Assembly: GCA_029945375.1 (NCBI GenBank)
Contig: JAQOTE010000019.1
Span: 1-64,000, forward strand
Direction: 5' to 3'
From: Agaricus subrufescens
Taxonomy: Eukaryota > Basidiomycota > Agaricomycetes > Agaricales > Agaricaceae
Length of the DNA stretch: 64,000 nt
Part shown: piece after piece, positions 1 to 64,000 of the stretch
How the letters are laid out: each line of letters starts with the position of its first letter
How positions within the stretch are numbered: position 1 is the first letter of the stretch
The notes under the pieces: generated by a model
What the model was told of the DNA's origin: nothing
Databases searched by the model: none
What the model saw: the letters and a program-made list of their open reading frames with translations, nothing else
Position numbers and translations under genes: made by a program

Positions 1-281
1 CTGTTTATCTGTATCATTGTTATTGACTGAAAGACCAGCTCACCAGATTCATAAACGCAGGTAATGGTGACAAAAACGAATCACCGTAATGAGGATTTCT
101 GGCCAACTTGGTCAACTATGCGAGTACGACATAAAAAATTATTCATGATAATGCAAGGTACAGATAAGAAGATACAGGGCTACGCTAAATTACACAAGTG
201 CATCAAGATAGAATACGAAAACAAGCAAGACCATAGTAATATTACATTGAAGAGCATAACAACAAAAAAACGATAACTCGG

Positions 282-2048
282 TCAATCCCTAACCAGATTA
301 CTTCCTCGAATTTCCACATCCTCAATCAACGGACAAGAAGCTCTAATCGTATCAATCAAACTCATCCTCCTCAACTCTCCAGGATTCCCCACCTCCTCAA
401 ACTCCAACCTCTTCAAATTCGGAAACATCTCCAACGCAGGTAAAAGCTCTCTAAAATTCTCCACAAACCTCCTGTTCTGATGTCCGAAAATCGTCATCTT
501 CTCGACACTTCGAAATACCTGAGGAGGTGTGGGCGCTATAAAGCTGAACCCACGCATGAGGAAGAATGTGACGAAACCGGATTCGGTGCTGAATTTAAAT
601 TTGACGTTGACTGGTCGTGTGGATGTGGTGGTGCAAGGAATTAAATCGGAGAGGGGTACCATTCCGATATCGAAGATGGCGTAGAGACCGTTTTTACTAC
701 CGGGAAGGCAGTAATCATAGGTATGTGAGATTCGGTCTAGTTTTGGGTATGCGAGGGGATCATGGAGAAGCCACGAGAGTGTTCGAGGAGTTGCCTCGAG
801 GGACTCGAGGACGGGTAGTAGGTTTGTAGAATTGAATTCTGGATATTGCGCTGAAGGACTCATACCTTCCAGCTCGAGTTCACGGAGGGTAGGATGTCGA
901 GTCAGAAACTCGAGGACAATGCCTGGTAGATCCTCCTCTCCTACAGTCTGCCCGTAAAGTTTAAAAGTAAAGTTTTCTAGCACAGGCAGCGAGATATTTT
1001 TGAAAAGTTTGTTCCAGGTAGATGTTGGAGTTTTGATATAGTCAAGTACAAGATGTCGAAGAGATGCAGAATTTGCTCGGATGAGATCGACGGTGTTTTG
1101 AAAGAAGAGGGAGTGGAGCATCATGGCAGATTGAAGGTCCAGTCGTACAAGTGCTGGAGGTGACATTGCCAAGCGCGGTGGTGGGTCCTCAGTTCCGATT
1201 TTATGACCTCCTTCAACTGGTTCTGGGACCTGCAGCGTATCAGTGGAAATGAAAGAAGGTGAACGGAGAGAAAAGGGTAGCGGGTGTCGAATGCAAGAGG
1301 AAGAAGAAGTATTGATGCGAGATATGTTGACTCTAGTGAATTGCATGCGATCTTTGAACCACTTGAGGAACCCTTGGTAAAGGGAGCGCAGTTTGGGACG
1401 GAAATTAGATACCCGTAGCGGGCGCGGTCGTGGACGAGGGAAAGCGAACGGGCTGGGGTCTGGGAACCCTGGAGGTCTACTTACACCAGCGGCAACACTT
1501 GGACTAGCTCTTCTCTTTCGTGGATTGAAAATTTGAAAATTCAGCCCACCGTATAAGGTCAAATGACGGCAACCTCCTTCCAAAGCCTTCTCCAACAACT
1601 CGATAAACACCATCCTCCAAACCTTAGCCTTTTCCGCCTCCATCCTCCAAAATCCATTCAATCCCCGGCGTTGATCAATGATATCAAAGGAAAATGTAAG
1701 GCTTTTGTCGATAGTGATACAGCCCAAGAACCTAGTGATGCTCTGGGCTTCGCGAAAGAGGGCTGGGCTGGGGTGAAAACAGTAGACGAAATCCGGAGCC
1801 CGAAATACTGAAAGAGCGAGGTTGAAAGCTGGTAAAACAGTATTGGGCGAGCCATCGGATTCGAAACAAAGTCCTCCTGGATAATCACCGTTACTACCCT
1901 CTCGAAAAAGAAGTGTCTGTATAGCCAGATAATTGAGCTGATGATTGGTTTGTGCAAGAGCGAGTAAAGTGCAATTGTCGCACAACGCAACGATTTGTTC
2001 AACGATTTCGAGAGGAACGTCAGACCAAGTGGCCAAATCTTCTGCCAT
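282..2048 (-). CDS. F-box domain protein, single exon
   Basis: An open frame of about 588 residues. The first ATG fits the F-box: residues about 6-45 (SDVPLEIVEQIVALCDNCTL) match an F-box helix bundle, with the typical leucine and asparagine-histidine pattern after it. The open frame extends 42 bases further upstream but only to a GTG, so the ATG at 2048 is chosen. The middle (residues about 170-250) is rich in R, P and S and looks disordered. The C-terminal half has irregular leucine-rich stretches (LRELELEGMSP, FPNLKRLEFEEVG) as in agaric F-box proteins, which present substrates to SCF ubiquitin ligases through Skp1. Such proteins form huge lineage-specific families in mushrooms, so the substrate cannot be guessed. 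No intron is needed. Confidence 0.8.
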   Translation of the reverse strand: MAEDLATWSDVPLEIVEQIVALCDNCTLLALAQTNHQLNYLAIQTLLFREGSNGDYPGGLCFESDGSPNTVLPAFNLALSVFRAPDFVYCFHPSPALFREAQSITRFLGCITIDKSLTFSFDIIDQRRGLNGFWRMEAEKAKVWRMVFIELLEKALEGGCRHLTLYGGLNFQIFNPRKRRASPSVAAGVSRPPGFPDPSPFAFPRPRPRPLRVSNFRPKLRSLYQGFLKWFKDRMQFTRVNISRINTSSSSCIRHPLPFSLRSPSFISTDTLQVPEPVEGGHKIGTEDPPPRLAMSPPALVRLDLQSAMMLHSLFFQNTVDLIRANSASLRHLVLDYIKTPTSTWNKLFKNISLPVLENFTFKLYGQTVGEEDLPGIVLEFLTRHPTLRELELEGMSPSAQYPEFNSTNLLPVLESLEATPRTLSWLLHDPLAYPKLDRISHTYDYCLPGSKNGLYAIFDIGMVPLSDLIPCTTTSTRPVNVKFKFSTESGFVTFFLMRGFSFIAPTPPQVFRSVEKMTIFGHQNRRFVENFRELLPALEMFPNLKRLEFEEVGNPGELRRMSLIDTIRASCPLIEDVEIRGSNLVRD

Positions 2049-3346
2049 GGTCTCACTGGTTAGGGCGGATAAAAGTAAGGTTCTAGACACTATTTTAACG
2101 TCTGCTTAGGACCCCTTCATTTGACGTCAACACGATGCAATGCTCTCCACGATCTCACGACCAAATATAGCAAATGCTCAAGGAGCATTGGCGAATGTAT
2201 TCCAACTAAGCGCGCAGTTCAAATCTCAGCGATCTCAACATCTAAAATGTTGAATTCCCGTTTTAAATTTTTCCTACCGCCACACGCACTTAATAAACAC
2301 ACACTTATCCAACAAACTCAAGGTCGTATGCCACTCAGGCTTCTATCGGAAAATTCCGAGCCCAACCTAGAGGATTTGAACAAACTCCTTGTGGGATATG
2401 TATAGAATACGCTATGACTATTTTGCCCAACTAGGATCCTTCAGGCTCAGCGCCACTCGGCACTTTTTTCCTCACCCAGCCAGTAACTGCCACGATACAC
2501 CACACCTGAGAGTTGAACTAGCCGAAATGTAGTAGCACTATACCAGTGGCACCGACTGGCAAGATCAAAGTATCATTCCCCTGATACACTGAGTTTACTC
2601 TTGATCAGTATGATAGCGGTTCTACTAATAGCTAGTGGCAAATCAGCAAGATAAATTTGTCATGCAACAGCGACAAGCGGGAACGTTTATGCAGATAAAT
2701 TTGTCATGCAACAGCGACAAGCGGGAACGTTTATGCCTCGTTCCTATACCAAATGGGTATTCCTGTACTAGTAAACACAACGGTTTCATTTAGACTTGCC
2801 CATCATCGTCGTCGGCAAACCGGACCTAATCTCGTATTTACTTTTGCCCGACTTGAAACTCCTAGAGACAGCTGACCCACATTCCCTGAAGCTTCCTATC
2901 CTGCTTTTCACTACGACATCGAGAAAGGATGAGCGAAACCCCCATGCGAACTACAAGCGAATCGCAGGCAAAAAGACTGCTCCCGGATTGAGCGCAAGAA
3001 GAGGAAGCTTTTATTGGGTCTATAATAAAGTGCTGAAGCAACGAGGACTTGAGGATTCGCCGTGGTTCTGGACGCCTCGAAAACTGAGCGCTGAGCAGTC
3101 ATATCGGCCCTGATATCATTCTTCGGAGCAACTTATGTATAGGGTTTACTGTCAACAGTGAAATGAAACGACCCACACGAAATTCTTGCCGGGTGCAGAT
3201 GCCGCACTAGAACTCGGTTTGTGATCTCTATTCTGACTACGTTACAACGTCATATATTTATACAAATGTATAGTCAACTAACAGAAAAAGACAGGGAAAA
3301 GAGAGATGAAACTAAGACTCCTTGCATCCCCATAACACTGCTCAAC
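2049..3346. other. Intergenic, no supported gene
   Basis: No coding pattern is convincing. The longest frame (2796-3113, plus, 105 codons) shows no domain or splice support. The region contains one perfect 44-bp tandem duplication, listed separately. Confidence 0.5.
2649..2736. repeat. Perfect 44-bp tandem duplication
   Basis: Two identical 44-bp units, 2649-2692 and 2693-2736, each starting agataaatttgt and ending gtttatgc. No mismatches, so the duplication is probably recent. Confidence 0.95.
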
Positions 3347-4817
3347 TTACAATCTTGAGCCGGATCCATGTTCATGCGGGTCACCAAAGGGGTCATCGTT
3401 TTTGTTATCCGAAGCCATATATCCGGGTTTACCATCATACGGTGGAGCGGCGTTATAACCCTGTTGGCCATAGTATGGGGGAGCATTGTACGAATTGTAG
3501 GGCGGGTTGTAGTGGGACGGATGGTCGCCGACACGTCCAGAATTTGGTGCTCGGAAAGAATTTGCTGCGCTCGTGGGATCGAGTAATTGTCGCAGATAAG
3601 CAAATGCGATGGCAGAAAACAGTATAGAAAGTACTATATTAAGCATTAGCTTGTGTAAGACAGGGTTGGTCCGATTAAAAATAAGACTTACGGGTCGTCA
3701 CAAGGAAGGCAATGATTGACTGCCAGGATTCTCGGTCCCAGTAGTGTCTACACACTGTTTGTTCATTAGATTAAGTAAATGGAGTCGATAAAAGGGAAAG
3801 AATCACTCACAATTGCCAGCTTCTGTGTCTGTGAGGTCATGGAACGATGGACCCCAAAATCCGAACTAAAATACGAAAGATGAAGAGGGGGTTGGATGAG
3901 AATACTTTCAATGGGAATACGGACGAAACGTACTAAAACAATAGTATCATCTTTAGAGAGATTAGTACACGCATTGATGATATCATTCTGTCATATGAGA
4001 TTGATCGTTAACTCTACTACTAGCAAGGGGCGTCGGAAAAAAATCACCTTCAACGTGAAGTGTATCACAATAAGTAAGATACCAGTGCCCGCGATAATCA
4101 ACACGTCCAATGCTGTAGCGAATGTATATGTTCGGACGAGAGGAACTCGTTGCTATTGACAGGGTTCAGTCTGGGAGGATCAACCTAATTTTAATATTGA
4201 TACGTACCGTGTATGCCGCAGCAATACCAAGCAAACCGATGGCGGCGGATACCATACCCAAAGCCCCAAGGACAATGTAGATGGTTTTGAGTGAAGCTAC
4301 ATTACCTGTTTGATGGGAATTCTCATAAGTGTAAAACTTGTTCCAAAGTGTTATGGAACCTACCAAGGCGATCAATGGCAGAGTTTCTGAAGTAGCCAAT
4401 CTAGTTCAGGGTTGTTGAGGCCCGAGAGAAATAGGAAATAGAGGTAGGGTAGACGTACAGCACTGAGAAGGTTGATAAGAGAGGGTGCGAAAGGAGAAGA
4501 AAGCTATGATACGCACGCAAAAAGGGTCCAAAAGAATTCAGCAGCCGAAACTGGAAAACGTAAGTAGTCATTCAGTCTGGGGCCATGATATCACGGAAGG
4601 ACAATCTCGCACCGAACAGTACGATCGGCCGCAAGTTTCGCCGGTACATTCTTGTTACGAAGGCATATGAGGGAGGAGGACCTAGTGGCGAGATTCTGTT
4701 AGCGGACTGCGCATGTTTCAGCAAGCTATATCAACCTGCAACGAGGCTGAGTGATCACATGTTGTTATACTGTGTAAGATGTCGCTTACCTTGTGGAGGA
4801 GGAAACCTGCTATTCAT
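3347..4817 (-). CDS. Four-helix (tetraspan) membrane protein, 7-8 exons
   Basis: Spliced by eye on the minus strand. A 28-nt first exon (4790-4817, MNSRFPPPQ) ends at GTAAGC. Further exons give helix 1 (ETLPLIALVGSITLW), helix 2 (TIYIVLGALGMVSAAIGLLG, exon 4208-4386), helix 3 (ALDVLIIAGTGILLIVIHF) and helix 4 (IIAFLVTTLLSILFSAIAF). Between helices 3 and 4 is an outside loop with two cysteines (INACTNL and CRHYWD). The tail (exon ending at 3347) is rich in Y, P, N and G (YNPPYNSYNAPPYYGQQ). The layout is that of fungal tetraspanin-like plasma-membrane proteins. The classical CCG motif was not seen, so family membership is by topology. All joins keep frame. The least sure join is between the second and third exons. 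Confidence 0.65.
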
Positions 4818-6744
4818 GATTTCAAGAGGATAGAATGAACTTGTTTGAGGAATGAAGACAGTACGCAGTACTTGTCGTGGCAGTTGCGGTTATAAAGGGC
4901 AGGAGGCAGACCGAAGGCAGTGCATACTTGGGTTATAATAACAAATATTGTTTGGTCCTGATTGGTTTGCTACCGTTGTGAACGACTTGACCGCATTTTT
5001 TGTTCCCTCGACAAACTTTGATGAAGGAATATCGACATGCTAAAACATGCATAGACCATGAATTTCTCATGCAGATCGAAGCATGCATGATGAGGCAGCC
5101 GGGATGTCGGGACCTTCGGCTGTTTTGGGAAATCAAACTTGAGCTTATTATTTCAAAGGGGGCTGGGGATTGTCGCATTTGGTTCGGACTAATAATGCCT
5201 ATAAGCGATTGACAAGGAGACCGTTGCATCGAACAGGCTGTGATACCGTCCCCGTACATAACGTTGGCTCTTTGCCAACACCGAACACCGTGCCCTTTCT
5301 CTAGGACTGCATTTATTCTGTTGAACAAGATCATCTCCGACCATGATGCAACTGCCACCACTTCAATTACAAAGTACGTTTTGTGACAGTTTTTCCGGCA
5401 GTTGAGCTCAGTGCGCTGTTACCAACAAGTGGTGATAGATATCCTGGTATACTTTCGATCATTTTGCTATATCCATTTTTGGACCACGTTCGTTGCCCTG
5501 AAGACAACCCTTCGTTAGCGCCTTGCACCAAGTAAAGTGATGGGCTATTGTCGCCGTGGTTTTTGATTCTTACTGCGGCAATTGAAGAAAAAGATATTGA
5601 TCAAAAAAATATGGTGGAAGGATAGAGGTACTGCGGCTTCTCGAACTTCATACTTTTTGCTTGATTTCGCTGACAACTATAGCAGTGCGTTCAGCGGTGA
5701 TTTCAACTAGCAAAATTCGCGCAAAGTTGACAAAGCTGTTATCCAGCTAAATCCAGAACTTGACGTGGGAGTTGATAACAGCTGTAGGTCATGTCTGATC
5801 TGCTGGCGCAGTAATGTCATCAGGTGGTACTCCTGGAATTTGCGGGCGGTATAGTCTTCATACACAACGTATACCTTCTCGTGGGTATAGTGTGCAATAT
5901 CAGACTTGTGGATGTATAACTTGTATTGCCTCATTGATTTGTCCTTAGGTCTGTACAGCAGGTCCCGGCCATTTTCATCCGTATCTGTCCCTGTCTGAAG
6001 GTTCTGTGTCTGCCTTCATAGCCTCAGTGGCAGAGTCCACAGCTGCAACTCCGGTTTTCCATATATGGCGCACGTAGTAGCATATGCTTAACACATCGCA
6101 CTGCCTTTGATATGTCATCGGCTAACCACATTCTATTTTGTTCCTTAAGATGATGTCATGCACAGGTGCACTGCCTTGACCGTGTCAAGGAAGATGATGG
6201 ATAAATCTATCTTCGTGAGCCGTAGTATCTGGAATTCCATGGCGACGGCACTGATAAGGACGCACGGGGGATCTCCAGTCTCCCCGCAACCGATCACTAC
6301 GAGCGAGAAAGTGTCTAGGGATAAGTGATTCCGTCATCTGGCATCAAGTGTTGCTCATATCTCGATAACTTGCCCAACGACAAGGGCTATCACAGGTGTT
6401 CTCCGCATTGGTGTTCTCTCTTACTCAGCTCTTGCCTACAATTGTCCGGTGGAATGCACATATTACCTTCCAGTCGCAGACCCGACGCTTTCCGCTTATC
6501 TCAAGGAGGGTTGTCCAGCCTCATCTGCTGGAGCGGCTCCGTGGCCTTCCGACCGCCCAGTATTTAAGCGTAGCTCAGTGCGGACTGCCATACTAAATAG
6601 GAGGGCTGAGCGGAAGGAGAGGACATTTGTTAGAATGAACAGCTCCTCATCTCTCCGACACCCGTCGGGAACACCACTGAGGACGCATGAATGTATACAA
6701 CACCACTGAGGAGGCATGAAGGTATATACAGCACTCTTCGCTAA
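4818..6744. other. Intergenic, no supported gene
   Basis: Almost 2 kb without a frame that shows a domain, splice chain or codon bias. Small frames at 4933-5361 and 5707-5934 (minus) and 6325-6750 (both strands) overlap one another and look random. A degenerate 29-bp tandem repeat lies just before the tRNA. Confidence 0.5.
6670..6726. repeat. Two-copy 29-bp tandem repeat upstream of tRNA
   Basis: Copies beginning aacaccactgagga and ending catgaa.gtata at 6670-6697 and 6699-6726 differ at two positions. Confidence 0.8.
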
Positions 6745-6832
6745 GGGCACTTAGTTTAGGGGTATAACGTTCGCTTCGCATTTAGCATAACGCGTTTGCG
6801 AAAGGTCGTGGGTTCAATTCCCACAGTGTCCA
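6745..6832 (+). tRNA. tRNA-Ala, anticodon CGC, with 16-nt intron
   Basis: The acceptor stem gggcact/agtgtcc pairs fully and carries the G3:U70 pair that marks alanine tRNA. The D arm is gtttaggggtataac. The anticodon stem ttcgc (6770-6774)/gcgaa (6798-6802) encloses CGC at 6777-6779. The intron 6781-6796 sits after position 37, the canonical place for eukaryotic tRNA introns. The T arm is gtggg-ttcaatt-cccac. The discriminator base is A at 6832 and no CCA is encoded. Mature length is 72 nt. It reads codon GCG. Confidence 0.95.
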
Positions 6833-6922
6833 TTTTATTTCGGCGGAAGCGAGTGCTTAGTCAGCGATTGAAGCACTCAGGCCGATTCATTTAATCACCT
6901 CCACAGACCTTCCTACCCCGCC

Positions 6923-9900
6923 ATGAATCCAGCGACCGCGCCCGCGGCCACAACGACGGCCGCAGCACCGCCCAGGAGGTTTGCTGGCGACCACGAACTC
7001 CGCCCCTATGTCATTGTCAGCGACATTGGCAAGGGCAGCTTTGCCACTGTCTACAAGGGCTACCACGAGGTGACGGCTGTTCTGCCCTCTCCCCCTTTCA
7101 CCGCTGACGCCTTGCGACACAGGAAACTCACCATCAAGTTGCCGTTAAGACCGTCGTCACTGATAAGTTGTCCTCGAAGCTCTTTGAGAATCTCCAGAGC
7201 GAAATCGACATCCTCAAGTCTCTATCCCACCGGCATATCACTCGTCTCATCGACATTATTGTGAGCACCCCTTGTCCCTTTGTGTCATACTACCCCCAGT
7301 TGTTGAGCCTGCTCAAAACACTTCCAGCGCGCCGAGAAGAACGTGTATCTTATCATGGAGTTTTGCGCAGGTGGTGACTTGACCAACTATATCAAGAAAC
7401 GTGGACGCGTCGATGGGTTGCAATACATTCCCTCCCCTGGTGCTGCGCCAAGGTACTATCCGCATCCTTCAACTGGAGGACTCGACGAAGTTGTTGTTCG
7501 GAGCTTCCTGCGTCAGCTAGGCAAGTACAATTGTCTTTGGGCAATTATCCCAGTCTCATTCATTCCAACAGCACGCGCGCTCAAGTTTCTACGGCATAGA
7601 AACCTCATACACAGAGACATCAAGCCGCAGAACCTTCTTCTCAACCCTGCATCACCAGAAGAACTTGCGCGCGGCCATCCACTCGGTGTACCCATCCTCA
7701 AAGTTGCGGATTTTGGTTTTGCGCGTTCATTACCGAATGCTGTGATGGCCGAAACATTGTGTGGATCTCCGTACGTCCGCGGTTGTCAATTTCGCAACTT
7801 CTGCTCATATGCCCAAATGTAACGTTGTTCAGGTTGTACATGGCACCTGAGATATTGCGATACGAGAAATATGACGCGAAAGCCGACCTGTGGTCTGTTG
7901 GTGCGGTGTTATACGAGATGGCAGTTGGAAAACCCCCTTTTCGAGCCAATAATCATATCGAATTACTCAAGAAGATTGAACATGCTAAGAGCATCAAATT
8001 TCCAGATGAAGACATCTCACCACGTAAACATCCAGCTCACATGGGAAAAGAAGAAACATTGGTTGTTCCAGAGGACATCAAACAACTCATACGAGCATTA
8101 CTTAAACGTCAACCTGCAGAACGCGCGAGTTTTGATGAATTCTTCAATAGTACCGCTCTGGCGAAGAGCAAGTTTCCTCGCCCCAAGGATATAGACCTTC
8201 CGTCATTACAGGGGTCTACAGTAGGAGAAAGGGAGGCTGTAGATGAGTCGAGAGGCTGGCCTGGTCGTCCACCAACTCCGGAGCACCATAAGATCATCCC
8301 GCCTGAGGTGTTAGATCCGAAAGCTATGATACCTCCTAGCCGATTCAATTTCCGCCGGCCTTCAGAAGGCTCCCCACTTTCACCGAAAGACTTACGGCAG
8401 CTAGGTGTAGATGGGAGTCCGAAGGCCACAAATGGTACCCTACCTAAACTCAATACGGGCAAAGAGAGGGGATCACTAGATGGCAAGACGGCATTTCCGT
8501 CTATGGATAACCATCGAAGGAGGAAGATGCCTGAGGCAGAGGAGTCGTTTATTCCTGGTGAAACAGAAGAAGATGGTGTTTTACGAAGAGAATACGTGCT
8601 TGTGGACGACACGAGGGCGGTTGAGTTCAATCGTGCTGTTGATGGTAAGTATCACTGTTCTCTCCTTTTGCTATCGCTTTAAAGCGTTACTGCAGAATTG
8701 TCTGTGCGTCCACGAAGACCATTGCATGACCGTCGTATGCCTCCAACACCATCTATGGAAGAATACCCTCCAGATGGTAGTAGCAACCCCCCGTCCGGAA
8801 CAATCAATGCAACAAGTAACATCACTTTCCCTCCAGCGCCTAATACTGCGATATCAGCCCCACCACTCTCCTCGTCACCCTCTAGCATGGCATCCCGCGC
8901 AGCCTCTAATGCTCTGCATCGAGCGCTGAACCTCGCCTCGAAGAAGCTTTTTGGTACATCCCGTCGCGGTTCTCACTCGCACTCGCACTCGCATTCATAT
9001 GCGAATTCACAATCAAGTGCAACTTCATCTCCACGAAAACCTATTATTACGCTTGATCCAGATTGTGCCACGATTGGTCGAGGAGGGCCTAATGGAGAAA
9101 GAGATCCTATGGAAGATGAATTGTTGGCCAATTTGGAAGAGTTAGCGCAAAAAACAGACGTGTTGACGAATTGGGGAGATGAAATGTACGAGTATGTCAA
9201 AGCTATACCTCAAAGTAAGTCAGCTATCGGTATCTTTCACATGATCATAATTCTTTACCTTACCTTGGCGCTCGGACTGCAAACTTGACGTCTTGCTGAC
9301 TTTGGGGTTTTCGTTAGAACCATTGCCCGATCCGACGAAATTTACGAAACGAGAAGGCGAGCCAGAGAAACACGCACGAAAACGGAAACATGCAGATATG
9401 GAAGCTGAATATAACGCTGTGACGTGTGTAGCGGTGTACATGCTACTCATGTCATTCTCTCAGAAGGGTATCAACATGTTGAAGCAGTTTCAAGAACATA
9501 TGGGAATGAAGTATCCTGAAGGTGAATATGTTGTTAGCGAGGGATTTGATGATGGTAAGAATTGTGTCCTCTATCCTTTGTTGCACGTGCTGATTTTAGT
9601 AGCCCTGAACTGGTTTAAGGAGCATTTTATGAAATGTAATGACCGCGCTGCTTTGGTTAAGACGTGGCTACCAGCACAGTATGATGGTCCTAAAGCGTGG
9701 TTAGACCAGTTAGTCTACGATCGTGCACTTGTACTGGTACGTATCAAACTTTTTTGGGCCTTCTTGTCGCCAGGAAAGCTCAAGTTGTTTGTAGTCGAGA
9801 ACAGCAGCGCGGAAGGAGCTCCTAGATCAAGCATCAGCACCCGATGAATGCGAAAAGCTCTATGAAGAGAGTTTGTGGTGTCTTTACGCTCTTCAAGACG

Positions 9901-10215
9901 ATCTATTGCAAACTGGGAATCCATTCATGGAAGAGGACAGGGAGACTATCGCGACATGTACGTTCAGCTCCACTCTCTCCTATATAGAAACACACCTTAA
10001 ATTACGTATCAGGGATCAAACGCACGAAACTGCGACTTGTGAGGTGTCGCGCGAGGATGGTTATGAATGATCGAGATAGATTGAATGATGCCCGTGCAGA
10101 TTCGAATTTGGCCGATGTGGCGAGGATTCCGGCCCCTTGGGATGTAAAAACGCCGGTGAGCGACGGTGTTGCGAATGGAGGCCACGCATTACACGCGATT
10201 AACACGTCGTCATGA
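6923..10215 (+). CDS. ATG1: Autophagy serine/threonine kinase Atg1
   Basis: Atg1 is the kinase that starts autophagosome formation at the pre-autophagosomal structure. Exon 1 (6923-7069) carries the glycine loop [12 protein letters not shown]. The next exon restores VAVK with the ATP-binding lysine. Later exons give HRDIKPQN (catalytic loop), DFGFAR, and MAPEI split by an intron. The Atg1-type long insert ([22 protein letters not shown]) between kinase helices is present, as is [14 protein letters not shown] before the end of the kinase domain. After the kinase comes a long disordered S/P-rich middle, then a helical C-terminal region (from about 9100) typical of the Atg13-binding tMIT domains. 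The last exon ends in AINTSS before the TGA at 10213-10215. There are about nine exons, and every key residue seen is intact. The start is the first in-frame ATG and gives the family's short A/P-rich N-terminus. Confidence 0.93.
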
Positions 10216-10579
10216 TGGTCCTTTGTTCGCGTTTCCCTCCAACCCTTGTTGATGCTGTCAATGGTAATTTTCGTCCTCTGGAGAACTTTTTTTTCTCTCT
10301 TTTACTTGGAACGCGGACGTTGTTCATGGAACCCTCCCCTCTCATCCCTCTCTTGTTTTATGTCATTCAATTTCACATTCCTCTCTGGCATTGCATCAAT
10401 GCTCTCATTTACCATTATGCTTTTTTGTCATCTCAGAATTTTTACTCATATGCTCTCCCTGTGTCTCACTTTCTGGTGGTTTTTCATTTGTACTATAGGC
10501 TCCTTCATATTTGGTCATTAGTGTACAAGTATCTACACATGCGATGCAACCGTCATTCACTGTATTTAATCATGTTATA

Positions 10580-11551
10580 TTAAAAGTCGAAAGACTTGTT
10601 CAGATCTTCATGCAGTAATTGACGCATGCCCGGAGGTAATACGGGTTCTCCATCTTTATTGGCAATATATCGAAACGGCATTTCAACGGACTCTTTTGCG
10701 TTGAACCGAATTGTAGGGAAGTCCTAAATAGAAGAAACGGAAACGTGGCGAATGAGAAAACTTAGAGGGCACTTGGGCGGAAATGATGCGCACGACGTAA
10801 GGGATTTTGTCGAGGGATATTTTATCTTGAACCACAAGTTTGGTAACACCCAGAGCCGTATCGGTGGTCATTTGCACAGGCCCGAGATTGCGAGTGGGAA
10901 ACCCTAGAACGCGAAGTTCTGAAGTCCTATCACGAGGAGGATCGTCACCTATAATAAACCATGGGTCCTATCACGTCGAGATTTTGTTCTTTTTTGGAGT
11001 TAGAGGGAAGGTACGTACCGAGTATGCCCTGGAAGTAAAGAAGTACCATGAGCTCGGATGGCGTTGATAGAAGACAGACGGAGATTAAAAGCTGGTATGA
11101 GGTTGGAAGGAGAGAGAAGAAATACGAACGCCGAATAGGAACCAAGAAAATGTTCTATCCCCATCAGAAGGTGAAAGTACGTGCTCGGCTTTGGGATCGA
11201 GAAGACAAACTTGATCTATTGAGACGTTTTGGGATTTTATGAGATCAAGAATGCCTTGTTGATGGCATTGTACATCTGCTAGATTTGAGTCTTCCGAATC
11301 CGATTTGGGTCGAAATTTTTCAGAGAGTGAGTTGGAAGAGGACTTGGAGAGAGATGTGAAGTGGATTTGTGAGTTTGGTCCAGCGAGGGTGCGCATTTGC
11401 TGTCGAAGAAAAAAAAGTGTTTGCAAGTTTGCAAGAATGTAGGTTCTATTTGAGTATTACGGACCGCATACTCGAGAGAGACCCAAGGAGGAACGGCAGT
11501 GGGAGTTTGTTCATCGTCTTCCATATGTTCGATGACATATGTGAAAGCCAT
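10580..11551 (-). CDS. SFM1: SPOUT-family protein arginine methyltransferase, Sfm1-like (DUF431)
   Basis: In yeast, Sfm1 methylates an arginine of ribosomal protein Rps3 using S-adenosylmethionine. Motifs seen after splicing, in order: TYVIEHMEDDE at the start, PPWVSLEYA, VCLLDPKAE, LSPSDGDRTFSWFLFGG, GILGDDPPRDRTSELR, and GPVQMTTDTALGVTKLVV. These are the conserved blocks of the family. The GILGD to GPVQMTTD part forms the knotted SAM-binding site of SPOUT enzymes. The C-terminus ends LNKSFDF before the TAA at 10580-10582. The start ATG (11549-11551) precedes the family block directly. The gene has about five exons. It is convergent with ATG1 and divergent from RPC40 with 87 bp between the start codons. 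Confidence 0.88.
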
Positions 11552-11638
11552 CTTATCGTGGGAAAGATTCGCACTGTCAATCAAATTTTGTTGATGCTTC
11601 TGTTGGGATGAAATTGAAATTTCCTCGTCCTTTTCGAC
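11552..11638. promoter_or_regulatory. Short bidirectional promoter between SFM1 and RPC40
   Basis: Only 87 bp separate the two divergent ATGs, so 5' leaders and promoter must share this stretch. No clear TATA box was seen. Both genes serve ribosome production (Rps3 methylation; RNA polymerase I/III), which makes shared control plausible, though this is inference. Confidence 0.5.
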
Positions 11639-13010
11639 ATGCCCAAGGATTACAATTCAAGGCGGCTTGTTCAAGTTGGTGCAGAGCGGGTGTCTAACGT
11701 CTCGAGCACGGACTTTCCAGGCCATTACCCTGGAGAAGATCACTCTTGGAATTTGCAAGGATTTAGACGGGTGCGTAGTTCTTTATTTTTGTGTTTACTC
11801 TAGATTCTGAATAACGGGCCACGGCAAGGGCAGGGTTTACGTGTAGAGATACAGAGATTATCCAATCGTTCGATAGAGTTCGACCTTGTAGGTGTTGACG
11901 CATCGATAGCTAATGCGTTTCGACGAATAATGATTGCAGAGGTATGTCCTGATTCTCATCTCTTCCCTGTCCATCATTCAGCATAACTCAGGTGCCTACC
12001 ATATGCATAGAATTGGTGTATATATGGAACAATACTTCTGTTATTGTCGACGAAGTACTATCACACAGACTAGGCCTTGTACCACTCAATGTCGACCCAG
12101 CACTTATGCAGTTCAAAACGAGTACGTCACGTCACTTCTGCCTCTATAGCCTCCAAATGTTAACCACTTTACCTGCTAGGCAATGATGATACTGCAACAG
12201 ATCATAATACCATCGTCTTCGACCTCAACATAGCCTGTACTCGCAACCCTGCCGCACCAAAAGGCTCTGAAAACCCTGACGAGCTATACTTCAACCATGA
12301 AGTTTTGTCTGGACACTTGCAATGGAAACCTGCAGGAGATCAACCAACCGTGTTTGAGGGACTACCTCCGCCTGGCCCTATGAACCCCAATATAGTTTTG
12401 GCAAAACTACGACCCGGTCAATCAGTCCGGATGGAACTACACGCAATCAAAGGTGTAGGAAAAGATCATGCCAAATTTAGTCCTGTCGGTGCGAACCACT
12501 TCTTCTGACTCATTTCTGATTAGACTGAAAAATCAAATTATTAACCCACAGCCACGGCATCGTATCGTCTTCTCCCACACATTAAGATTACAAAACCAAT
12601 CCCGCCTCCGCTGTCGGAAAAATTCCAAAACTGTTTTTCACCTGGTGTGATCAAAATAGATCCAAGAACTAGAACTGTGTCTGTAGATGAGAAAAACGTC
12701 CGCAAGGACTCTGTCAGTCGAGAGGTTCTCCGTCATCCCGAGTTTGCGGATTCGGTTGAACTTAGTCGCGTACGCGATCACTTCCTGTGTAAGCGTCTCC
12801 TCATCCTTCGGGTACTCCTCCCTTGCCTATTTTTGACTTTGCTATCTAGTCAACGTAGAATCGGAAGGCGCATATGCACCTGAACGTCTTTTGCCAGAAG
12901 CCCTCAAAGTCATGCGCGAGAAAATCACTATCATCAAAAGCGCCGCTCAGGCTCTAAAAGCTCAGGTGGAGGGCACAAGTTCAGGCGACGTCGATATGGT
13001 TGATACGTGA
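11639..13010 (+). CDS. RPC40: DNA-directed RNA polymerase I and III subunit AC40
   Basis: This is the alpha-like subunit shared by RNA polymerases I and III, which pairs with AC19 to seed assembly of the enzyme. Exon 1 starts [14 protein letters not shown] and ends WNLQGFRR. Following exons give the alpha-motif [19 protein letters not shown], then [20 protein letters not shown] and VPLNVDP. Later parts include the insert domain and [12 protein letters not shown]. The C-terminus is [21 protein letters not shown] before the TGA at 13008-13010. About six exons, all joined in frame, with length near the usual 330-360 residues. The start gives the family's N-terminal extension [20 protein letters not shown]. 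Confidence 0.92.
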
Positions 13011-13085
13011 TCATGAAAGCCATTTGTCATTACGATCTAATTTTATTACATTGACTATTTCCGGTGTTGTGCGAACCAAATTGTA

Positions 13086-14889
13086 TCAATAGAACGAGGA
13101 GTGCCGCTCCGACAACTCCCTAACTGACTGTGTCACAGACGCCCATTTCCTTTGCCACTCCACCGACGTCGCGACGTCTGGCCCTGCGACATCGCGCAGT
13201 CTTGGGAATATCTCCAATAAGGATCTTGCGATTTGTTTGGGCTCTCCACTATATATTGAGTCACCCACGTTCAAAACTTCTAGACTGTCGCAACATTGAA
13301 CCGCGTCCCCACCAACACTATGAACAGTGTTGTTCTGTCGCACGATCTCCTCGGCTCTGTTATCATCTTCATCCCTTCTCTCGCTTTGAGCAGCTCTTAT
13401 GCCAAAATAGACACCCAGCCTTCTCAGATCTTTACACTGCCTCGCAAACGTTCTCAAGCCTTCTAGGGTCAACCGGCTCTCCTCTCCTCCTACTCCATTC
13501 CAGCCAGTTCCGGGACCCCCTAGCTGTAGTTCTTGTAGTCGTGGCCACGCGTTAGCCATTTGATAAGCATCGGAATCGTTGAATGCATATCGATCTTCGG
13601 TTGTGAGGCGGAGATGTGTGAGGCGAGCAAAAGAAAGTAGGGGTTCAAGTGTATCGAGAGTGATAGTATACCTTCCTGCCGAGGAGTACATGCCCATAAA
13701 GGACGGGCTTTCTTGAATACAGAGCTTTTCGAGTCGTGTATCCGCAGGAGATTGTCGAGGGAATCGGTTGGAAGATGTTGGGCAGGTTATGAGATTGTGA
13801 AAAGATTGGATAAACGCAGAGAGTTCAGGTCCAGCAGGTGAACCCTGATCTCTCCAAATTTCTAGGCTCCGAAGATTTTGAATGTTGTCGACGCGTTCAA
13901 GAAGCTGCGAGCATTGAGCCAATCCTCCGCTGGAGCCGCACCCTAGAAGCAGGTCCTCCAGATACGAAAAACACGGGTCTTCTTCCGGGAGTGAATTTAA
14001 AACGTGTTCAGCGGAGTTTTTGATATGCAGGACACGTATCCTCGTCTCTGTCGCGAGGTATCGTACTGCATTCCTCGGAAGGTGTACGCATTGACACACA
14101 AGTGACTCCAAACACTTCAGGCTGCGAAGCGTTTGCACAAGCGCTTCTTGCACACCCAAATCTCTTCTGTGCAACTCCTCGTGTGCCAATGTCAAAGATG
14201 ATAGAGAGCTACCACCATGAATTTCGAGGTTTCGTAGCGACGGTGAGAAGACTGGGATTGAACGTAAAACTCCCAACAAGTACCCGTCGTCGTTGAACGC
14301 AGGTGGTCGAAGTTCAAGGGAGGCGAGAGTTTGTGTGAGAAAAGGGCTATAATGCGGGATAGGATACGAGGTATGTTGTAGAAGTTTGCAAGAACGAAGC
14401 TTTGGGAATGTGAGGACTGTGCTCCGGGTCATGTTCTCGGGGTCGGAAGGTCGCAGGGCCATGTAGATTGATCGGTCTGTTGGAATTGATCCCTTCAAAT
14501 GACCTGGGATGGCATAACTTTCGAGGTCGTTGTAACCAAAATGACGGATACGAGGGGTATAAAATGCACAACGCTCCCAATCTTCTGCGGTAATATTTCG
14601 TGTTAACATCTACATTCGTATTACATCAATCGATTTGTGATAGACTTGAACGAAAGTAACTCACCAACACAGGATGATATCTGGAACACCTGATCGTCCA
14701 CGCATCGTCGGGCAAACACTTGATAAGTGGCTCAAGCGTTGGTATCGTGTGCCACAGTGCATCAAGCGCCGGATCAAGGAACAATGTACAAGTTCGGGCC
14801 AAGTTGGCGAGCGCATCCAAGGAGCTTGATGAGGCGAGGTGTGAGCAAATACACTCGAGGATGTCGAAGACTCGCAAGCAACGATGCAT
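13086..14889 (-). CDS. F-box / leucine-rich-repeat-like protein, two exons
   Basis: Exon 1 (14665-14889) encodes an N-terminal F-box-like segment (CLRVFDILECICSHLASSSS, then LANLARTCTLFLDPALDALW). A 55-nt intron (GTGAGT..TAG, 14610-14664) joins it to exon 2 (13086-14609), which starts MLTRNITAEDWERC. Exon 2 holds irregular leucine-rich stretches (LRNLEIHGGSSLSSL, IQNLRSLEIWRDQG, RLQELQLGGPGTG, LRRLGVYFG). Total about 582 residues. The layout matches the large agaric family of F-box proteins that act as SCF ubiquitin-ligase adaptors. It is not closely similar to the F-box protein at 282-2048 in the parts read. Its stop lies 76 bp from the RPC40 stop, and the two genes converge. Confidence 0.8.
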
Positions 14890-17800
14890 CGTCGTTTTTC
14901 AGTAACCCAAGGCTCTGGACTAAAATACCCTGACGACCTGTCAGAAGAAAAAGTAAATATAACACTCGACGGAGAAGTTCGTAGACTGTCCCACTTGCGA
15001 GAAATAATCCCTCAAATTAGAATACTACTGAATGAGGGGGGAAAGGGAAGAAAGAATCAGGTTCGAGGCGCTTGTTCGGCGTGCCCATGTTGCATCATGC
15101 CAGCGATACTAGCCAGGTTAGGGACAGAATGTGAAATAAGCTACTGCCACATGAACCAGGGTAGGCCGGGTGCAGCACCATTGGTTGAGTGAATAGAGTT
15201 AGCCATCAGTCACCCAGTTCGGATGACGAGTTTATTTATAGCAAATGCTTCTCAAATAACTGGAATAGAATACTGAGCTTCGAAATTATCCAGAAAGTCA
15301 GATATAAAATGGCTGACGCATGTCTTGATTTTGCGGTGAGAGCAAGGGCTTCATTGCTCAGAGTCAATGTGTTGAGTTGAGAAAGGCGAAGCGTTCCAGG
15401 TGTTTAGAAGGTCAGCCCTATTGCTTGCGGTTAATGATAGATTCTTCAAGAAGTGGTTTATTTACGTTGATAGAGTCATGAGAACACGTGTGTTATATCC
15501 ACGGGAGTAGAGAGGTTTTTGCCGGTGATTCTTGAGCCTCGAAGCGCCACGTCCCAGCGTGCGAGGACTCTTACATGTATGGATCGTCTTATCAAGCCAG
15601 CCTAAAAAACGACCGCAATGCCAGCTGGCTTCCGCGCCGGCGTGCAGTAACAGCCAACTTCATCAGGAAGGGTCTGTGGAGCTAGACATGGTTATCAGCA
15701 ATACACCGACATTTGTACTTGTGGGTAGCACGGATATCGCCGGTGTCGCGTCGAACTTTGACGGAGATTCTGCGGGATAGCTTCCGACTCTTCCTTCGCG
15801 CATGGCTGGCGATCCAGGCGCACCCTGAGTCAGTCTGTCAGTGAAGTCGTCATATAAAGTGATCCAAAAGTGTATAGAGTAAGCGTAATTCGACGGCTGG
15901 GAGACAGTCGACGATGTACCGGAAGGAAGGAATAACGCGTGCTCGTGTCCATGAGCGGAGTGAAAGAGTGTGGCAACGTCCATGATCGGCTGGGCCGGCC
16001 TGGATTCTCTCTATGCACCAACATCAGGGTCCCTGCACAATCCTCAATACTTCGGATTAGCCAATAGACCGGGTCCAATGGAGCGATATTTTATTAGAAA
16101 AATCTGTAAACTAGCAATAGAAGCAGATAACACTAAAAACAGACAATCAACCAAGGAGGGAAAAAAAAACATGGCGAATATAGGCCTCCGCCGAAACAAT
16201 GATAAGTTGCAGCTGAATTCCCATCACATCCTATGAAGCACCGGCTCCAAGTTTGATGACCATCGTCGAGCCGCTGTCAGGGGTTAGTTTTGATACATTT
16301 TCAAACCAATCAAGGACAGCAAAGCGAAAAGCCTCGCCAGACAGGCACCGGATCACTAGCAGCTACCCCCGAAGATGTCTTCGGAAATTTAGCTGCAAGA
16401 ATAGATCCATCCAGCCAAAGTGCGCTCGCCTTCTCATTTCGAAGAGCCACGCCACAATGAGTTGATCCAGAGTCAAAAGCTCGCGACGCGATTTACGCCC
16501 TTTCGAGCATGCACCCCTAGGATATGTGTGGTATTGCTGGGCGTTATAAAAAGATGCAGGATATGATATTGCAATGCCAATATCTCCTAACCATACAGTG
16601 CGGATGATTAACCAAGCGGGGACAAGTTCAAGGAATCATTCGTTGTCGTTCCCCAACATACGGAAAAGGAGACAAGGCATAGTCATAAAAGAAATAAAAC
16701 ACACGGCGCTGGATGGCCTGACTGGAGCCCACCTGCATATTGGCAAGCGCTTTTACTTCAAACCTTGCGCAGTTGAGATATGTAGGGAACGTTGATTTCA
16801 GTAAAAAGTTCTCGGCTGACCGTGAGGCAAGACTTCTTTCTGGCGAACTCACTGATAGACTGAACCATTCAATCTTGAACTATTGGGTTTGCTACATCAT
16901 AACGGGTGTGCCGAGGTCAATGAGTCGTTCTTTGACATAGGCGGCTTTGGAGCATACAAGCCCTTGGGCCTTTGCCTATTCCAGCCGACTGGCAGAGCTG
17001 TCACTGCATCAATATCGGATTTCATTTCGATCTAGATGATCGGGCAAACATCTAATTATTGTAGGTGACCCAGCAAGGCACAAGTACGCGGAACATTCTG
17101 TTTCCTTCGTCAAGTGGAGATTTCTTTTTGGTTCTTGTGTTGTTTTTAGTAGAACAGGGACCTGGTATCGCAGACATAGTTAACATGGCAGGTCCATTAT
17201 CAACCAGTGTCGGCGGAGATCTCATCTTATGATGTTCCTCGGCAACAAAAAAATTGTAGTGTAAGCCAGTATCCGGTCTCTAATCACTCACCTGGTTCCA
17301 CCCGAGACGATTGTGCTTGTTTATTGGTTAGCACCGGCCTTCCACGCGACCACAGATAGACGCGACCTGGTGACCAGGATTCACGTACGGCAAATAACCC
17401 GTGTTCGGTGCGGGCCATGAGCCGCTTATTTTCCGGAGTACACAGGTCTTTATCAACAGCGGAGAGGATAGCTCCGATGAATTTGGTGGCGTCGCGCATT
17501 TGACCTACAGTCCAAGTTGAGATGTGAACATATATCGAAAACTTGTCCTTGCCTGTGAACAAATAAAGCACATAAATTGTTGTCGTCACGCTGTTGCTAT
17601 GTATATGTTGCGAAAGAAGGCGCGGCAATATCCGTGATCGAGTATTCAGAGTCCTTCGATTAGTAAACCTGGATTAAACACTTTCAACCCCAGCCCATTT
17701 GTCGGTGGGCGCACTTTGTTTTCTGCCTTCGGTGGTGATCGCTTTCCAGCTTCATCCGCTTCCGAAAGGGCTATGGCTTTAATTTGCGACGGCGATGGAC

Positions 17801-17982
17801 CGACATGCTGAAGGGTTTGTTTGACATACCAACACTATTTATAATGATGCAACTTGATCATCAGACTATGTATCCATTGGTTTCTTTGCGGTGCAAATCA
17901 CCCCATTCTCTTGCCCAACCCAACACGTTCATCCTGGTTTCTGGATTTTGTACTTCCTGGCCTTCCTCCACCTTGTTGGTTC
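14890..17982. other. Intergenic, no supported gene
   Basis: Three kilobases with only short overlapping frames. Two minus-strand frames, 15663-15983 (106 codons) and 17284-17628 (114 codons), are the longest. Neither shows a recognisable domain or a splice chain to neighbours, so neither is called. They could be remnants of decayed genes. Confidence 0.45.
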
Positions 17983-19629
17983 ATGGCTAGTCGAAACAAG
18001 TCCTATCCTGGGATCTTCCTTGTGTTCATTCTCACAGCCTGTCTATCTCTATGTGCAGCTGTTTCTAACAACAACATTGTCACCATCGATGACGCTAGCA
18101 TCTCTAGTGATTTTTACACTTCTCCCACAACAAGTACCTCAATTCCTCCCAATTCTACCAGCACTACCGACCCACAATGGACCCACGAAAATTGTAGTAG
18201 TTGTTTGAGCAAACCAGATCTAACTGCTGTATATGGAGGGACATATACCGCGGTATACCTACCGGCTGGGAATACCTTTCAGTATAACGTTTCATTCGAA
18301 TTCGATGGTCAGTGCTGTCATTTCTCAACATCTATGTCTATTAAAACCACTCGCTAGGAAACGCTATCTTTGTGTATCTCATTCTCTCGAAACAGGCACC
18401 CACTATTTGTACATTCATCCTTGACGGTGAAGCAACACCTTATACTGGGAGCAATATGACCGCCGAGTTTCAGTACAACACGCTGGCGTTCTCGCAGAAT
18501 CTACCTTCACAACCACATACATTGACGATCACCGCCGAAGGACAGGCAAACGAGGCTAACTATGTCAACTTTGATTATGCAACTTTCACGTACGCACCTC
18601 CTTTGCTTGCTGTCTTCCATGACGCCAGTGCCTGACGTTTGTGATGATAAATTCAATATCCTATCCAGTCGCCCGAGCTCTGTTCTCGCTGTTGTTGCGA
18701 CTACTACTATTTCAACGAAAACCGACACAGGCACTCCCACGCCATCACAAACTTCGGACTCTCACACGACACTCAAAGCTATAATCGGCGGTGTAGTGGG
18801 AGGTTTCATCGCCGTTGTCGTACTTATCGCCGTAGCCGCGTTTTATCGAAGTAGACGACTACGAGAGATGGAAGAAGCGCATCCATTTACCCGAACACGA
18901 GATTCATATGAACCTAGAGCCAAGGGTTTGCGTTCGAGGCCTAATGAACGAGAGCATCTCATGCCTTACACGCTCCCTGGCCCTACCTCTCCCCATCATG
19001 AACGAGGCAAATTATCAACGCCCGCGCCGGGTGCAACACCATACGATTTCCTTCTGTCTACGCGTGATTCTCGAAATATGGACCCACAAGATCGAGAACA
19101 AAGGCAAGAAGGACGTCGACTCGAACTCAATAATCGTCTAGAAACCGTCACAGCCCACATGCGTGTTCTCAAAACATCATATGCGCAAGGCCAAACACGT
19201 TTACGGGAAGAAACACGACGACAACGACAGCCAGCGCAAAGAGAAGACATGATTCCTGAAGTGAATGAGACCACAGCCAATCCATCAAATTCTGATCCTC
19301 CACCCGTTGCAGTTGGAGCGTCGCATCGCGTTGATTCTATGACAGCGGGCGGTGGAGGTTTCACACCTCCATCAAACCCTGACCACCCCTTAGCACTTAT
19401 GCCAATCAGAATGCCACAACCTGTCCCTGCCGCAGTAGAAAGCCGAAGCTTAGAATGGCCTTTGGTAAATTCTTATGCATTAGCAGACATGCGGTCACAG
19501 ATGGGGATTATGATGGATCAGATACAATATCTACGAGCACAGCAGGACACTCCATACATACGCGGTTTGACTGATGAGCCTCCGCCTGGCTACATGGATG
19601 CTATTGGACCGTATCATCGGTCGCCTTGA
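17983..19629 (+). CDS. Secreted-type single-pass membrane protein with mucin-like stalk
   Basis: The ATG at 17983 gives a good signal peptide (YPGIFLVFILTACLSLCAAV). An upstream in-frame ATG (17854) would bury it. The outside part has an S/T-rich stretch, cysteines at ENCSSCLS, and a beta-rich domain (NTFQYNVSFEFDG, then GNAIFVYLILSKQAPTICTF). It continues through VNFDYATFT to an S/T-rich stalk. A single helix (GGVVGGFIAVVVLIAVAAFY) follows, then a basic RSRRLRE stop-transfer signal and a cytoplasmic tail of about 270 residues rich in R, E and P. Three exons: the joins at about 18306/18358 and 18594/18688 keep frame. Proteins of this build are common in agarics, with a lectin-like outer domain of unknown ligand. 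The true function is unknown. Confidence 0.75.
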
Positions 19630-19969
19630 TTGATAGATACCCTCGAAACCATTTATAACTTATCACCATTCCGATATAGCTTTTTCATTCTTCGGTTTCG
19701 TCCGTCATTTTAATCTTTGTCATCTGCAATCTACGCCATGTGTTTTTAATATTTCTTTTAGGTATTGCGCGTGTAATAATAGATGGGATTGGGGAAAATG
19801 TATGAGAAAAACAGTTGAAAAACCCGAAATATATTAACATGCTATATGAATAATCAGGTATATTCGAGTGCATTCAACTCCTCCAGAAGAAACCATTAAA
19901 CAACAGAAAACTAATAAACCTATGCCCAGCTCAAATATCTTATCTAAAAAAAGACAGCCAACAGTCGGA

Positions 19970-21849
19970 TCAACGCCTTTTCCCGAGAACCTTGACCAGA
20001 GCGTGTTTCACCACGTTGATCGCCTTCTCCGTCTCCTTCTTCGTCAACGCACTAGTCAAAGCTAACCTAATACTAGGTCTAGCCTCAACCAGTTCCTGAC
20101 CTCTCAGCCTCTTCGCCTTGGTAATTAAAACCCCTTGAACAAGGGCTTCATCTACAACATCCTGTAAAATCTTCTCTTCAGTTGGAATATCCCAATCCCA
20201 ACTTGCAGCATCTTTCGGTAAAATTGACGTGGGGTTAGAAGGTTTAGTTGAAGTAACCATTGTTCCGGCGGAAGAGGGATGTAAGGACGATTTGGAGTTT
20301 TTGATGTAAATGTGAATTATGGGTGAGGCGGGATGTGAAGGGATAGTGATACAGTCTACGCGATCAAGGATTGCACGAGCTACTTGGATGTTTTCATGTA
20401 GCGTTGCAAGGATGGAGGGTGTGTTACGAAGCATATTAATGCCTTCGGAGGCAGCGACGGAGAGGAGAGCGGGCATGGACGCGGAGAAGACAAAGGACAA
20501 TCCGTTGATGCGCTGGTCATCGATACATGATCAGCTGTACTTTAGAGTTGGGCGTGATGGAACGTACTTGATGGTTAACGACGATCTGTGAACCGGCACA
20601 AAAGCCTCCACAAGAGTTGAGACCATTAGCAACTGAACCAATGAGCATGTCTACTTTCGACGCCTGAAGTAACAGTTAGTTACGGGGTTTGCAGTTTTTT
20701 TTTTTTTTGTTGCTTACGGGGACGTTGTATAGTTCTGTCAGACCGCGACCTGTTCGTCCAACCGTACCAAATGAAATACTCTCGTCAAGAACCAGACGGT
20801 ATTTGTGTTTCAGTTTGATATCAATCTGAAAAAAGAAAATCTGAATAAATGGGATTGCGGGATTACGGAGTATTACTTACGAGCCTAGGGAGATCAACCA
20901 TGGCACCATCTTTCTCGAAGACACCCTCAGTAACAATGAAGCGACGAGTAAGAGGTCCTCGTCGTTTCTTCCTCTCCTTTTCGATACTTTCAAGAACCTC
21001 TTCCAGACTCTTCAGATCATTGTGATCGAACCACCGCACGGTAGAACGAGAAATCTGAATGCCCTTCTGAATTGCAAAGTTGACACCCCGGTCCGCGACA
21101 ATGATATCACCACGCTTGCAGAAGGCGGGTATGACGGAAGAGATAGTAGAGAAACCCTGAGAGTATAAAATGGCGGCTTCGGTCCCCAAAAAGTCTGCAA
21201 TATCGCGCTCGAGTTGCATGTGCACATCTATACGGAGCACACGTTGGGATGGGCGGCGTTTGACAGGTTGATCAAGATGCTCACCGAGTGTACCATAGAA
21301 ACCAGGAGGTCCGCAGCTGCCCAAACCATACTTGCGTAGAATTTCAACAGCATGTTCCTTGATTTCCTCGCTTGTGGATAGTCCGGTGAAATTGAAACTG
21401 GCAAGATTTATGGCAGTCTTCCCGGTGCTGACGATCTTGGGTTTGGGGCCATTAGGACCAGAGATGATAGGAACAGCATCCAGCTCGGCTTGTTCTTGGG
21501 GAGAAAGGGCTTGTCCTAGAGGCTCAGGCGTCCACTCATCCACGAGTTCGTCTACTTCCTGAACACAAAGTCAGCTGGTGCCAAGCCATTTATAGAAAGA
21601 GGTGACCTTGTCAGAAAATTGGATAAAGTTTTTGTCTGCGCGCGTCCTCGATTGCAGCAAAGTGCGAATGGCAAAAATCAGGAGGATGAGTTCGAGGATG
21701 GTCCTGCCCGGGTCGTTCTGGTGCGAGCTCTTGACGTATCGTTGGATGACGGCTGAGCCGGGTAGCTTGTTAAAAGCTGCCTCAGCGGTCGTGAGTGTCT
21801 GAGCCAGAAATTCCAGGGCAGGTTCGAGGGTCGTGGACGTCGTATTCAT
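19970..21849 (-). CDS. LCB1: Serine palmitoyltransferase subunit 1 (Lcb1)
   Basis: Lcb1 pairs with Lcb2 in the endoplasmic reticulum for the first step of sphingolipid synthesis, joining serine and palmitoyl-CoA. Exon 1 (to 21849) holds the N-terminal segment with a membrane helix ([16 protein letters not shown]). Exon 2 has the fold hallmarks [31 protein letters not shown] and [16 protein letters not shown]. Later exons give [20 protein letters not shown] and [17 protein letters not shown]. At this last site the pyridoxal-phosphate lysine of Lcb2 is absent, as expected for the non-catalytic Lcb1. The final exon includes the C-terminal aminotransferase subdomain and ends at the TGA (19970-19972). 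Estimated length is about 550 residues, close to yeast Lcb1. Five exons. Confidence 0.93.
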
Positions 21850-22405
21850 GCTGGGCTGGACTGGGTGGCCAAGGCTCAGTGAATAGGAGATGCGTAACTC
21901 GCGCAGGTCGGCGCCAGGTGCGCCTTACTTAATATTCTTTTCTCTTTCTCACCCTCGCCAATCACTGATACTGAGCACTGAGCACGCGCACAACACAACC
22001 TCTCCTTCGCTCCGACGATGGTCTGCTTCTCTCGTTGGCCCACTGAGCCCAGGGACCCCTGATTTATATTGCGTGTCGGTTTAGAAAACCAGCTCATGGC
22101 CTGGTAGACATGCACTTGGAACTCGGTCATCACTGTGCCCTCCTTCTCTAGGCCTCGGGTAAAGGCAATAGAGAACCGGCGCAGTTTCTCATTTCAGGAT
22201 TGGGCCATAGGAACACTTAATCTCCCAGTGGCACCTTTCCGGAGTCGCTTGCCATCGATACCTCTGTATCATTAGAATCAGATGGTGGCTTGGACAGTCA
22301 CTCATTAGGAGCTGTGCTAACAGGTCATAAATTCAAGCGAGAATGGGTATCTATAGGCTACGAATATCCATTCTCCTTCAGGCTCGTACTAACTCTTGAT
22401 CTCCA

Positions 22406-24059
22406 TCAAACCTCTGAGAATCTGACCTCCGGCTGTAATTCGCGGAACGAAGATGCCACGGACGGCTGTCCTGAAGTGCTATCTGGCTGGACCGACGTCT
22501 CTTTGGTAACCACCACCTTTTCAAAGGTTTGCACATATCTTGGCCGAGGGGGGACAGCATGTCCACCCATTCCAAGATCGGCCGACTCTTCTCCAATATC
22601 TCCGGCATACATACGATTGTTAAGCATAATAAGCATACAGTTACTGTACCTGTTGTCGACCTTGTTTAGTCCTCTTCGGTGAATGAGATCAGAGGTTGGC
22701 GTACATCTTTGATAACACATAACCACTATGATAACACATAAGTCAAACTTTTGAATTGAGATCGAGAATACTCACGGAGCCAAGAACATGCTCGTTTTCT
22801 GGTGTATATTTCAGAAGGCATAATCTCTGAAGAAATCTCAAAGTGACTCACGGGTGGTTTTATTGAATCGACGAAAGCGAAAACCGCAAGGAGAACAGAG
22901 ACAAGGGCTTGAAGTGAACGTCAGCCTTAAACAAATTTTCTTGAAAGTGATTTACCGCTCAACACGTTTGATTCTAGCATCAGTCTCACAACCCGACCGA
23001 ACACAGACGCGTTGCGCAAAGAGGTATTGTTTAACAACTGTTGTACTTGGTCAACTTCGTATTGGACAAGGGCCTGTAACTCACCAAGTACGTCATCAGA
23101 CCGGCAATAAGATTATCAGAAATGAGATTTCCGGCAGCCCAAACCTAATATAATTGACCAACGTTAGAGTGGGGAAACAACAAGAAAAGGGAGGCAAACA
23201 ATGGCCAATCGCGTGGATAATGCGTTCCAGTTTGAAATATCTACAAGTGTTTGGTTCTAATAATTGCGTCGGTGAGATCACAGCTGGCGTCGCATATAAG
23301 ATGACCTCACGAGAATTCCTACACCAAGGTAACAGAATTCTGAAGCAAGGATTACCTGAAGGTGAGATCTATTTTAAGCAAACAATAGCTCAGCCTATGA
23401 TAGCATGAAATTTACCTACAGCCAAAATGATTAACGGTAGAATCTTCATGCCACTCAGACGATAGATTCGCCAGCAGTACGCCGACTGTGAAATGATGGC
23501 AACCAGAGAACCCAGTATCGGAGTATCAAAGTTGGCCAAGTAGAATCCCGCCAAGATGTCGGGTTCCCCGAAACCGTGAACAAACCAATGATAACCGTCG
23601 GCGACCGTCATTATTGTCGACACGAGCTCCAAGATGAATGTTAAGAAGACTGATCCCAGCAGTTAGTTGCAATCTCAGTGCAAGAAATGAATAGCATAGT
23701 GTACCAGCAATTTTTAGGAGTTTATAGTCATGTCGATATTTGATATTATAATTGTCTGTAAATTCATTTTGAACAAAAAACAAGGAGCCGTCAATCGTTT
23801 TTTTCACTTACAGAACTGCAAGGTGAAAACTCCGAACAAAAATATAGCGGCAGTAATGCCTACATACTATAAGAGAGTGAGCAAATTGTCCGAATCTTCG
23901 TCAACTTCCAGCCTACTTACCGGAGGCCCTGTGCTGCCAAATCAGTGAGATACAATTTGAGATATTTGGAGGGAGTAACTCAAGAAAAAGACATCAAGTC
24001 AAAAACTGAAAGAAGACGCACAGTTTCTTGAAGCCTGGTATCGGAGGTAGTTCAGACAT
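22406..24059 (-). CDS. DUF6534-family multi-helix membrane protein, copy 1
   Basis: Starts MSELPPIPGFKK (ATG 24057-24059), the same start as the second copy at 28423. A 13-nt micro-exon (23931-23943) encodes TGPP. The next exons give YVGITAAIFLFGVFTLQF and YNYNIKYRHDYKLLKIA. They continue with FLTFILELVSTIMTVADGYHWFVHGFGEP and LANFDTPILGSLVAIISQSAYCWRIYRLSG, the signature of this agaric-specific family. The last exon (ending 22406) carries NRYSNCMLIMLNNRMYAG, the family's LNxR block, and ends in PEVRFSEV. About seven transmembrane helices are expected. No stop or frame break was seen in the exons checked. The family has no known function. Confidence 0.78.
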
Positions 24060-26800
24060 TCATGCACGAAAAATTTGGGGTGGATATCCACGAGGGAGAG
24101 TACCTATATATGATCATCCATATCAGGGGTGACACCAGATGATCTGAAACTTGGCCTTTTACGTTTGTGTTGAGGGAGTCTACAAAAATCTGATACAAAG
24201 GTCGAAAGTGTAGGGGCATCGCGATCACGGCCGGGGCCGAGGGGAAGCCAAACACCCTTTATGCCAATTCATTTATGACATGCAACCAATATTGCCACTT
24301 TGCCAGGTAGATGGGGAAAAACCTTCGGGCGGAAAAGCTTTTTAACAATCTATATATGGTGTTAGAAAGCCCTGGAAGGCTCACTCTTTTTATTTGTTCA
24401 TAATTGTCACTAATAATTCTCGGTACAAAATACTTTCATCGTAATTCATTCAGGTTATTCCGGGTGCCTTCAGCATAGAACAGATTCCTGTGGCTGTGTT
24501 CTCCCCTGAGTTTTGTATGAATCTCTATTTTTATACCTTGAAGAATGCCAGGAGAATGCCTGTATAATGTGAAATGGCTGTATAATGCCAGAACAAAACG
24601 TATATGATCCAGAACAATGCCGGAATATCTGTGTTCAGGTATTGTCCTGGTACTCCTTCTGAGAGACAACTCTTCCGGTTTTGTTCATGACCTCGAAAAA
24701 GCATGAAGTCCTTGCTGAGAATAAAAGATCTTACCGCTAAGACTGAACTAAACGGGCCGGCCCTTGCCGGTCATCGAAATCACTAAATTCAATTACAGCA
24801 GGTCTCTCGCCACAATGATCATAATTGCACCTGACTGTCGGCTGAGGCTGAGCTTTGACACTACTGGCCGAGAGGTTTGCATGTTCGTCGTCCTACCGTT
24901 ACCATGGCTTGCAGCAAATTGACCATTACTTAAGGAACAATGTATGATCATGAGTAGCCGCAGAGACTATTGACTGTGTTTGGTGCAATCAACTAACGGC
25001 TCTGTCTACTAACATCATTCATCATCAAACTCACCTACACCCGCCACTCGAGTATGGGCCCGTGGACTCAAGCACCACATGTATACAAGTACTAAAGCAT
25101 CTTCTGCATGTGGGACTCGTCAACACAACCGTTGATTGTGTGTTTTTGGATTTTTCTAATATGCTTCCACATACGTCGTCAATAGCGGCTTTTGCACTCA
25201 TGTAATCGTTCTTGTGTCATGGTTGCGCTTTAAGTATTGAATAATTAGCCCACTTTTTCCCTTTAGGTTTGGTCTCTTTTCTGTATTTCGCTGTCGTCTC
25301 TGTTTCTTCATTCACCCTCTCGTCTTTTCCACACTTTCACTCATTGTTCCTGTTGTTTCCTATCATTCTTCTGTGCCTCACGTATCTCGAAGCCTATGAG
25401 ATTATTTTGCCAACCATGAGTATTGTTGAATGGACTCCTCTTAGCAGTAAAGAGCCCACGATATATTGACGATTGTTTGCAAGTAGCATGCATTTTTCAA
25501 AAGCGATGCTAGTCACATTTTCAAGAATCTTTATTCAGAAACTAATCGGGGCGACGTACAACAGTGAGGAAAGAGAAGCGTAAGGTCAGAGGCTCACTAG
25601 AACAAGAGTTCCCAAGTCACACAACAGTACAAAAGAAAGAGGGTCTCCAAGTAGTGTATGTAACCTGGCTATCCTAATCGGCCAAATAACCGCTACATCC
25701 GAAGAGACATAACAGAATACCCTAGCTATTCTACCACCAACTAATATATATCCTGTAACTTCATGCTTTAGCGTATATAATGATGAAGTTGTGTAATATA
25801 AGGAGAAGGGGAAGGAAAGATGAGCTGACGTCGATAAAGCCTTTCATCATATATCAGTCTATGAATAGAACAGCCAATACCGTGGACGCAGTGAGTCTTG
25901 GCCACCCCTTTTATTGTATTCTATTCAATGGTACTCTCAATGTGTTGCAGGCCAAACTCCAAATGGTTTCATGGGTTCTGATCAGACGTGTATCTTAAAG
26001 TTAATTTTGGGACTCGGTCCAATTATCAATGTGCCCTTCCTCGCTGGGCACCCTCGAATTGGGGGAAGTGAGCCGGGCGCAATTTCCTGATTTGTCTGAA
26101 AAATTATCTCCGATACTTTCGGAGCTCATAGAGAGAAATAAGAAGTACTGACTGAGCCAAGAATTCAGAAAGCTCAAGTCATAAGATTAATAACGGCTTC
26201 TTGATAACAGTGGCTGATGAGATCCGGGAGGTTGTAGGAACGACTATATGTAAGCTTGTAAAGACGGTAGCCAAGGTGCAGCCTTTTGTTATACAGTTTG
26301 GTCTTACCGCAACCTCGGATCGTGAGTGAAAACAAAAAAAGTCCGGTAGGGGGAGGTGAAGAAAAGGATGTGTTTAGCCTCTAATACATTATTTGAATTG
26401 ACCCCTCGATCCCATGGCATTTTCATCATATTGTCACCCCAGCGAAAGTGGTTATTACATTCGATGTTTATGCGCTGTGTGTAATACGGCTGGCCTAGTT
26501 CTAGTGAAGGTTGATGAACGTGAAAGGGAGAAGTCGAAGGAGGGGATTTAAGGTTTGGAGTGTCGGGTCAGGAGAGGCTTGCCAAACTCCATCTGGGTGA
26601 TGATTGATTGATATTGGTAACCGAAAATTGGGTAACAAACAAACCCGGTGCTTTGGGCAGTCACACACTAGGAGCTGTGCTAGTGAGAAGTCACGAGTCA
26701 CAGACACAAGGCGGCGCCATAAATTATAGAACTAAACGAGAGTGGGTGTTTTGAAATCGACAACATTTTCCTCCAGGCTTGTACCAGCTGCTGGCCTCCA
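24060..26800. other. Intergenic between DUF6534 copies
   Basis: No supported gene. Bases 24060-24180 resemble 28424-28520 upstream of copy 2 (both contain catatcaggggt.ac and tctgaaactt), so the promoter was duplicated too. Around 24540-24640 the word aatgcc recurs in a short degenerate array. At the right end, 26640-26800 resembles 22270-22400 downstream of copy 1. Confidence 0.5.
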
Positions 26801-28423
26801 TCAAACCTCTGAGAATCTGACCTCCGGCTCCAAATGCTTCACCGAGGATGCGGCGGACATCATTCCCGAAACGCCATCCGAGTGAACCGATGTCTCTTTG
26901 GTAACCATAACCTTTTCGAAGGTCTGTACGTATCTCGGCCGAAGGGGGACAGCATGTCCACCCATTCCAAAATCGGCCGACTCTTCTCCAACATCTCCAG
27001 CGTACATACGATTGTTAAGCATAATAAGCAGACAGTTACTATACCTGTTGGCCACCTTGCTCAGTGAGTTCCGGTGGATAAGATTAGGAGCTTACGCACA
27101 TCTTTGATAGCACATAACCACTATGATGATACGTAAGAAAAGATTTTAATTAAAATCAAGAATACTCACGGAGCCAAGAACATACTCGTTTTCTAGTAAC
27201 AAATGTGAAACATTCTCCCTAATGACAAAGTATTAAGGCAGCTCACCGGTGGCTTTATTGAATCAATGAAAGTGAAACTTGCGAGAAGGACAGAGACGAG
27301 AGCTTAGGATGAGCGTGAGTGTTACAAACTTTTCTCTCTGCTCAGGGCCTCTTACCGCTTAACACGTTCGATTCCAGAATCAATCTCACCATTCGACCTA
27401 GCCAAGATGCACCGCGCAAAGAGGTGTTATTTACTAACTGTTAGAGCGTGGTCAATATCGTATGCATTGATCACAAACAGTAGCTTACCAAGTATATCAT
27501 CAGAATGGCGATAAGATTATCAGAGACAACATTTCCAACGGCCCAAACCTGGTACGAGGGTTCAATCTTGGGTTAATAAATAGCGGACAGGGAGACAAAC
27601 AATGGCCAATCGGGTGGAAGTCGACTTCCAATTTGCTATATCCACAAGCGTTTGGTTCTGATATCCGGGTCGAGTAAGCTCACGGCTGGCATAGTCTATG
27701 GGATAACCTCACAAATATTCCTCCAGCAAAGTAACTGAATTCTGAGCCAAGAACCACCTAATTATGAGGTCTAGTTGAGCGAAACAATAACCCAAATAGC
27801 ACAGAAGACACCTACGAGCAGAATAACTATCGGTAAGACTCTCAATCCGCTCAAACGATAGATACGCCAGCAGTATGCTGACTGTGATATGACGGCAACC
27901 AAGGATCCCATTATTGGGGTATCGAAGTTGGACAAGAAGAATCCCGCCAAGACGTTGGGTTCTCCGAAACCGTGTACGAACCAATGATAACCGTCTGCGA
28001 CAGTCATAACGGTCGAAACGAGCTCTAGAATAAACGTCGCAAAGACTGAATTAAGCGGTCAGACGTGGTATCAATGCAGGAAGTGAGCCGGATAGCATAC
28101 CAGCAATTTTCAGGAGTAGATAATCGTGTCGATACTTGATATTGTAATTGTCTATAAAGATCATTGAAAAAAGTGTATAAGTAGAGATCGTCATTCCTCA
28201 CTTACAGAACTGCAGTGTTAACAGTCCAAACAAGAATACAGCACAAGTAATGCCCACATACTGTAAAATCCTCAGCAGTTGCGCAAACTTTCGTTAACGA
28301 CAAGCCTACTTACCGGAGGCCCGGTGCTGCAAACAAAGATAACTTATTGAGATTTTGTGGAACGAATGGCTCAGAAAAAACGCACAGTTTGGTGAAGCCT
28401 GGGATTGGAGGAAGTTCAGACAT
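26801..28423 (-). CDS. DUF6534-family multi-helix membrane protein, copy 2
   Basis: Starts MSELPPIPGFTK (ATG 28421-28423). It has the same exon layout as copy 1, including the 13-nt micro-exon at 28314-28326 (TGPP). The core exon reads TVADGYHWFVHGFGEPNVL, then LSNFDTPIMGSLVAVISQSA, YCWRIYRLSGLRVLPIVILL. The last exon has NRYSNCLLIMLNNRMYAG and ends PEVRFSEV at 26801. Protein similarity to copy 1 is very high in all parts read, and both flanks are related, so these are products of one segmental duplication of about 4.4 kb period. No break was seen. Membrane protein of unknown function. Confidence 0.78.
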
Positions 28424-29611
28424 ATGCGCGCGGAAATTGGCGCAGAGAAACACAAGGGGCGAGTATTTATGATTATTCATATCAGGGGTTACTTCAGAAA
28501 ATCTGAAACTTAGCGTATCTGGATCTGTGGGATTCCAGCTGATGCCCCATTTTATTGTATATCATAATCTGCACCAACGACCAGGCATTAAGAATGCCAA
28601 TTCGAGCCTCAAAATCATGGGGACTTCAGTCACAGCCGATGTTGAAGGAAAGTCAAATATCCCTTATGAAGAACGCCCGAGTGCACAGCCGACGGGTATC
28701 GTCAGGCAGATGTGGAAAGTTTTTCAGAATAAAGGAGCAGAACACTAGGAGTCTCACCACTTTCAAAGTACAAGGCATCAGCCAAAATGCGCGTGGGAGG
28801 CAACCATTTTCGAGCAGGATAATCAAAGCCAGATCAAAGTCACTGGACACAAGGAGGCTTGAGTCCAGTAGATTCGAAAGAAGAGTCACAAAAAAGAATC
28901 TCACAACCACACTGATGAAAATAACCTGTAAGTCTGACGTATCGGATGTTTCGATAGACAAGTAAGGTGGGCGTTTGAAGAACTTCTGCATCCTTACGTT
29001 GTGCGATTCAAATGCGGGATTGCCATATATGGTGTGGGTGTCATGACATGATATGATGGACCTCGCTAAAAATAGGATGGCCACTCCGCAAAATTTCAAA
29101 AACTCGTGTGTAGATTGTTAGGGATACAAGGCACGTCAAGATTTTCGGGGGCCCTGCTTGTACAGATCAGTAAGTCCTACAATACTACTGTTTCGAGAAC
29201 ATGGATGCAATGCACGAAAGTTATCTAACTCACCCATCTCATGGAGATCATGGAGTGACTCGTGTTCGCTTCATTCTCCCCTTTCTAACGGGCTTACAAA
29301 GTAACATTAAAAGCGTGAATCACGGTACAATAATTTCCAATAGTCATTGAAGATACCTTCTATGGGCTTGGTGGCTATTGTTCAGTTTTTAGGTTTTCTT
29401 TAATCCATTTGGTTGATGTATACCTTCTAGATCAGTTTTGAGTTCCCTTCATTGATCGCTGGAAACATAAGGAATCATAAGTGGACATTTTAGGCTTCTC
29501 AGGGGCCGGGGAAAACTGTCTCAGCAACCAATGTCGATAGCCCCTGACCAAGAGATTACTATATACTAAGGAGAAACTCCCCAGTTACGTTTGTGTATCT
29601 TCCTACTAACC
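28424..29611. other. Intergenic with one orphan reading frame
   Basis: A 148-codon minus frame at 28653-29099 includes the hydrophobic run VIFISVVVRFFFVTLLSNLL. It sits between two DUF6534 genes and could be a decayed family member, but no signature block is present. No other gene is supported. Confidence 0.4.
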
Positions 29612-31238
29612 ATGGCTGCTCCCGGTCCTCCCGGTCCTCCTCCAGTACCCATCCCGAATATCGGTCTACAGTGCGTGCCTATACATTTTCTATATTTTCA
29701 GGATGCAGACGGTGTGATACACAGTGCAGGGCCTCAAGTAGGTTTTAATGTCACTTAGTATTCGATGGCTTGACGAAAAATCATTAGTATGTTGGTATTA
29801 TGTCCAACGTCTACTTGTATGGGATGCTAGTACTACAGTTCTGTAAGCCGCAAATCACATCCACCACTATTCACTCCTCTTAAAGACACTCTAGACAACT
29901 ACCACACTCGGTTCCGAAACGATTATCTTATTCTGAGAGCCATGGGTATATCAATGCTCTGTATCTCGCGTCTTCCCGTCTAAAAGCAGGATGCTTCGTT
30001 TTAGTTCACGTGCAGTTTTTACTGGAGACGGCCCAAACCATCATGACCATTGCCGACGGATTCCATTGGTTTGTCGACGGTTACGGAAATTCCAATCAGC
30101 TATCAGAATTTTTCTTGGTTGCCGTTGATACCCCTATTCTGTGTACTTTAATCGCCGTGATTACCCAAGCTGCCTACTGTTGGCGTATTTATCGTTTGAG
30201 CGGATGGAAACACGTCACATTTTCCATTGTGTTGGTGAGCCTTCCGATATCTACTTACTCAGTTGAAAATTATTCTTTTTCAATAGGTCATGCTCGGCCA
30301 AGTTGCTGGTGGAATTGGACTAGGAGTAATGGTCAGATAAATTATGCGAATTGTTCGTCTCAACTTTCTCACACATTACATTCTCCAGAACCAGCGACTC
30401 GGTCACATTACCAATTGGGATCATAAAACTGAAGTATTCATGATCGTAAGCTTGCCTTCATATAGCCTCCAAAGTTATATGTCCTCAAGGCTGCAATTTG
30501 TTAGATATGGGCAGTTTTTACGAGCGCTGCAGATGTTGTCATTGCCGTTACTATGACGTGGCTAGTAAGCCAATCTCTCCCTCTTGTCGTTAAACATCAA
30601 GTTAATCATATTTGTAGCTCGTGTCTAACAGTAGCTATATGAATGTTAGTATGGTCAGCCGAATCATACGGTTGGCAATTGAATCAAATTGTGCAAGTGG
30701 TAAGTGCGTCTCTGTTAAAATGATTGGCTGTGATTGAGAAAGGACATATGAAGCGATTGTTTCGATCGTTCAATTACTCACTACCCTTATCGGTAGTATA
30801 AAGCCCCCGGTGAGTAATATGCTTGTTGAAGTCAACCCCTTTGTTCTCACTGTACGTAGCATTCGTCTATGTTTTTGGCACCGTAAGTACCTTGACCAAG
30901 CTTTATTTCTAAAAGTATATTAATACATCGGTTATAGCGGTTATATCCTTGGAAAATTGTACGTTTATTTTTTCTACCACTTGATGGGGTGTTTAACACG
31001 AAACAGATACAGCAATTCCTTACTCATGATGATGAACAATCGAAGGTACGCAGGAGGTGTCAATGAGGAAGCCGTGGCTCTAGGAGTCGCCGAACCTGCC
31101 ATTCAACTTCGTCCAAGACATATCCACACCAAAGAAGCTGTACTAGTTGGAAAAGAGATGGCATTACACTTCGACAATGTCTCATCTTCTTCATACGGTC
31201 TCGCTAGCGATCAAAAAGTTAGGTACTCTGAAATCTAG
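29612..31238 (+). CDS. DUF6534-family multi-helix membrane protein, copy 3 (diverged)
   Basis: Starts MAAPGPPGPPPVPIPNIGL (ATG 29612). It keeps the family's exon plan: a 13-nt micro-exon at 29725-29737 (AGPQ), then YVGIMSNVYLYGMLVLQF, and YHTRFRNDYLILRAM. The signature exon has TIMTIADGFHWFVDGYG, VDTPILCTLIAVITQAAYCW and RIYRLSG, followed by VMLGQVAGGIGLG. The last exon has NRYSNSLLMMMNNRRYAG and ends VRYSEI. It is in the opposite orientation to copies 1 and 2 and clearly older. Its end lies only 208 bp from the left tip of the large element. Confidence 0.75.
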
Positions 31239-31446
31239 AGCCACTTATCTGTCAACTGGTCCGCTTTGAAAATGGGCCCTACTGGACATAGGGAATTCGC
31301 TTCACTCCATTCGGCTTCCACTCACTCTCCTTTTTCTTCACGCTCTTTTACTGTAATACTGTGGCTCTATCTGTCCAAATAGTACAACTTGCATTTCATT
31401 CATCCACGTCCTGATGTGTTTTTCTGTAAATATTGCGGTCCTCATA

Positions 31447-31690
31447 CACTGGGACAACAAGTCGATTAAACACATGTTGAATTGATAACATATTGAAGGC
31501 AAATAATTTATTGTTCAAAAATATTTAAGAATTCTTATTAATGAGATATTTTTGTCCAGACATCAATATTGCATTAATATTAGTCAACACATATAGATAA
31601 CGTATTTTTGACTTATCAATAACTATATTAAATGAGTTTCAAATAATTATTTGATCGGAGTCCAAAAAAATATAATAATACGTTCGCACG
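31447..31690 (+). repeat. Left terminal inverted repeat
   Basis: Very AT-rich and aligned with the reverse complement of 60580-60815. Shared words include ACAAGTC, AAACAC, ATTGATAAC, CAAATAATTTA, CAAAAATATTTAA, GACTTATCA and TTTGATCGGAGT. These occur in the same order and at similar spacing, with an estimated identity of about three quarters. Confidence 0.85.
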
Positions 31691-31799
31691 TAAATCAAAG
31701 ACATATCGAAAAAAATTGATCTATGTGTGCATGATAAAACATCAGTCACATTTTGACATTATTGAATAGTTATTGAAGCAATTGTCCTTAAAGAGTTGA

Positions 31800-32100
31800 A
31801 TTGAATCACGGGTGATTCTCCCTAGGCTCACACAAGGTTGCTATAAATTACTTGTGAAATTGGATGTTGATGAGGGATTTGACTGAATGGGGGATCCAGT
31901 GGAGAGTCGACCAGATATTCGAGTAGCAAGGACTCAACTTAAGATTCAATTATGGGAATGATTTGGGAATCGGCAAGCGAGTTGACTGGAGAATCAGTGA
32001 GTAACTTGGTTGGCACACTCGCAAATCTGATTTGAGAGAGCATAGAAACATTGAGTGTTTGCGAGAGATCGGTGCGTTGTGATTCTCATAAGACGATGCA
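31800..32100. repeat. Left subterminal GAATC/GATTC repeat zone
   Basis: At least six GAATC or GATTC words occur in 300 bp, where about one or fewer is expected. They include a near-palindrome GAATCACggGTGATTC at 31803-31818. The 15-mer ATTTGGGAATCGGCA (31961-31975) recurs inverted in the right zone with one mismatch. CACTA elements carry such subterminal arrays as binding sites for their TnpA protein. Confidence 0.65.
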
Positions 32101-33795
32101 TCTACAAACGCTACAGGCATCAATATGATGATTCATCCCTTTGTAGCTTCCTTGGTTTACGACCCGGCACAAGCAGATTTAGAGCCGTTAAGCAATATAA
32201 TGAGAAGTTCGTTGTGCACCGACATTCCTATTGCCTCCGCGCTATTGAGATGCCTCGCCGCACGGCGCCCCCACCATAACTTGTGAAAACCCAGCTTCGT
32301 TGGACCCTCAGGTTCCTCTATACGCGATTGCTATTGGTTTGGGGCCTCGACTACATAGGTAAGATATACATGTATCCGATGCCAAGCGACATAACAACAA
32401 AGGGATTTTGGCAGGGATTTGGCAGTATTGGTAATCCAATGTTATTACTATTGCCACCGCCGCCATAACTGCCGCAACCAGTGCAGTTCAGTTCGTCTGT
32501 CGTTCAAATATCCCCTCCATAGCATGGGCAGCACCACAGTTTGAGCATTCGGCTTTAACGCTTCATGAGGCACCACCGGTATTGACGCGACGAAGGAGGG
32601 AAGGATTTCAAGATGTGACGGTAGTACCAGGGCCTGAAGAGCGGGATGAAATTTGAGTTTCAACCGTGAGAGGGGTCGAACCTCCGTAACCGAGGTCCCC
32701 TGATGTATTCAAGTTCTGAACCTTCAAATCCTGAAGGCAAGGGTCAGCCAGGGAAAGGGGCAAGGAGACCATACCGTACCTCATGACATATTCTACAAGT
32801 GTCAGGGCGTAAGAAAATTGCTTGAGAAAGGGTGATTTGGGCAAAGGGAAATTGGGCAGTAGGAGTATTTCGCTATCATAGGGGAACTTGTTATGAGAAA
32901 GAGTGGGATGGGTGAGGTGGGTGCATGTTGCTAACCAGAATTTACGTAGATTAGTATTGCTCACTGCAAGTAAGGTTGATTTACTTTCTTTTATCCCGTT
33001 AATTGTATCATTCACCCTCTCGTTTACCATCCCATGCTGCAATGGAATCTGTCAATGTCGGTATCGATGAATTCATTCATTTATTGCGACCTACTTCCAG
33101 TTTTTTGCCCGCTCACATGCGACCAAACAAAGTCACAACAAACCACAACCAGCCTTTGCATAGACGCGTTTAAACCTTCATCTCGCACCCTCATCGTTCG
33201 TCACTAAAATCATTCACCTTGCTAGTATTTTCTTCATTTGTCATTGAAACCTTCAACACGTATGTGTACACACCGAAGATCACAACGTATGGACCATGAA
33301 TATTTGTACATATTTCATCAAATCTAACGACTCACTTCGGATTTCAGGACGCGATAACGAGACAGAGTATGAGGCGGATATTTCAGAAGGCCCTTGCGGA
33401 GCAGAAGATGAGAAAGACGAGCTGCTTACCTCTGGTGGAGGATGGGTGGAAGGGCGTGTATCGATGAGTAGCTTGCTGACTGGAAGACGGGGCTATGGAG
33501 ATTTAGAAACTTCCGGTAGTGAGGGACTTCCATGGTTCGCATCGAGCAAAAGGAGCGAGGTTGGCAGCTATAAAACGAAAGCAACGAAGAATCAACATCG
33601 TTGTGGAAAGCGTCTACGTGAAGCCGATGGTTACGAGGCTGATAATGAAGCTGAAGAATTCTGTCAATGATGTCCGTCAGTCACCAGCGGCTAGTGGCCG
33701 CGACAAACCTCAAGGTAGATCAGAAGAATGCTGGCTTTATTCAATTGTAATGATTTACCATTATGGTTTGCGATGTGGTGGTCGCACCAAGGACT
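32101..33795. other. Element left arm, no clear gene
   Basis: Short frames on both strands (32608-33042 minus, 33296-33670 plus) are low-complexity and have no recognised domain. The plus frame 33296-33670 is acidic then basic and could be an exon, but no splice chain was found. Confidence 0.4.
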
Positions 33796-34482
33796 TCAAT
33801 TTGATTGGGTTTGTATTCCATTGTCATTGATTTTGATGAAGACCTCGTTGAGACGACAATGAAGGCACTTGTAAGCTAGCGAAGGTGGAGGGACAGTGGT
33901 GGGAGGTTCAAACGATTGCACAGACGGTGGCGTTGGGGGTGTCAATGCCAATATATCTGCAAGTTTGGCCAAAATTCTTGCACCAGCGGTATCATTTGCA
34001 CGAGAACCAAAAAACAGAGTGACTCGCAGAGCCGAGATTGAGGGCCTTAGACCCGATGATACTGTCTTAGCAGGGGGCGTATGAGGGAGAGAGGAAGGAT
34101 GAGCGGCAGTGTATTGAGATGTGATTGACGGTGGTGGCGAAGCCAACAAAAGCAAACCCAGGCGCAAAGATATTGAAGGTGAAGTTGATGCTGCCGGACT
34201 AGGCTCAGAATGCCAATGCCGAGTTGAATGTAATGGAGTTCCTTTTGCTTTCAAGGCATTTGGTGAATTGACGATACTTGCGGCGAGGCTCACCTGAACC
34301 ACGCAGAATGTCGGCATCACTATTGACTCCTCAATTCACTCTTCCAGGTCTCAGAACGGTCAATTCGCTACTCAAATCGTTGACAGAATCGAGTTGTATA
34401 CACTCACGAAAAAAGGAGACGCTGAACATGGCTATGATGCTGACGACGAAGACGATGGTGATTTCGACTGATTGCAGAGGAA
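33796..34482 (-). CDS. Possible cargo membrane protein (partial model)
   Basis: An exon beginning near 34482 encodes a strong membrane helix (VEITIVFVVSIIAMFSVSFF). It can be spliced in frame through RVNSDADILRGS to a frame rich in S and P that ends IKINDNGIQTQSN at 33796. Upstream, around 34620-34680, another helix (SHIFIGAFVIALLASVFALP) lies on the same strand and may belong to the same gene, but the joins tried by hand hit stops. Unknown function. The helix followed by a polar domain resembles the other cargo genes to its right. Confidence 0.35.
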
Positions 34483-35011
34483 CTGAAAGTATGAAAAGGT
34501 GTCATTATTGTTTCGTGAGTAATCTAACACAAAGTCTTCGTACCTATGTAATTTGATTGCCGTACAGACAGGAGATTTCAGTCAATACTCGCCAGCAACA
34601 CATTCTTCTTGGCTCTCTGTCTGGTAAAGCGAATACCGATGCCAGAAGTGCGATAACAAAGGCTCCGATAAATATGTGGCTTCCGGTCTAGTAGGAGTTG
34701 GAAATTTGGAAGAATGAAGTACGAGTCACGACTCAAAAGGAACAGACATACAGTCCTTCGGTTGTTCCCCAGTCATTAACAGCCATTGATTGATCTCGAG
34801 TTCCATATCCTGGCTGCCGTAAACCCAAACCACACTAAAGGGAAGAGGAGACTCGTCGTGAATCACTCGACTCCCGAGATAGAGCAGTCAGATGAATTGG
34901 CACTGCTTTTTTCTTATCTCACATGCGCAGAATTCAAGAGTCTTCATCAGTATCAGTCGTGAAAACGGTTAGCCTTTATTACGAACACGATGAAATTAGA
35001 GAAATCTATGA

Positions 35012-36509
35012 TTAAGTGAACAAGCCCTCGGTCCTGTTGTAAAAATATAGATTGTTAGCTTGGTCTTCGAGCTCTATTCCAGATAAGCTTACCTGTTCAA
35101 GAGATCGGAATCAGATACCATGTATGCAACCCGGCTATAATAGGTCTTCAATTTAGCACATCTACGCAAGTCACGATGACCCTTTCTAATGAATCTCTGG
35201 GTGACTTCACAGAGCAAGCCTGACGTTTGCTCCAAATGTGTCTGCACATTACGTAGATAAGACATCCCTGGATCGCTCATGCTTGAGCCGGCAACTTGTC
35301 GCAAATGCCTCTCAACCGTAAAGAGATGATTTAAGTTGTTGAATTGCTGAGCGGCCTGCAACCAGCGGGGAAAACTAGCCTCGAAATCGACCTCCAATTT
35401 GGTCAAGTCAAGAGTAGCAGTCAGCAACTGGCGGCGATAAATACCGGCTGCCTGCCCAGTAAGTTGACTTGTATGCATCCCCTCGTGTAAGCGAGGCGGG
35501 AAAAGGACAGCGATACTATACGGTTGATCAATCGTAGAAGAGGCCTCATCCAAAACTACTTACTGGGTAACAACACATTCCATTTGCTCCTTGAGCAAAA
35601 GTGAATTCATGATACAAGAATTGAGGCTGCCCATCAATATCTCCGTAGCTGCAGCCATCTTATTCCTCGATGCATTTTTATCATCACCAAAGGCAAAGGA
35701 AAGTTCCAAAACAGATGCTTTCAATTTTTTGAAGATGAATAGGAGCTTGGCAGTGTTGCGATAGCGAAATGGTGTGCTCTCGTCAATGAGAGCATTATCG
35801 TAGTAATCTTCAGCTTCGTCATCGTCATCGTCGTCATCGTCATCATCGTTGTCGTCGTTGTCGTCATCGTTGTCGTCATCGTCATCATCGTTGTCGTCGT
35901 TGTCGTCGTCATCGTCGTCATCATCGTCGTTGTCATTGTCGCCGTCGCCACTACCATCATTATCATCACCGTCTTCGTCATCATTATCGTCGTCATTATC
36001 GTCGCTGCTGCCGTTGTACCCATAGTTGTTCTGCAAATCATCCCTTGCATTGTCCCCTGCACTGTCGTCGAGCGCAGCGCCACTGTTGTCATGTTGCCGG
36101 GAGTAGATGACATCGGCAGAGGGAGGAAACGGCATTACGGAGATAGAGCAATTGCACAAAAAGACGCCTAGCATGAAGAGGGCGAATCTATCCTGCGGCA
36201 GTAGAACGAGAGCATTACGATTACCAGCAGGCTGTTGAAATGTTAAGAATTGATCTTCACTCCGGGCGACATGTGTCAAACCTACAGATGATTCTCGAAG
36301 CCCAGACACTGATTCCGGATTATTCGGGAGATATGGTGATTCATGAAGTGGAAGCATAAAACCTCCGCCAGCGATGAAATGAAACCCTTCAACGTCTGCT
36401 GAAAAGAGTAAGAGACGTCAAAATCTAGATAATTAAACGAGACAAGTAAAACAATACTAAAGGGTCCCGGTATCATCAAAGAGGTGCGTTGCTCTGAATG
36501 GGAAGACAT
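35012..36509 (-). CDS. Cargo gene A: signal-anchor protein with acidic repeat and helical C-domain
   Basis: Spliced start MSSHSEQRTSLMIPGPFS (ATG 36507-36509), then DVEGFHFIAGGGFMLP. A membrane helix follows (RFALFMLGVFLCNCSISVM), then an extremely acidic D/N stretch of about 70 residues. The remaining domain is helical: TAKLLFIFKKLKASVLELSF, ILMGSLNSCIMNSLLLKEQ, YSIAVLFPP, HRDLRRCAKLKTYYSRV. A final exon after GTAAGC adds RTEGLFT to the TAA at 35012-35014. It is a full-length paralog of the gene at 58875-60100: block after block matches, and both use the same intron before a short RT-starting last exon. It is transcribed outward, toward the left tip of the element. The family is not one I recognise. 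Confidence 0.65.
35818..36005. repeat. Trinucleotide microsatellite (gtc/atc) inside cargo gene A
   Basis: Repeated gtcgtcatcgtc-type units which, read on the minus strand, encode runs of D and N. The paralog at 58875-60100 has only a short acidic stretch (GDEDNSDLGDNDHNQ) at the same place, so the array expanded in this copy. Confidence 0.9.
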
Positions 36510-38035
36510 TGAGCTTTCAATATGTAAGATAGAATGACCACCAAGCGTACAACCGCTTGGTTTTATAGCCGAACAAAATACAGATGAAATAAGCTCCTTT
36601 GACAGAAATAGAACCTTCACGGTAACAGCCATAGGCAAAGGAAACATATAGAACAAGCTACACTTTGATAAAGCATAAGGTCACCACAGGGATGTTCGCT
36701 GACAACAGCCTCGTTACCCGTTAGGGAATTGTTGGCGGCCGTATCCAGGTACACAAGTTCGACTAGCCCTGGGTCAGTCCTGATAGTGTGATTTTTGTTT
36801 GTCTCAGCGCATGCGGAAGCTGTTGCTTGAGCTGACTGTCATAAGAGGAACTCCATACAAATGAGGTTCCTAAGAGAGAGTATGGGAGTACCATGTGAGA
36901 AACCGTAGGCATAAGAGATTTGTGAGCGAATTGTAGCGATTTTGAAAGCGGTCACTCAACGTAGAATAGAGTCAATCTCATAAATCTAAATAACCCCCTC
37001 CATATACAGTTATGGTCAGTGCTACCGTGCTGGAATAATTCTCTTTGATCATTCAGTCTGTGCTTTTAAACTAGAAGGGGCCTCACCAAAATTCATGCTG
37101 AGTCCTATTAGGTAGAATTGTGGTTACATTGGTCCGAAGAGAAAGACGCCGACTGGATGCTATGCTTGAGAGACACGAATCTTCATTATTGCCGGCTTAG
37201 ATACTAATCAATCGTCGTGTAGCCGGGAAGAGGGAGGTCAGATACCAGAGAGTGAGTCCAAGTTCTCAAGGGGTACTTACGGCTGCACAGCTTGGAACCT
37301 ACATATATGATCATCGTTAGCTCAAACTACCGTTTCAACATGGAATAAACGCACCTCAGGTTCTTTGATGTCCAGTGGAGGATGGTGCAAAAACGATGAT
37401 CCTGAGGGAACATTCGTCGCGACAAACATCTGAAGAACACAAATCCAAGGGCGATAAGCTCCCATGGTTCTATGAAATTGGTGCAAAGGCCGCGAAGAGC
37501 ATAGCGCAACCTTCGACGGTCTACCTAATGGAGGATTCGGCATGCTCTCCACGAAACAGACATCGAACACAGGGTAATGTTGAAGGGCCGCTGGCACACT
37601 TCATGAGATGATGATGACTTCAAAGGGCTGTAAGCTCTCTCTGAAGCGTGCTGGAGGACATACGTACTCTCCTGCGTCATAAGAAAAGAGTAAGCTGGTC
37701 AGAAACATGAAGATGGGTTTGAAGGAACAATGTGCAGCCGCTCTGCGCTTGTGTGAGCATGTGACTGGTGAATCGCTCTGATTCGCTGGTCCAAAATTTG
37801 CACGTGCTCACGCATGATGCCGAAGGCCCGAATCCCCCTGGAATCTCCGAATCTCCTAAGTGATTCTCCAAGAGGGAGAGAATACCCAACATGATAATGA
37901 ATTCGGAGTCTCAAATTAATTCAAGAATAGTTAAGGACTGTATAGCTAAGAGGTAAGGTTAACAGGAATTGAGTATATATATGAAGCATTATGCTGAGAC
38001 TTTGCGGGGGTACCATGATTGTAATGTGATTATCA
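36510..38035. other. Intergenic within the element
   Basis: No supported gene. Small overlapping frames lie at 37322-37611 and 37677-37914. A 51-bp stretch at 37624-37674 resembles one upstream of the next cargo gene. Confidence 0.4.
37624..37674. repeat. Dispersed element-internal repeat, copy 1
   Basis: Reads agggctgtaagctctctctg onward and ends tactctcctg. It matches 40654-40707 with a few mismatches and gaps. Each copy lies about 0.5-1.1 kb upstream of a minus-strand cargo gene. Confidence 0.65.
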
Positions 38036-40100
38036 CTAGGAACATTGAATAACATAGGGATACACTTGTACAAGGCGGTCCTTCAATCCACGTATATGGC
38101 CGTCTTGAACTGTTACGATCATCGCCTCACTCATAAGGCTTAGGTCGGCTTTGATCCTCTGGGCATCGACGCGATCAAGGAGAGTAAGGAGATCAAGCCC
38201 CGATACTGAACCTTTGAACCCAAAAGCAGCACCTATTCCCGTAGGAATGATACGGTGACGAAGTGAAGACTCAGTAGATGCAATCAGACGACGACGGACA
38301 TGCAATAAAGCCTCTTGCAGATAGTCCAAGTAGAGTTGCGCCTCTTTGATTTCCCCTCGAGACTGCGCTAACTGAGCTAGTCTGGGCTCAAAATCACAGG
38401 CAACATCTTGGACTCTTTGGTCGATGGTTGATCGTAAGAATAGCAGTTGACCACGGGAGAACGAAAGTAGTTGCTTTGCAGTGGAGATTCTGTCCATAAA
38501 ACAGTAAGCCGGCTAATCCACTGTGGCATTCGCATGGCCTACCTTTCGTTGACTTCGTCATTTACCTCACTGACCTGTTGAATCAGCTTTGAGGATCGGG
38601 AAGATGCATCTAGAACAACTTCCAAAATGTTTGAAATAAATTGTTTGTCCTCCAGGTCACTGTTCTGCACCGTTCCGACGAGCTCTCCTACTAACGACTC
38701 GAGTCTGCCCAACTCCAATGTAGAAGCCACAGTAGAAGTCAAAATTGGCGCAGTAGGTCGCGCAAGCGAATCGGTAACACGTGGGAATGATAGAGCGACT
38801 CCCATGACGGCTAAAACAACAAATAGGATAACCTGAAGGCATGGTACAAATGACTATGCAGGATACAGTGAGTTTGATATTCCTTCATAAGAAATTGAAC
38901 TGACCGGCAATCTGATGAGTGAACTGCGCGGACCCATTGGAAGAGTTGTCAAGGATAAAGTTCTGTTAGTTACTGCGAGATCCGTAAGAGTAGGCTCTAA
39001 AGCAAGTAGGATACTACTTGCACGAGGTGTCTCCGGCAACATCAATTATTTGATTATGTTCAGCTTCTGTATAACGATATTAATCAATGTCTACTCAACT
39101 TGAACCGGAACAGCACTTACCATAATGCCCTGGTAGAGTGCCAGCTGCGGCATGGGAATGATTCGAGTTGAACGCGTCAGCTGGTAGTACTTCGCTCCTG
39201 GGTGAAGACATGGGCCAGTCTTCCATGCGACGAGGACTAGTAGACAAAAGTGAAAATTCATTCCGCAAAGCGGAGTCTTCTTCAAAGGATGATGCATAAG
39301 AGACCGGTGAGTCCATGTCAAAATCTTCATCCTTGGGCTCGCCAAGTATCAAGGTATTGTCGGAGGGAATAATATGTAGGGTAGATAGAGCTGGTGCTTC
39401 GGCAGTGGATGTTCCTTGAAAAGGCTGTGATGGATTATCCCCTTCACTGAGCCTACCGGTGTTCAGAGACGTATTAACAGAAGGAATAAATGCCTCTGGC
39501 TCAGTAGTTCCTGCTTGAAATGTTTGTAGTGAAACCGTTTGGTAATCGAGGGTAAGAAAACCTTCACTTTCCAAAGTGAAATCCTCCTCAAAGGAGGACG
39601 CATTGTCTTCCTCGAGAGACGATACATGAGAGACTGGCGAGTTTACGCTGAGATCACCATCGCTGGTCCAGCCAGGGTTCATAAGATTGTCGGGGGAAGG
39701 AATGTATAGCGTAGATGAGTCGGGGACTTCGGCAGTTGAAACAATTTCTTGTAAGGAATGTGATGAAATACCGCTTTCAATGAACCCGCCAGTGTTCAAA
39801 GAAGCATTTACAGATGGAACGGGTACCTCTGCCGCTGAAGTTCCTGCTTGGAATGATTGTAGTGAGACCGTTTGGTAATCGAAGGTAACGAAACCATTCA
39901 CTGGGGTGGGATATTGATAATGAGATTGACAAAACATAAGAGAGCGAAAACTCACAAGCTGTTTTGAAAGCGTTATTGACTAGTTGCATGTCAACATTGT
40001 TGGGGGGCTCTACGGAGGCTTTTGTAGGCCTCGTTTGCAAAGCTAAGCGCTTGGCATGCCTCGTCCGGCGAGGTGTTAAGTAAGGAGTGAATCTCGGCAT
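38036..40100 (-). CDS. Cargo gene B: repeat-containing membrane protein with coiled-coil tail
   Basis: Starts MPRFTPYLTPRRTRHAKRLA (ATG 40098-40100). An intron joins FKTA to LNGFVTFDYQTVSLQ. The second exon holds two tandem copies of a unit of about 110 residues (GFVTFDYQTVSLQSFQAGT and GFLTLDYQTVSLQTFQAGT, each ending in an acidic SSFEED block). After further short exons comes a membrane helix (VILFVVLAVMGVAL). A helical, coiled-coil-like region follows (LGRLESLVGELVGTVQ, LQEALLHVRRRLIAS), ending VYPYVIQCS. The last blocks (DGHIRGLKDRLVQVYPYV) resemble those of cargo gene A (KGHRDLRRCAKLKTYYSRV), which suggests a distant relative. Middle exon joins are tentative. Function unknown. Confidence 0.55.
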
Positions 40101-40986
40101 CGAAGAGCTATAACTTGAAAGAAGAAAGAAGGTCAGAGTACTGGCATCGGATGAGTGAAGAACAGACGTTTATAAACAGAGCCTCCGAGATGTATTTAGC
40201 ATGTCTTGTAGTGGATAACGTAGGCACGGTCTCCAAGAAAGAACTGCCGGGTCACAAATTCTTGGGATCCGGCGACCCTAAGACATTTATTCCGATCGAC
40301 CCTTTGATGACTTGACGATCTCTGTCGTGTGTATGCATGGGTCCAAGGAAACTGCCGTCGGAACAAAGACCCGAAGGAACAAAGGGCTTGCGGTGCACTT
40401 TGTCCGATGAAACCGGTGAAGGATACCACGAGGCTGCCACGAGGGGCGAGCCGTACCTTTCGACGAATCATCGAACGGTGCACGATAGAACTTTTCCTTA
40501 TAAGAGTACAGTCACGAGCCATGGAAGAGGTGCTCAAAGGGCTCTACTTTGAAGCCCAAGAGACTGATATCTTGGGGGCATCGGAGAGCGACAGAATTGG
40601 AATAAGGGCAAGGGGCCACCTGGCGCGCCTCACGGAGTGGGGTTGACTTTTAGAGGGCCGTAGTGCTCTCTCTGAAAGACGTGTCGGAGGACCTCAGTGC
40701 TCTCCTGTTCTTTCATGCACATTTTGGGAATAAAAGGACCGGAAGTATGATCAAGCAGATGCATGGGGGTAGAGATCGACGATTCAATTGTTTGACGTCT
40801 GACATTCATGAATCATGATCAACAATCAATTTTTAGCACGTGATGGCGTGATAAACAGTCGATCGCCGATCGTTGAGCAGGCACCTTTCATAGGATTTCA
40901 GATAGCTGGGACAAAACTCAATTACAATTCTCAGAACAAGGTAACACATAGCAGCGAACAACAAACGGAAAATCAATCTAGACCGT
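40101..40986. other. Intergenic within the element
   Basis: Frames at 40196-40537 (minus) and 40329-40646 (plus) overlap and show no domain. Apart from the dispersed repeat nothing is recognised. Confidence 0.4.
40654..40707. repeat. Dispersed element-internal repeat, copy 2
   Basis: Partner of 37624-37674; the shared core is gctctctctgaa, then ggaggac, then ctctcctg, in the same order. Confidence 0.65.
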
Positions 40987-43275
40987 TCATGGAAACATAT
41001 GAGGGACACAAGCAGCTCTACCAAAATAGTCAAAGAAAGTTTGGCAATAGAAATCAGCCACCAAAGACTCGACGCGTTCAACGCTGACCTTGGCCCACGG
41101 TCCCTTGTTGTTAACGTCAGTAGTGAACAGACCCTGAGGGGCATTCGGCCAGTCGACGATGACATTCCGAAGAGCTGATACATATGGGCGCCTCTCCTCC
41201 CAATTGCCAGAGGATAGACCACATGGGTGTTGAGGTAGATCGACAGTAAAAAGGCTTTCATGGACAAAGACGCTGCGGAGCTTCTTCTCTCGAAGAAGTG
41301 CGCCATCTGCGGTACGCCAATCATCGGCCAAAACACACCGATCAAGGTTAACTAATTCAATATTAAAATTGTGCTGCTGCACATCCCAGGCGACAAGTTG
41401 GCGGTCCCGTAGCTGAAATTTGATTTCTCCGTGGCTCCAGACAACTTGACCATTCCAACTTATAGTTTCCGCATCTCCCTTCTTTGGGGCTCTGATACAA
41501 AATATCTTTTTCGCAATTTCGCGAGATCTCGCGTTACGGCGGGCAGTACGGGAAACCTTTCCATGTCCCTCCGTTGGTGTGAAACGTTGGTGTGGGTGAG
41601 GACGGAGGAGCTCGATTTCTAGAATGATCTCGCGCAAGTAAGACCGCCATTGGTGGATGTGAGGCAACGGAACGGTACGCGGCTGGAAATCACCCATGTG
41701 ACTCAACCACCGGGTACGGATTAAAAGCCAGGCGAGGACGTTCTCCATACTTTTGTTTTCATCGCCACACAATATATAGGAACTCGGAAATGCATATCCT
41801 TTGAAAATGGAGCGCCAAGGGTGTTCGATAGGACTATGACGTATATCGACCTTTTTCAAAGCGTTTGCCCAGGAATCGGATGGCTTAGAGCTATACGCCG
41901 ATGTTGGTGGTTGAAACGAAGCTAGGTTAGTTGAGCTGTCCGTCACTTTCATGACCACTCGCTCGATTGCTTGCACCTTTGAATCTACACATAATCAGAC
42001 TTCAGGAAAGAAGGTCGTAAGAATACTCACATGGTTGGGCCCGCTGCCCATGTTTTCCCGTACTGTTCCTTTGAACACCGGGCGTTTCTTGAGAGCGAGC
42101 ATTTGTTTGAACATAAGAGGTAGAGGTAGAAGCTGTGCCTGATGGGACAAGTACTGATTGCACTGAATGAGGGAGCTGAGCCTGATCAGTCTCCTGAGTT
42201 AAATTAATTGAGTTTTCGTCGGCCATTGGGGTCATGTGTGCTTGACCCGGTTTCCATTTGTAGATTCCGAGAAACATGTTGCCAGACAAAGGACCAGCAT
42301 AAAATATCGGCGCTCCAGTCATGCGCCTAACGACAATACCTGCTTGAGCGGGTTCCTTCGGGTACGCCTGATCTATGATAGTTGCGTCGTCCGACACCTG
42401 AGATGGACGTCGAACAAGCCAGACAGGCACCCCCTTTTCATACATTTCATGAGCGACCTGGATACGATCAGTAACGCATCCCATCAGCTCATTGTTCGCC
42501 TCAGGGTAGCCTTCGTTGCTGGGGATCATACGATCAAATTTTGTGATCTTGTCTAAGAGTGCGCGAACCTCGAGGAAGCACCGTTGGGCCCATGTAACGT
42601 TTAACTTCATTGTAAAGTAGCTCGACGAGCCAAATTTGAGGGCGGCGACACAACCGCGCATCTGAGCAGCGGCTATGTGAAGTCTCCGATAGTCTGATCC
42701 ATTGCTACACTCGCAAGAGTCGACTTCGTTCATGAATTTGGTGCGGAGCTCGTAAAATTGCTCTGCTATGGTTGGGTTGAGACGTCCGTCATCGTCTCCG
42801 CCGTCTTCCGAATTAGGATTAAAGTGGCAACTGCCAATGTCCAACCATAGCTGTCGAAGGGGGTGAGAGTACAAGTGGCTGGGCTTGGGTTTACGAAGGA
42901 TATAGGCGAAGTGTTCTTGACCGTCGAAATACCACTGAGGCCATTGAGACCAGTCCTCTGCTCCCCAGCGTCCGTCCTCACAGATTGTGATTACTTGCTT
43001 TTCGAGATGTACTTGAGGTAGATAATCGGCATTAGGAGTGCTGATGACAAGTCTATTACTCTTGTTAGCCGGAGATTCGACCTCTTTAGTGTGTGCCGAT
43101 ATATATCTTGACTTGAGCTGGCCAATCAATCGTGCGTCCGTTACTTGAATCTGACCTGAGATATCTTAAGCGGTGTCGACCAGATTTCATGAACCCACTT
43201 GTACGTACTATCATTCGGTCGACAAAATGAAATGAAGATAGGATTTCCAGCACTGTCGAGTAATCTTGGTGCCAT
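40987..43275 (-). CDS. Large cargo protein of unknown family
   Basis: Spliced start MAPRLLDSAGNPIFISF (ATG 43273-43275). Intron joins in frame lead to LKSRYISAHTKEVE, a long exon (about 43110-42032), and after a GTGAGT intron to SKVQAIERVVMKV. The protein ends GRAACVPHMFP at 40987, about 740 residues in all. Visible features: a Trp/Asp-rich N-terminal region (WSQWPQWYFDGQEHFAYIL), a block EKGVPVWLVRRPSQVS, and a C-terminal region with LVADFYCQTFFDYFGRAACV. No catalytic motif or membrane helix was seen. The GVPVWLVRP-type block recalls a multi-copy protein family scattered through agaric genomes, but that is from memory and uncertain. Confidence 0.6.
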
Positions 43276-43649
43276 GTTGTCTATGTCACCTTCAGTGATA
43301 TGTCGGGTGGAAAAAAGTGGCAGCTGAGCGACGACGTAGTCTACTCACGAGCGGGTAGGGACTTTACAGTTCACCTCCAAGAATGAGTAGCACGCGAGCG
43401 ATCCACGATCCTACTCGATTGCCACGCTCAAAGAAACAATTCAACTTACCTGAGTTAGAGGACGCCGTGAAACGCACGTAGTCGGTTGCTGCAGAAAGTT
43501 AGGGGACAACAGTTGAATGATCAATCTAATTACGGTTTGCACGTGATGCATTCCTATTTTTTTTTTCGCACGGATCAATCGGCAAGTATACTTTTAGATT
43601 AGGAGGAACATGTGGGCCCGGGCGACAGGCGTATATATATACAGCTGGA

Positions 43650-45107
43650 TCACATGTACAAATAAAGCAGCCCGATGAATGTCAGAAGCGCGAACCCAAG
43701 ATAGTGGATGATTGGTGTTTTTGAATCCTTGTTCTTGCGGGGCACTATGGGATATGAGTCAGACACAGCAGACAGCTTTGCAGGTTTGATTAAATTCAAT
43801 CCACACTTGCCATCAACGCGCCAAACATGAATCGCTTTCGGGCTCTCGGTAATGGCGGCGATTCGGCACGTAACTTGTAATTTAGTACAAGTTCGTGTCC
43901 ACTGTACAGTCATTATTGGTAAATTTTGAGGCATACAGGGATTGGAAAACCACGCACGGCAAGGTGTGATATATTTTCATGTTCTGTCCATCACTTTAGT
44001 GTAAGATATTGGCACACGCAGCCCAGCCACTGACCGGGTATCTCAAAAATACGATGATCCCTCCGTTCTATGTGCCATAACACTAGCTTGTTCCTCATAG
44101 CAGCAAGGATACACGTTCCCTGATGAGCCCACACCATCGGTGAGCCATGAGAGATACGTTCCGGAGAACGCAGACAACGGTAATTGTTGCCATTGCGTCT
44201 CTTGTATATTCGGATCTGCCTTTCGGAAGGGACAGCATAGAACGTGCTCCCTCCGGCAAGAACAAATCCAGGATCTGTTGAACTTTCTGAAACGATCCTA
44301 CCTGTTTCAAATAACGGACGGTAGTTGGTCGTGTCCCACGTCCTTCATCAATCTGACTGTTAGTTTCACGTAGGAATAGCAAGGCAGATGAACTGACACG
44401 ATGCCTTGCTTCAAATATGAGACAACCAAGTGTGTAGCATGATCATGATCCCATTCAACGCCAGTTACCACAACGTTCGTTTCGTCGTTCTCATCCTGGG
44501 GATTTCCGAGCTTACGGATGAAAGTCCAAGCATGGTAGGGATCACTATCGTCTTAGAATCTTCTGTGTCAAAGAGCATCCTTGGACTGTAACAAGAGACT
44601 TACTCCCTTTGACATCCCATAAAGTCACTTCATCCTCACCACCCAAAGCAAGCTGACCCCTTGCATTATTGATCGCAATATGCCGGATGGATTTTTGACT
44701 CGCTCGGAATCCCTCGGAATCATACGGCTACACGTAGAATCATTGAGCTGAGATAGTGTAAGTGCTGAAAACACCGATACCTTATCGGCTACGACGGCCA
44801 CAACGGTCAGCCACCCAGCACTGCAGCCGAAGTACAGGCAGTCTCGCAAATCCCAAGCAACAGAGAGAATCACAGATCCAGGCTTTTGATAACACAGGAT
44901 AGGTTGCCAACTGAGAGTACTCCAGACATAAACACTATTATCTATGCCAACAGCGAGAAAACTGCCGCCGATAGAAAAGGCTAAGGCGTTGAATTTTTTG
45001 AAGGTAACTAAAAACTTTGTATCAGCCTGTGTTCTAAGTCATCTGGAAAACGCGTTACTGTCGTCGATGGGGGGGAAAATAACATGCTCTGGAGAGTATA
45101 CAGCCAT
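43650..45107 (-). CDS. WD40 beta-propeller protein with C-terminal membrane anchor
   Basis: Several WD40-type strands are visible after splicing: NALAFSIGGSFLAVGIDNSV with YVWSTLSWQPIL, SVILSVAWDLRDCLYFGCSA, IRHIAINNARGQLALGGEDE with VTLWDVKG, GVEWDHDHATHLVVSYLKQG, and VWAHQGTCILAAMRNKLVLW. The C-terminus is a single hydrophobic helix (IIHYLGFALLTFIGLLYLYM) that ends the protein at 43650. This makes it a tail-anchored protein with the propeller in the cytosol. A start at 45107 (MAVYSPEHVIFPP) fits loosely, but the join to the next exon is unclear. More N-terminal exons may lie up to about 45.5 kb. Probably a scaffold on a membrane; partner unknown. Confidence 0.6.
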
Positions 45108-45652
45108 ATTGAAGGGATGCTCGAAAATTGGAAGAATCGGAAATCAATTTAAATGGGTTAGTGTCAGGGTCGATTGTGTTCTTTGAACCAGGTATAGAGG
45201 GGATTCGTTGTCAGGGGATTTTCCCAGCAGGTGCTTGACGACGAATCGTTCTATCAAGTGCCTGGAAAGCCCTTTGTGGGATCGAGGGACATTGTCTCTC
45301 TCGGTCATAGTGCGAGCGACATAATTGGTCGTCTGCTCATCGAGGCCTGAAAGGAAAGAGGATGATTACATAAGTGTTCTAACTGCGGTACCTGGCATCA
45401 AATACAGTTGATCTACTTCCACCAACAGCACGAGAGAGAATGCGCAATCCTCTCACCGTAAAACCCCATCGCCGTACCATAGAGCGTCCGCTCATGGTCT
45501 ATTGAATTAATTGTCATCGGAGAGTACTCATTGTCCTCCTTTACTACAGGGTTGCCCCTTGGATATCAATTTGGGAGTCGCCCGAAGATCGAAAGATAGT
45601 TGGCATCGAGACGAAGAAACATTGTTCTTTCCTAGGAAGGCTTTGTTTTATC
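45108..45652. other. Divergent intergenic or extra 5' exons of the WD40 gene
   Basis: The minus strand at about 45190-45370 has an open run (TTNYVARTMTERDNVPRSHK onward) that may be an upstream exon of the WD40 gene. No join was proven. Confidence 0.35.
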
Positions 45653-46692
45653 ATGAATAAGAGGGGCATCGAGCTTACGCATCAGGCCTCCTCGCACCAT
45701 TCTTTTTCCAAGATGTTCATGCATCTACGTCCAAACAATGCTTTAAGGCGAGAAGACACCGCCGCTGAAACCGTTTTTAATCAAGAGAGAGGGGGCCGCG
45801 ATTACAAGAAAAGCGGCAAGCCTCGTAATGTGAGCCCGTCCTCTTCTTGTTTTATCCCGTTCCTCACGCGATACAGTCCTCTTTCTCGCGAATGCTGAGA
45901 TTCTTTACCTGGGCGGTCGCAGTGGCTTGGGTCTCTTGGATCACTGCGGAAATTCTTAGATTGAAATGTGGAGAAAACCCTTCTTCAATTGGGTGCTCAG
46001 TCAAGATACAAACTTTCCATATCGGACACCATTCTCCCCTCCAGCTCATGTCCAGTCGCAATCGGCTTCATGATCCTCGACGTACTCCAAGAAATTTCGC
46101 TGCCGGTGGTGACGGTGCAATGGTGTTCAAGGCATTCACTTCATCGACTGCCCTCACTCCGATAGACTCCACCAATACGTTCTCCAAACGACCGTCGCCG
46201 GTTCCTCCATCCGCTATCCTCGATGATAATGTTGCTATTGGTCGTTGCTGGGAATTTGCGGGACAACAAGGACAAGTTGGCATCAAGCTGAATGAGAACG
46301 TCCACATTGGATCAGTCAGCCTTAACAATGTTCATCGAAGTTTAATCACCTCTACGTCAGCATGCAAGGCGCCTCGCGACTTTACCTTATGGGCACTCTA
46401 TGAAGGACCATCTCTAGAGGGATTGTCCGTTGTGTCGCGTCCTGCATCTTATTTCCTCCTCTCAAAGCCTTTCCCCCCCGGCATCTCAGCATCTTCTCAG
46501 TTCGTCCAGCTGGTGAACTCTTCGTATGATATCTCTTCCTTTAATACTCGCCAGACATTCGAAGTTCTGTCCTTCTTCAAAGGCACTCCCACCCCTCTCA
46601 TCAATTTCGTAATCTTAGAAATATCTAGTAATTGGGGTGCCCCTTCTACATGTGTCTATAGCGTAGGCATTCACGAAGAACTTGTGTTGTAG
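45653..46692 (+). CDS. Small SUN-domain protein (nuclear-envelope type)
   Basis: Exon 1 (45653-45829) encodes a basic N-terminus (MNKRGIELTH..KKSGKPRN). A 47-nt intron (45830-45876) joins in frame to SSFSRMLRFFTW. A membrane helix follows (TWAVAVAWVSWITAEIL), then about 80 linker residues. The SUN domain follows: GRCWEFAGQQGQVGIKLNEN, ISSVSL-type strand (HIGSVSLNNVHRSL), APRDFTLWALYEG, SSYDISSFNTRQTFEVLSF, and the C-terminal block ILEISSNWGAPSTCVYSVGI. SUN proteins sit in the inner nuclear membrane with the SUN domain in the lumen and bind KASH partners of the outer membrane. This one is short and lacks a long coiled coil. It also conserves a late cysteine (STCVY). Its place inside a transposon is unexpected. 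Confidence 0.8.
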
Positions 46693-47790
46693 TGTTAATT
46701 CAGCTACATATCCTTTTTTATCTATTTTATTTTCCAATTTAGAGCTCAAAACTGGCGTGCGCCACCAGTAGATGTTCGAACAGAATCTATGCGCTGGACA
46801 AGAGTGCCAAGGCAGGTCCGTTGACTGAGTGCTGATGAACAATTGGACTGCAAGATTGTGCGGTAGGTGATGCAATTGACTATGAATTTGAAGTACTATA
46901 TAGCTTAACCTAATACGGTATTAGACATGGATAGTCAAAGTGTCTTGGGATGGAAATCTGAATGGTGTGCTTTGTTCTACTACGACAATAAAACTAGAAA
47001 ATTGCTGTGACGCACTCGATGTCAAGGTGAGTAAATACACGTACTGATTCACAATTTGGTCGATGATTTGCAGATCGCCGAATCAGAGATTAACGAAGGT
47101 CATATCTTTGCGAGATCCACAGCGCATCACCAATAAATCGCCACGCCAATGCTGCCCTGGAACAGAATGGTTTATGGGGAGTCGTACATCGTTTGCGCAG
47201 AAAACAGCGAATTTATGCACCAAGCCGCCGCTATGAGCATAAACGAAACAGCTATGGACATATTTCTGATAGGGACGGGCTTGAAAAATAGGGTCGACTC
47301 TAGCAAGGTGATGACCACGCTGCGATTGGTAGCAGCCGACAGAGAGTCGAGTACTGGTCTTTTTCTCTGCAGAGTAAAATCGCGCGCTGATTTTGACTGG
47401 TTGCTTAAAGGACATTGTATTAGTGGATTACTGGAGAAACGGATTAAACAAAATTTACGATGAAAGCGGTACCAGGAGGAAGTACTTGAATGGTGGGCAT
47501 AGCGGTTGAAGTCGATGGTAACGCGTGCCCTTTGACGATCAGGCTTTATATACGTGCGTCGATCCGTATCGCGAGTGAGTGATCCGTCGTCTCTACGTCT
47601 TTGTTCATAACGAGAACAAGGTTTTCAAGCAAGCTGAATTAGGAGCAAGATTATAATCAAGGCATGACCGGGAAACCAGCGGCCATAACAGTACCTGGTG
47701 ATAGCCGGTGCCATTGTTTACAGATATTCAGTGACTATATATTTATGCATGGACCCCTTTGAACTTTCACCATCAATCTCTTTCATCATT
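46693..47790. other. Intergenic with unassigned frames
   Basis: Two overlapping frames (47149-47463 plus, 47083-47415 minus) are each about 105 codons, with no domain; at most one is real. A TATA-like run (ctatatatttatg, about 47733) lies roughly 55 bp before the next start codon. Confidence 0.4.
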
Positions 47791-48711
47791 ATGGACGCGA
47801 CTCAGTCTTCGTCTTGCACGTTCAAGCGCGGAGAGGGGTATTTTGCCCTACGGAACATACAGGATCATTCTAGCTCTGGACTTACCGTGATATCACACCC
47901 GAAGGCCAAAGTATCCGCCAAGGCAAGTCTTATTGCTTCGTCGTTCGTTCCGAAGCTAATTTCTGTTCTCAAGGGTGTCAATCTCGTCGGAGAACTTAGT
48001 GCTCAGTTCGAAGACCTTCTTTCGGTACAGTTTAACACCGTACCTGGCTTAAAGAAGACGAACCTACCCAAAACAGTGACAAAGCAGGCGTCAGAGCTGC
48101 TCTCACGAACAGAATCCCTTTCAAGTCTGTCCTCCGTGACCTCGTTTGAACAGGAAAAAAGGTCTTTCAGGGTTTGTCCTGTCTTTCTTGGTCGTACGTG
48201 TAGTAACCCCATGCCAGTCCCCCAGCTTGAGAGCAGAATCATTGAGTCCCGATTTCTTGAAACCTCTGAAAGTCAAACCTATGGTATGTTATTTACTCAA
48301 TCTTTTATATCTGCTAAACTGTCGACTCAGGTGTCCAGCAACCCTTATGAGACCTGCTACAGGATCAAGCTCTATAATGGGAAACCTGATCAGTACTGGT
48401 ACTACTATCGTATCGGTAGACGAATCGAATTACCTCCTAAGGTTCCACAAGGCTTAGTCATACAAGAGAAGGCTCTTTTTGTGTGTGATGTTGTTAACTA
48501 CATTGACGGGGAAACGAGATGTGTTGAGCGCCAGGTATGGATTAATAATGGAAAGAAGAAAGTGGATTGGGTAATTGCGCAGGGCGCCAGTGCAGTCCAG
48601 GAATTCGACGGGAGGAAATATGCATTTTACATCAGCGACGAAGGGCCTCGATGGGTGCAGAAAAAGTCTTTATCCAAGATGAAACGTAACCATAGTTCTC
48701 GATATATCTAG
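47791..48711 (+). CDS. Unrecognised single-exon cargo protein
   Basis: An open frame of 306 residues from the ATG at 47791 (MDATQSSSCTFKRGEG). The frame continues upstream to 47698, but a TATA-like run lies there, so the later ATG is preferred. N-terminal half: mixed helices (VSAKASLIASSFVPKLISVL). Middle: S/T-rich. C-terminal half: beta-rich with many aromatic residues (DQYWYYYRIGRRIELPPKVP, VWINNGKKKVDWVIAQGAS). It ends with a basic tail KKSLSKMKRNHSSRYI. No signal peptide or membrane helix is visible. The aromatic, strand-rich C-terminal part could be a binding domain. No family is recognised and no close paralog is seen in the window. Confidence 0.6.
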   Translation: MDATQSSSCTFKRGEGYFALRNIQDHSSSGLTVISHPKAKVSAKASLIASSFVPKLISVLKGVNLVGELSAQFEDLLSVQFNTVPGLKKTNLPKTVTKQASELLSRTESLSSLSSVTSFEQEKRSFRVCPVFLGRTCSNPMPVPQLESRIIESRFLETSESQTYGMLFTQSFISAKLSTQVSSNPYETCYRIKLYNGKPDQYWYYYRIGRRIELPPKVPQGLVIQEKALFVCDVVNYIDGETRCVERQVWINNGKKKVDWVIAQGASAVQEFDGRKYAFYISDEGPRWVQKKSLSKMKRNHSSRYI

Positions 48712-49073
48712 GTCTTTTTCTGTGATTAACTAGAGTAGCCACGACGTATGGATAATCACGTGACTTTGATTGATATCTAACGATGGTCGTGTGAAAATTT
48801 AAAATCCACATCTACCTCCTGACTACCACTGCTGCGATTCGATGATCGAGATACCGGCAGAATTCTCGCTACGAGCAAGAGATATCATACCTTGCGTGAC
48901 TTTATTGAACCCCAAGAGTACACTATGTCCTTGGATGGTTCATTTTCTGCCGAGAGTACATAGGTCCTCGTGCAAGCCGTCGGGTCTCATTCTGCAACCG
49001 GAGGTATCATACCCTTGCAAGTACGACCCGGTTCAAGTGAATACTATGATCCTTGAAATTTCACGCCAAGAGG

Positions 49074-50647
49074 ATGCGCGTCTTTGTGCCCATCTTACTA
49101 GGGCTTATGGCAACCCTTTGTCTCCATGGCAACTTCTCTGGGGCTCCCTTGTTCCCGTTCGGGAACTATATCTCAGTGAGTAACCCTCCATGTTAACATA
49201 CCTCCGGTAGTTATTTTTATTTTTATTTGTTTAATACAGGCTAACAAGGCTTTTGATAGTGTCGCTCCTTTGTTAAATACTTGTCGACTGGGCACTCACA
49301 GCTCCTTGGTGCCACACCCCAATATCGGTTAGTCATTTATCTATCTTTGATCATGGAGGTTCGTTTATTCATCACATTGTTTTCCCAACTAAACTGTTAT
49401 CTTTCAGCTTGATAGTTCCGCTACTCCTACATCTTTGCGAAATCCGAAGCATTCGATTGGGCGCTCAGGGGGTATGGGTAATTGCAGTAAATTGCAACCT
49501 TTGGACGACAGCATGGAGGTTTTGGAGGTATTTGTTCTTTTAACTCAAAGATTTCTCCTCCTCACATCAATAGGATATGGTCGCTCATTTAGTTGAAGCC
49601 CGATCTGGTTCATTTGTCGCTCAGTATAACCGCCAGAGTCAAGAAAAGGCTGATGCTATAGAAGCATCATTACGATGCGAGATCTATAGTTGTAGACAAA
49701 GCCTCACAGACCACACTGTTCTTCTGAATAAATGTATCGATTTCAACGTAAGTCTACTTCTTTAGTCGAGTGCATTGCGCTTATCCAGTCTTAGTTGTCT
49801 CATCAGCGGGCCCTGGAAAGCTACCGCACTCAAGTTGATGGAGAACTGGCTCTCATCAAAGACGACATACATAAACTTCGTAGCGAGCATGCGAAGTCTC
49901 AAGGCGAATGCTCAAGATGTTCAAAGGATATCGAGGCTTTAGAGGGCATAGTTGGCGGGATTCAAAGTGATTTACAATCCTTTACTGAACATACTCGCTC
50001 CTTTCAAGAGCGCATGCAGCTGCTCGGTGAACGGATACAACCTATTGAGGAGCGAATGTTTTCAGTTGACTCCCAGCAGGAGATTTCCATTTCTGGCTTG
50101 GAGGTAGTCGAGTCCTTGTCCAAAGACATAGCGCAGCTCTATCAATCATACGAGACTCTCAAGGTCCAATTGGACGCGTTTTCTCCTTCAACTGATGCAT
50201 ATTTCGTGGGCTCTAATAACTTGCGAAGCACCAGCCAGGATTTTGTGACATTAGCCAGTACGTAGCAAATACCTTGAGTATGCGAATTGATTCTGAAGTA
50301 GTGATGCAGCTGAAATTGATAACGCTATCATACGCGACCGACTGAAATGGAGCTTCAAGTTTCTTGTCCCGTCGGCAAAGTTTTGTGTTGCTGTATATCG
50401 AGGTGAGGTTCTACCGTCATTGTGTACCACCATTTGCTTAATATGACCAGCGTTGCGAAAGCGCGCCTCAAAAATATGTGTGTACCGTGTGGACATTTCA
50501 CAGCCCACTACTTTTACTATGTTAATATCCATTGCATCATCTTTCATTGTACTTGTCGCTGCAATTTCCTTTCGCAGCCGACTGTACTTCGGTGAGGACG
50601 TTCATCCTGAGGAACGAGCCCTTTTTTATGACCCCTATGCAATATGA
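49074..50647 (+). CDS. Coiled-coil protein with C-terminal membrane segment
   Basis: Start proposed at 49074: MRVFVPILLGLMATLCLHG looks like a signal peptide, and its exon (49074-49175) joins through GTGAGT to ANKAFDSVAPLLNTC (from 49240). The next exon carries a short S/G-rich stretch. The one after (VAHLVEARSGSFVAQYNRQS) and exon 49802-50258 form a coiled coil of about 200 residues (ALIKDDIHKLRSEHAKSQGE, FQERMQLLGERIQPIEERMF). A basic segment (ALRKRASKICVYRV) leads to a membrane helix (MLISIASSFIVLVAAISF) and a tail of 24 residues ending FYDPYAI. The join between the second and third exons is uncertain. If the signal peptide is real, the coil is lumenal or outside. If translation starts later, it would be cytosolic. 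Confidence 0.5.
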
Positions 50648-50944
50648 TAGAATACTGTTTATTGCCTCATCCGGTTCAATGTCATTGCGTCTTGCGCTCA
50701 TTCCATAGTGTAACATGTGTCTGCTTACCCTGTCGGCTCAGTCTCCACGGCGATAGTTGCTCATCGGGGATACTTTCAGGAAAATAACTCAGGACAAGAT
50801 AAATAAAGCAATCTTTGTCTTTGCGTGGCCCTTGTTTCCACGAGAGTGCCGATCTTTTCAGACCGTTGTGGTATCTTTGTTTTGGTGGTATCTTTAAAAG
50901 CCGGCTTGACGAAGCCGCTGGCTCTCAGTCTTTACTTTCTTTCA

Positions 50945-53900
50945 TGAGAACGTACGTCCAATCTTTTGATGCTTTCTACTGTTGGTGAACCTTTTTGTAG
51001 TGATAGCAGTGCACCAGAACGGCGCAAGGAGAGAGCCTTTGATCCTATGCGTCGATCGTCTGAGGCAGGATCAAATGATGCAAAGCTTGGAGAAAAACGT
51101 AAGCAAAGGGCCTTTCATGCTGCACGTCGATCTTGTGAGCCAAGGCCGAACGCGGGCAGTCATTCAGCCAGATCCACATATGACGAGGCCAATAATACTT
51201 CGAGTGGATTTGGTGGAAAAACATCTATAAATGGACCCGAGCCGCCAAGTGAAGATCATGGTCTGTTCCATCCATCCACTTTTCCCTACTATCCTTTACT
51301 GATTTTTCGAAGGTCTCAGCCTTTCCCAACGGCCTGAATTATTATTCCTTCCGGAATGTACCCCTGAAGCTTCGGTAAAGTGGGAAGACACCGAGACAGA
51401 GCTCGAGAGGGATGCCGAAAATATGTCTTTTGACAATTTCCACACTCCAACCACAAACGTTTCATTTTCGCGAGCCTCATCAATTCAATCTGGTCCCACC
51501 GTTACGCAATCGTGTGAAACACGATCACCCCTGGCACTCATCGTTCCTGTTGCATCTCCTTCGCCACGTCAGCTTAGTTCTCCTCCAGAATTTAGGTCGG
51601 ACGATGGGATTGACATAATGGATGAAGTTGAGGAATGCGATCGGATGGACATTGAAGAAGACTATAAGAAAGCCCAAAATATGACGATAGCAGAAGCTAA
51701 TGATGAGCGACCAAGTCCAGATGAATCACCTATCGCAAAGAGTATACATCTTTCATCAACTGTCCGTTGTGTGCCTCAGAAACGTGGTCGGGAAGACAGT
51801 TTGTGTCATGAGCAAGGACTGCCAAAGAAATCCCACCGCAAAACACGAGGCAGTGTTTCTGGTTCGCTCGACGCTGCACTCCCCGAGTCCAGTAGAACAA
51901 CAGGTTTGGCGTTATTGTGATCCGAGTCACATGTACTTATACTTGTCAAGGTGTTCCCCGGCTTGATTTGAGGGCTGTGTCAAAGCATCATGGAGGCATC
52001 TCAAAGCGGCCCCGTGCCGCTGTCAAAACATCTATCGAATACGATATTTCGTCTCAACCTGTACCACGTGATGAACGCCGGGAAATGATTCGCGCGGAAA
52101 TCGGTGGGGCTCAAAGTTTCTGGCATAATCCACCAACAAACGGAACAGAGGTCCGAGGAATCGTAAAAACAAAGGGAAAAGGTCTCCAGTCGCATGAACC
52201 GGAAAGGACGGCTAACAATACGCAAGATAAGATAGCGGTAGGGTCAAAAAGAAAAGCAGACGTGCCAATCGACGCGACCAAGGTGGGAAGTAAAGAGAGG
52301 GTTGCAGAAGAAGAGGAAAAGGATGAGAGTGAGAGGGGAAGTAGTGTATGGAAGTTTGCCGTCGACGACACAGGCGAGCGGGAAGGTCACACATTAGATG
52401 GGCCGCAAGAGACAACGGACAACGAGGAAGAGAAAATAGTGGAAGAAGGGACAAAAGCATTAGGAGTGAAGAAGAAAGCGGAGTTGCTAGTTGAGGTGGC
52501 GGAGGAAGGAATGACAGGAAAGGATCCAGAAGAAAGTATAGAGGGTGCTGGAGAAAACTTGAATCCGAAAGAAAGGAGAGGTAGCAAATGGAACTTTCCT
52601 ATCGACGATAGAGGTTTGATAATGGATGATGAGGTATCCGATGGAGAGGCTGATGTAGGGCATGCGGATCATGCAGACCATCACGCGGAGGTTAGAGCAG
52701 GAGATGGAATGGACCTCTTGACGATGGAATTTGCCAATGATAGGGCGGGGGAGTTGGTAGAGAGAGAAATGCCAGTTGGTTAGTTTTGTTCCTACATGAC
52801 TGTACATTGGTTCCTAATCTACACACTTACAAAGATACGCAAGTAGACAGAAACACAGGTACGAAGTTTTCAGTATTGTATTGCTATATCTTATAAGATT
52901 TAGAAACTACCGAAGAAAGCTTGAGACGTTTTAGGGCGCAGATTCGTCGTTATGAAGCATTTGAGCGCCAGGAATCCATTGTTGTGAGTGGTTCTGCTTT
53001 ACTTTTTTCTCTAAGGTATTCATACCTATTAGTGTCAGGATTGTGGCAAATGCAAATCTTGCGGCCAGCCACTGGAAGGTCGAACATTCGGAGACAATAA
53101 TGATACAGGCGATCAAACTACATCGCCTGCCGTCAGAATGTCGTCCAAGTCCAAGCAATCTCGGCATCGAGCCACCAAAAATTCCTTCACAGATGAACGC
53201 TTTGGTTCAGAAGACGGCTCAGAGGATACAGTAAAACAGAGCAACAAGGCATATAACAAGATATATACACCTAAACGACGCTCTGCTGATGATAATGAAT
53301 TCAAGGTTAGTAGCAGACCCTCTCTTCTTCGCTCTAGCTTAATATAGCCTAGGCTGAAATTCGAAGGGAGATTGCCTATTTGTTCAACACCGAAAATCCA
53401 GATATTCGTGTGGCCACCCCCCTGCAGGTTAGGCGTTTTACGAGCACCAACAAGGCGATAGACGGCCCACAATTAGATGACATATATTTCGATTTTGATG
53501 GTCCTTCCCCAGTCACACCTTGGAATATTCGCATCGTCCACTTACTTACCAAAAGATACGTTGCACAACCAGGCGTCATGCTCAAGGATGAAGTCAGAGT
53601 CAAGAAAGCCTTCACCCAACGTCTACGAAAGTTACATGTATCCTATCAACAATCTCTAAAAACATTATCACCCGACGAAATTACTGCTGGGGAGGCTAAA
53701 ACGCGTCTTGTTAATCAGAAAACACGACAGTACTATGTGAGCTATTTCATCATACCTCGTTAACTTTATAATCAATAGACGACACAGCAAAGGAACAGGC
53801 GTGAAAAGGTTGCTTTAACCTTGGCTACGAAAGGATCAACGATGGCCCGGCATGCGGAGTTATGGAAGACTATACCCCAGGAAGCGTGTAGTGAAGATGA

Positions 53901-54338
53901 GGAAATCACGTATGCTACTGGCCCACGGTTCGAAAAACGCACTCCGTTTTGGCGGAACCTAGATGTACAGGACTTCTTCACAGTCTGGGATCATTTGGAT
54001 ATTGCGCAGAGATATGGGCCTGATGGTAAACCCAAGGGCAAGGGCAGGTTCCCCCGTTATCGCCATCAACCAAATCCGCCCCGCAAGAATATCGATGCGC
54101 CTGTTGCTCGTGGACTCCCTCTCAATTTTTACGACGCACTATGGTACAGTACCCTCGATGAAATCGAAAAGGAGGCGGTGAATGCTCAACCTCCAGCCGA
54201 TTTAACGATTCCTAGAGGCATCCTTCGGTATGCATTATGTTCCTCTGATCTCCTAATTGTATATGCTGATTACACTACAGTTTTGCTCAAAGGCATGCCC
54301 ATATAAGGACTCGCGATGATCGTCCACTCCCAACATGA
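50945..54338 (+). CDS. TnpA-like accessory protein of the transposon
   Basis: A multi-exon gene of about 1000 residues, with every intron join tried keeping frame. It starts MRT (50945) and exon 2 has two related units (ERRKERAFDPMRRSSE and EKRKQRAFHAARRSCE). Acidic and basic disordered stretches follow, then a region with FWHNPPTNGTEVRGIV. After the intron near 52782 comes a helical stretch (ESLRRFRAQIRRYEAFERQE) and a cysteine cluster CGKCKSCG at about 53042. Then come helical blocks (AEIRREIAYLFNTENPDIRV, WNIRIVHLLTKRYVAQPG) and the conserved tail PDGKPKGKGRFPRYRH, LNFYDALWYSTL, RFAQRHAHIRTRDDRPLPT. CACTA elements encode a second protein that binds subterminal repeats. Position and cysteine/basic motifs suggest that role here. 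Its stop is 75 bp before the transposase ATG on the same strand. Confidence 0.6.
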
Positions 54339-54412
54339 ACCTCTTTGTTTTAATTAACCCCGTTTGGAGAACAATGAATATATATACATGTGCACACGAA
54401 AATACCTCTTTC

Positions 54413-57400
54413 ATGGCTCCTAATTTCTGTCGTTGTCGTCGGTGTGGCCCAGGTGGTCGCCGCCTTGGTACCACCGAGTTCCAAACACATCAACGTTGGG
54501 AAGAACTTGCCTGGGCTCCAAGCGAAAGTGACGTCGAGGAGCTTTTCTCACCTAATCCATCCACGCCTTCCGTAGAAGCTGGTCAACCGTCTAGGCAATA
54601 CAATCACTCCGTGCCATCAACGCGTCGTGCTGCCGCACAGCTATGGCTAGCCCAAGTCGATGCTCAGTTGCTGCAACGAAATGCATCTGTTATCAGAGGA
54701 CGACTACGATCTCATTCATTTAAGTTTGCTATCCCACCTGGGAGCCAGACTCACCTGCATCCTTTGGTTGATCCAACGATGCTGTCGCTCGATGAACGTA
54801 TGCAGCAGAACTATTTGGTTTTAAGCCATGAGCGGTGGTCGGAAGAACAACGAATTGCTGGTCATTCGCACCTGAAGGATTGCATTAGTGATGCGCCCTT
54901 ATCACAGGAACTTACAGTCATGTTAAACCGATTGTGTGACGATAATACCGAAATCTCCCGTATAAAAAAGTTGGAATGGGAAAGGCAATGCCGTATAGCG
55001 GCAGAGGACAACCAAGTGGATCCAGGTAAGAGTGTTTGCTCGTTGTGACTTTCCTAATTCACACCCCCGTACAGGCCCACATATGGAATCACCGTTTACC
55101 AGTATGGAACCTTGGGTAGCACTGTGGTATATTCTAGTGTTGTCCCTCCACTTGCTCTCCGGCATCTCTTTGAAAACTTGCACATTCTACCTCTCCGGTC
55201 TAAAACTCCAACCGCATGTTTTTGACACCGTACAAGGAGTAGAGACGCAGTGCCAGTCCCTGCCAGCCACCGTTGAAACCATTGTCAAGCGAACAAATAT
55301 TACTCCGAAATTCAAATCGTTCATCTGCTGCCCCAACTGTTTTTCACTTTATGACCGTCAAGCTGAAGCTCCCAAGGTTTGCACCTCAGCCGAAGACCCC
55401 GGAGGTCCCATATGCGGGGGAGCCTTATACAAAAACGGAATGGACAAGCCTGTCCGTCAGTATGTCATGCATGACTTGAAAGACTGGCTTGCCCGACTAT
55501 ATGCAAGACCCGGTATGGAAGACCATCTCGACAGGGATGTTTACGGCCCTGCTACGGAAATGAATGACATCTGGGATGGATCTGTTCTGAGGAGTTTCAC
55601 CGGCACGGATGGCAAATTATTCGTGCCCCGTGGGCGTAGGAGTGGGGAAGGGCGGTTGATTTTTAGCCTCAACATGGATTCTTTCAATCCCTTTGGAAAT
55701 ATGCAAAATGGCAAGCACGTCTCCATTGGCGCTATCTACATGACCTGCCTTAATCTCCCACGTGAAATGCAAAACAAGATGGAGAATATCTTTCTTGTTG
55801 GCGTTATACCCGGGCCTAACGAACCATCCCTCACTCAAATCAATCATATCACCAAACCCCTCGTTAATGTCCTATTGGAACTCTGGATCACTGGCGTATA
55901 TCTACGACGAACTCCTAATTACTCGGAAGGCAGAAAAATAAAGGCCGCTATTGTTCCCCTGGTTTCCGATCTCCTCGCTGCGAAGAAAATGGCTGCGTTT
56001 GCGAGTGCTACATCCAAAAATTTTTGCTCTCATTGTCATATAACGCTCGACAAGATAAACAATCTTGATCATAACAGTTGGAAGCCACGCACTTGGAATG
56101 TACACCTGACGAATGCCCATGCATGGAAGAATGCCTCGACAAGGGAAGAGCGGGACAGAATTTTTGCCGATTATGGAGTGCGATGGTCAGAATTATTACG
56201 ACTACCCTATTGGGACCCGACTTCATTCATTGTCATTGATTCCATGCATTGCTTCTACCTCGGGCTGTTCCACCGCCACGCTGTTCTAGTATGGGGCATG
56301 GATCCGACAAAAGATGACAGCGACAGTGTTGTTCACAAGTTGAAGGCTCCAAGCGAGGGAGCCGCGCAGGCAATGGCATCATTTCAAGCGAGCGATCTTT
56401 CGAAACTAGCTTGCTCATCATGGGATGCCCTCGCCTTCGTATGTGCCAACTTAGGTATCCCCTGCGATGGCACAAAGGAGGACCTTCTTCTGCGACTCAA
56501 GACAGTGAGCCTTTCTAATCTATCTCCGATGCAAGACTAAAACTCAATAACTCCAGCGAATCACCAACCGAGCTACGCTTACTTCTGTGAGTTTTCTATT
56601 AGGTGTCTGACCTTTAACTATTCCTCACTTTACAATCAAGAATGTGACAACGTCAAGTCGAAACGTCGCTCCTCTTCAAGCTATGGGAACACTTCTAGAG
56701 ATACCCTCAGGCAATGTTGATAATCCCGCAAAATTAACCTTATCAAAAGAGGAGGCCACCGACCTCTGGTACAATGCCACAAAGTCCAAGCTGAAAAGTC
56801 GCAAAAAGGGTGATCTTGCTGCTTTGCTACTTCATCAAGGGGTTGCTCCAAGTGAAATCGAAACTTTAAAGAAGAATGACCTATTCGAAAAGATCCAGGC
56901 TCTGGTAATTTAGTGAACCTTTACTTCTGCCATACTTACTGATTCATTTTTCCAGAGGAAGGAACAACGTATCATCGATATGTACGAGAATAGACTCCAA
57001 GCTGGCAAAACAGCCAAACCGTCCCGGCTAGCCCGTACATCATCTTCGGTGATCATCAGCCAAGGTCATAGTGATGTGAGAGCCACTATCCCAGCAGCCG
57101 TCGAACATAACCTCCTGGTGCATGGGCGAGTTGAGGACACATTTTCGGTCGTATGTCCAACTTCTTATCGAACAAATGACCCATGCCTGACAGAGCTTTC
57201 AGCCCCCCAGAACTTCAAGAGATATATCGGGGAACACTGAAAGATATGTCCTAGGAAAGACAGTGATTCCGAAAATTCGTGAAGATATGGGTCGGTTGAT
57301 CCTTCCTTCATGGGCACCAAAGGGCCCTGCCTATCCCGGTGAAGCAAAGGGGGGGAAACTTCATGCTGATCAATGGCGTTCCTTCTTCACCATCAACCTT

Positions 57401-58680
57401 CCGATAACCCTACTCAGATTGTGGAGCTGCGATTCTATCGAGAGCAAGAAAGGCCAGATGCTGCAGAATTTTTTCTATTTAGTCACTGCGGTGGAAGTTG
57501 CTTCACGCCGCACTATGACAGAGGAGCGTATCCGCCTTTATGAAGATCATATTTACAAGTATCTGGCAACATTGTTGCAGCTGTACCCGAATACCAAGAT
57601 AGTCCCTAATCAGCACAATGCTCTACATTTTGGAGAGTACCTCCGACGTTTTGGTCCTACACACGGATGGAGATGTTTTGCGTTTGAACGCTTCAATCAT
57701 CTACTCCAACAAACTCGCACCAACATGATCATTGGTTCGTGTTATCTTTTCGTGTCATAACATGGGTAACTTATACATGTCTCCAGGTAAAATGGAGGCG
57801 ACTATGTTCCACAAATTCTGCATGACCCAAAACCTTCGCTCTCTCTACAACTCGTGGCAGCTTCCTGAGAAGTTACATTCGCTTGTTGAAAAATTCTCCG
57901 CAACCTTTGATCACGATCTACGTGGAACTTTATTGAGTGAAGACTCAAACAATCACTCATCGGATCCCGATCTGCGTCGTACGAAGGAGGGATTGTTGTC
58001 TAGGGAAACGTATCAACTACTCATTTCCTGGGCACAAACGCATGACTCTCAAGTGTTCGAAAATATGTCTCGCAGGGTCTTGTTTCATCACGCCGTCTAC
58101 CGTGATGTCCTGTATAAAATCCACAGTCGATCTGCTCCAGACAGTCACGTTATCTTCACCCTTGATGGTGTTGTGGAAGAAAAACCTGGATACATTGAGT
58201 GTATATTTACTCACATCCGCAAGACAGCACACCGCAAACAAATTCAAGAGACATTTGCCGTCATATATCCCTACCAGATCGTGGCCTTACAAGAGCCCTA
58301 TCAGAACGTCTCCTTCCAGATGACTAAATTTTCTTCTGCTGCTGGGTTTCTTTTTCAAAAAGCAAAGTTGCCCCCTGTTCTTGTCCTCTTGAACCAGATA
58401 CATGGTCATTTTGGCTTTGCACGTACAGACTATGACGATGGGTCACACTCTCAGATATTTCACGGTCTTCCACTTCTCAAGGTACGTTGAAACGACAGGC
58501 ACTACGTTGCACGTGAGCTAATGCGAATCCATAGTGATCATTCGTCTATACACTGTTACTGTGCTTACCGATTGTCTGATATCTGTAATTCCTACATCCG
58601 AACCAATTTTAGTAGCCTACCCACTATCGTGCGGAAGTACAGACTAGCAAACGCCCGATGAACCCGGAGTTAACGAGTGA
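54413..58680 (+). CDS. Tnp2-type transposase (CACTA superfamily, Plavaka-like)
   Basis: This enzyme would cut and move the element by its CACTG ends. The start gives an N-terminal cysteine cluster (MAPNFCRCRRCGPGGRRLG). Exon 2 (from about 55074) has a second zinc-binding set (CCPNCFSLY, then two further cysteines to CGGALY). The DDE-type core follows: SLNMDSFNPFGN at about 55666 and FIVIDSMHCFYLGLFHRH at about 56224. Between them lies KNFCSHCHITLD. Further exons hold a SAP-like helix pair (KKGDLAALLLHQGVAPSEIE) and RDISGNTERYVLGK. The block GGKLHADQWRSFFTINLPIT comes next, then CFAFERFNHLLQQTRTN (DUF4218-like) and ATMFHKFCMTQNLRSLYNSW. A final GTACGT intron probably leads to QTPDEPGVNE and a TGA at 58678-58680; without it the frame closes at 58490. 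No internal stop or frameshift was seen, so it may be active. Confidence 0.83.
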
Positions 58681-58874
58681 CAAAGGCACCTTGAGATTTC
58701 TTTATATTCAATTATATATATGTATCAGCTCATTGGTTGCAAGATTGTCCCTGAGGAAACCTTGTGCTCGATTTTAAACACAGCCACAGTGGCAACCTTA
58801 TTCCTTTTTCACCCAAGATGGGTGTATAAATATATATATTCCCCACTAGCTGTCCATCGCCAATCAAAGATTTA

Positions 58875-60100
58875 ATGGTATTTCGACTTGGGCAACATTT
58901 ACCTCTCATGATACCTGGATCCTTCAGTATGATTTGACACATTTTCTTGATTATGATTTTGAAATACCTCTCAGGTGATATCAAAGGATTCCACTTCCTT
59001 TCGGGTGGGGGCTTCTCCTTTCCATCAAATTCCGCCAATGGCTTTGGTGTACTATGCGACTATCATACTTCTGGCAAGAATAACTCTTCACGAGGGTTGA
59101 TTTCCGAAGAAAAAAGTGAGGTATCACTGGGTGTAGTGGAGTTAGAACCCACATTCCAACAACCGGCCGTTAGTCTTCCTAAATATCTCCAGAGTTTTAC
59201 TAACTATTTCAGTCAGCTGCTGCTCATGGTTCTCTCATTGTACCTACACATGATAGGAATGCTTTTCTCGCATTAGGGGTATTCCTGTGCGCTAGCGTTG
59301 TTTCTCTAATTGGCGATGAAGACAATAGTGATCTTGGTGACAATGATCACAATCAATCTATTGACACTTTGTCGCACCATGACAATACCACAAAGTTGTT
59401 ATCGGTATTTGGAGAACTGAAAGTTTGTGTCACGGAGCTTTCATTCCATGTCAATGGCCATGAAGATTTTACATCGGAAAATAGAATGACTGGAATCATA
59501 GAAACGTTTATGGACCATATCAACTGTTGCATTGAAGGTTCACTGGCGCTGAAGGAGCAGACAGAAACCATTGACACATAGTGAGTAAAATCGGACCGAT
59601 TCTTCATCATTGACTAATCAAACTTACAGTATGTCGGTCCTTTATCCTCCTCTTGCGCGTCGTCATACGTGGACAATAGAACGCATTGGCATGGGTACTG
59701 GGGTCTTTTACAATAAATTTGTAATGGCTATCCGTGACTTAAGGAGGTTAGAAGCAACGTTTGAGGTTGACTCCCTTCGTTGGTTTCAAGTGGTACAAAG
59801 TTTACACCAGTTAAATCAACAGGTAATACTCAGAATGTCTATACAAGAACCACCGAATCTTCCACAAGGCCAACTCTATTTGGGGCGAGTGTCGGACCTG
59901 CTACAGGAGATTATTCGTAGATCTACTAGGGATGGATTGCGCAACTTGCAGAGGTGTAAAAGGTTGCAAATGTATTACAACCAAATTTTACATGTTACGC
60001 CCAATAGTAACATTTTAAATCGGTGAGTCTTATTATTATATTATCAGCGGCTCTAATCTTGTTTGTGTACAGGACCCAAGCTATGCCTAGATCTTGTTAG
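58875..60100 (+). CDS. Cargo gene C: outward-facing paralog of gene A
   Basis: Starts MVFRLGQHLPLMIPGSFS (ATG 58875). An intron leads to DIKGFHFLSGGGFSFP, matching gene A's DVEGFHFIAGGGFMLP. A signal-anchor helix follows (NAFLALGVFLCASVVSLI), then a short acidic linker and the helical domain (TTKLLSVFGELKVCVTELSF, IIETFMDHINCCIEGSLALK, YSMSVLYPP). The end block is DGLRNLQRCKRLQMYYNQIL. The terminal intron (GTGAGT after ILN) yields a last exon RTQAMPRSC ending at the TAG 60098-60100. It points toward the right tip of the element, as gene A points toward the left tip. It lies just downstream of the transposase. Family and function unknown. Confidence 0.68.
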
Positions 60101-60194
60101 ATGCCCCTGTTTATACGAGGCATATCTAGCGCATTGATACAGCTCTATGTCCAGTAAGATTGCTCGAGGAGTTTGTACTATTCTACAGTGCTAC

Positions 60195-60490
60195 TAGTCG
60201 AATCATCAATCAATTTGCCCATTAGCTAATTGCCCAATTGAAGTCAATTCTTTCAATCTCCACTCGAACATCCATTTTTCTGCCGAATCCCAAATTGATT
60301 CCTTAGTCGACACCAGTGAAATCATATGTCGACAATTCAATCCTACCAGCACATTCGCTTTAACATTGATTCAACAATGTCACGCCTCGCTGAATCAATC
60401 TTCCTTAACCAATTCAGAAATTAAGCTCAAGGTGAATCACCAATCAAATTGTCAGTTGACAATACGATTCTACATGTAGAATCTCTTTAA
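60195..60490. repeat. Right subterminal GAATC/GATTC repeat zone
   Basis: At least eight GAATC or GATTC words in 300 bp. Includes GGTGAATCACC at 60431-60441, the inverse 15-mer TGCCGAATCCCAAAT at 60281-60295, and an 18-bp perfect palindrome at 60466-60483. Confidence 0.65.
60466..60483. repeat. 18-bp perfect palindrome in the right subterminal zone
   Basis: GATTCTACATGTAGAATC reads the same on both strands. Each arm contains the GATTC word that recurs through the subterminal zones, so it may be a paired binding site. Confidence 0.8.
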
Positions 60491-60579
60491 TATTTATAGA
60501 ATAAAGTCATGATGTAACCCCCGTATTATTATAAACATATACAGTAACCCATTTTAATACGTCATCTATTTTCGGCTAA

Positions 60580-60815
60580 ATATATCATTTTAATATTTGA
60601 ACTCCGATCAAATATGTCTTTAATAGTTATTTGATATACTTACTGATAAGTCAAATATAAATTATTTATATGTGCTGACCAATATTGATCCAATATTGAT
60701 GACTAGATAAAAATATCTTATCAATATATAACTTTAAATATTTTTGCCAAGTAAATTATTTGGCTTCAATAAGTTATCAATGTGATACGTGTTTCATTGA
60801 CTTGTCAGCGCAGTG
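60580..60815 (-). repeat. Right terminal inverted repeat
   Basis: Inverted partner of the left repeat. Read on the minus strand from 60815 it starts CACTGCGCTGACAAGTC and continues through the same ordered words to the TTTGATCGGAGTT block near 60600. Confidence 0.85.
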
Positions 60816-61247
60816 CATAAGACGTCAAGAATGGTCCATACAGTACGTAAATCTTAAAGCTCGAGAAGTTAGTCAAGGTCAGTGAGGCCAAGCCCGTTGG
60901 ATTGTAAATGGAGTATCAGGTAAAGCAGCATGCGTTGTTCCGTTCTGGCTGACGCTCACATTGCCATTTATAGGTTGACACTCGCCAAGGGATGTTATTA
61001 TATGCCCCAAGAACGACGCAATCTTTAAAAAAAAAGATTGGTTGACTGATCGTGAGGGGAGCGAGTACCCATGATATATATGTCAATCTTAACGTCGCTC
61101 GGTCAGTTATATCTATATCTTATCCATATTGGAGAAACAGATACAACTATTCTATATCTAACTTACATATAACCACATAAAAATTATAGGGAAAAGGAAC
61201 ACGTACAGAAGTAATGGCAAATATTATACAAAAAGTGATACTACAGA
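60816..61247. other. Flank right of the element
   Basis: No gene. An ordinary intergenic stretch between the element tip and the stop codon of the next gene. Confidence 0.5.
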
Positions 61248-63285
61248 TCAAACACTCCAAAACCCTTTCTTCCCAATCCTTACGCTACCGTGGAAAGGTA
61301 ATCCACTTAATTCCAGTGCTCCACTTCCTCGATGATCCCCCGGAGACCCCCCAGGAATAGGATCACTGACGTCAATCGGTAATCCATCCACCGTCAACGT
61401 AACAGCCACATATCCTTGTATACCAGCCACCGCGCCAGATGAGCCGAATATGACCTTTCCGACAAAAGAGCTAAACTCTTTTTGTCGCCCAGGTAGGACT
61501 TGAAGAGGTACATCCTGGACTTTGGCTGATACCGCATAAACTGCTCCAGTTTTCCTCCCCGTAACGTCTTCGTCATCATTATGAATACTCTCCAGTCTGA
61601 CGCTCGTCGATTCCAGCCAATCGTCCGGTCTAATATGTCCAAATGCATGCGGAGGTAGAGGATCAGGTAATTCCGGGATATCAGGGGGATTTGTCGATTG
61701 ATTACTCTTCTTTCTAGGCCCTCCCCATGAATTGTTATCTTGTTCAAAAATCGATGGTGCCTCTCCGTCAAACACCAGAACATCCGGAAATAATCTGTAA
61801 ACATCCACACCAACGTCAATCCCTTTCGGCAGAACGACTCTAGCAAAGATAGTTCCACTTGTTAGTATAGTCGTACCCGAAGCCCGGATGTGCATATCTT
61901 TGATAGTGACATTCCTTAGGAGTTGGGGACGCTCTGGTGGTGCAGGAAATTCTGCTGATAATTGTAACCCTTGGCCGCCTGAAGGGTTGGGAGGTGAGAG
62001 TAAGGGCGTCGAGATGATAATGCGGTTCGGCTCGCCATTGAGGTAACGGCTAAGGAAGGTAGAGAGAAGTGGAAAAGACGGTTTGCTAAGAGAAGCGACT
62101 GTTCCACTAAGAGAAATTGAGATGTTTGGATGCGTGGATTCCAAAGGAAGAGTGGCAATGTCAGCGACTTTGATACTAGAGGTGGTGCCATTAGGCAGGG
62201 AGACGGTGAAGGGTAATGATGGCAGGGTGAAACGTAGGCCCTCTGGCATCGGATTGACGACAGACGCCTCGCCTTCGAGGGTCAAATTTTGATGAGTTGA
62301 CGAGATACGAAAGGATTTCAGCGTCAGAAGCTTTGATATGGGAGGAAACGGCGTATGCTTTCCGGGCTGTGGCAAACCGGGTAGTCCAGGGACTAGATTC
62401 GTTGTATGAATTTATTCGTAGCACATATAGAAGCAGTCAGAGATACATACTGTTGAATCGTAGGAGTGTTTGTACATTCTTCATCTTTCCTTGAAACTTG
62501 CTCCTCCAGCTAGCCATCCTACCACCTCCCCGGATCGAAATCTGCTCAGAGCTTACACCCACACTGACAGTCCCCTTTTTCCAGCTTTCTACCACAAATT
62601 TTGACAGCAATTGCGTATCCTTCGTGGGTTTCACAAAGACTTCTGTCACAATGGGAGTCAACCACTCATCCGACCACTTCGGCGGATCTACCGTCAACGG
62701 AACTTCCACGGAAGGCATTCCGACCTCCAATAACACCAAACGCTTCTCATACTCTGGGGAAATAAGGATGGTAGCCGCTTCCACAGTCACACTATCCAAC
62801 GTCTTGATCCCCCACCTCCCAATCGCCTTCCACACCTGCTTCAAAATCCCCTCTTCTTCGTACACAACATGATTTACGCCAAGAGCATCTCCAGCATCGA
62901 CTCCCAGTCTCCCTGAGACGCTCAACCAAATCCCACCATCTTCCGTCGTATTGAGGATGTCTATGTCAAAAGGTCCACGAAGAACGACGTCATCATTGAT
63001 GATCTTTTCAGGTGATATGTTTGAAGCTTTGGCAGCATACGACCACGCGAGAACAGCAGCGACCACTGCTATGAGGATAGAGAAGGATAGAGAAACGAGG
63101 AACACGGTAGTCAGGATGGAGTACAGGCGTCGTCGGTTTGAGGGTGGAGTTTCTGGGTCTAACAAATTATGCGAAGTAGAGGCGCCGTTCTGGAGCAAAG
63201 GAGTACGTTCAGTGGCCTCCTCTGCTCGATGTTTGCCTTTGTCAATCGATTGAGAGAGTATGTGGTCGGAGTCTTCCGCAGACAT
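61248..63285 (-). CDS. DUF3712 family membrane protein, Tag1-like
   Basis: Two exons, 62451-63285 and 61248-62392, joined in frame through a GTATGT intron, give 659 residues. N-terminus: cytosolic and acidic with the sorting-like motif ERTPLLQ (dileucine type, often found in vacuolar proteins). One helix follows (LTTVFLVSLSFSILIAVVAAVL). The lumenal part has repeated beta-rich units resembling LEA-2/DUF3712 domains (DVVLRGPFDIDILNTTEDGG, ISLSGTVASLSKPSFPLL, IFARVVLPKGIDVGVDVYRL). It ends FHGSVRIGKKGFWSV. Yeast Tag1, a vacuolar membrane protein that helps end autophagy, has the same build. The assignment rests on topology and domain type, so the name is tentative. Confidence 0.7.
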
Positions 63286-63351
63286 AGCGACGGACGTGGT
63301 AGTGGCAATACAGGATTACATATACTAATAAATGTATAGGTGGCTCACTAT

Positions 63352-64000
63352 TTAGATCAACAAATAAACAAGGTAACTCAGAATAACTGCGGATAGTCCA
63401 ATATCGTTCACACTCCTCCCAGACACCACACCGTTGGTCTTGTTGTTGCTAGCATTATTGTTGGGTTTAGTATTATTGGAAGTGCTGGGAGCAGCCGCAG
63501 ACAATCCTTCCTGTATAGCAAAGGGCTGGTCCCACATATAAAACGCCTCCTGTACGAACTGCGGTTCCTTCTGGTTCAAAAAAGCAGCATATTTGCCATC
63601 AGGGTCCCCGTAAACAGAAGCAACGGCGGCCACATTGAGATACAGCTCAGTTGCATGGTCATCTTCTTTACTGGTGCTAGGGGAAACCGTCATCGCAAAA
63701 TCGAGTGCATCCTTGATAGTAGAACCCTCTTTTGTCGTCTTATTCCACATCGAAAGAGCGCTGGGATCAGCATATTGAGCGAGGCGTGCATTAGTCTATT
63801 CCACAGTTGATTAGGAAAACGAAAGCGACGGTGGAGGGAATGATAGGCCTACAATCATAGCAGCCAGATTGTAGCAACGGTAATGATAGGGTCTAGTTCG
63901 TGCAGCTTCTAATGGCTAGAAGGACATCACTGAGCCATATTCCAAGATCAAATGAACGTGAGTATTCACCTGCTCTCCTCCTTGGACGATCTGGTCCATG
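63352..64000 (-). CDS. Alginate-lyase-like enzyme, C-terminal part, GPI-anchored
   Basis: Only the 3' exons are in the window; the 5' part lies beyond base 64000. Spliced exons read MDQIVQGGEQ, then PLEAARTRPYHYRCYNLAAM, then TNARLAQYADPSALSMWNK and DALDFAMTVSP. The RTRPYHYRxYNLxAMI block is typical of the alginate lyase (chondroitin AC/alginate lyase) fold. The tail is S/N-rich (STSNNTKPNNNASNN) and ends in a hydrophobic stretch (IGLSAVILSYLVYLLI) with no residues after it, the usual signal for a GPI anchor. It would be a cell-surface polysaccharide lyase. It is on the same strand as the DUF3712 gene, with 66 bp between its stop and that gene's start. Confidence 0.8.

Follow-up and report, generated by a model that had tools for sequence, protein, structure and literature searches.

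The 64,000-nt stretch of DNA analysed here (the window) holds an apparently complete giant transposon of the EnSpm/CACTA type (CMCT clade), 29,369 bp long, in which a Tnp2-type transposase is accompanied by about 20 kb of other genes, the extent that the first-pass annotation had given. Exact ends, target-site duplications, and one empty site indicate that Tnp2-type elements of 27–37 kb have moved as units in this mushroom genome, and tyrosine-recombinase Starships are therefore not the sole fungal giants. More unusual is what the elements contain: the extra genes look like an old, selected module that includes a protein of nuclear-envelope type, rather than a changing cargo. Why transposons retain genes other than the transposase becomes directly testable, and the CACTG ends, the 4-bp duplication, and the combination of SUN, WD40, and 700-aa genes are marks by which other fungi can be searched.

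The element begins at position 31447 with CACTGGGACAACAAGTC, and its last base, 60815, closes the right terminus ...GACTTGTCAGCGCAGTG; the termini are of the form CACTG..CAGTG. In a self-comparison of the window, positions 31441–31778 align with the reverse complement of 60485–60821 over 339 columns at 73.5% identity (E = 4e-50). Since this alignment scores 194 bits and the best of 500 shuffles (2-base blocks) reached 33.7 bits, a chance match between AT-rich ends is ruled out, and the CACTG-bounded inverted repeats that had been proposed from the end regions (31.3–31.8 and 60.5–60.9 kb) are borne out. An exact 4-bp target-site duplication, CATA, lies on both sides (Table 1) and was absent from the first-pass annotation. 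EnSpm/CACTA elements carry arrays of short subterminal repeats that are bound by TnpA; here the end 334–336 bp contain only short repeats in two or three copies. The earlier "TnpA-like" label is not confirmed for the gene directly upstream of the transposase, which has no Pfam match above the cut-off.

Table 1. Features of the element (window coordinates; "core" denotes genes of the putative conserved module)
Feature	Positions	Strand	Basis
Left target-site duplication, CATA	31443–31446		Flank comparison
Left terminal inverted repeat, starts CACTG	31447–31778	+	Self-comparison, shuffles
ORFs shared with C2:743k element; acidic-repeat stretch in 35563–36417; no Pfam family	35092–36417	-	Comparison, Pfam
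238-aa gene, two exons in model; dN/dS 0.14–0.23	38036–38805	-	Gene models
Core protein, about 708 aa; no Pfam family, no PDB relative	40987–43275	-	Models, profile searches
WD40 beta-propeller protein (core)	43977–45107	-	Models, Pfam; C-terminal exons uncertain
SUN-domain protein (core), C-terminal SUN domain PF07738	45713–46692	+	Pfam; first exon modelled
Core gene g47, about 122 aa; no Pfam family	47083–47608	-	Gene model, collinearity
Core gene g48, 257–269 aa; no Pfam family	47749–48711	+	Gene models, collinearity
Coiled-coil gene (core by position and type only)	49577–50446	+	Weak model, score 12
Fast-evolving ORFs kept in close elements; no Pfam family	51303–52783	+	Comparison, Pfam
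Core gene directly upstream of transposase, 331–349 aa; no Pfam match above cut-off	53138–54338	+	Two models (349 and 331 aa)
Tnp2-type DDE transposase, seven exons, 1222 aa (second model 1201 aa), PF02992	54374–58490	+	Gene models, Pfam
ORFs near right end; no Pfam family	59204–60023	+	Comparison with C2:877k element
Right terminal inverted repeat, ends CAGTG	60485–60815	-	Self-comparison, shuffles
Right target-site duplication, CATA	60816–60819		Flank comparison

The transposase reading frame is open across its seven modelled exons and matches PF02992 (5.6e-12; 45.7 bits, cut-off 28.6), in agreement with the original Tnp2 assignment. Among the predicted catalytic residues, D383 is present in 12 and D480 in 11 of 12 aligned rows, and E973 in all 10 rows aligned there (two further rows are gapped). 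CMCT transposases have C(2)C and H(3–4)H motifs that fall between the second D and the E. Here the pair C499xxC502, a C(2)C motif, occurs in 12/12 rows, as do H573 and H583, which are ten apart; no H(3–4)H pair is kept throughout. A search of the transposase profile against the PDB gave nothing convincing. The same CACTG..CAGTG termini, of the CAC..GTG type of the CMCT clade, bound both the window lineage and a second lineage represented by the element at C9. The duplication is 4 bp, not the 3 bp given for fungal EnSpm families with CAC..GTG ends, and falls inside the 2–5 bp given for CMCT elements (PMC12730594). The former description of the element as "Plavaka-like" is not upheld: PF18759 scores 17.3 bits, below its cut-off of 26.3, and both the termini and the length of the duplication are unlike those described for Plavaka A (TGT..ACA, 2 bp) and Plavaka B (CATCA..TGATG, 2–3 bp; PMC12730594). 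A Starship is rejected as well, since none of the window ORFs and models compared with Pfam matched the DUF3435 tyrosine recombinase captain and there is a collinear conserved core instead of variable accessory cargo, although the end regions do vary.

Five further giants of 26.9–36.7 kb lie at other sites in the genome, each with an exact 4-bp duplication; a search for other copies returned the same ends and content elsewhere, with homology extending to the termini. Small elements (233–538 bp) resemble them in their ends and are likewise flanked by 4-bp duplications. Among 16 two-ended loci (six giants and 10 small elements), 15 carry the 4-bp target-site duplication. At the first 13 loci there was no match at 3 bp and none at 5 bp, and mispaired flanks, used as a control, match at 4 bp in only 6/156 cases. 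The single miss is the small element C5:2551372 (TACC/TACT), in which the right end is mutated. The count excludes four one-ended small loci (L045, L058, L061, and L062), the redundant copy L052, and the element at C2:877571–909705, which has TATA on its left flank but TATG on its right because a 3.45-kb repeat adjoins the right end; two other copies have the left flank of this element but different right flanks, each starting TATA.

The C9 copy (27,951 bp) inserted as a whole unit: a paralogous empty site at C1:465200–465876 (640/704 columns) has a single CTTT. Given this site and the 15 of 16 duplications, giant spans of this kind move as units, as had been suggested; for the window copy itself, we infer the same. 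In its own assembly, the window insertion has no empty site: C19 and C11 are the only places with its left flank, and both hold the element. C11 carries the same insertion as C19 with identical flanks, and the two were therefore counted once; the assembly has duplicated blocks (C19 = C11, C1 = C2). At C3, a 682-bp end fragment is 99.85% identical and lies at a different site, which indicates recent activity of the element family. That these loci arose by ordinary segmental duplication or are copies made in assembly, their CACTA ends being a coincidence, is scarcely credible. Duplicated blocks do exist, and three 32-kb element copies have one left flank in common, but the exact 4-bp duplications are at different sites and the paralogous empty site refutes this explanation for the C9 copy.

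The window and C9 elements, whose lineages are about 30–50% protein-identical, share the order of seven genes: those for the SUN-domain, WD40, 700-aa, and coiled-coil proteins, two small genes, and the gene that precedes the transposase. Six are collinear by sequence and the coiled-coil gene by position and type. Across 17 coding blocks compared with two relatives, dN/dS is 0.04–0.38. It is 0.05–0.12 for the gene upstream of the transposase and 0.14 in block 35092–35553 (69% protein identity to the C2:743k element), and reaches 0.18 and 0.38 in block 51303–51917. The four marker genes searched are all present at 12 of 16 related transposase loci, and part of the set is missing at the other four. 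These 16 loci are a lower bound, 38 of 71 candidates having been scored, and leave out five loci whose transposase is 37% identical (C7:2039k, C32 twice, C11:2149k, and C11:2160k). Redundant blocks were merged by hand (C19 with C11; C2:743k with C1; C2:877k with C1 and C2:4439k); C1:955k, C5:2873k, and C29 score alike (recent copies or redundant assembly) and were counted as three, and counting them as one gives 11/14. Collinearity, co-occurrence, and purifying selection show that the genes form a conserved module.

Because the order of the extra genes is kept in so distant a relative, these genes look like a core module, and the term "cargo" that had been applied to them in the Starship sense does not fit. 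A Starship-like carrier, in which a CACTA transposon captured host accessory genes as passengers that benefit the host, seems very unlikely. The roughly 20 kb of genes that accompany the transposase, the host-type SUN domain, the end regions that differ among copies, and 700-aa homologs without a transposase match (e.g., C7:584k, 50%), which could be host genes, would be in keeping with it. Against it stand the conserved order at this level of divergence, the joint occurrence at 12/16 loci, and the lack of any metabolic, resistance, or effector-type family among the ORFs and models that were run against Pfam.

The history of the module relative to the transposase is less simple. The window and C9 lineages have the transposase at opposite ends of the block. 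Measured against the C2:877k element, synonymous divergence is 0.74–0.90 for the transposase and 0.21–0.38 for most of the module. Module genes also occur with no transposase match nearby: SUN, WD40, and 700-aa genes at C8 and C35, SUN and WD40 at C10:2178k, and the 700-aa gene alone at C1:50k, C4:3576k, C10:36k, and C7. Either the module may not be strictly tied to the Tnp2 transposase, or the transposase-less loci may be cut or decayed. These observations would suit a module that is a separate selfish unit (a mobile element or its remnant) and joined Tnp2 transposases more than once, a possible but doubtful history, against which count the complete marker sets at 12 of the 16 transposase loci and the CACTG ends with 4-bp duplications in both lineages.

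The explanation that we hold to be very probable overall, the tethering step discussed below excepted, is that the predicted Tnp2-type DDE transposase cuts at the CACTG ends, that the whole 29-kb segment would then have inserted at a new site with 4 bp of target copied, that the small elements are presumably moved in trans, and that the non-transposase genes are a conserved module belonging to the transposon lineage, not passenger cargo.

The gene models are predictions from DNA, and two rounds of modelling differ in several exons. For the WD40 gene, the second model extends it and fuses it with the next gene; for the SUN gene, the reading frame was taken to 46692, and a second model with the last residues spliced out was not adopted. 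The SUN domain match has an E value of 5.2e-18 for the window element and 3.8e-11 for its C9 counterpart, with a PDB match to SUN2 (E = 2.6e-10), and the protein has a single hydrophobic segment, borderline in the window (1.57, Kyte-Doolittle) and scoring 2.08 in the C9 ORF. A protein database search with the SUN protein returned three matches, none from a named fungus. The 700-aa protein has homologs in Leucocoprinus and Macrolepiota (35–45% identity); its family profile found no match in the PDB, nor did six of nine family members in Pfam. The ORFs near the right end are up to 85% protein-identical to the C2:877k element, where they are inverted at the opposite end. NCBIfam gave no match.

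SUN proteins generally anchor telomeres and take part in nuclear movement. As a weak best guess, drawn from the SUN domain and a hydrophobic segment that is borderline in the window protein, the SUN/WD40 module may serve nuclear-envelope tethering. These giants might then form a transposon class with its own nuclear-envelope apparatus, in which SUN and WD40, the coiled-coil protein, and new partners would attach the element to the inner nuclear membrane and thereby steer transposition, repair, or passage between the nuclei of the dikaryon; we put this forward tentatively, as an unlikely but consequential idea, since it would mean a mobile element carrying its own piece of LINC-like machinery. 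Alternatively, the module could influence meiosis, or how nuclei move in the dikaryon, and so favour element-bearing nuclei, instead of influencing transposition. The roles of SUN proteins in telomere anchoring and nuclear movement would suit this, as would the host, which is probably dikaryotic because it is an agaric, but the genes annotated yielded no KASH partner, motor, or killer gene, and we consider this reading rather improbable.

Among the literature matches listed, judged by titles and abstract openings, we recognised neither a SUN-encoding transposon nor a giant EnSpm element from a basidiomycete. The first-pass view of such a system as little described needs qualifying, since multi-ORF EnSpm giants are described from the red alga Chondrus crispus (16–20 kb, 4–5 ORFs; PMC6431247) and from Ectocarpus (up to 15.2 kb; PMC12477816). 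These algal elements are the closest kin found in print, alike in EnSpm type, large size, and several extra genes; as far as their descriptions go, the elements reported here are set apart by a length of 26.9–36.7 kb, a fungal host, 4-bp duplications, and the SUN/WD40 module. With fungal EnSpm and Plavaka elements of the CMCT clade they have in common CA..TG ends, duplications in the 2–5 bp range, and a DDE transposase with C(2)C; they differ in the 4-bp duplication at 15/16 loci and the CACTG ends, and the extra TET/JBP gene described for some CMCT elements (PMC12730594) had no match among the proteins scanned. KDZ elements (31.7 kb and active in Chlamydomonas, with accessory genes in fungi; PMC12477816) are likewise giant cut-and-paste elements with accessory genes, whereas here the transposase matches PF02992 and the duplication is 4 bp, compared with 8 bp for Zisupton (PMC12730594). 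The notion that fungal giants are mainly the Starships of Ascomycota needs qualifying, eight Starships being described from the basidiomycete Tremella fuciformis (PMC13066641). Like Starships, which are tyrosine-recombinase giants (PMC12134995), the present elements are many-gene fungal giants in which the mobilising gene has had a different history from the rest of the element; unlike them, as described, they have a Tnp2 DDE transposase, long inverted repeats, a fixed 4-bp duplication, and what looks like a conserved core in place of variable cargo.

The element at window 31447-60815 has CACTGGGACAACAAGTC at its left end and the inverted counterpart, GACTTGTCAGCGCAGTG, at its right end; the window is G000:C19:1-64000 of an assembly of 44.65 Mb and 44 contigs (C1, C2 and so on below). 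Self-comparison of the window bears out the CACTG-bounded inverted repeats claimed in the first-pass annotation: They align over 339 columns at 73.5% identity (E 4e-50), and the score of 194 bits, against a maximum of 33.7 in 500 block-shuffled controls, shows the terminal homology to be real. CATA is present at both borders. Window 26179-64000, with the insertion and its flanks, recurs at C11:226178-263999 at 100% identity; either one insertion was assembled twice or the two are identical alleles, and the pair is counted once. This pair and that of C1:1465222-1499999 and C2:740221-774999 are long assembly stretches present twice at 99.94%-100% identity, as either near-identical haplotypes or redundant contigs. 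Outside the element, the diverged direct repeats at window 22369-24155 and 26764-28514 are 73% identical over 1.8 kb; a shorter relative lies inverted at 30037-30208, beside the element's left flank, and the set is perhaps a tandem host gene family.

We found 17 genome matches to the left 254 bases of the element, most of which pair as element ends. Other copies, for which the annotation had proposed a search, are present: a 26.9-kb element at C2:743-770 kb (C2:743k), with flanks unlike those of the window element and TATA at both borders, and a 32.1-kb element at C2:877571-909705 (C2:877k), 83%-87% identical to the window in the two longest blocks and lower elsewhere, with near-end segments inverted between the two. 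A block on C1 matches the C2:743k element at 99.94% identity. C3 carries, from 3906838 on, a 682-bp fragment that matches the right end of the window element at 99.85% identity in different flanking sequence, suggesting that the family was recently active. In three copies of the 32-kb element (C1:1330572-1366203, C2:874000-909705, and C2:4435610-4471241) the left flanks agree at ~100% identity over 3.65 kb or more, while the right flanks all differ from the element's right end onward; the transposon end may mark the border of a duplication, transposition may have been aberrant, or a long repeat may have caused a misjoin. A ~3.45-kb repeat, C2:909705-913153, starts within one base of that right end and has 99% copies at C9:965372-968821 and C6:1244291-1247740.

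A more distant second lineage is marked by a different end sequence, about CACTGCGTGNGGGTTACC. Among 43 genome matches to one of its ends, four giants could be paired (see table), the body being read at length for C9 and the other three known by their ends and gene matches; small elements of about 500-540 bp also occur. Two alike places, C6:2232360-2244137 and C6:2332900-2344781, carry several second-lineage ends with a SUN-like match just beyond, and are possibly nested or composite elements.

In the first 13 loci, left and right flanks match exactly at 4 bp in all 13, and at 3 bp or 5 bp in none; mispaired control flanks match at 4 bp in six of 156. Of three further small loci with both ends, two match (TAGG and TATA) and one, whose right end is mutated, does not (TACC/TACT). 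The exact 4-bp duplication is thus present at 15 of 16 loci (giants, 6/6; small elements, 9/10). For the window copy, the annotation had named an empty-site search, and none was found within its own assembly. For the C9 giant, similarity between its right flank and C1:465517 onward begins exactly at the element border, and its two flanks joined with one CTTT align to C1:465200-465876 right through the junction, with identity in 640 of 704 columns. This paralogous site without the element indicates that the C9 giant went in as a single 27,951-bp piece.

Locations of the transposase gene, second-lineage giants, and transposase loci by module gene content
Feature	Location	Strand	Size or model	Remarks
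Window transposase	54374-58490	+	7 exons, 1222 aa	first-round model
Second-lineage giant	C9:2536835-2564785		27,951 bp	duplication CTTT
Second-lineage giant	C5:33843-62812		28,970 bp	duplication TATA
Second-lineage giant	C2:989398-1026125		36,728 bp	duplication AATC
Second-lineage giant	C11:1697683-1729131		31,449 bp	duplication AATA
Full-set loci	window, C2:743k, C2:877k, C9:57k, C2:1155k, C1:920k
Full-set loci	C5:2846k, C9:2541k, C5:40k, C2:995k, C11:1702k, C4:2005k			C4:2005k decayed
Incomplete loci	C29, C18			three of five genes
Incomplete locus	C26			two genes; contig end
Incomplete locus	C5:3200k			transposase only

The genes carried with the transposase had been read as cargo. The same genes are recovered by tblastn in the C9 giant, mostly at 30%-50% protein identity, and with both elements oriented alike they stand in the same order and on the same strands: 700-aa, WD40, SUN, g47 (~122 aa), g48 (257-269 aa), coiled coil (equated by position and type only), and 331-aa. 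In the window the transposase comes behind the 331-aa gene; in C9 it stands ahead of the 700-aa gene. Transposase matches of at least 39% identity form 16 loci, a lower bound with 38 of 71 candidates scored, and in 12 of these the 700-aa, SUN, WD40, and 331-aa genes all lie within 39 kb. Collinearity and this full marker set argue against cargo and for a core module. Over 17 coding blocks, dN/dS spans 0.05-0.38 in the comparison with C2:743k and 0.04-0.38 in that with C2:877k; one aligned block of a relative has a stop codon (g48, C2:743k). Against the core reading, module genes may not be strictly bound to a window-type transposase: SUN, WD40, and 700-aa genes, partial or together, occur without a nearby transposase match at C8:31-37k, C35:48-57k, C10:2178-2182k, C10:36k, C1:50k, C4:3576k, and C7:567-586k. 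These may be elements with another transposase, elements cut by contig ends, decayed copies, or host genes. Outside A. subrufescens, the Leucocoprinus birnbaumii transposase NP233_g8865 (49%) and NP233_g8867 (40%), a model in which WD40 and 700-aa genes are fused, probably share one contig, since a 20,984-base contig is recorded for both, and a single gene model in Grifola frondosa fuses a related transposase with WD40 repeats. From these pairings, the association of transposase and module is probably older than the A. subrufescens genome studied.

One module gene encodes a SUN domain (PF07738, 5.2e-18; PDB SUN2, 2.6e-10). The hydrophobic segment ahead of this domain scores a borderline 1.57 in the window protein and a clear 2.08 in the C9 ORF. 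Two other genes encode a WD40 protein and a coiled coil; the remaining scanned genes of the window element have no Pfam family above cut-off, nor do six fungal homologs of the 700-aa protein, whose named relatives are in L. birnbaumii and Macrolepiota fuliginosa. SUN proteins as a class typically cross the inner nuclear membrane. With the SUN domain as the sole handle on the module's role, a SUN gene kept under selection would plausibly let the element exploit the nuclear envelope, be it to tether itself, to be repaired, or to be transmitted. At C7:814195-814674 and C7:1593713-1594192, 596-aa frames with SUN-like matches of only 29%-31% identity may represent the SUN gene of the host itself. 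Window 35563-36417 (minus strand) is a very acidic low-complexity stretch with runs of D and N, in an ORF that the C2:743k element shares in part.

Gene models were built by comparing the window element with C2:743k and C2:877k, and the two rounds disagree in several exons. The element had been labeled CACTA/Plavaka-like; its transposase falls under the cut-off of the Pfam Plavaka model, whereas PF02992 matches at 5.6e-12, and by Pfam we place the transposase in the EnSpm/CACTA group. Across the window protein and 11 database relatives, the first D is conserved in 12 of 12, the second in 11, CxxC in 12, and the E of FERFN in 10 of 10 (two rows gapped). Named relatives are from L. birnbaumii, M. 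fuliginosa, Candolleomyces, Phlebia, Panaeolus, Pleurotus, Grifola, and others, with one rust, Phakopsora. Together with those of the 700-aa protein, they point to an agaric basidiomycete as the probable host.

Synonymous divergence between the window and C2:877k is uneven: 0.21-0.38 for most of the module, 0.36-0.60 for the 331-aa gene, 0.74-0.90 for the transposase, and 1.36 for the ORF at 35 kb. The module therefore has a different history from both the transposase end and the left end, and the elements appear to recombine or exchange parts. Comparable captain swapping is discussed for Starships in PMC12134995.

The window element works like a large EnSpm/CACTA element. Its 4-bp duplication differs from the 3 bp of fungal EnSpm and the 2-3 bp of Plavaka, but falls inside the 2-5 bp of the CMCT clade overall, by the figures in PMC12730594. 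Giant EnSpm elements, likewise large and multi-ORF, are described from red algae (PMC6431247) and Ectocarpus (PMC12477816); given these and the Pfam assignment, we take the window element to be a variant within the known EnSpm kind.
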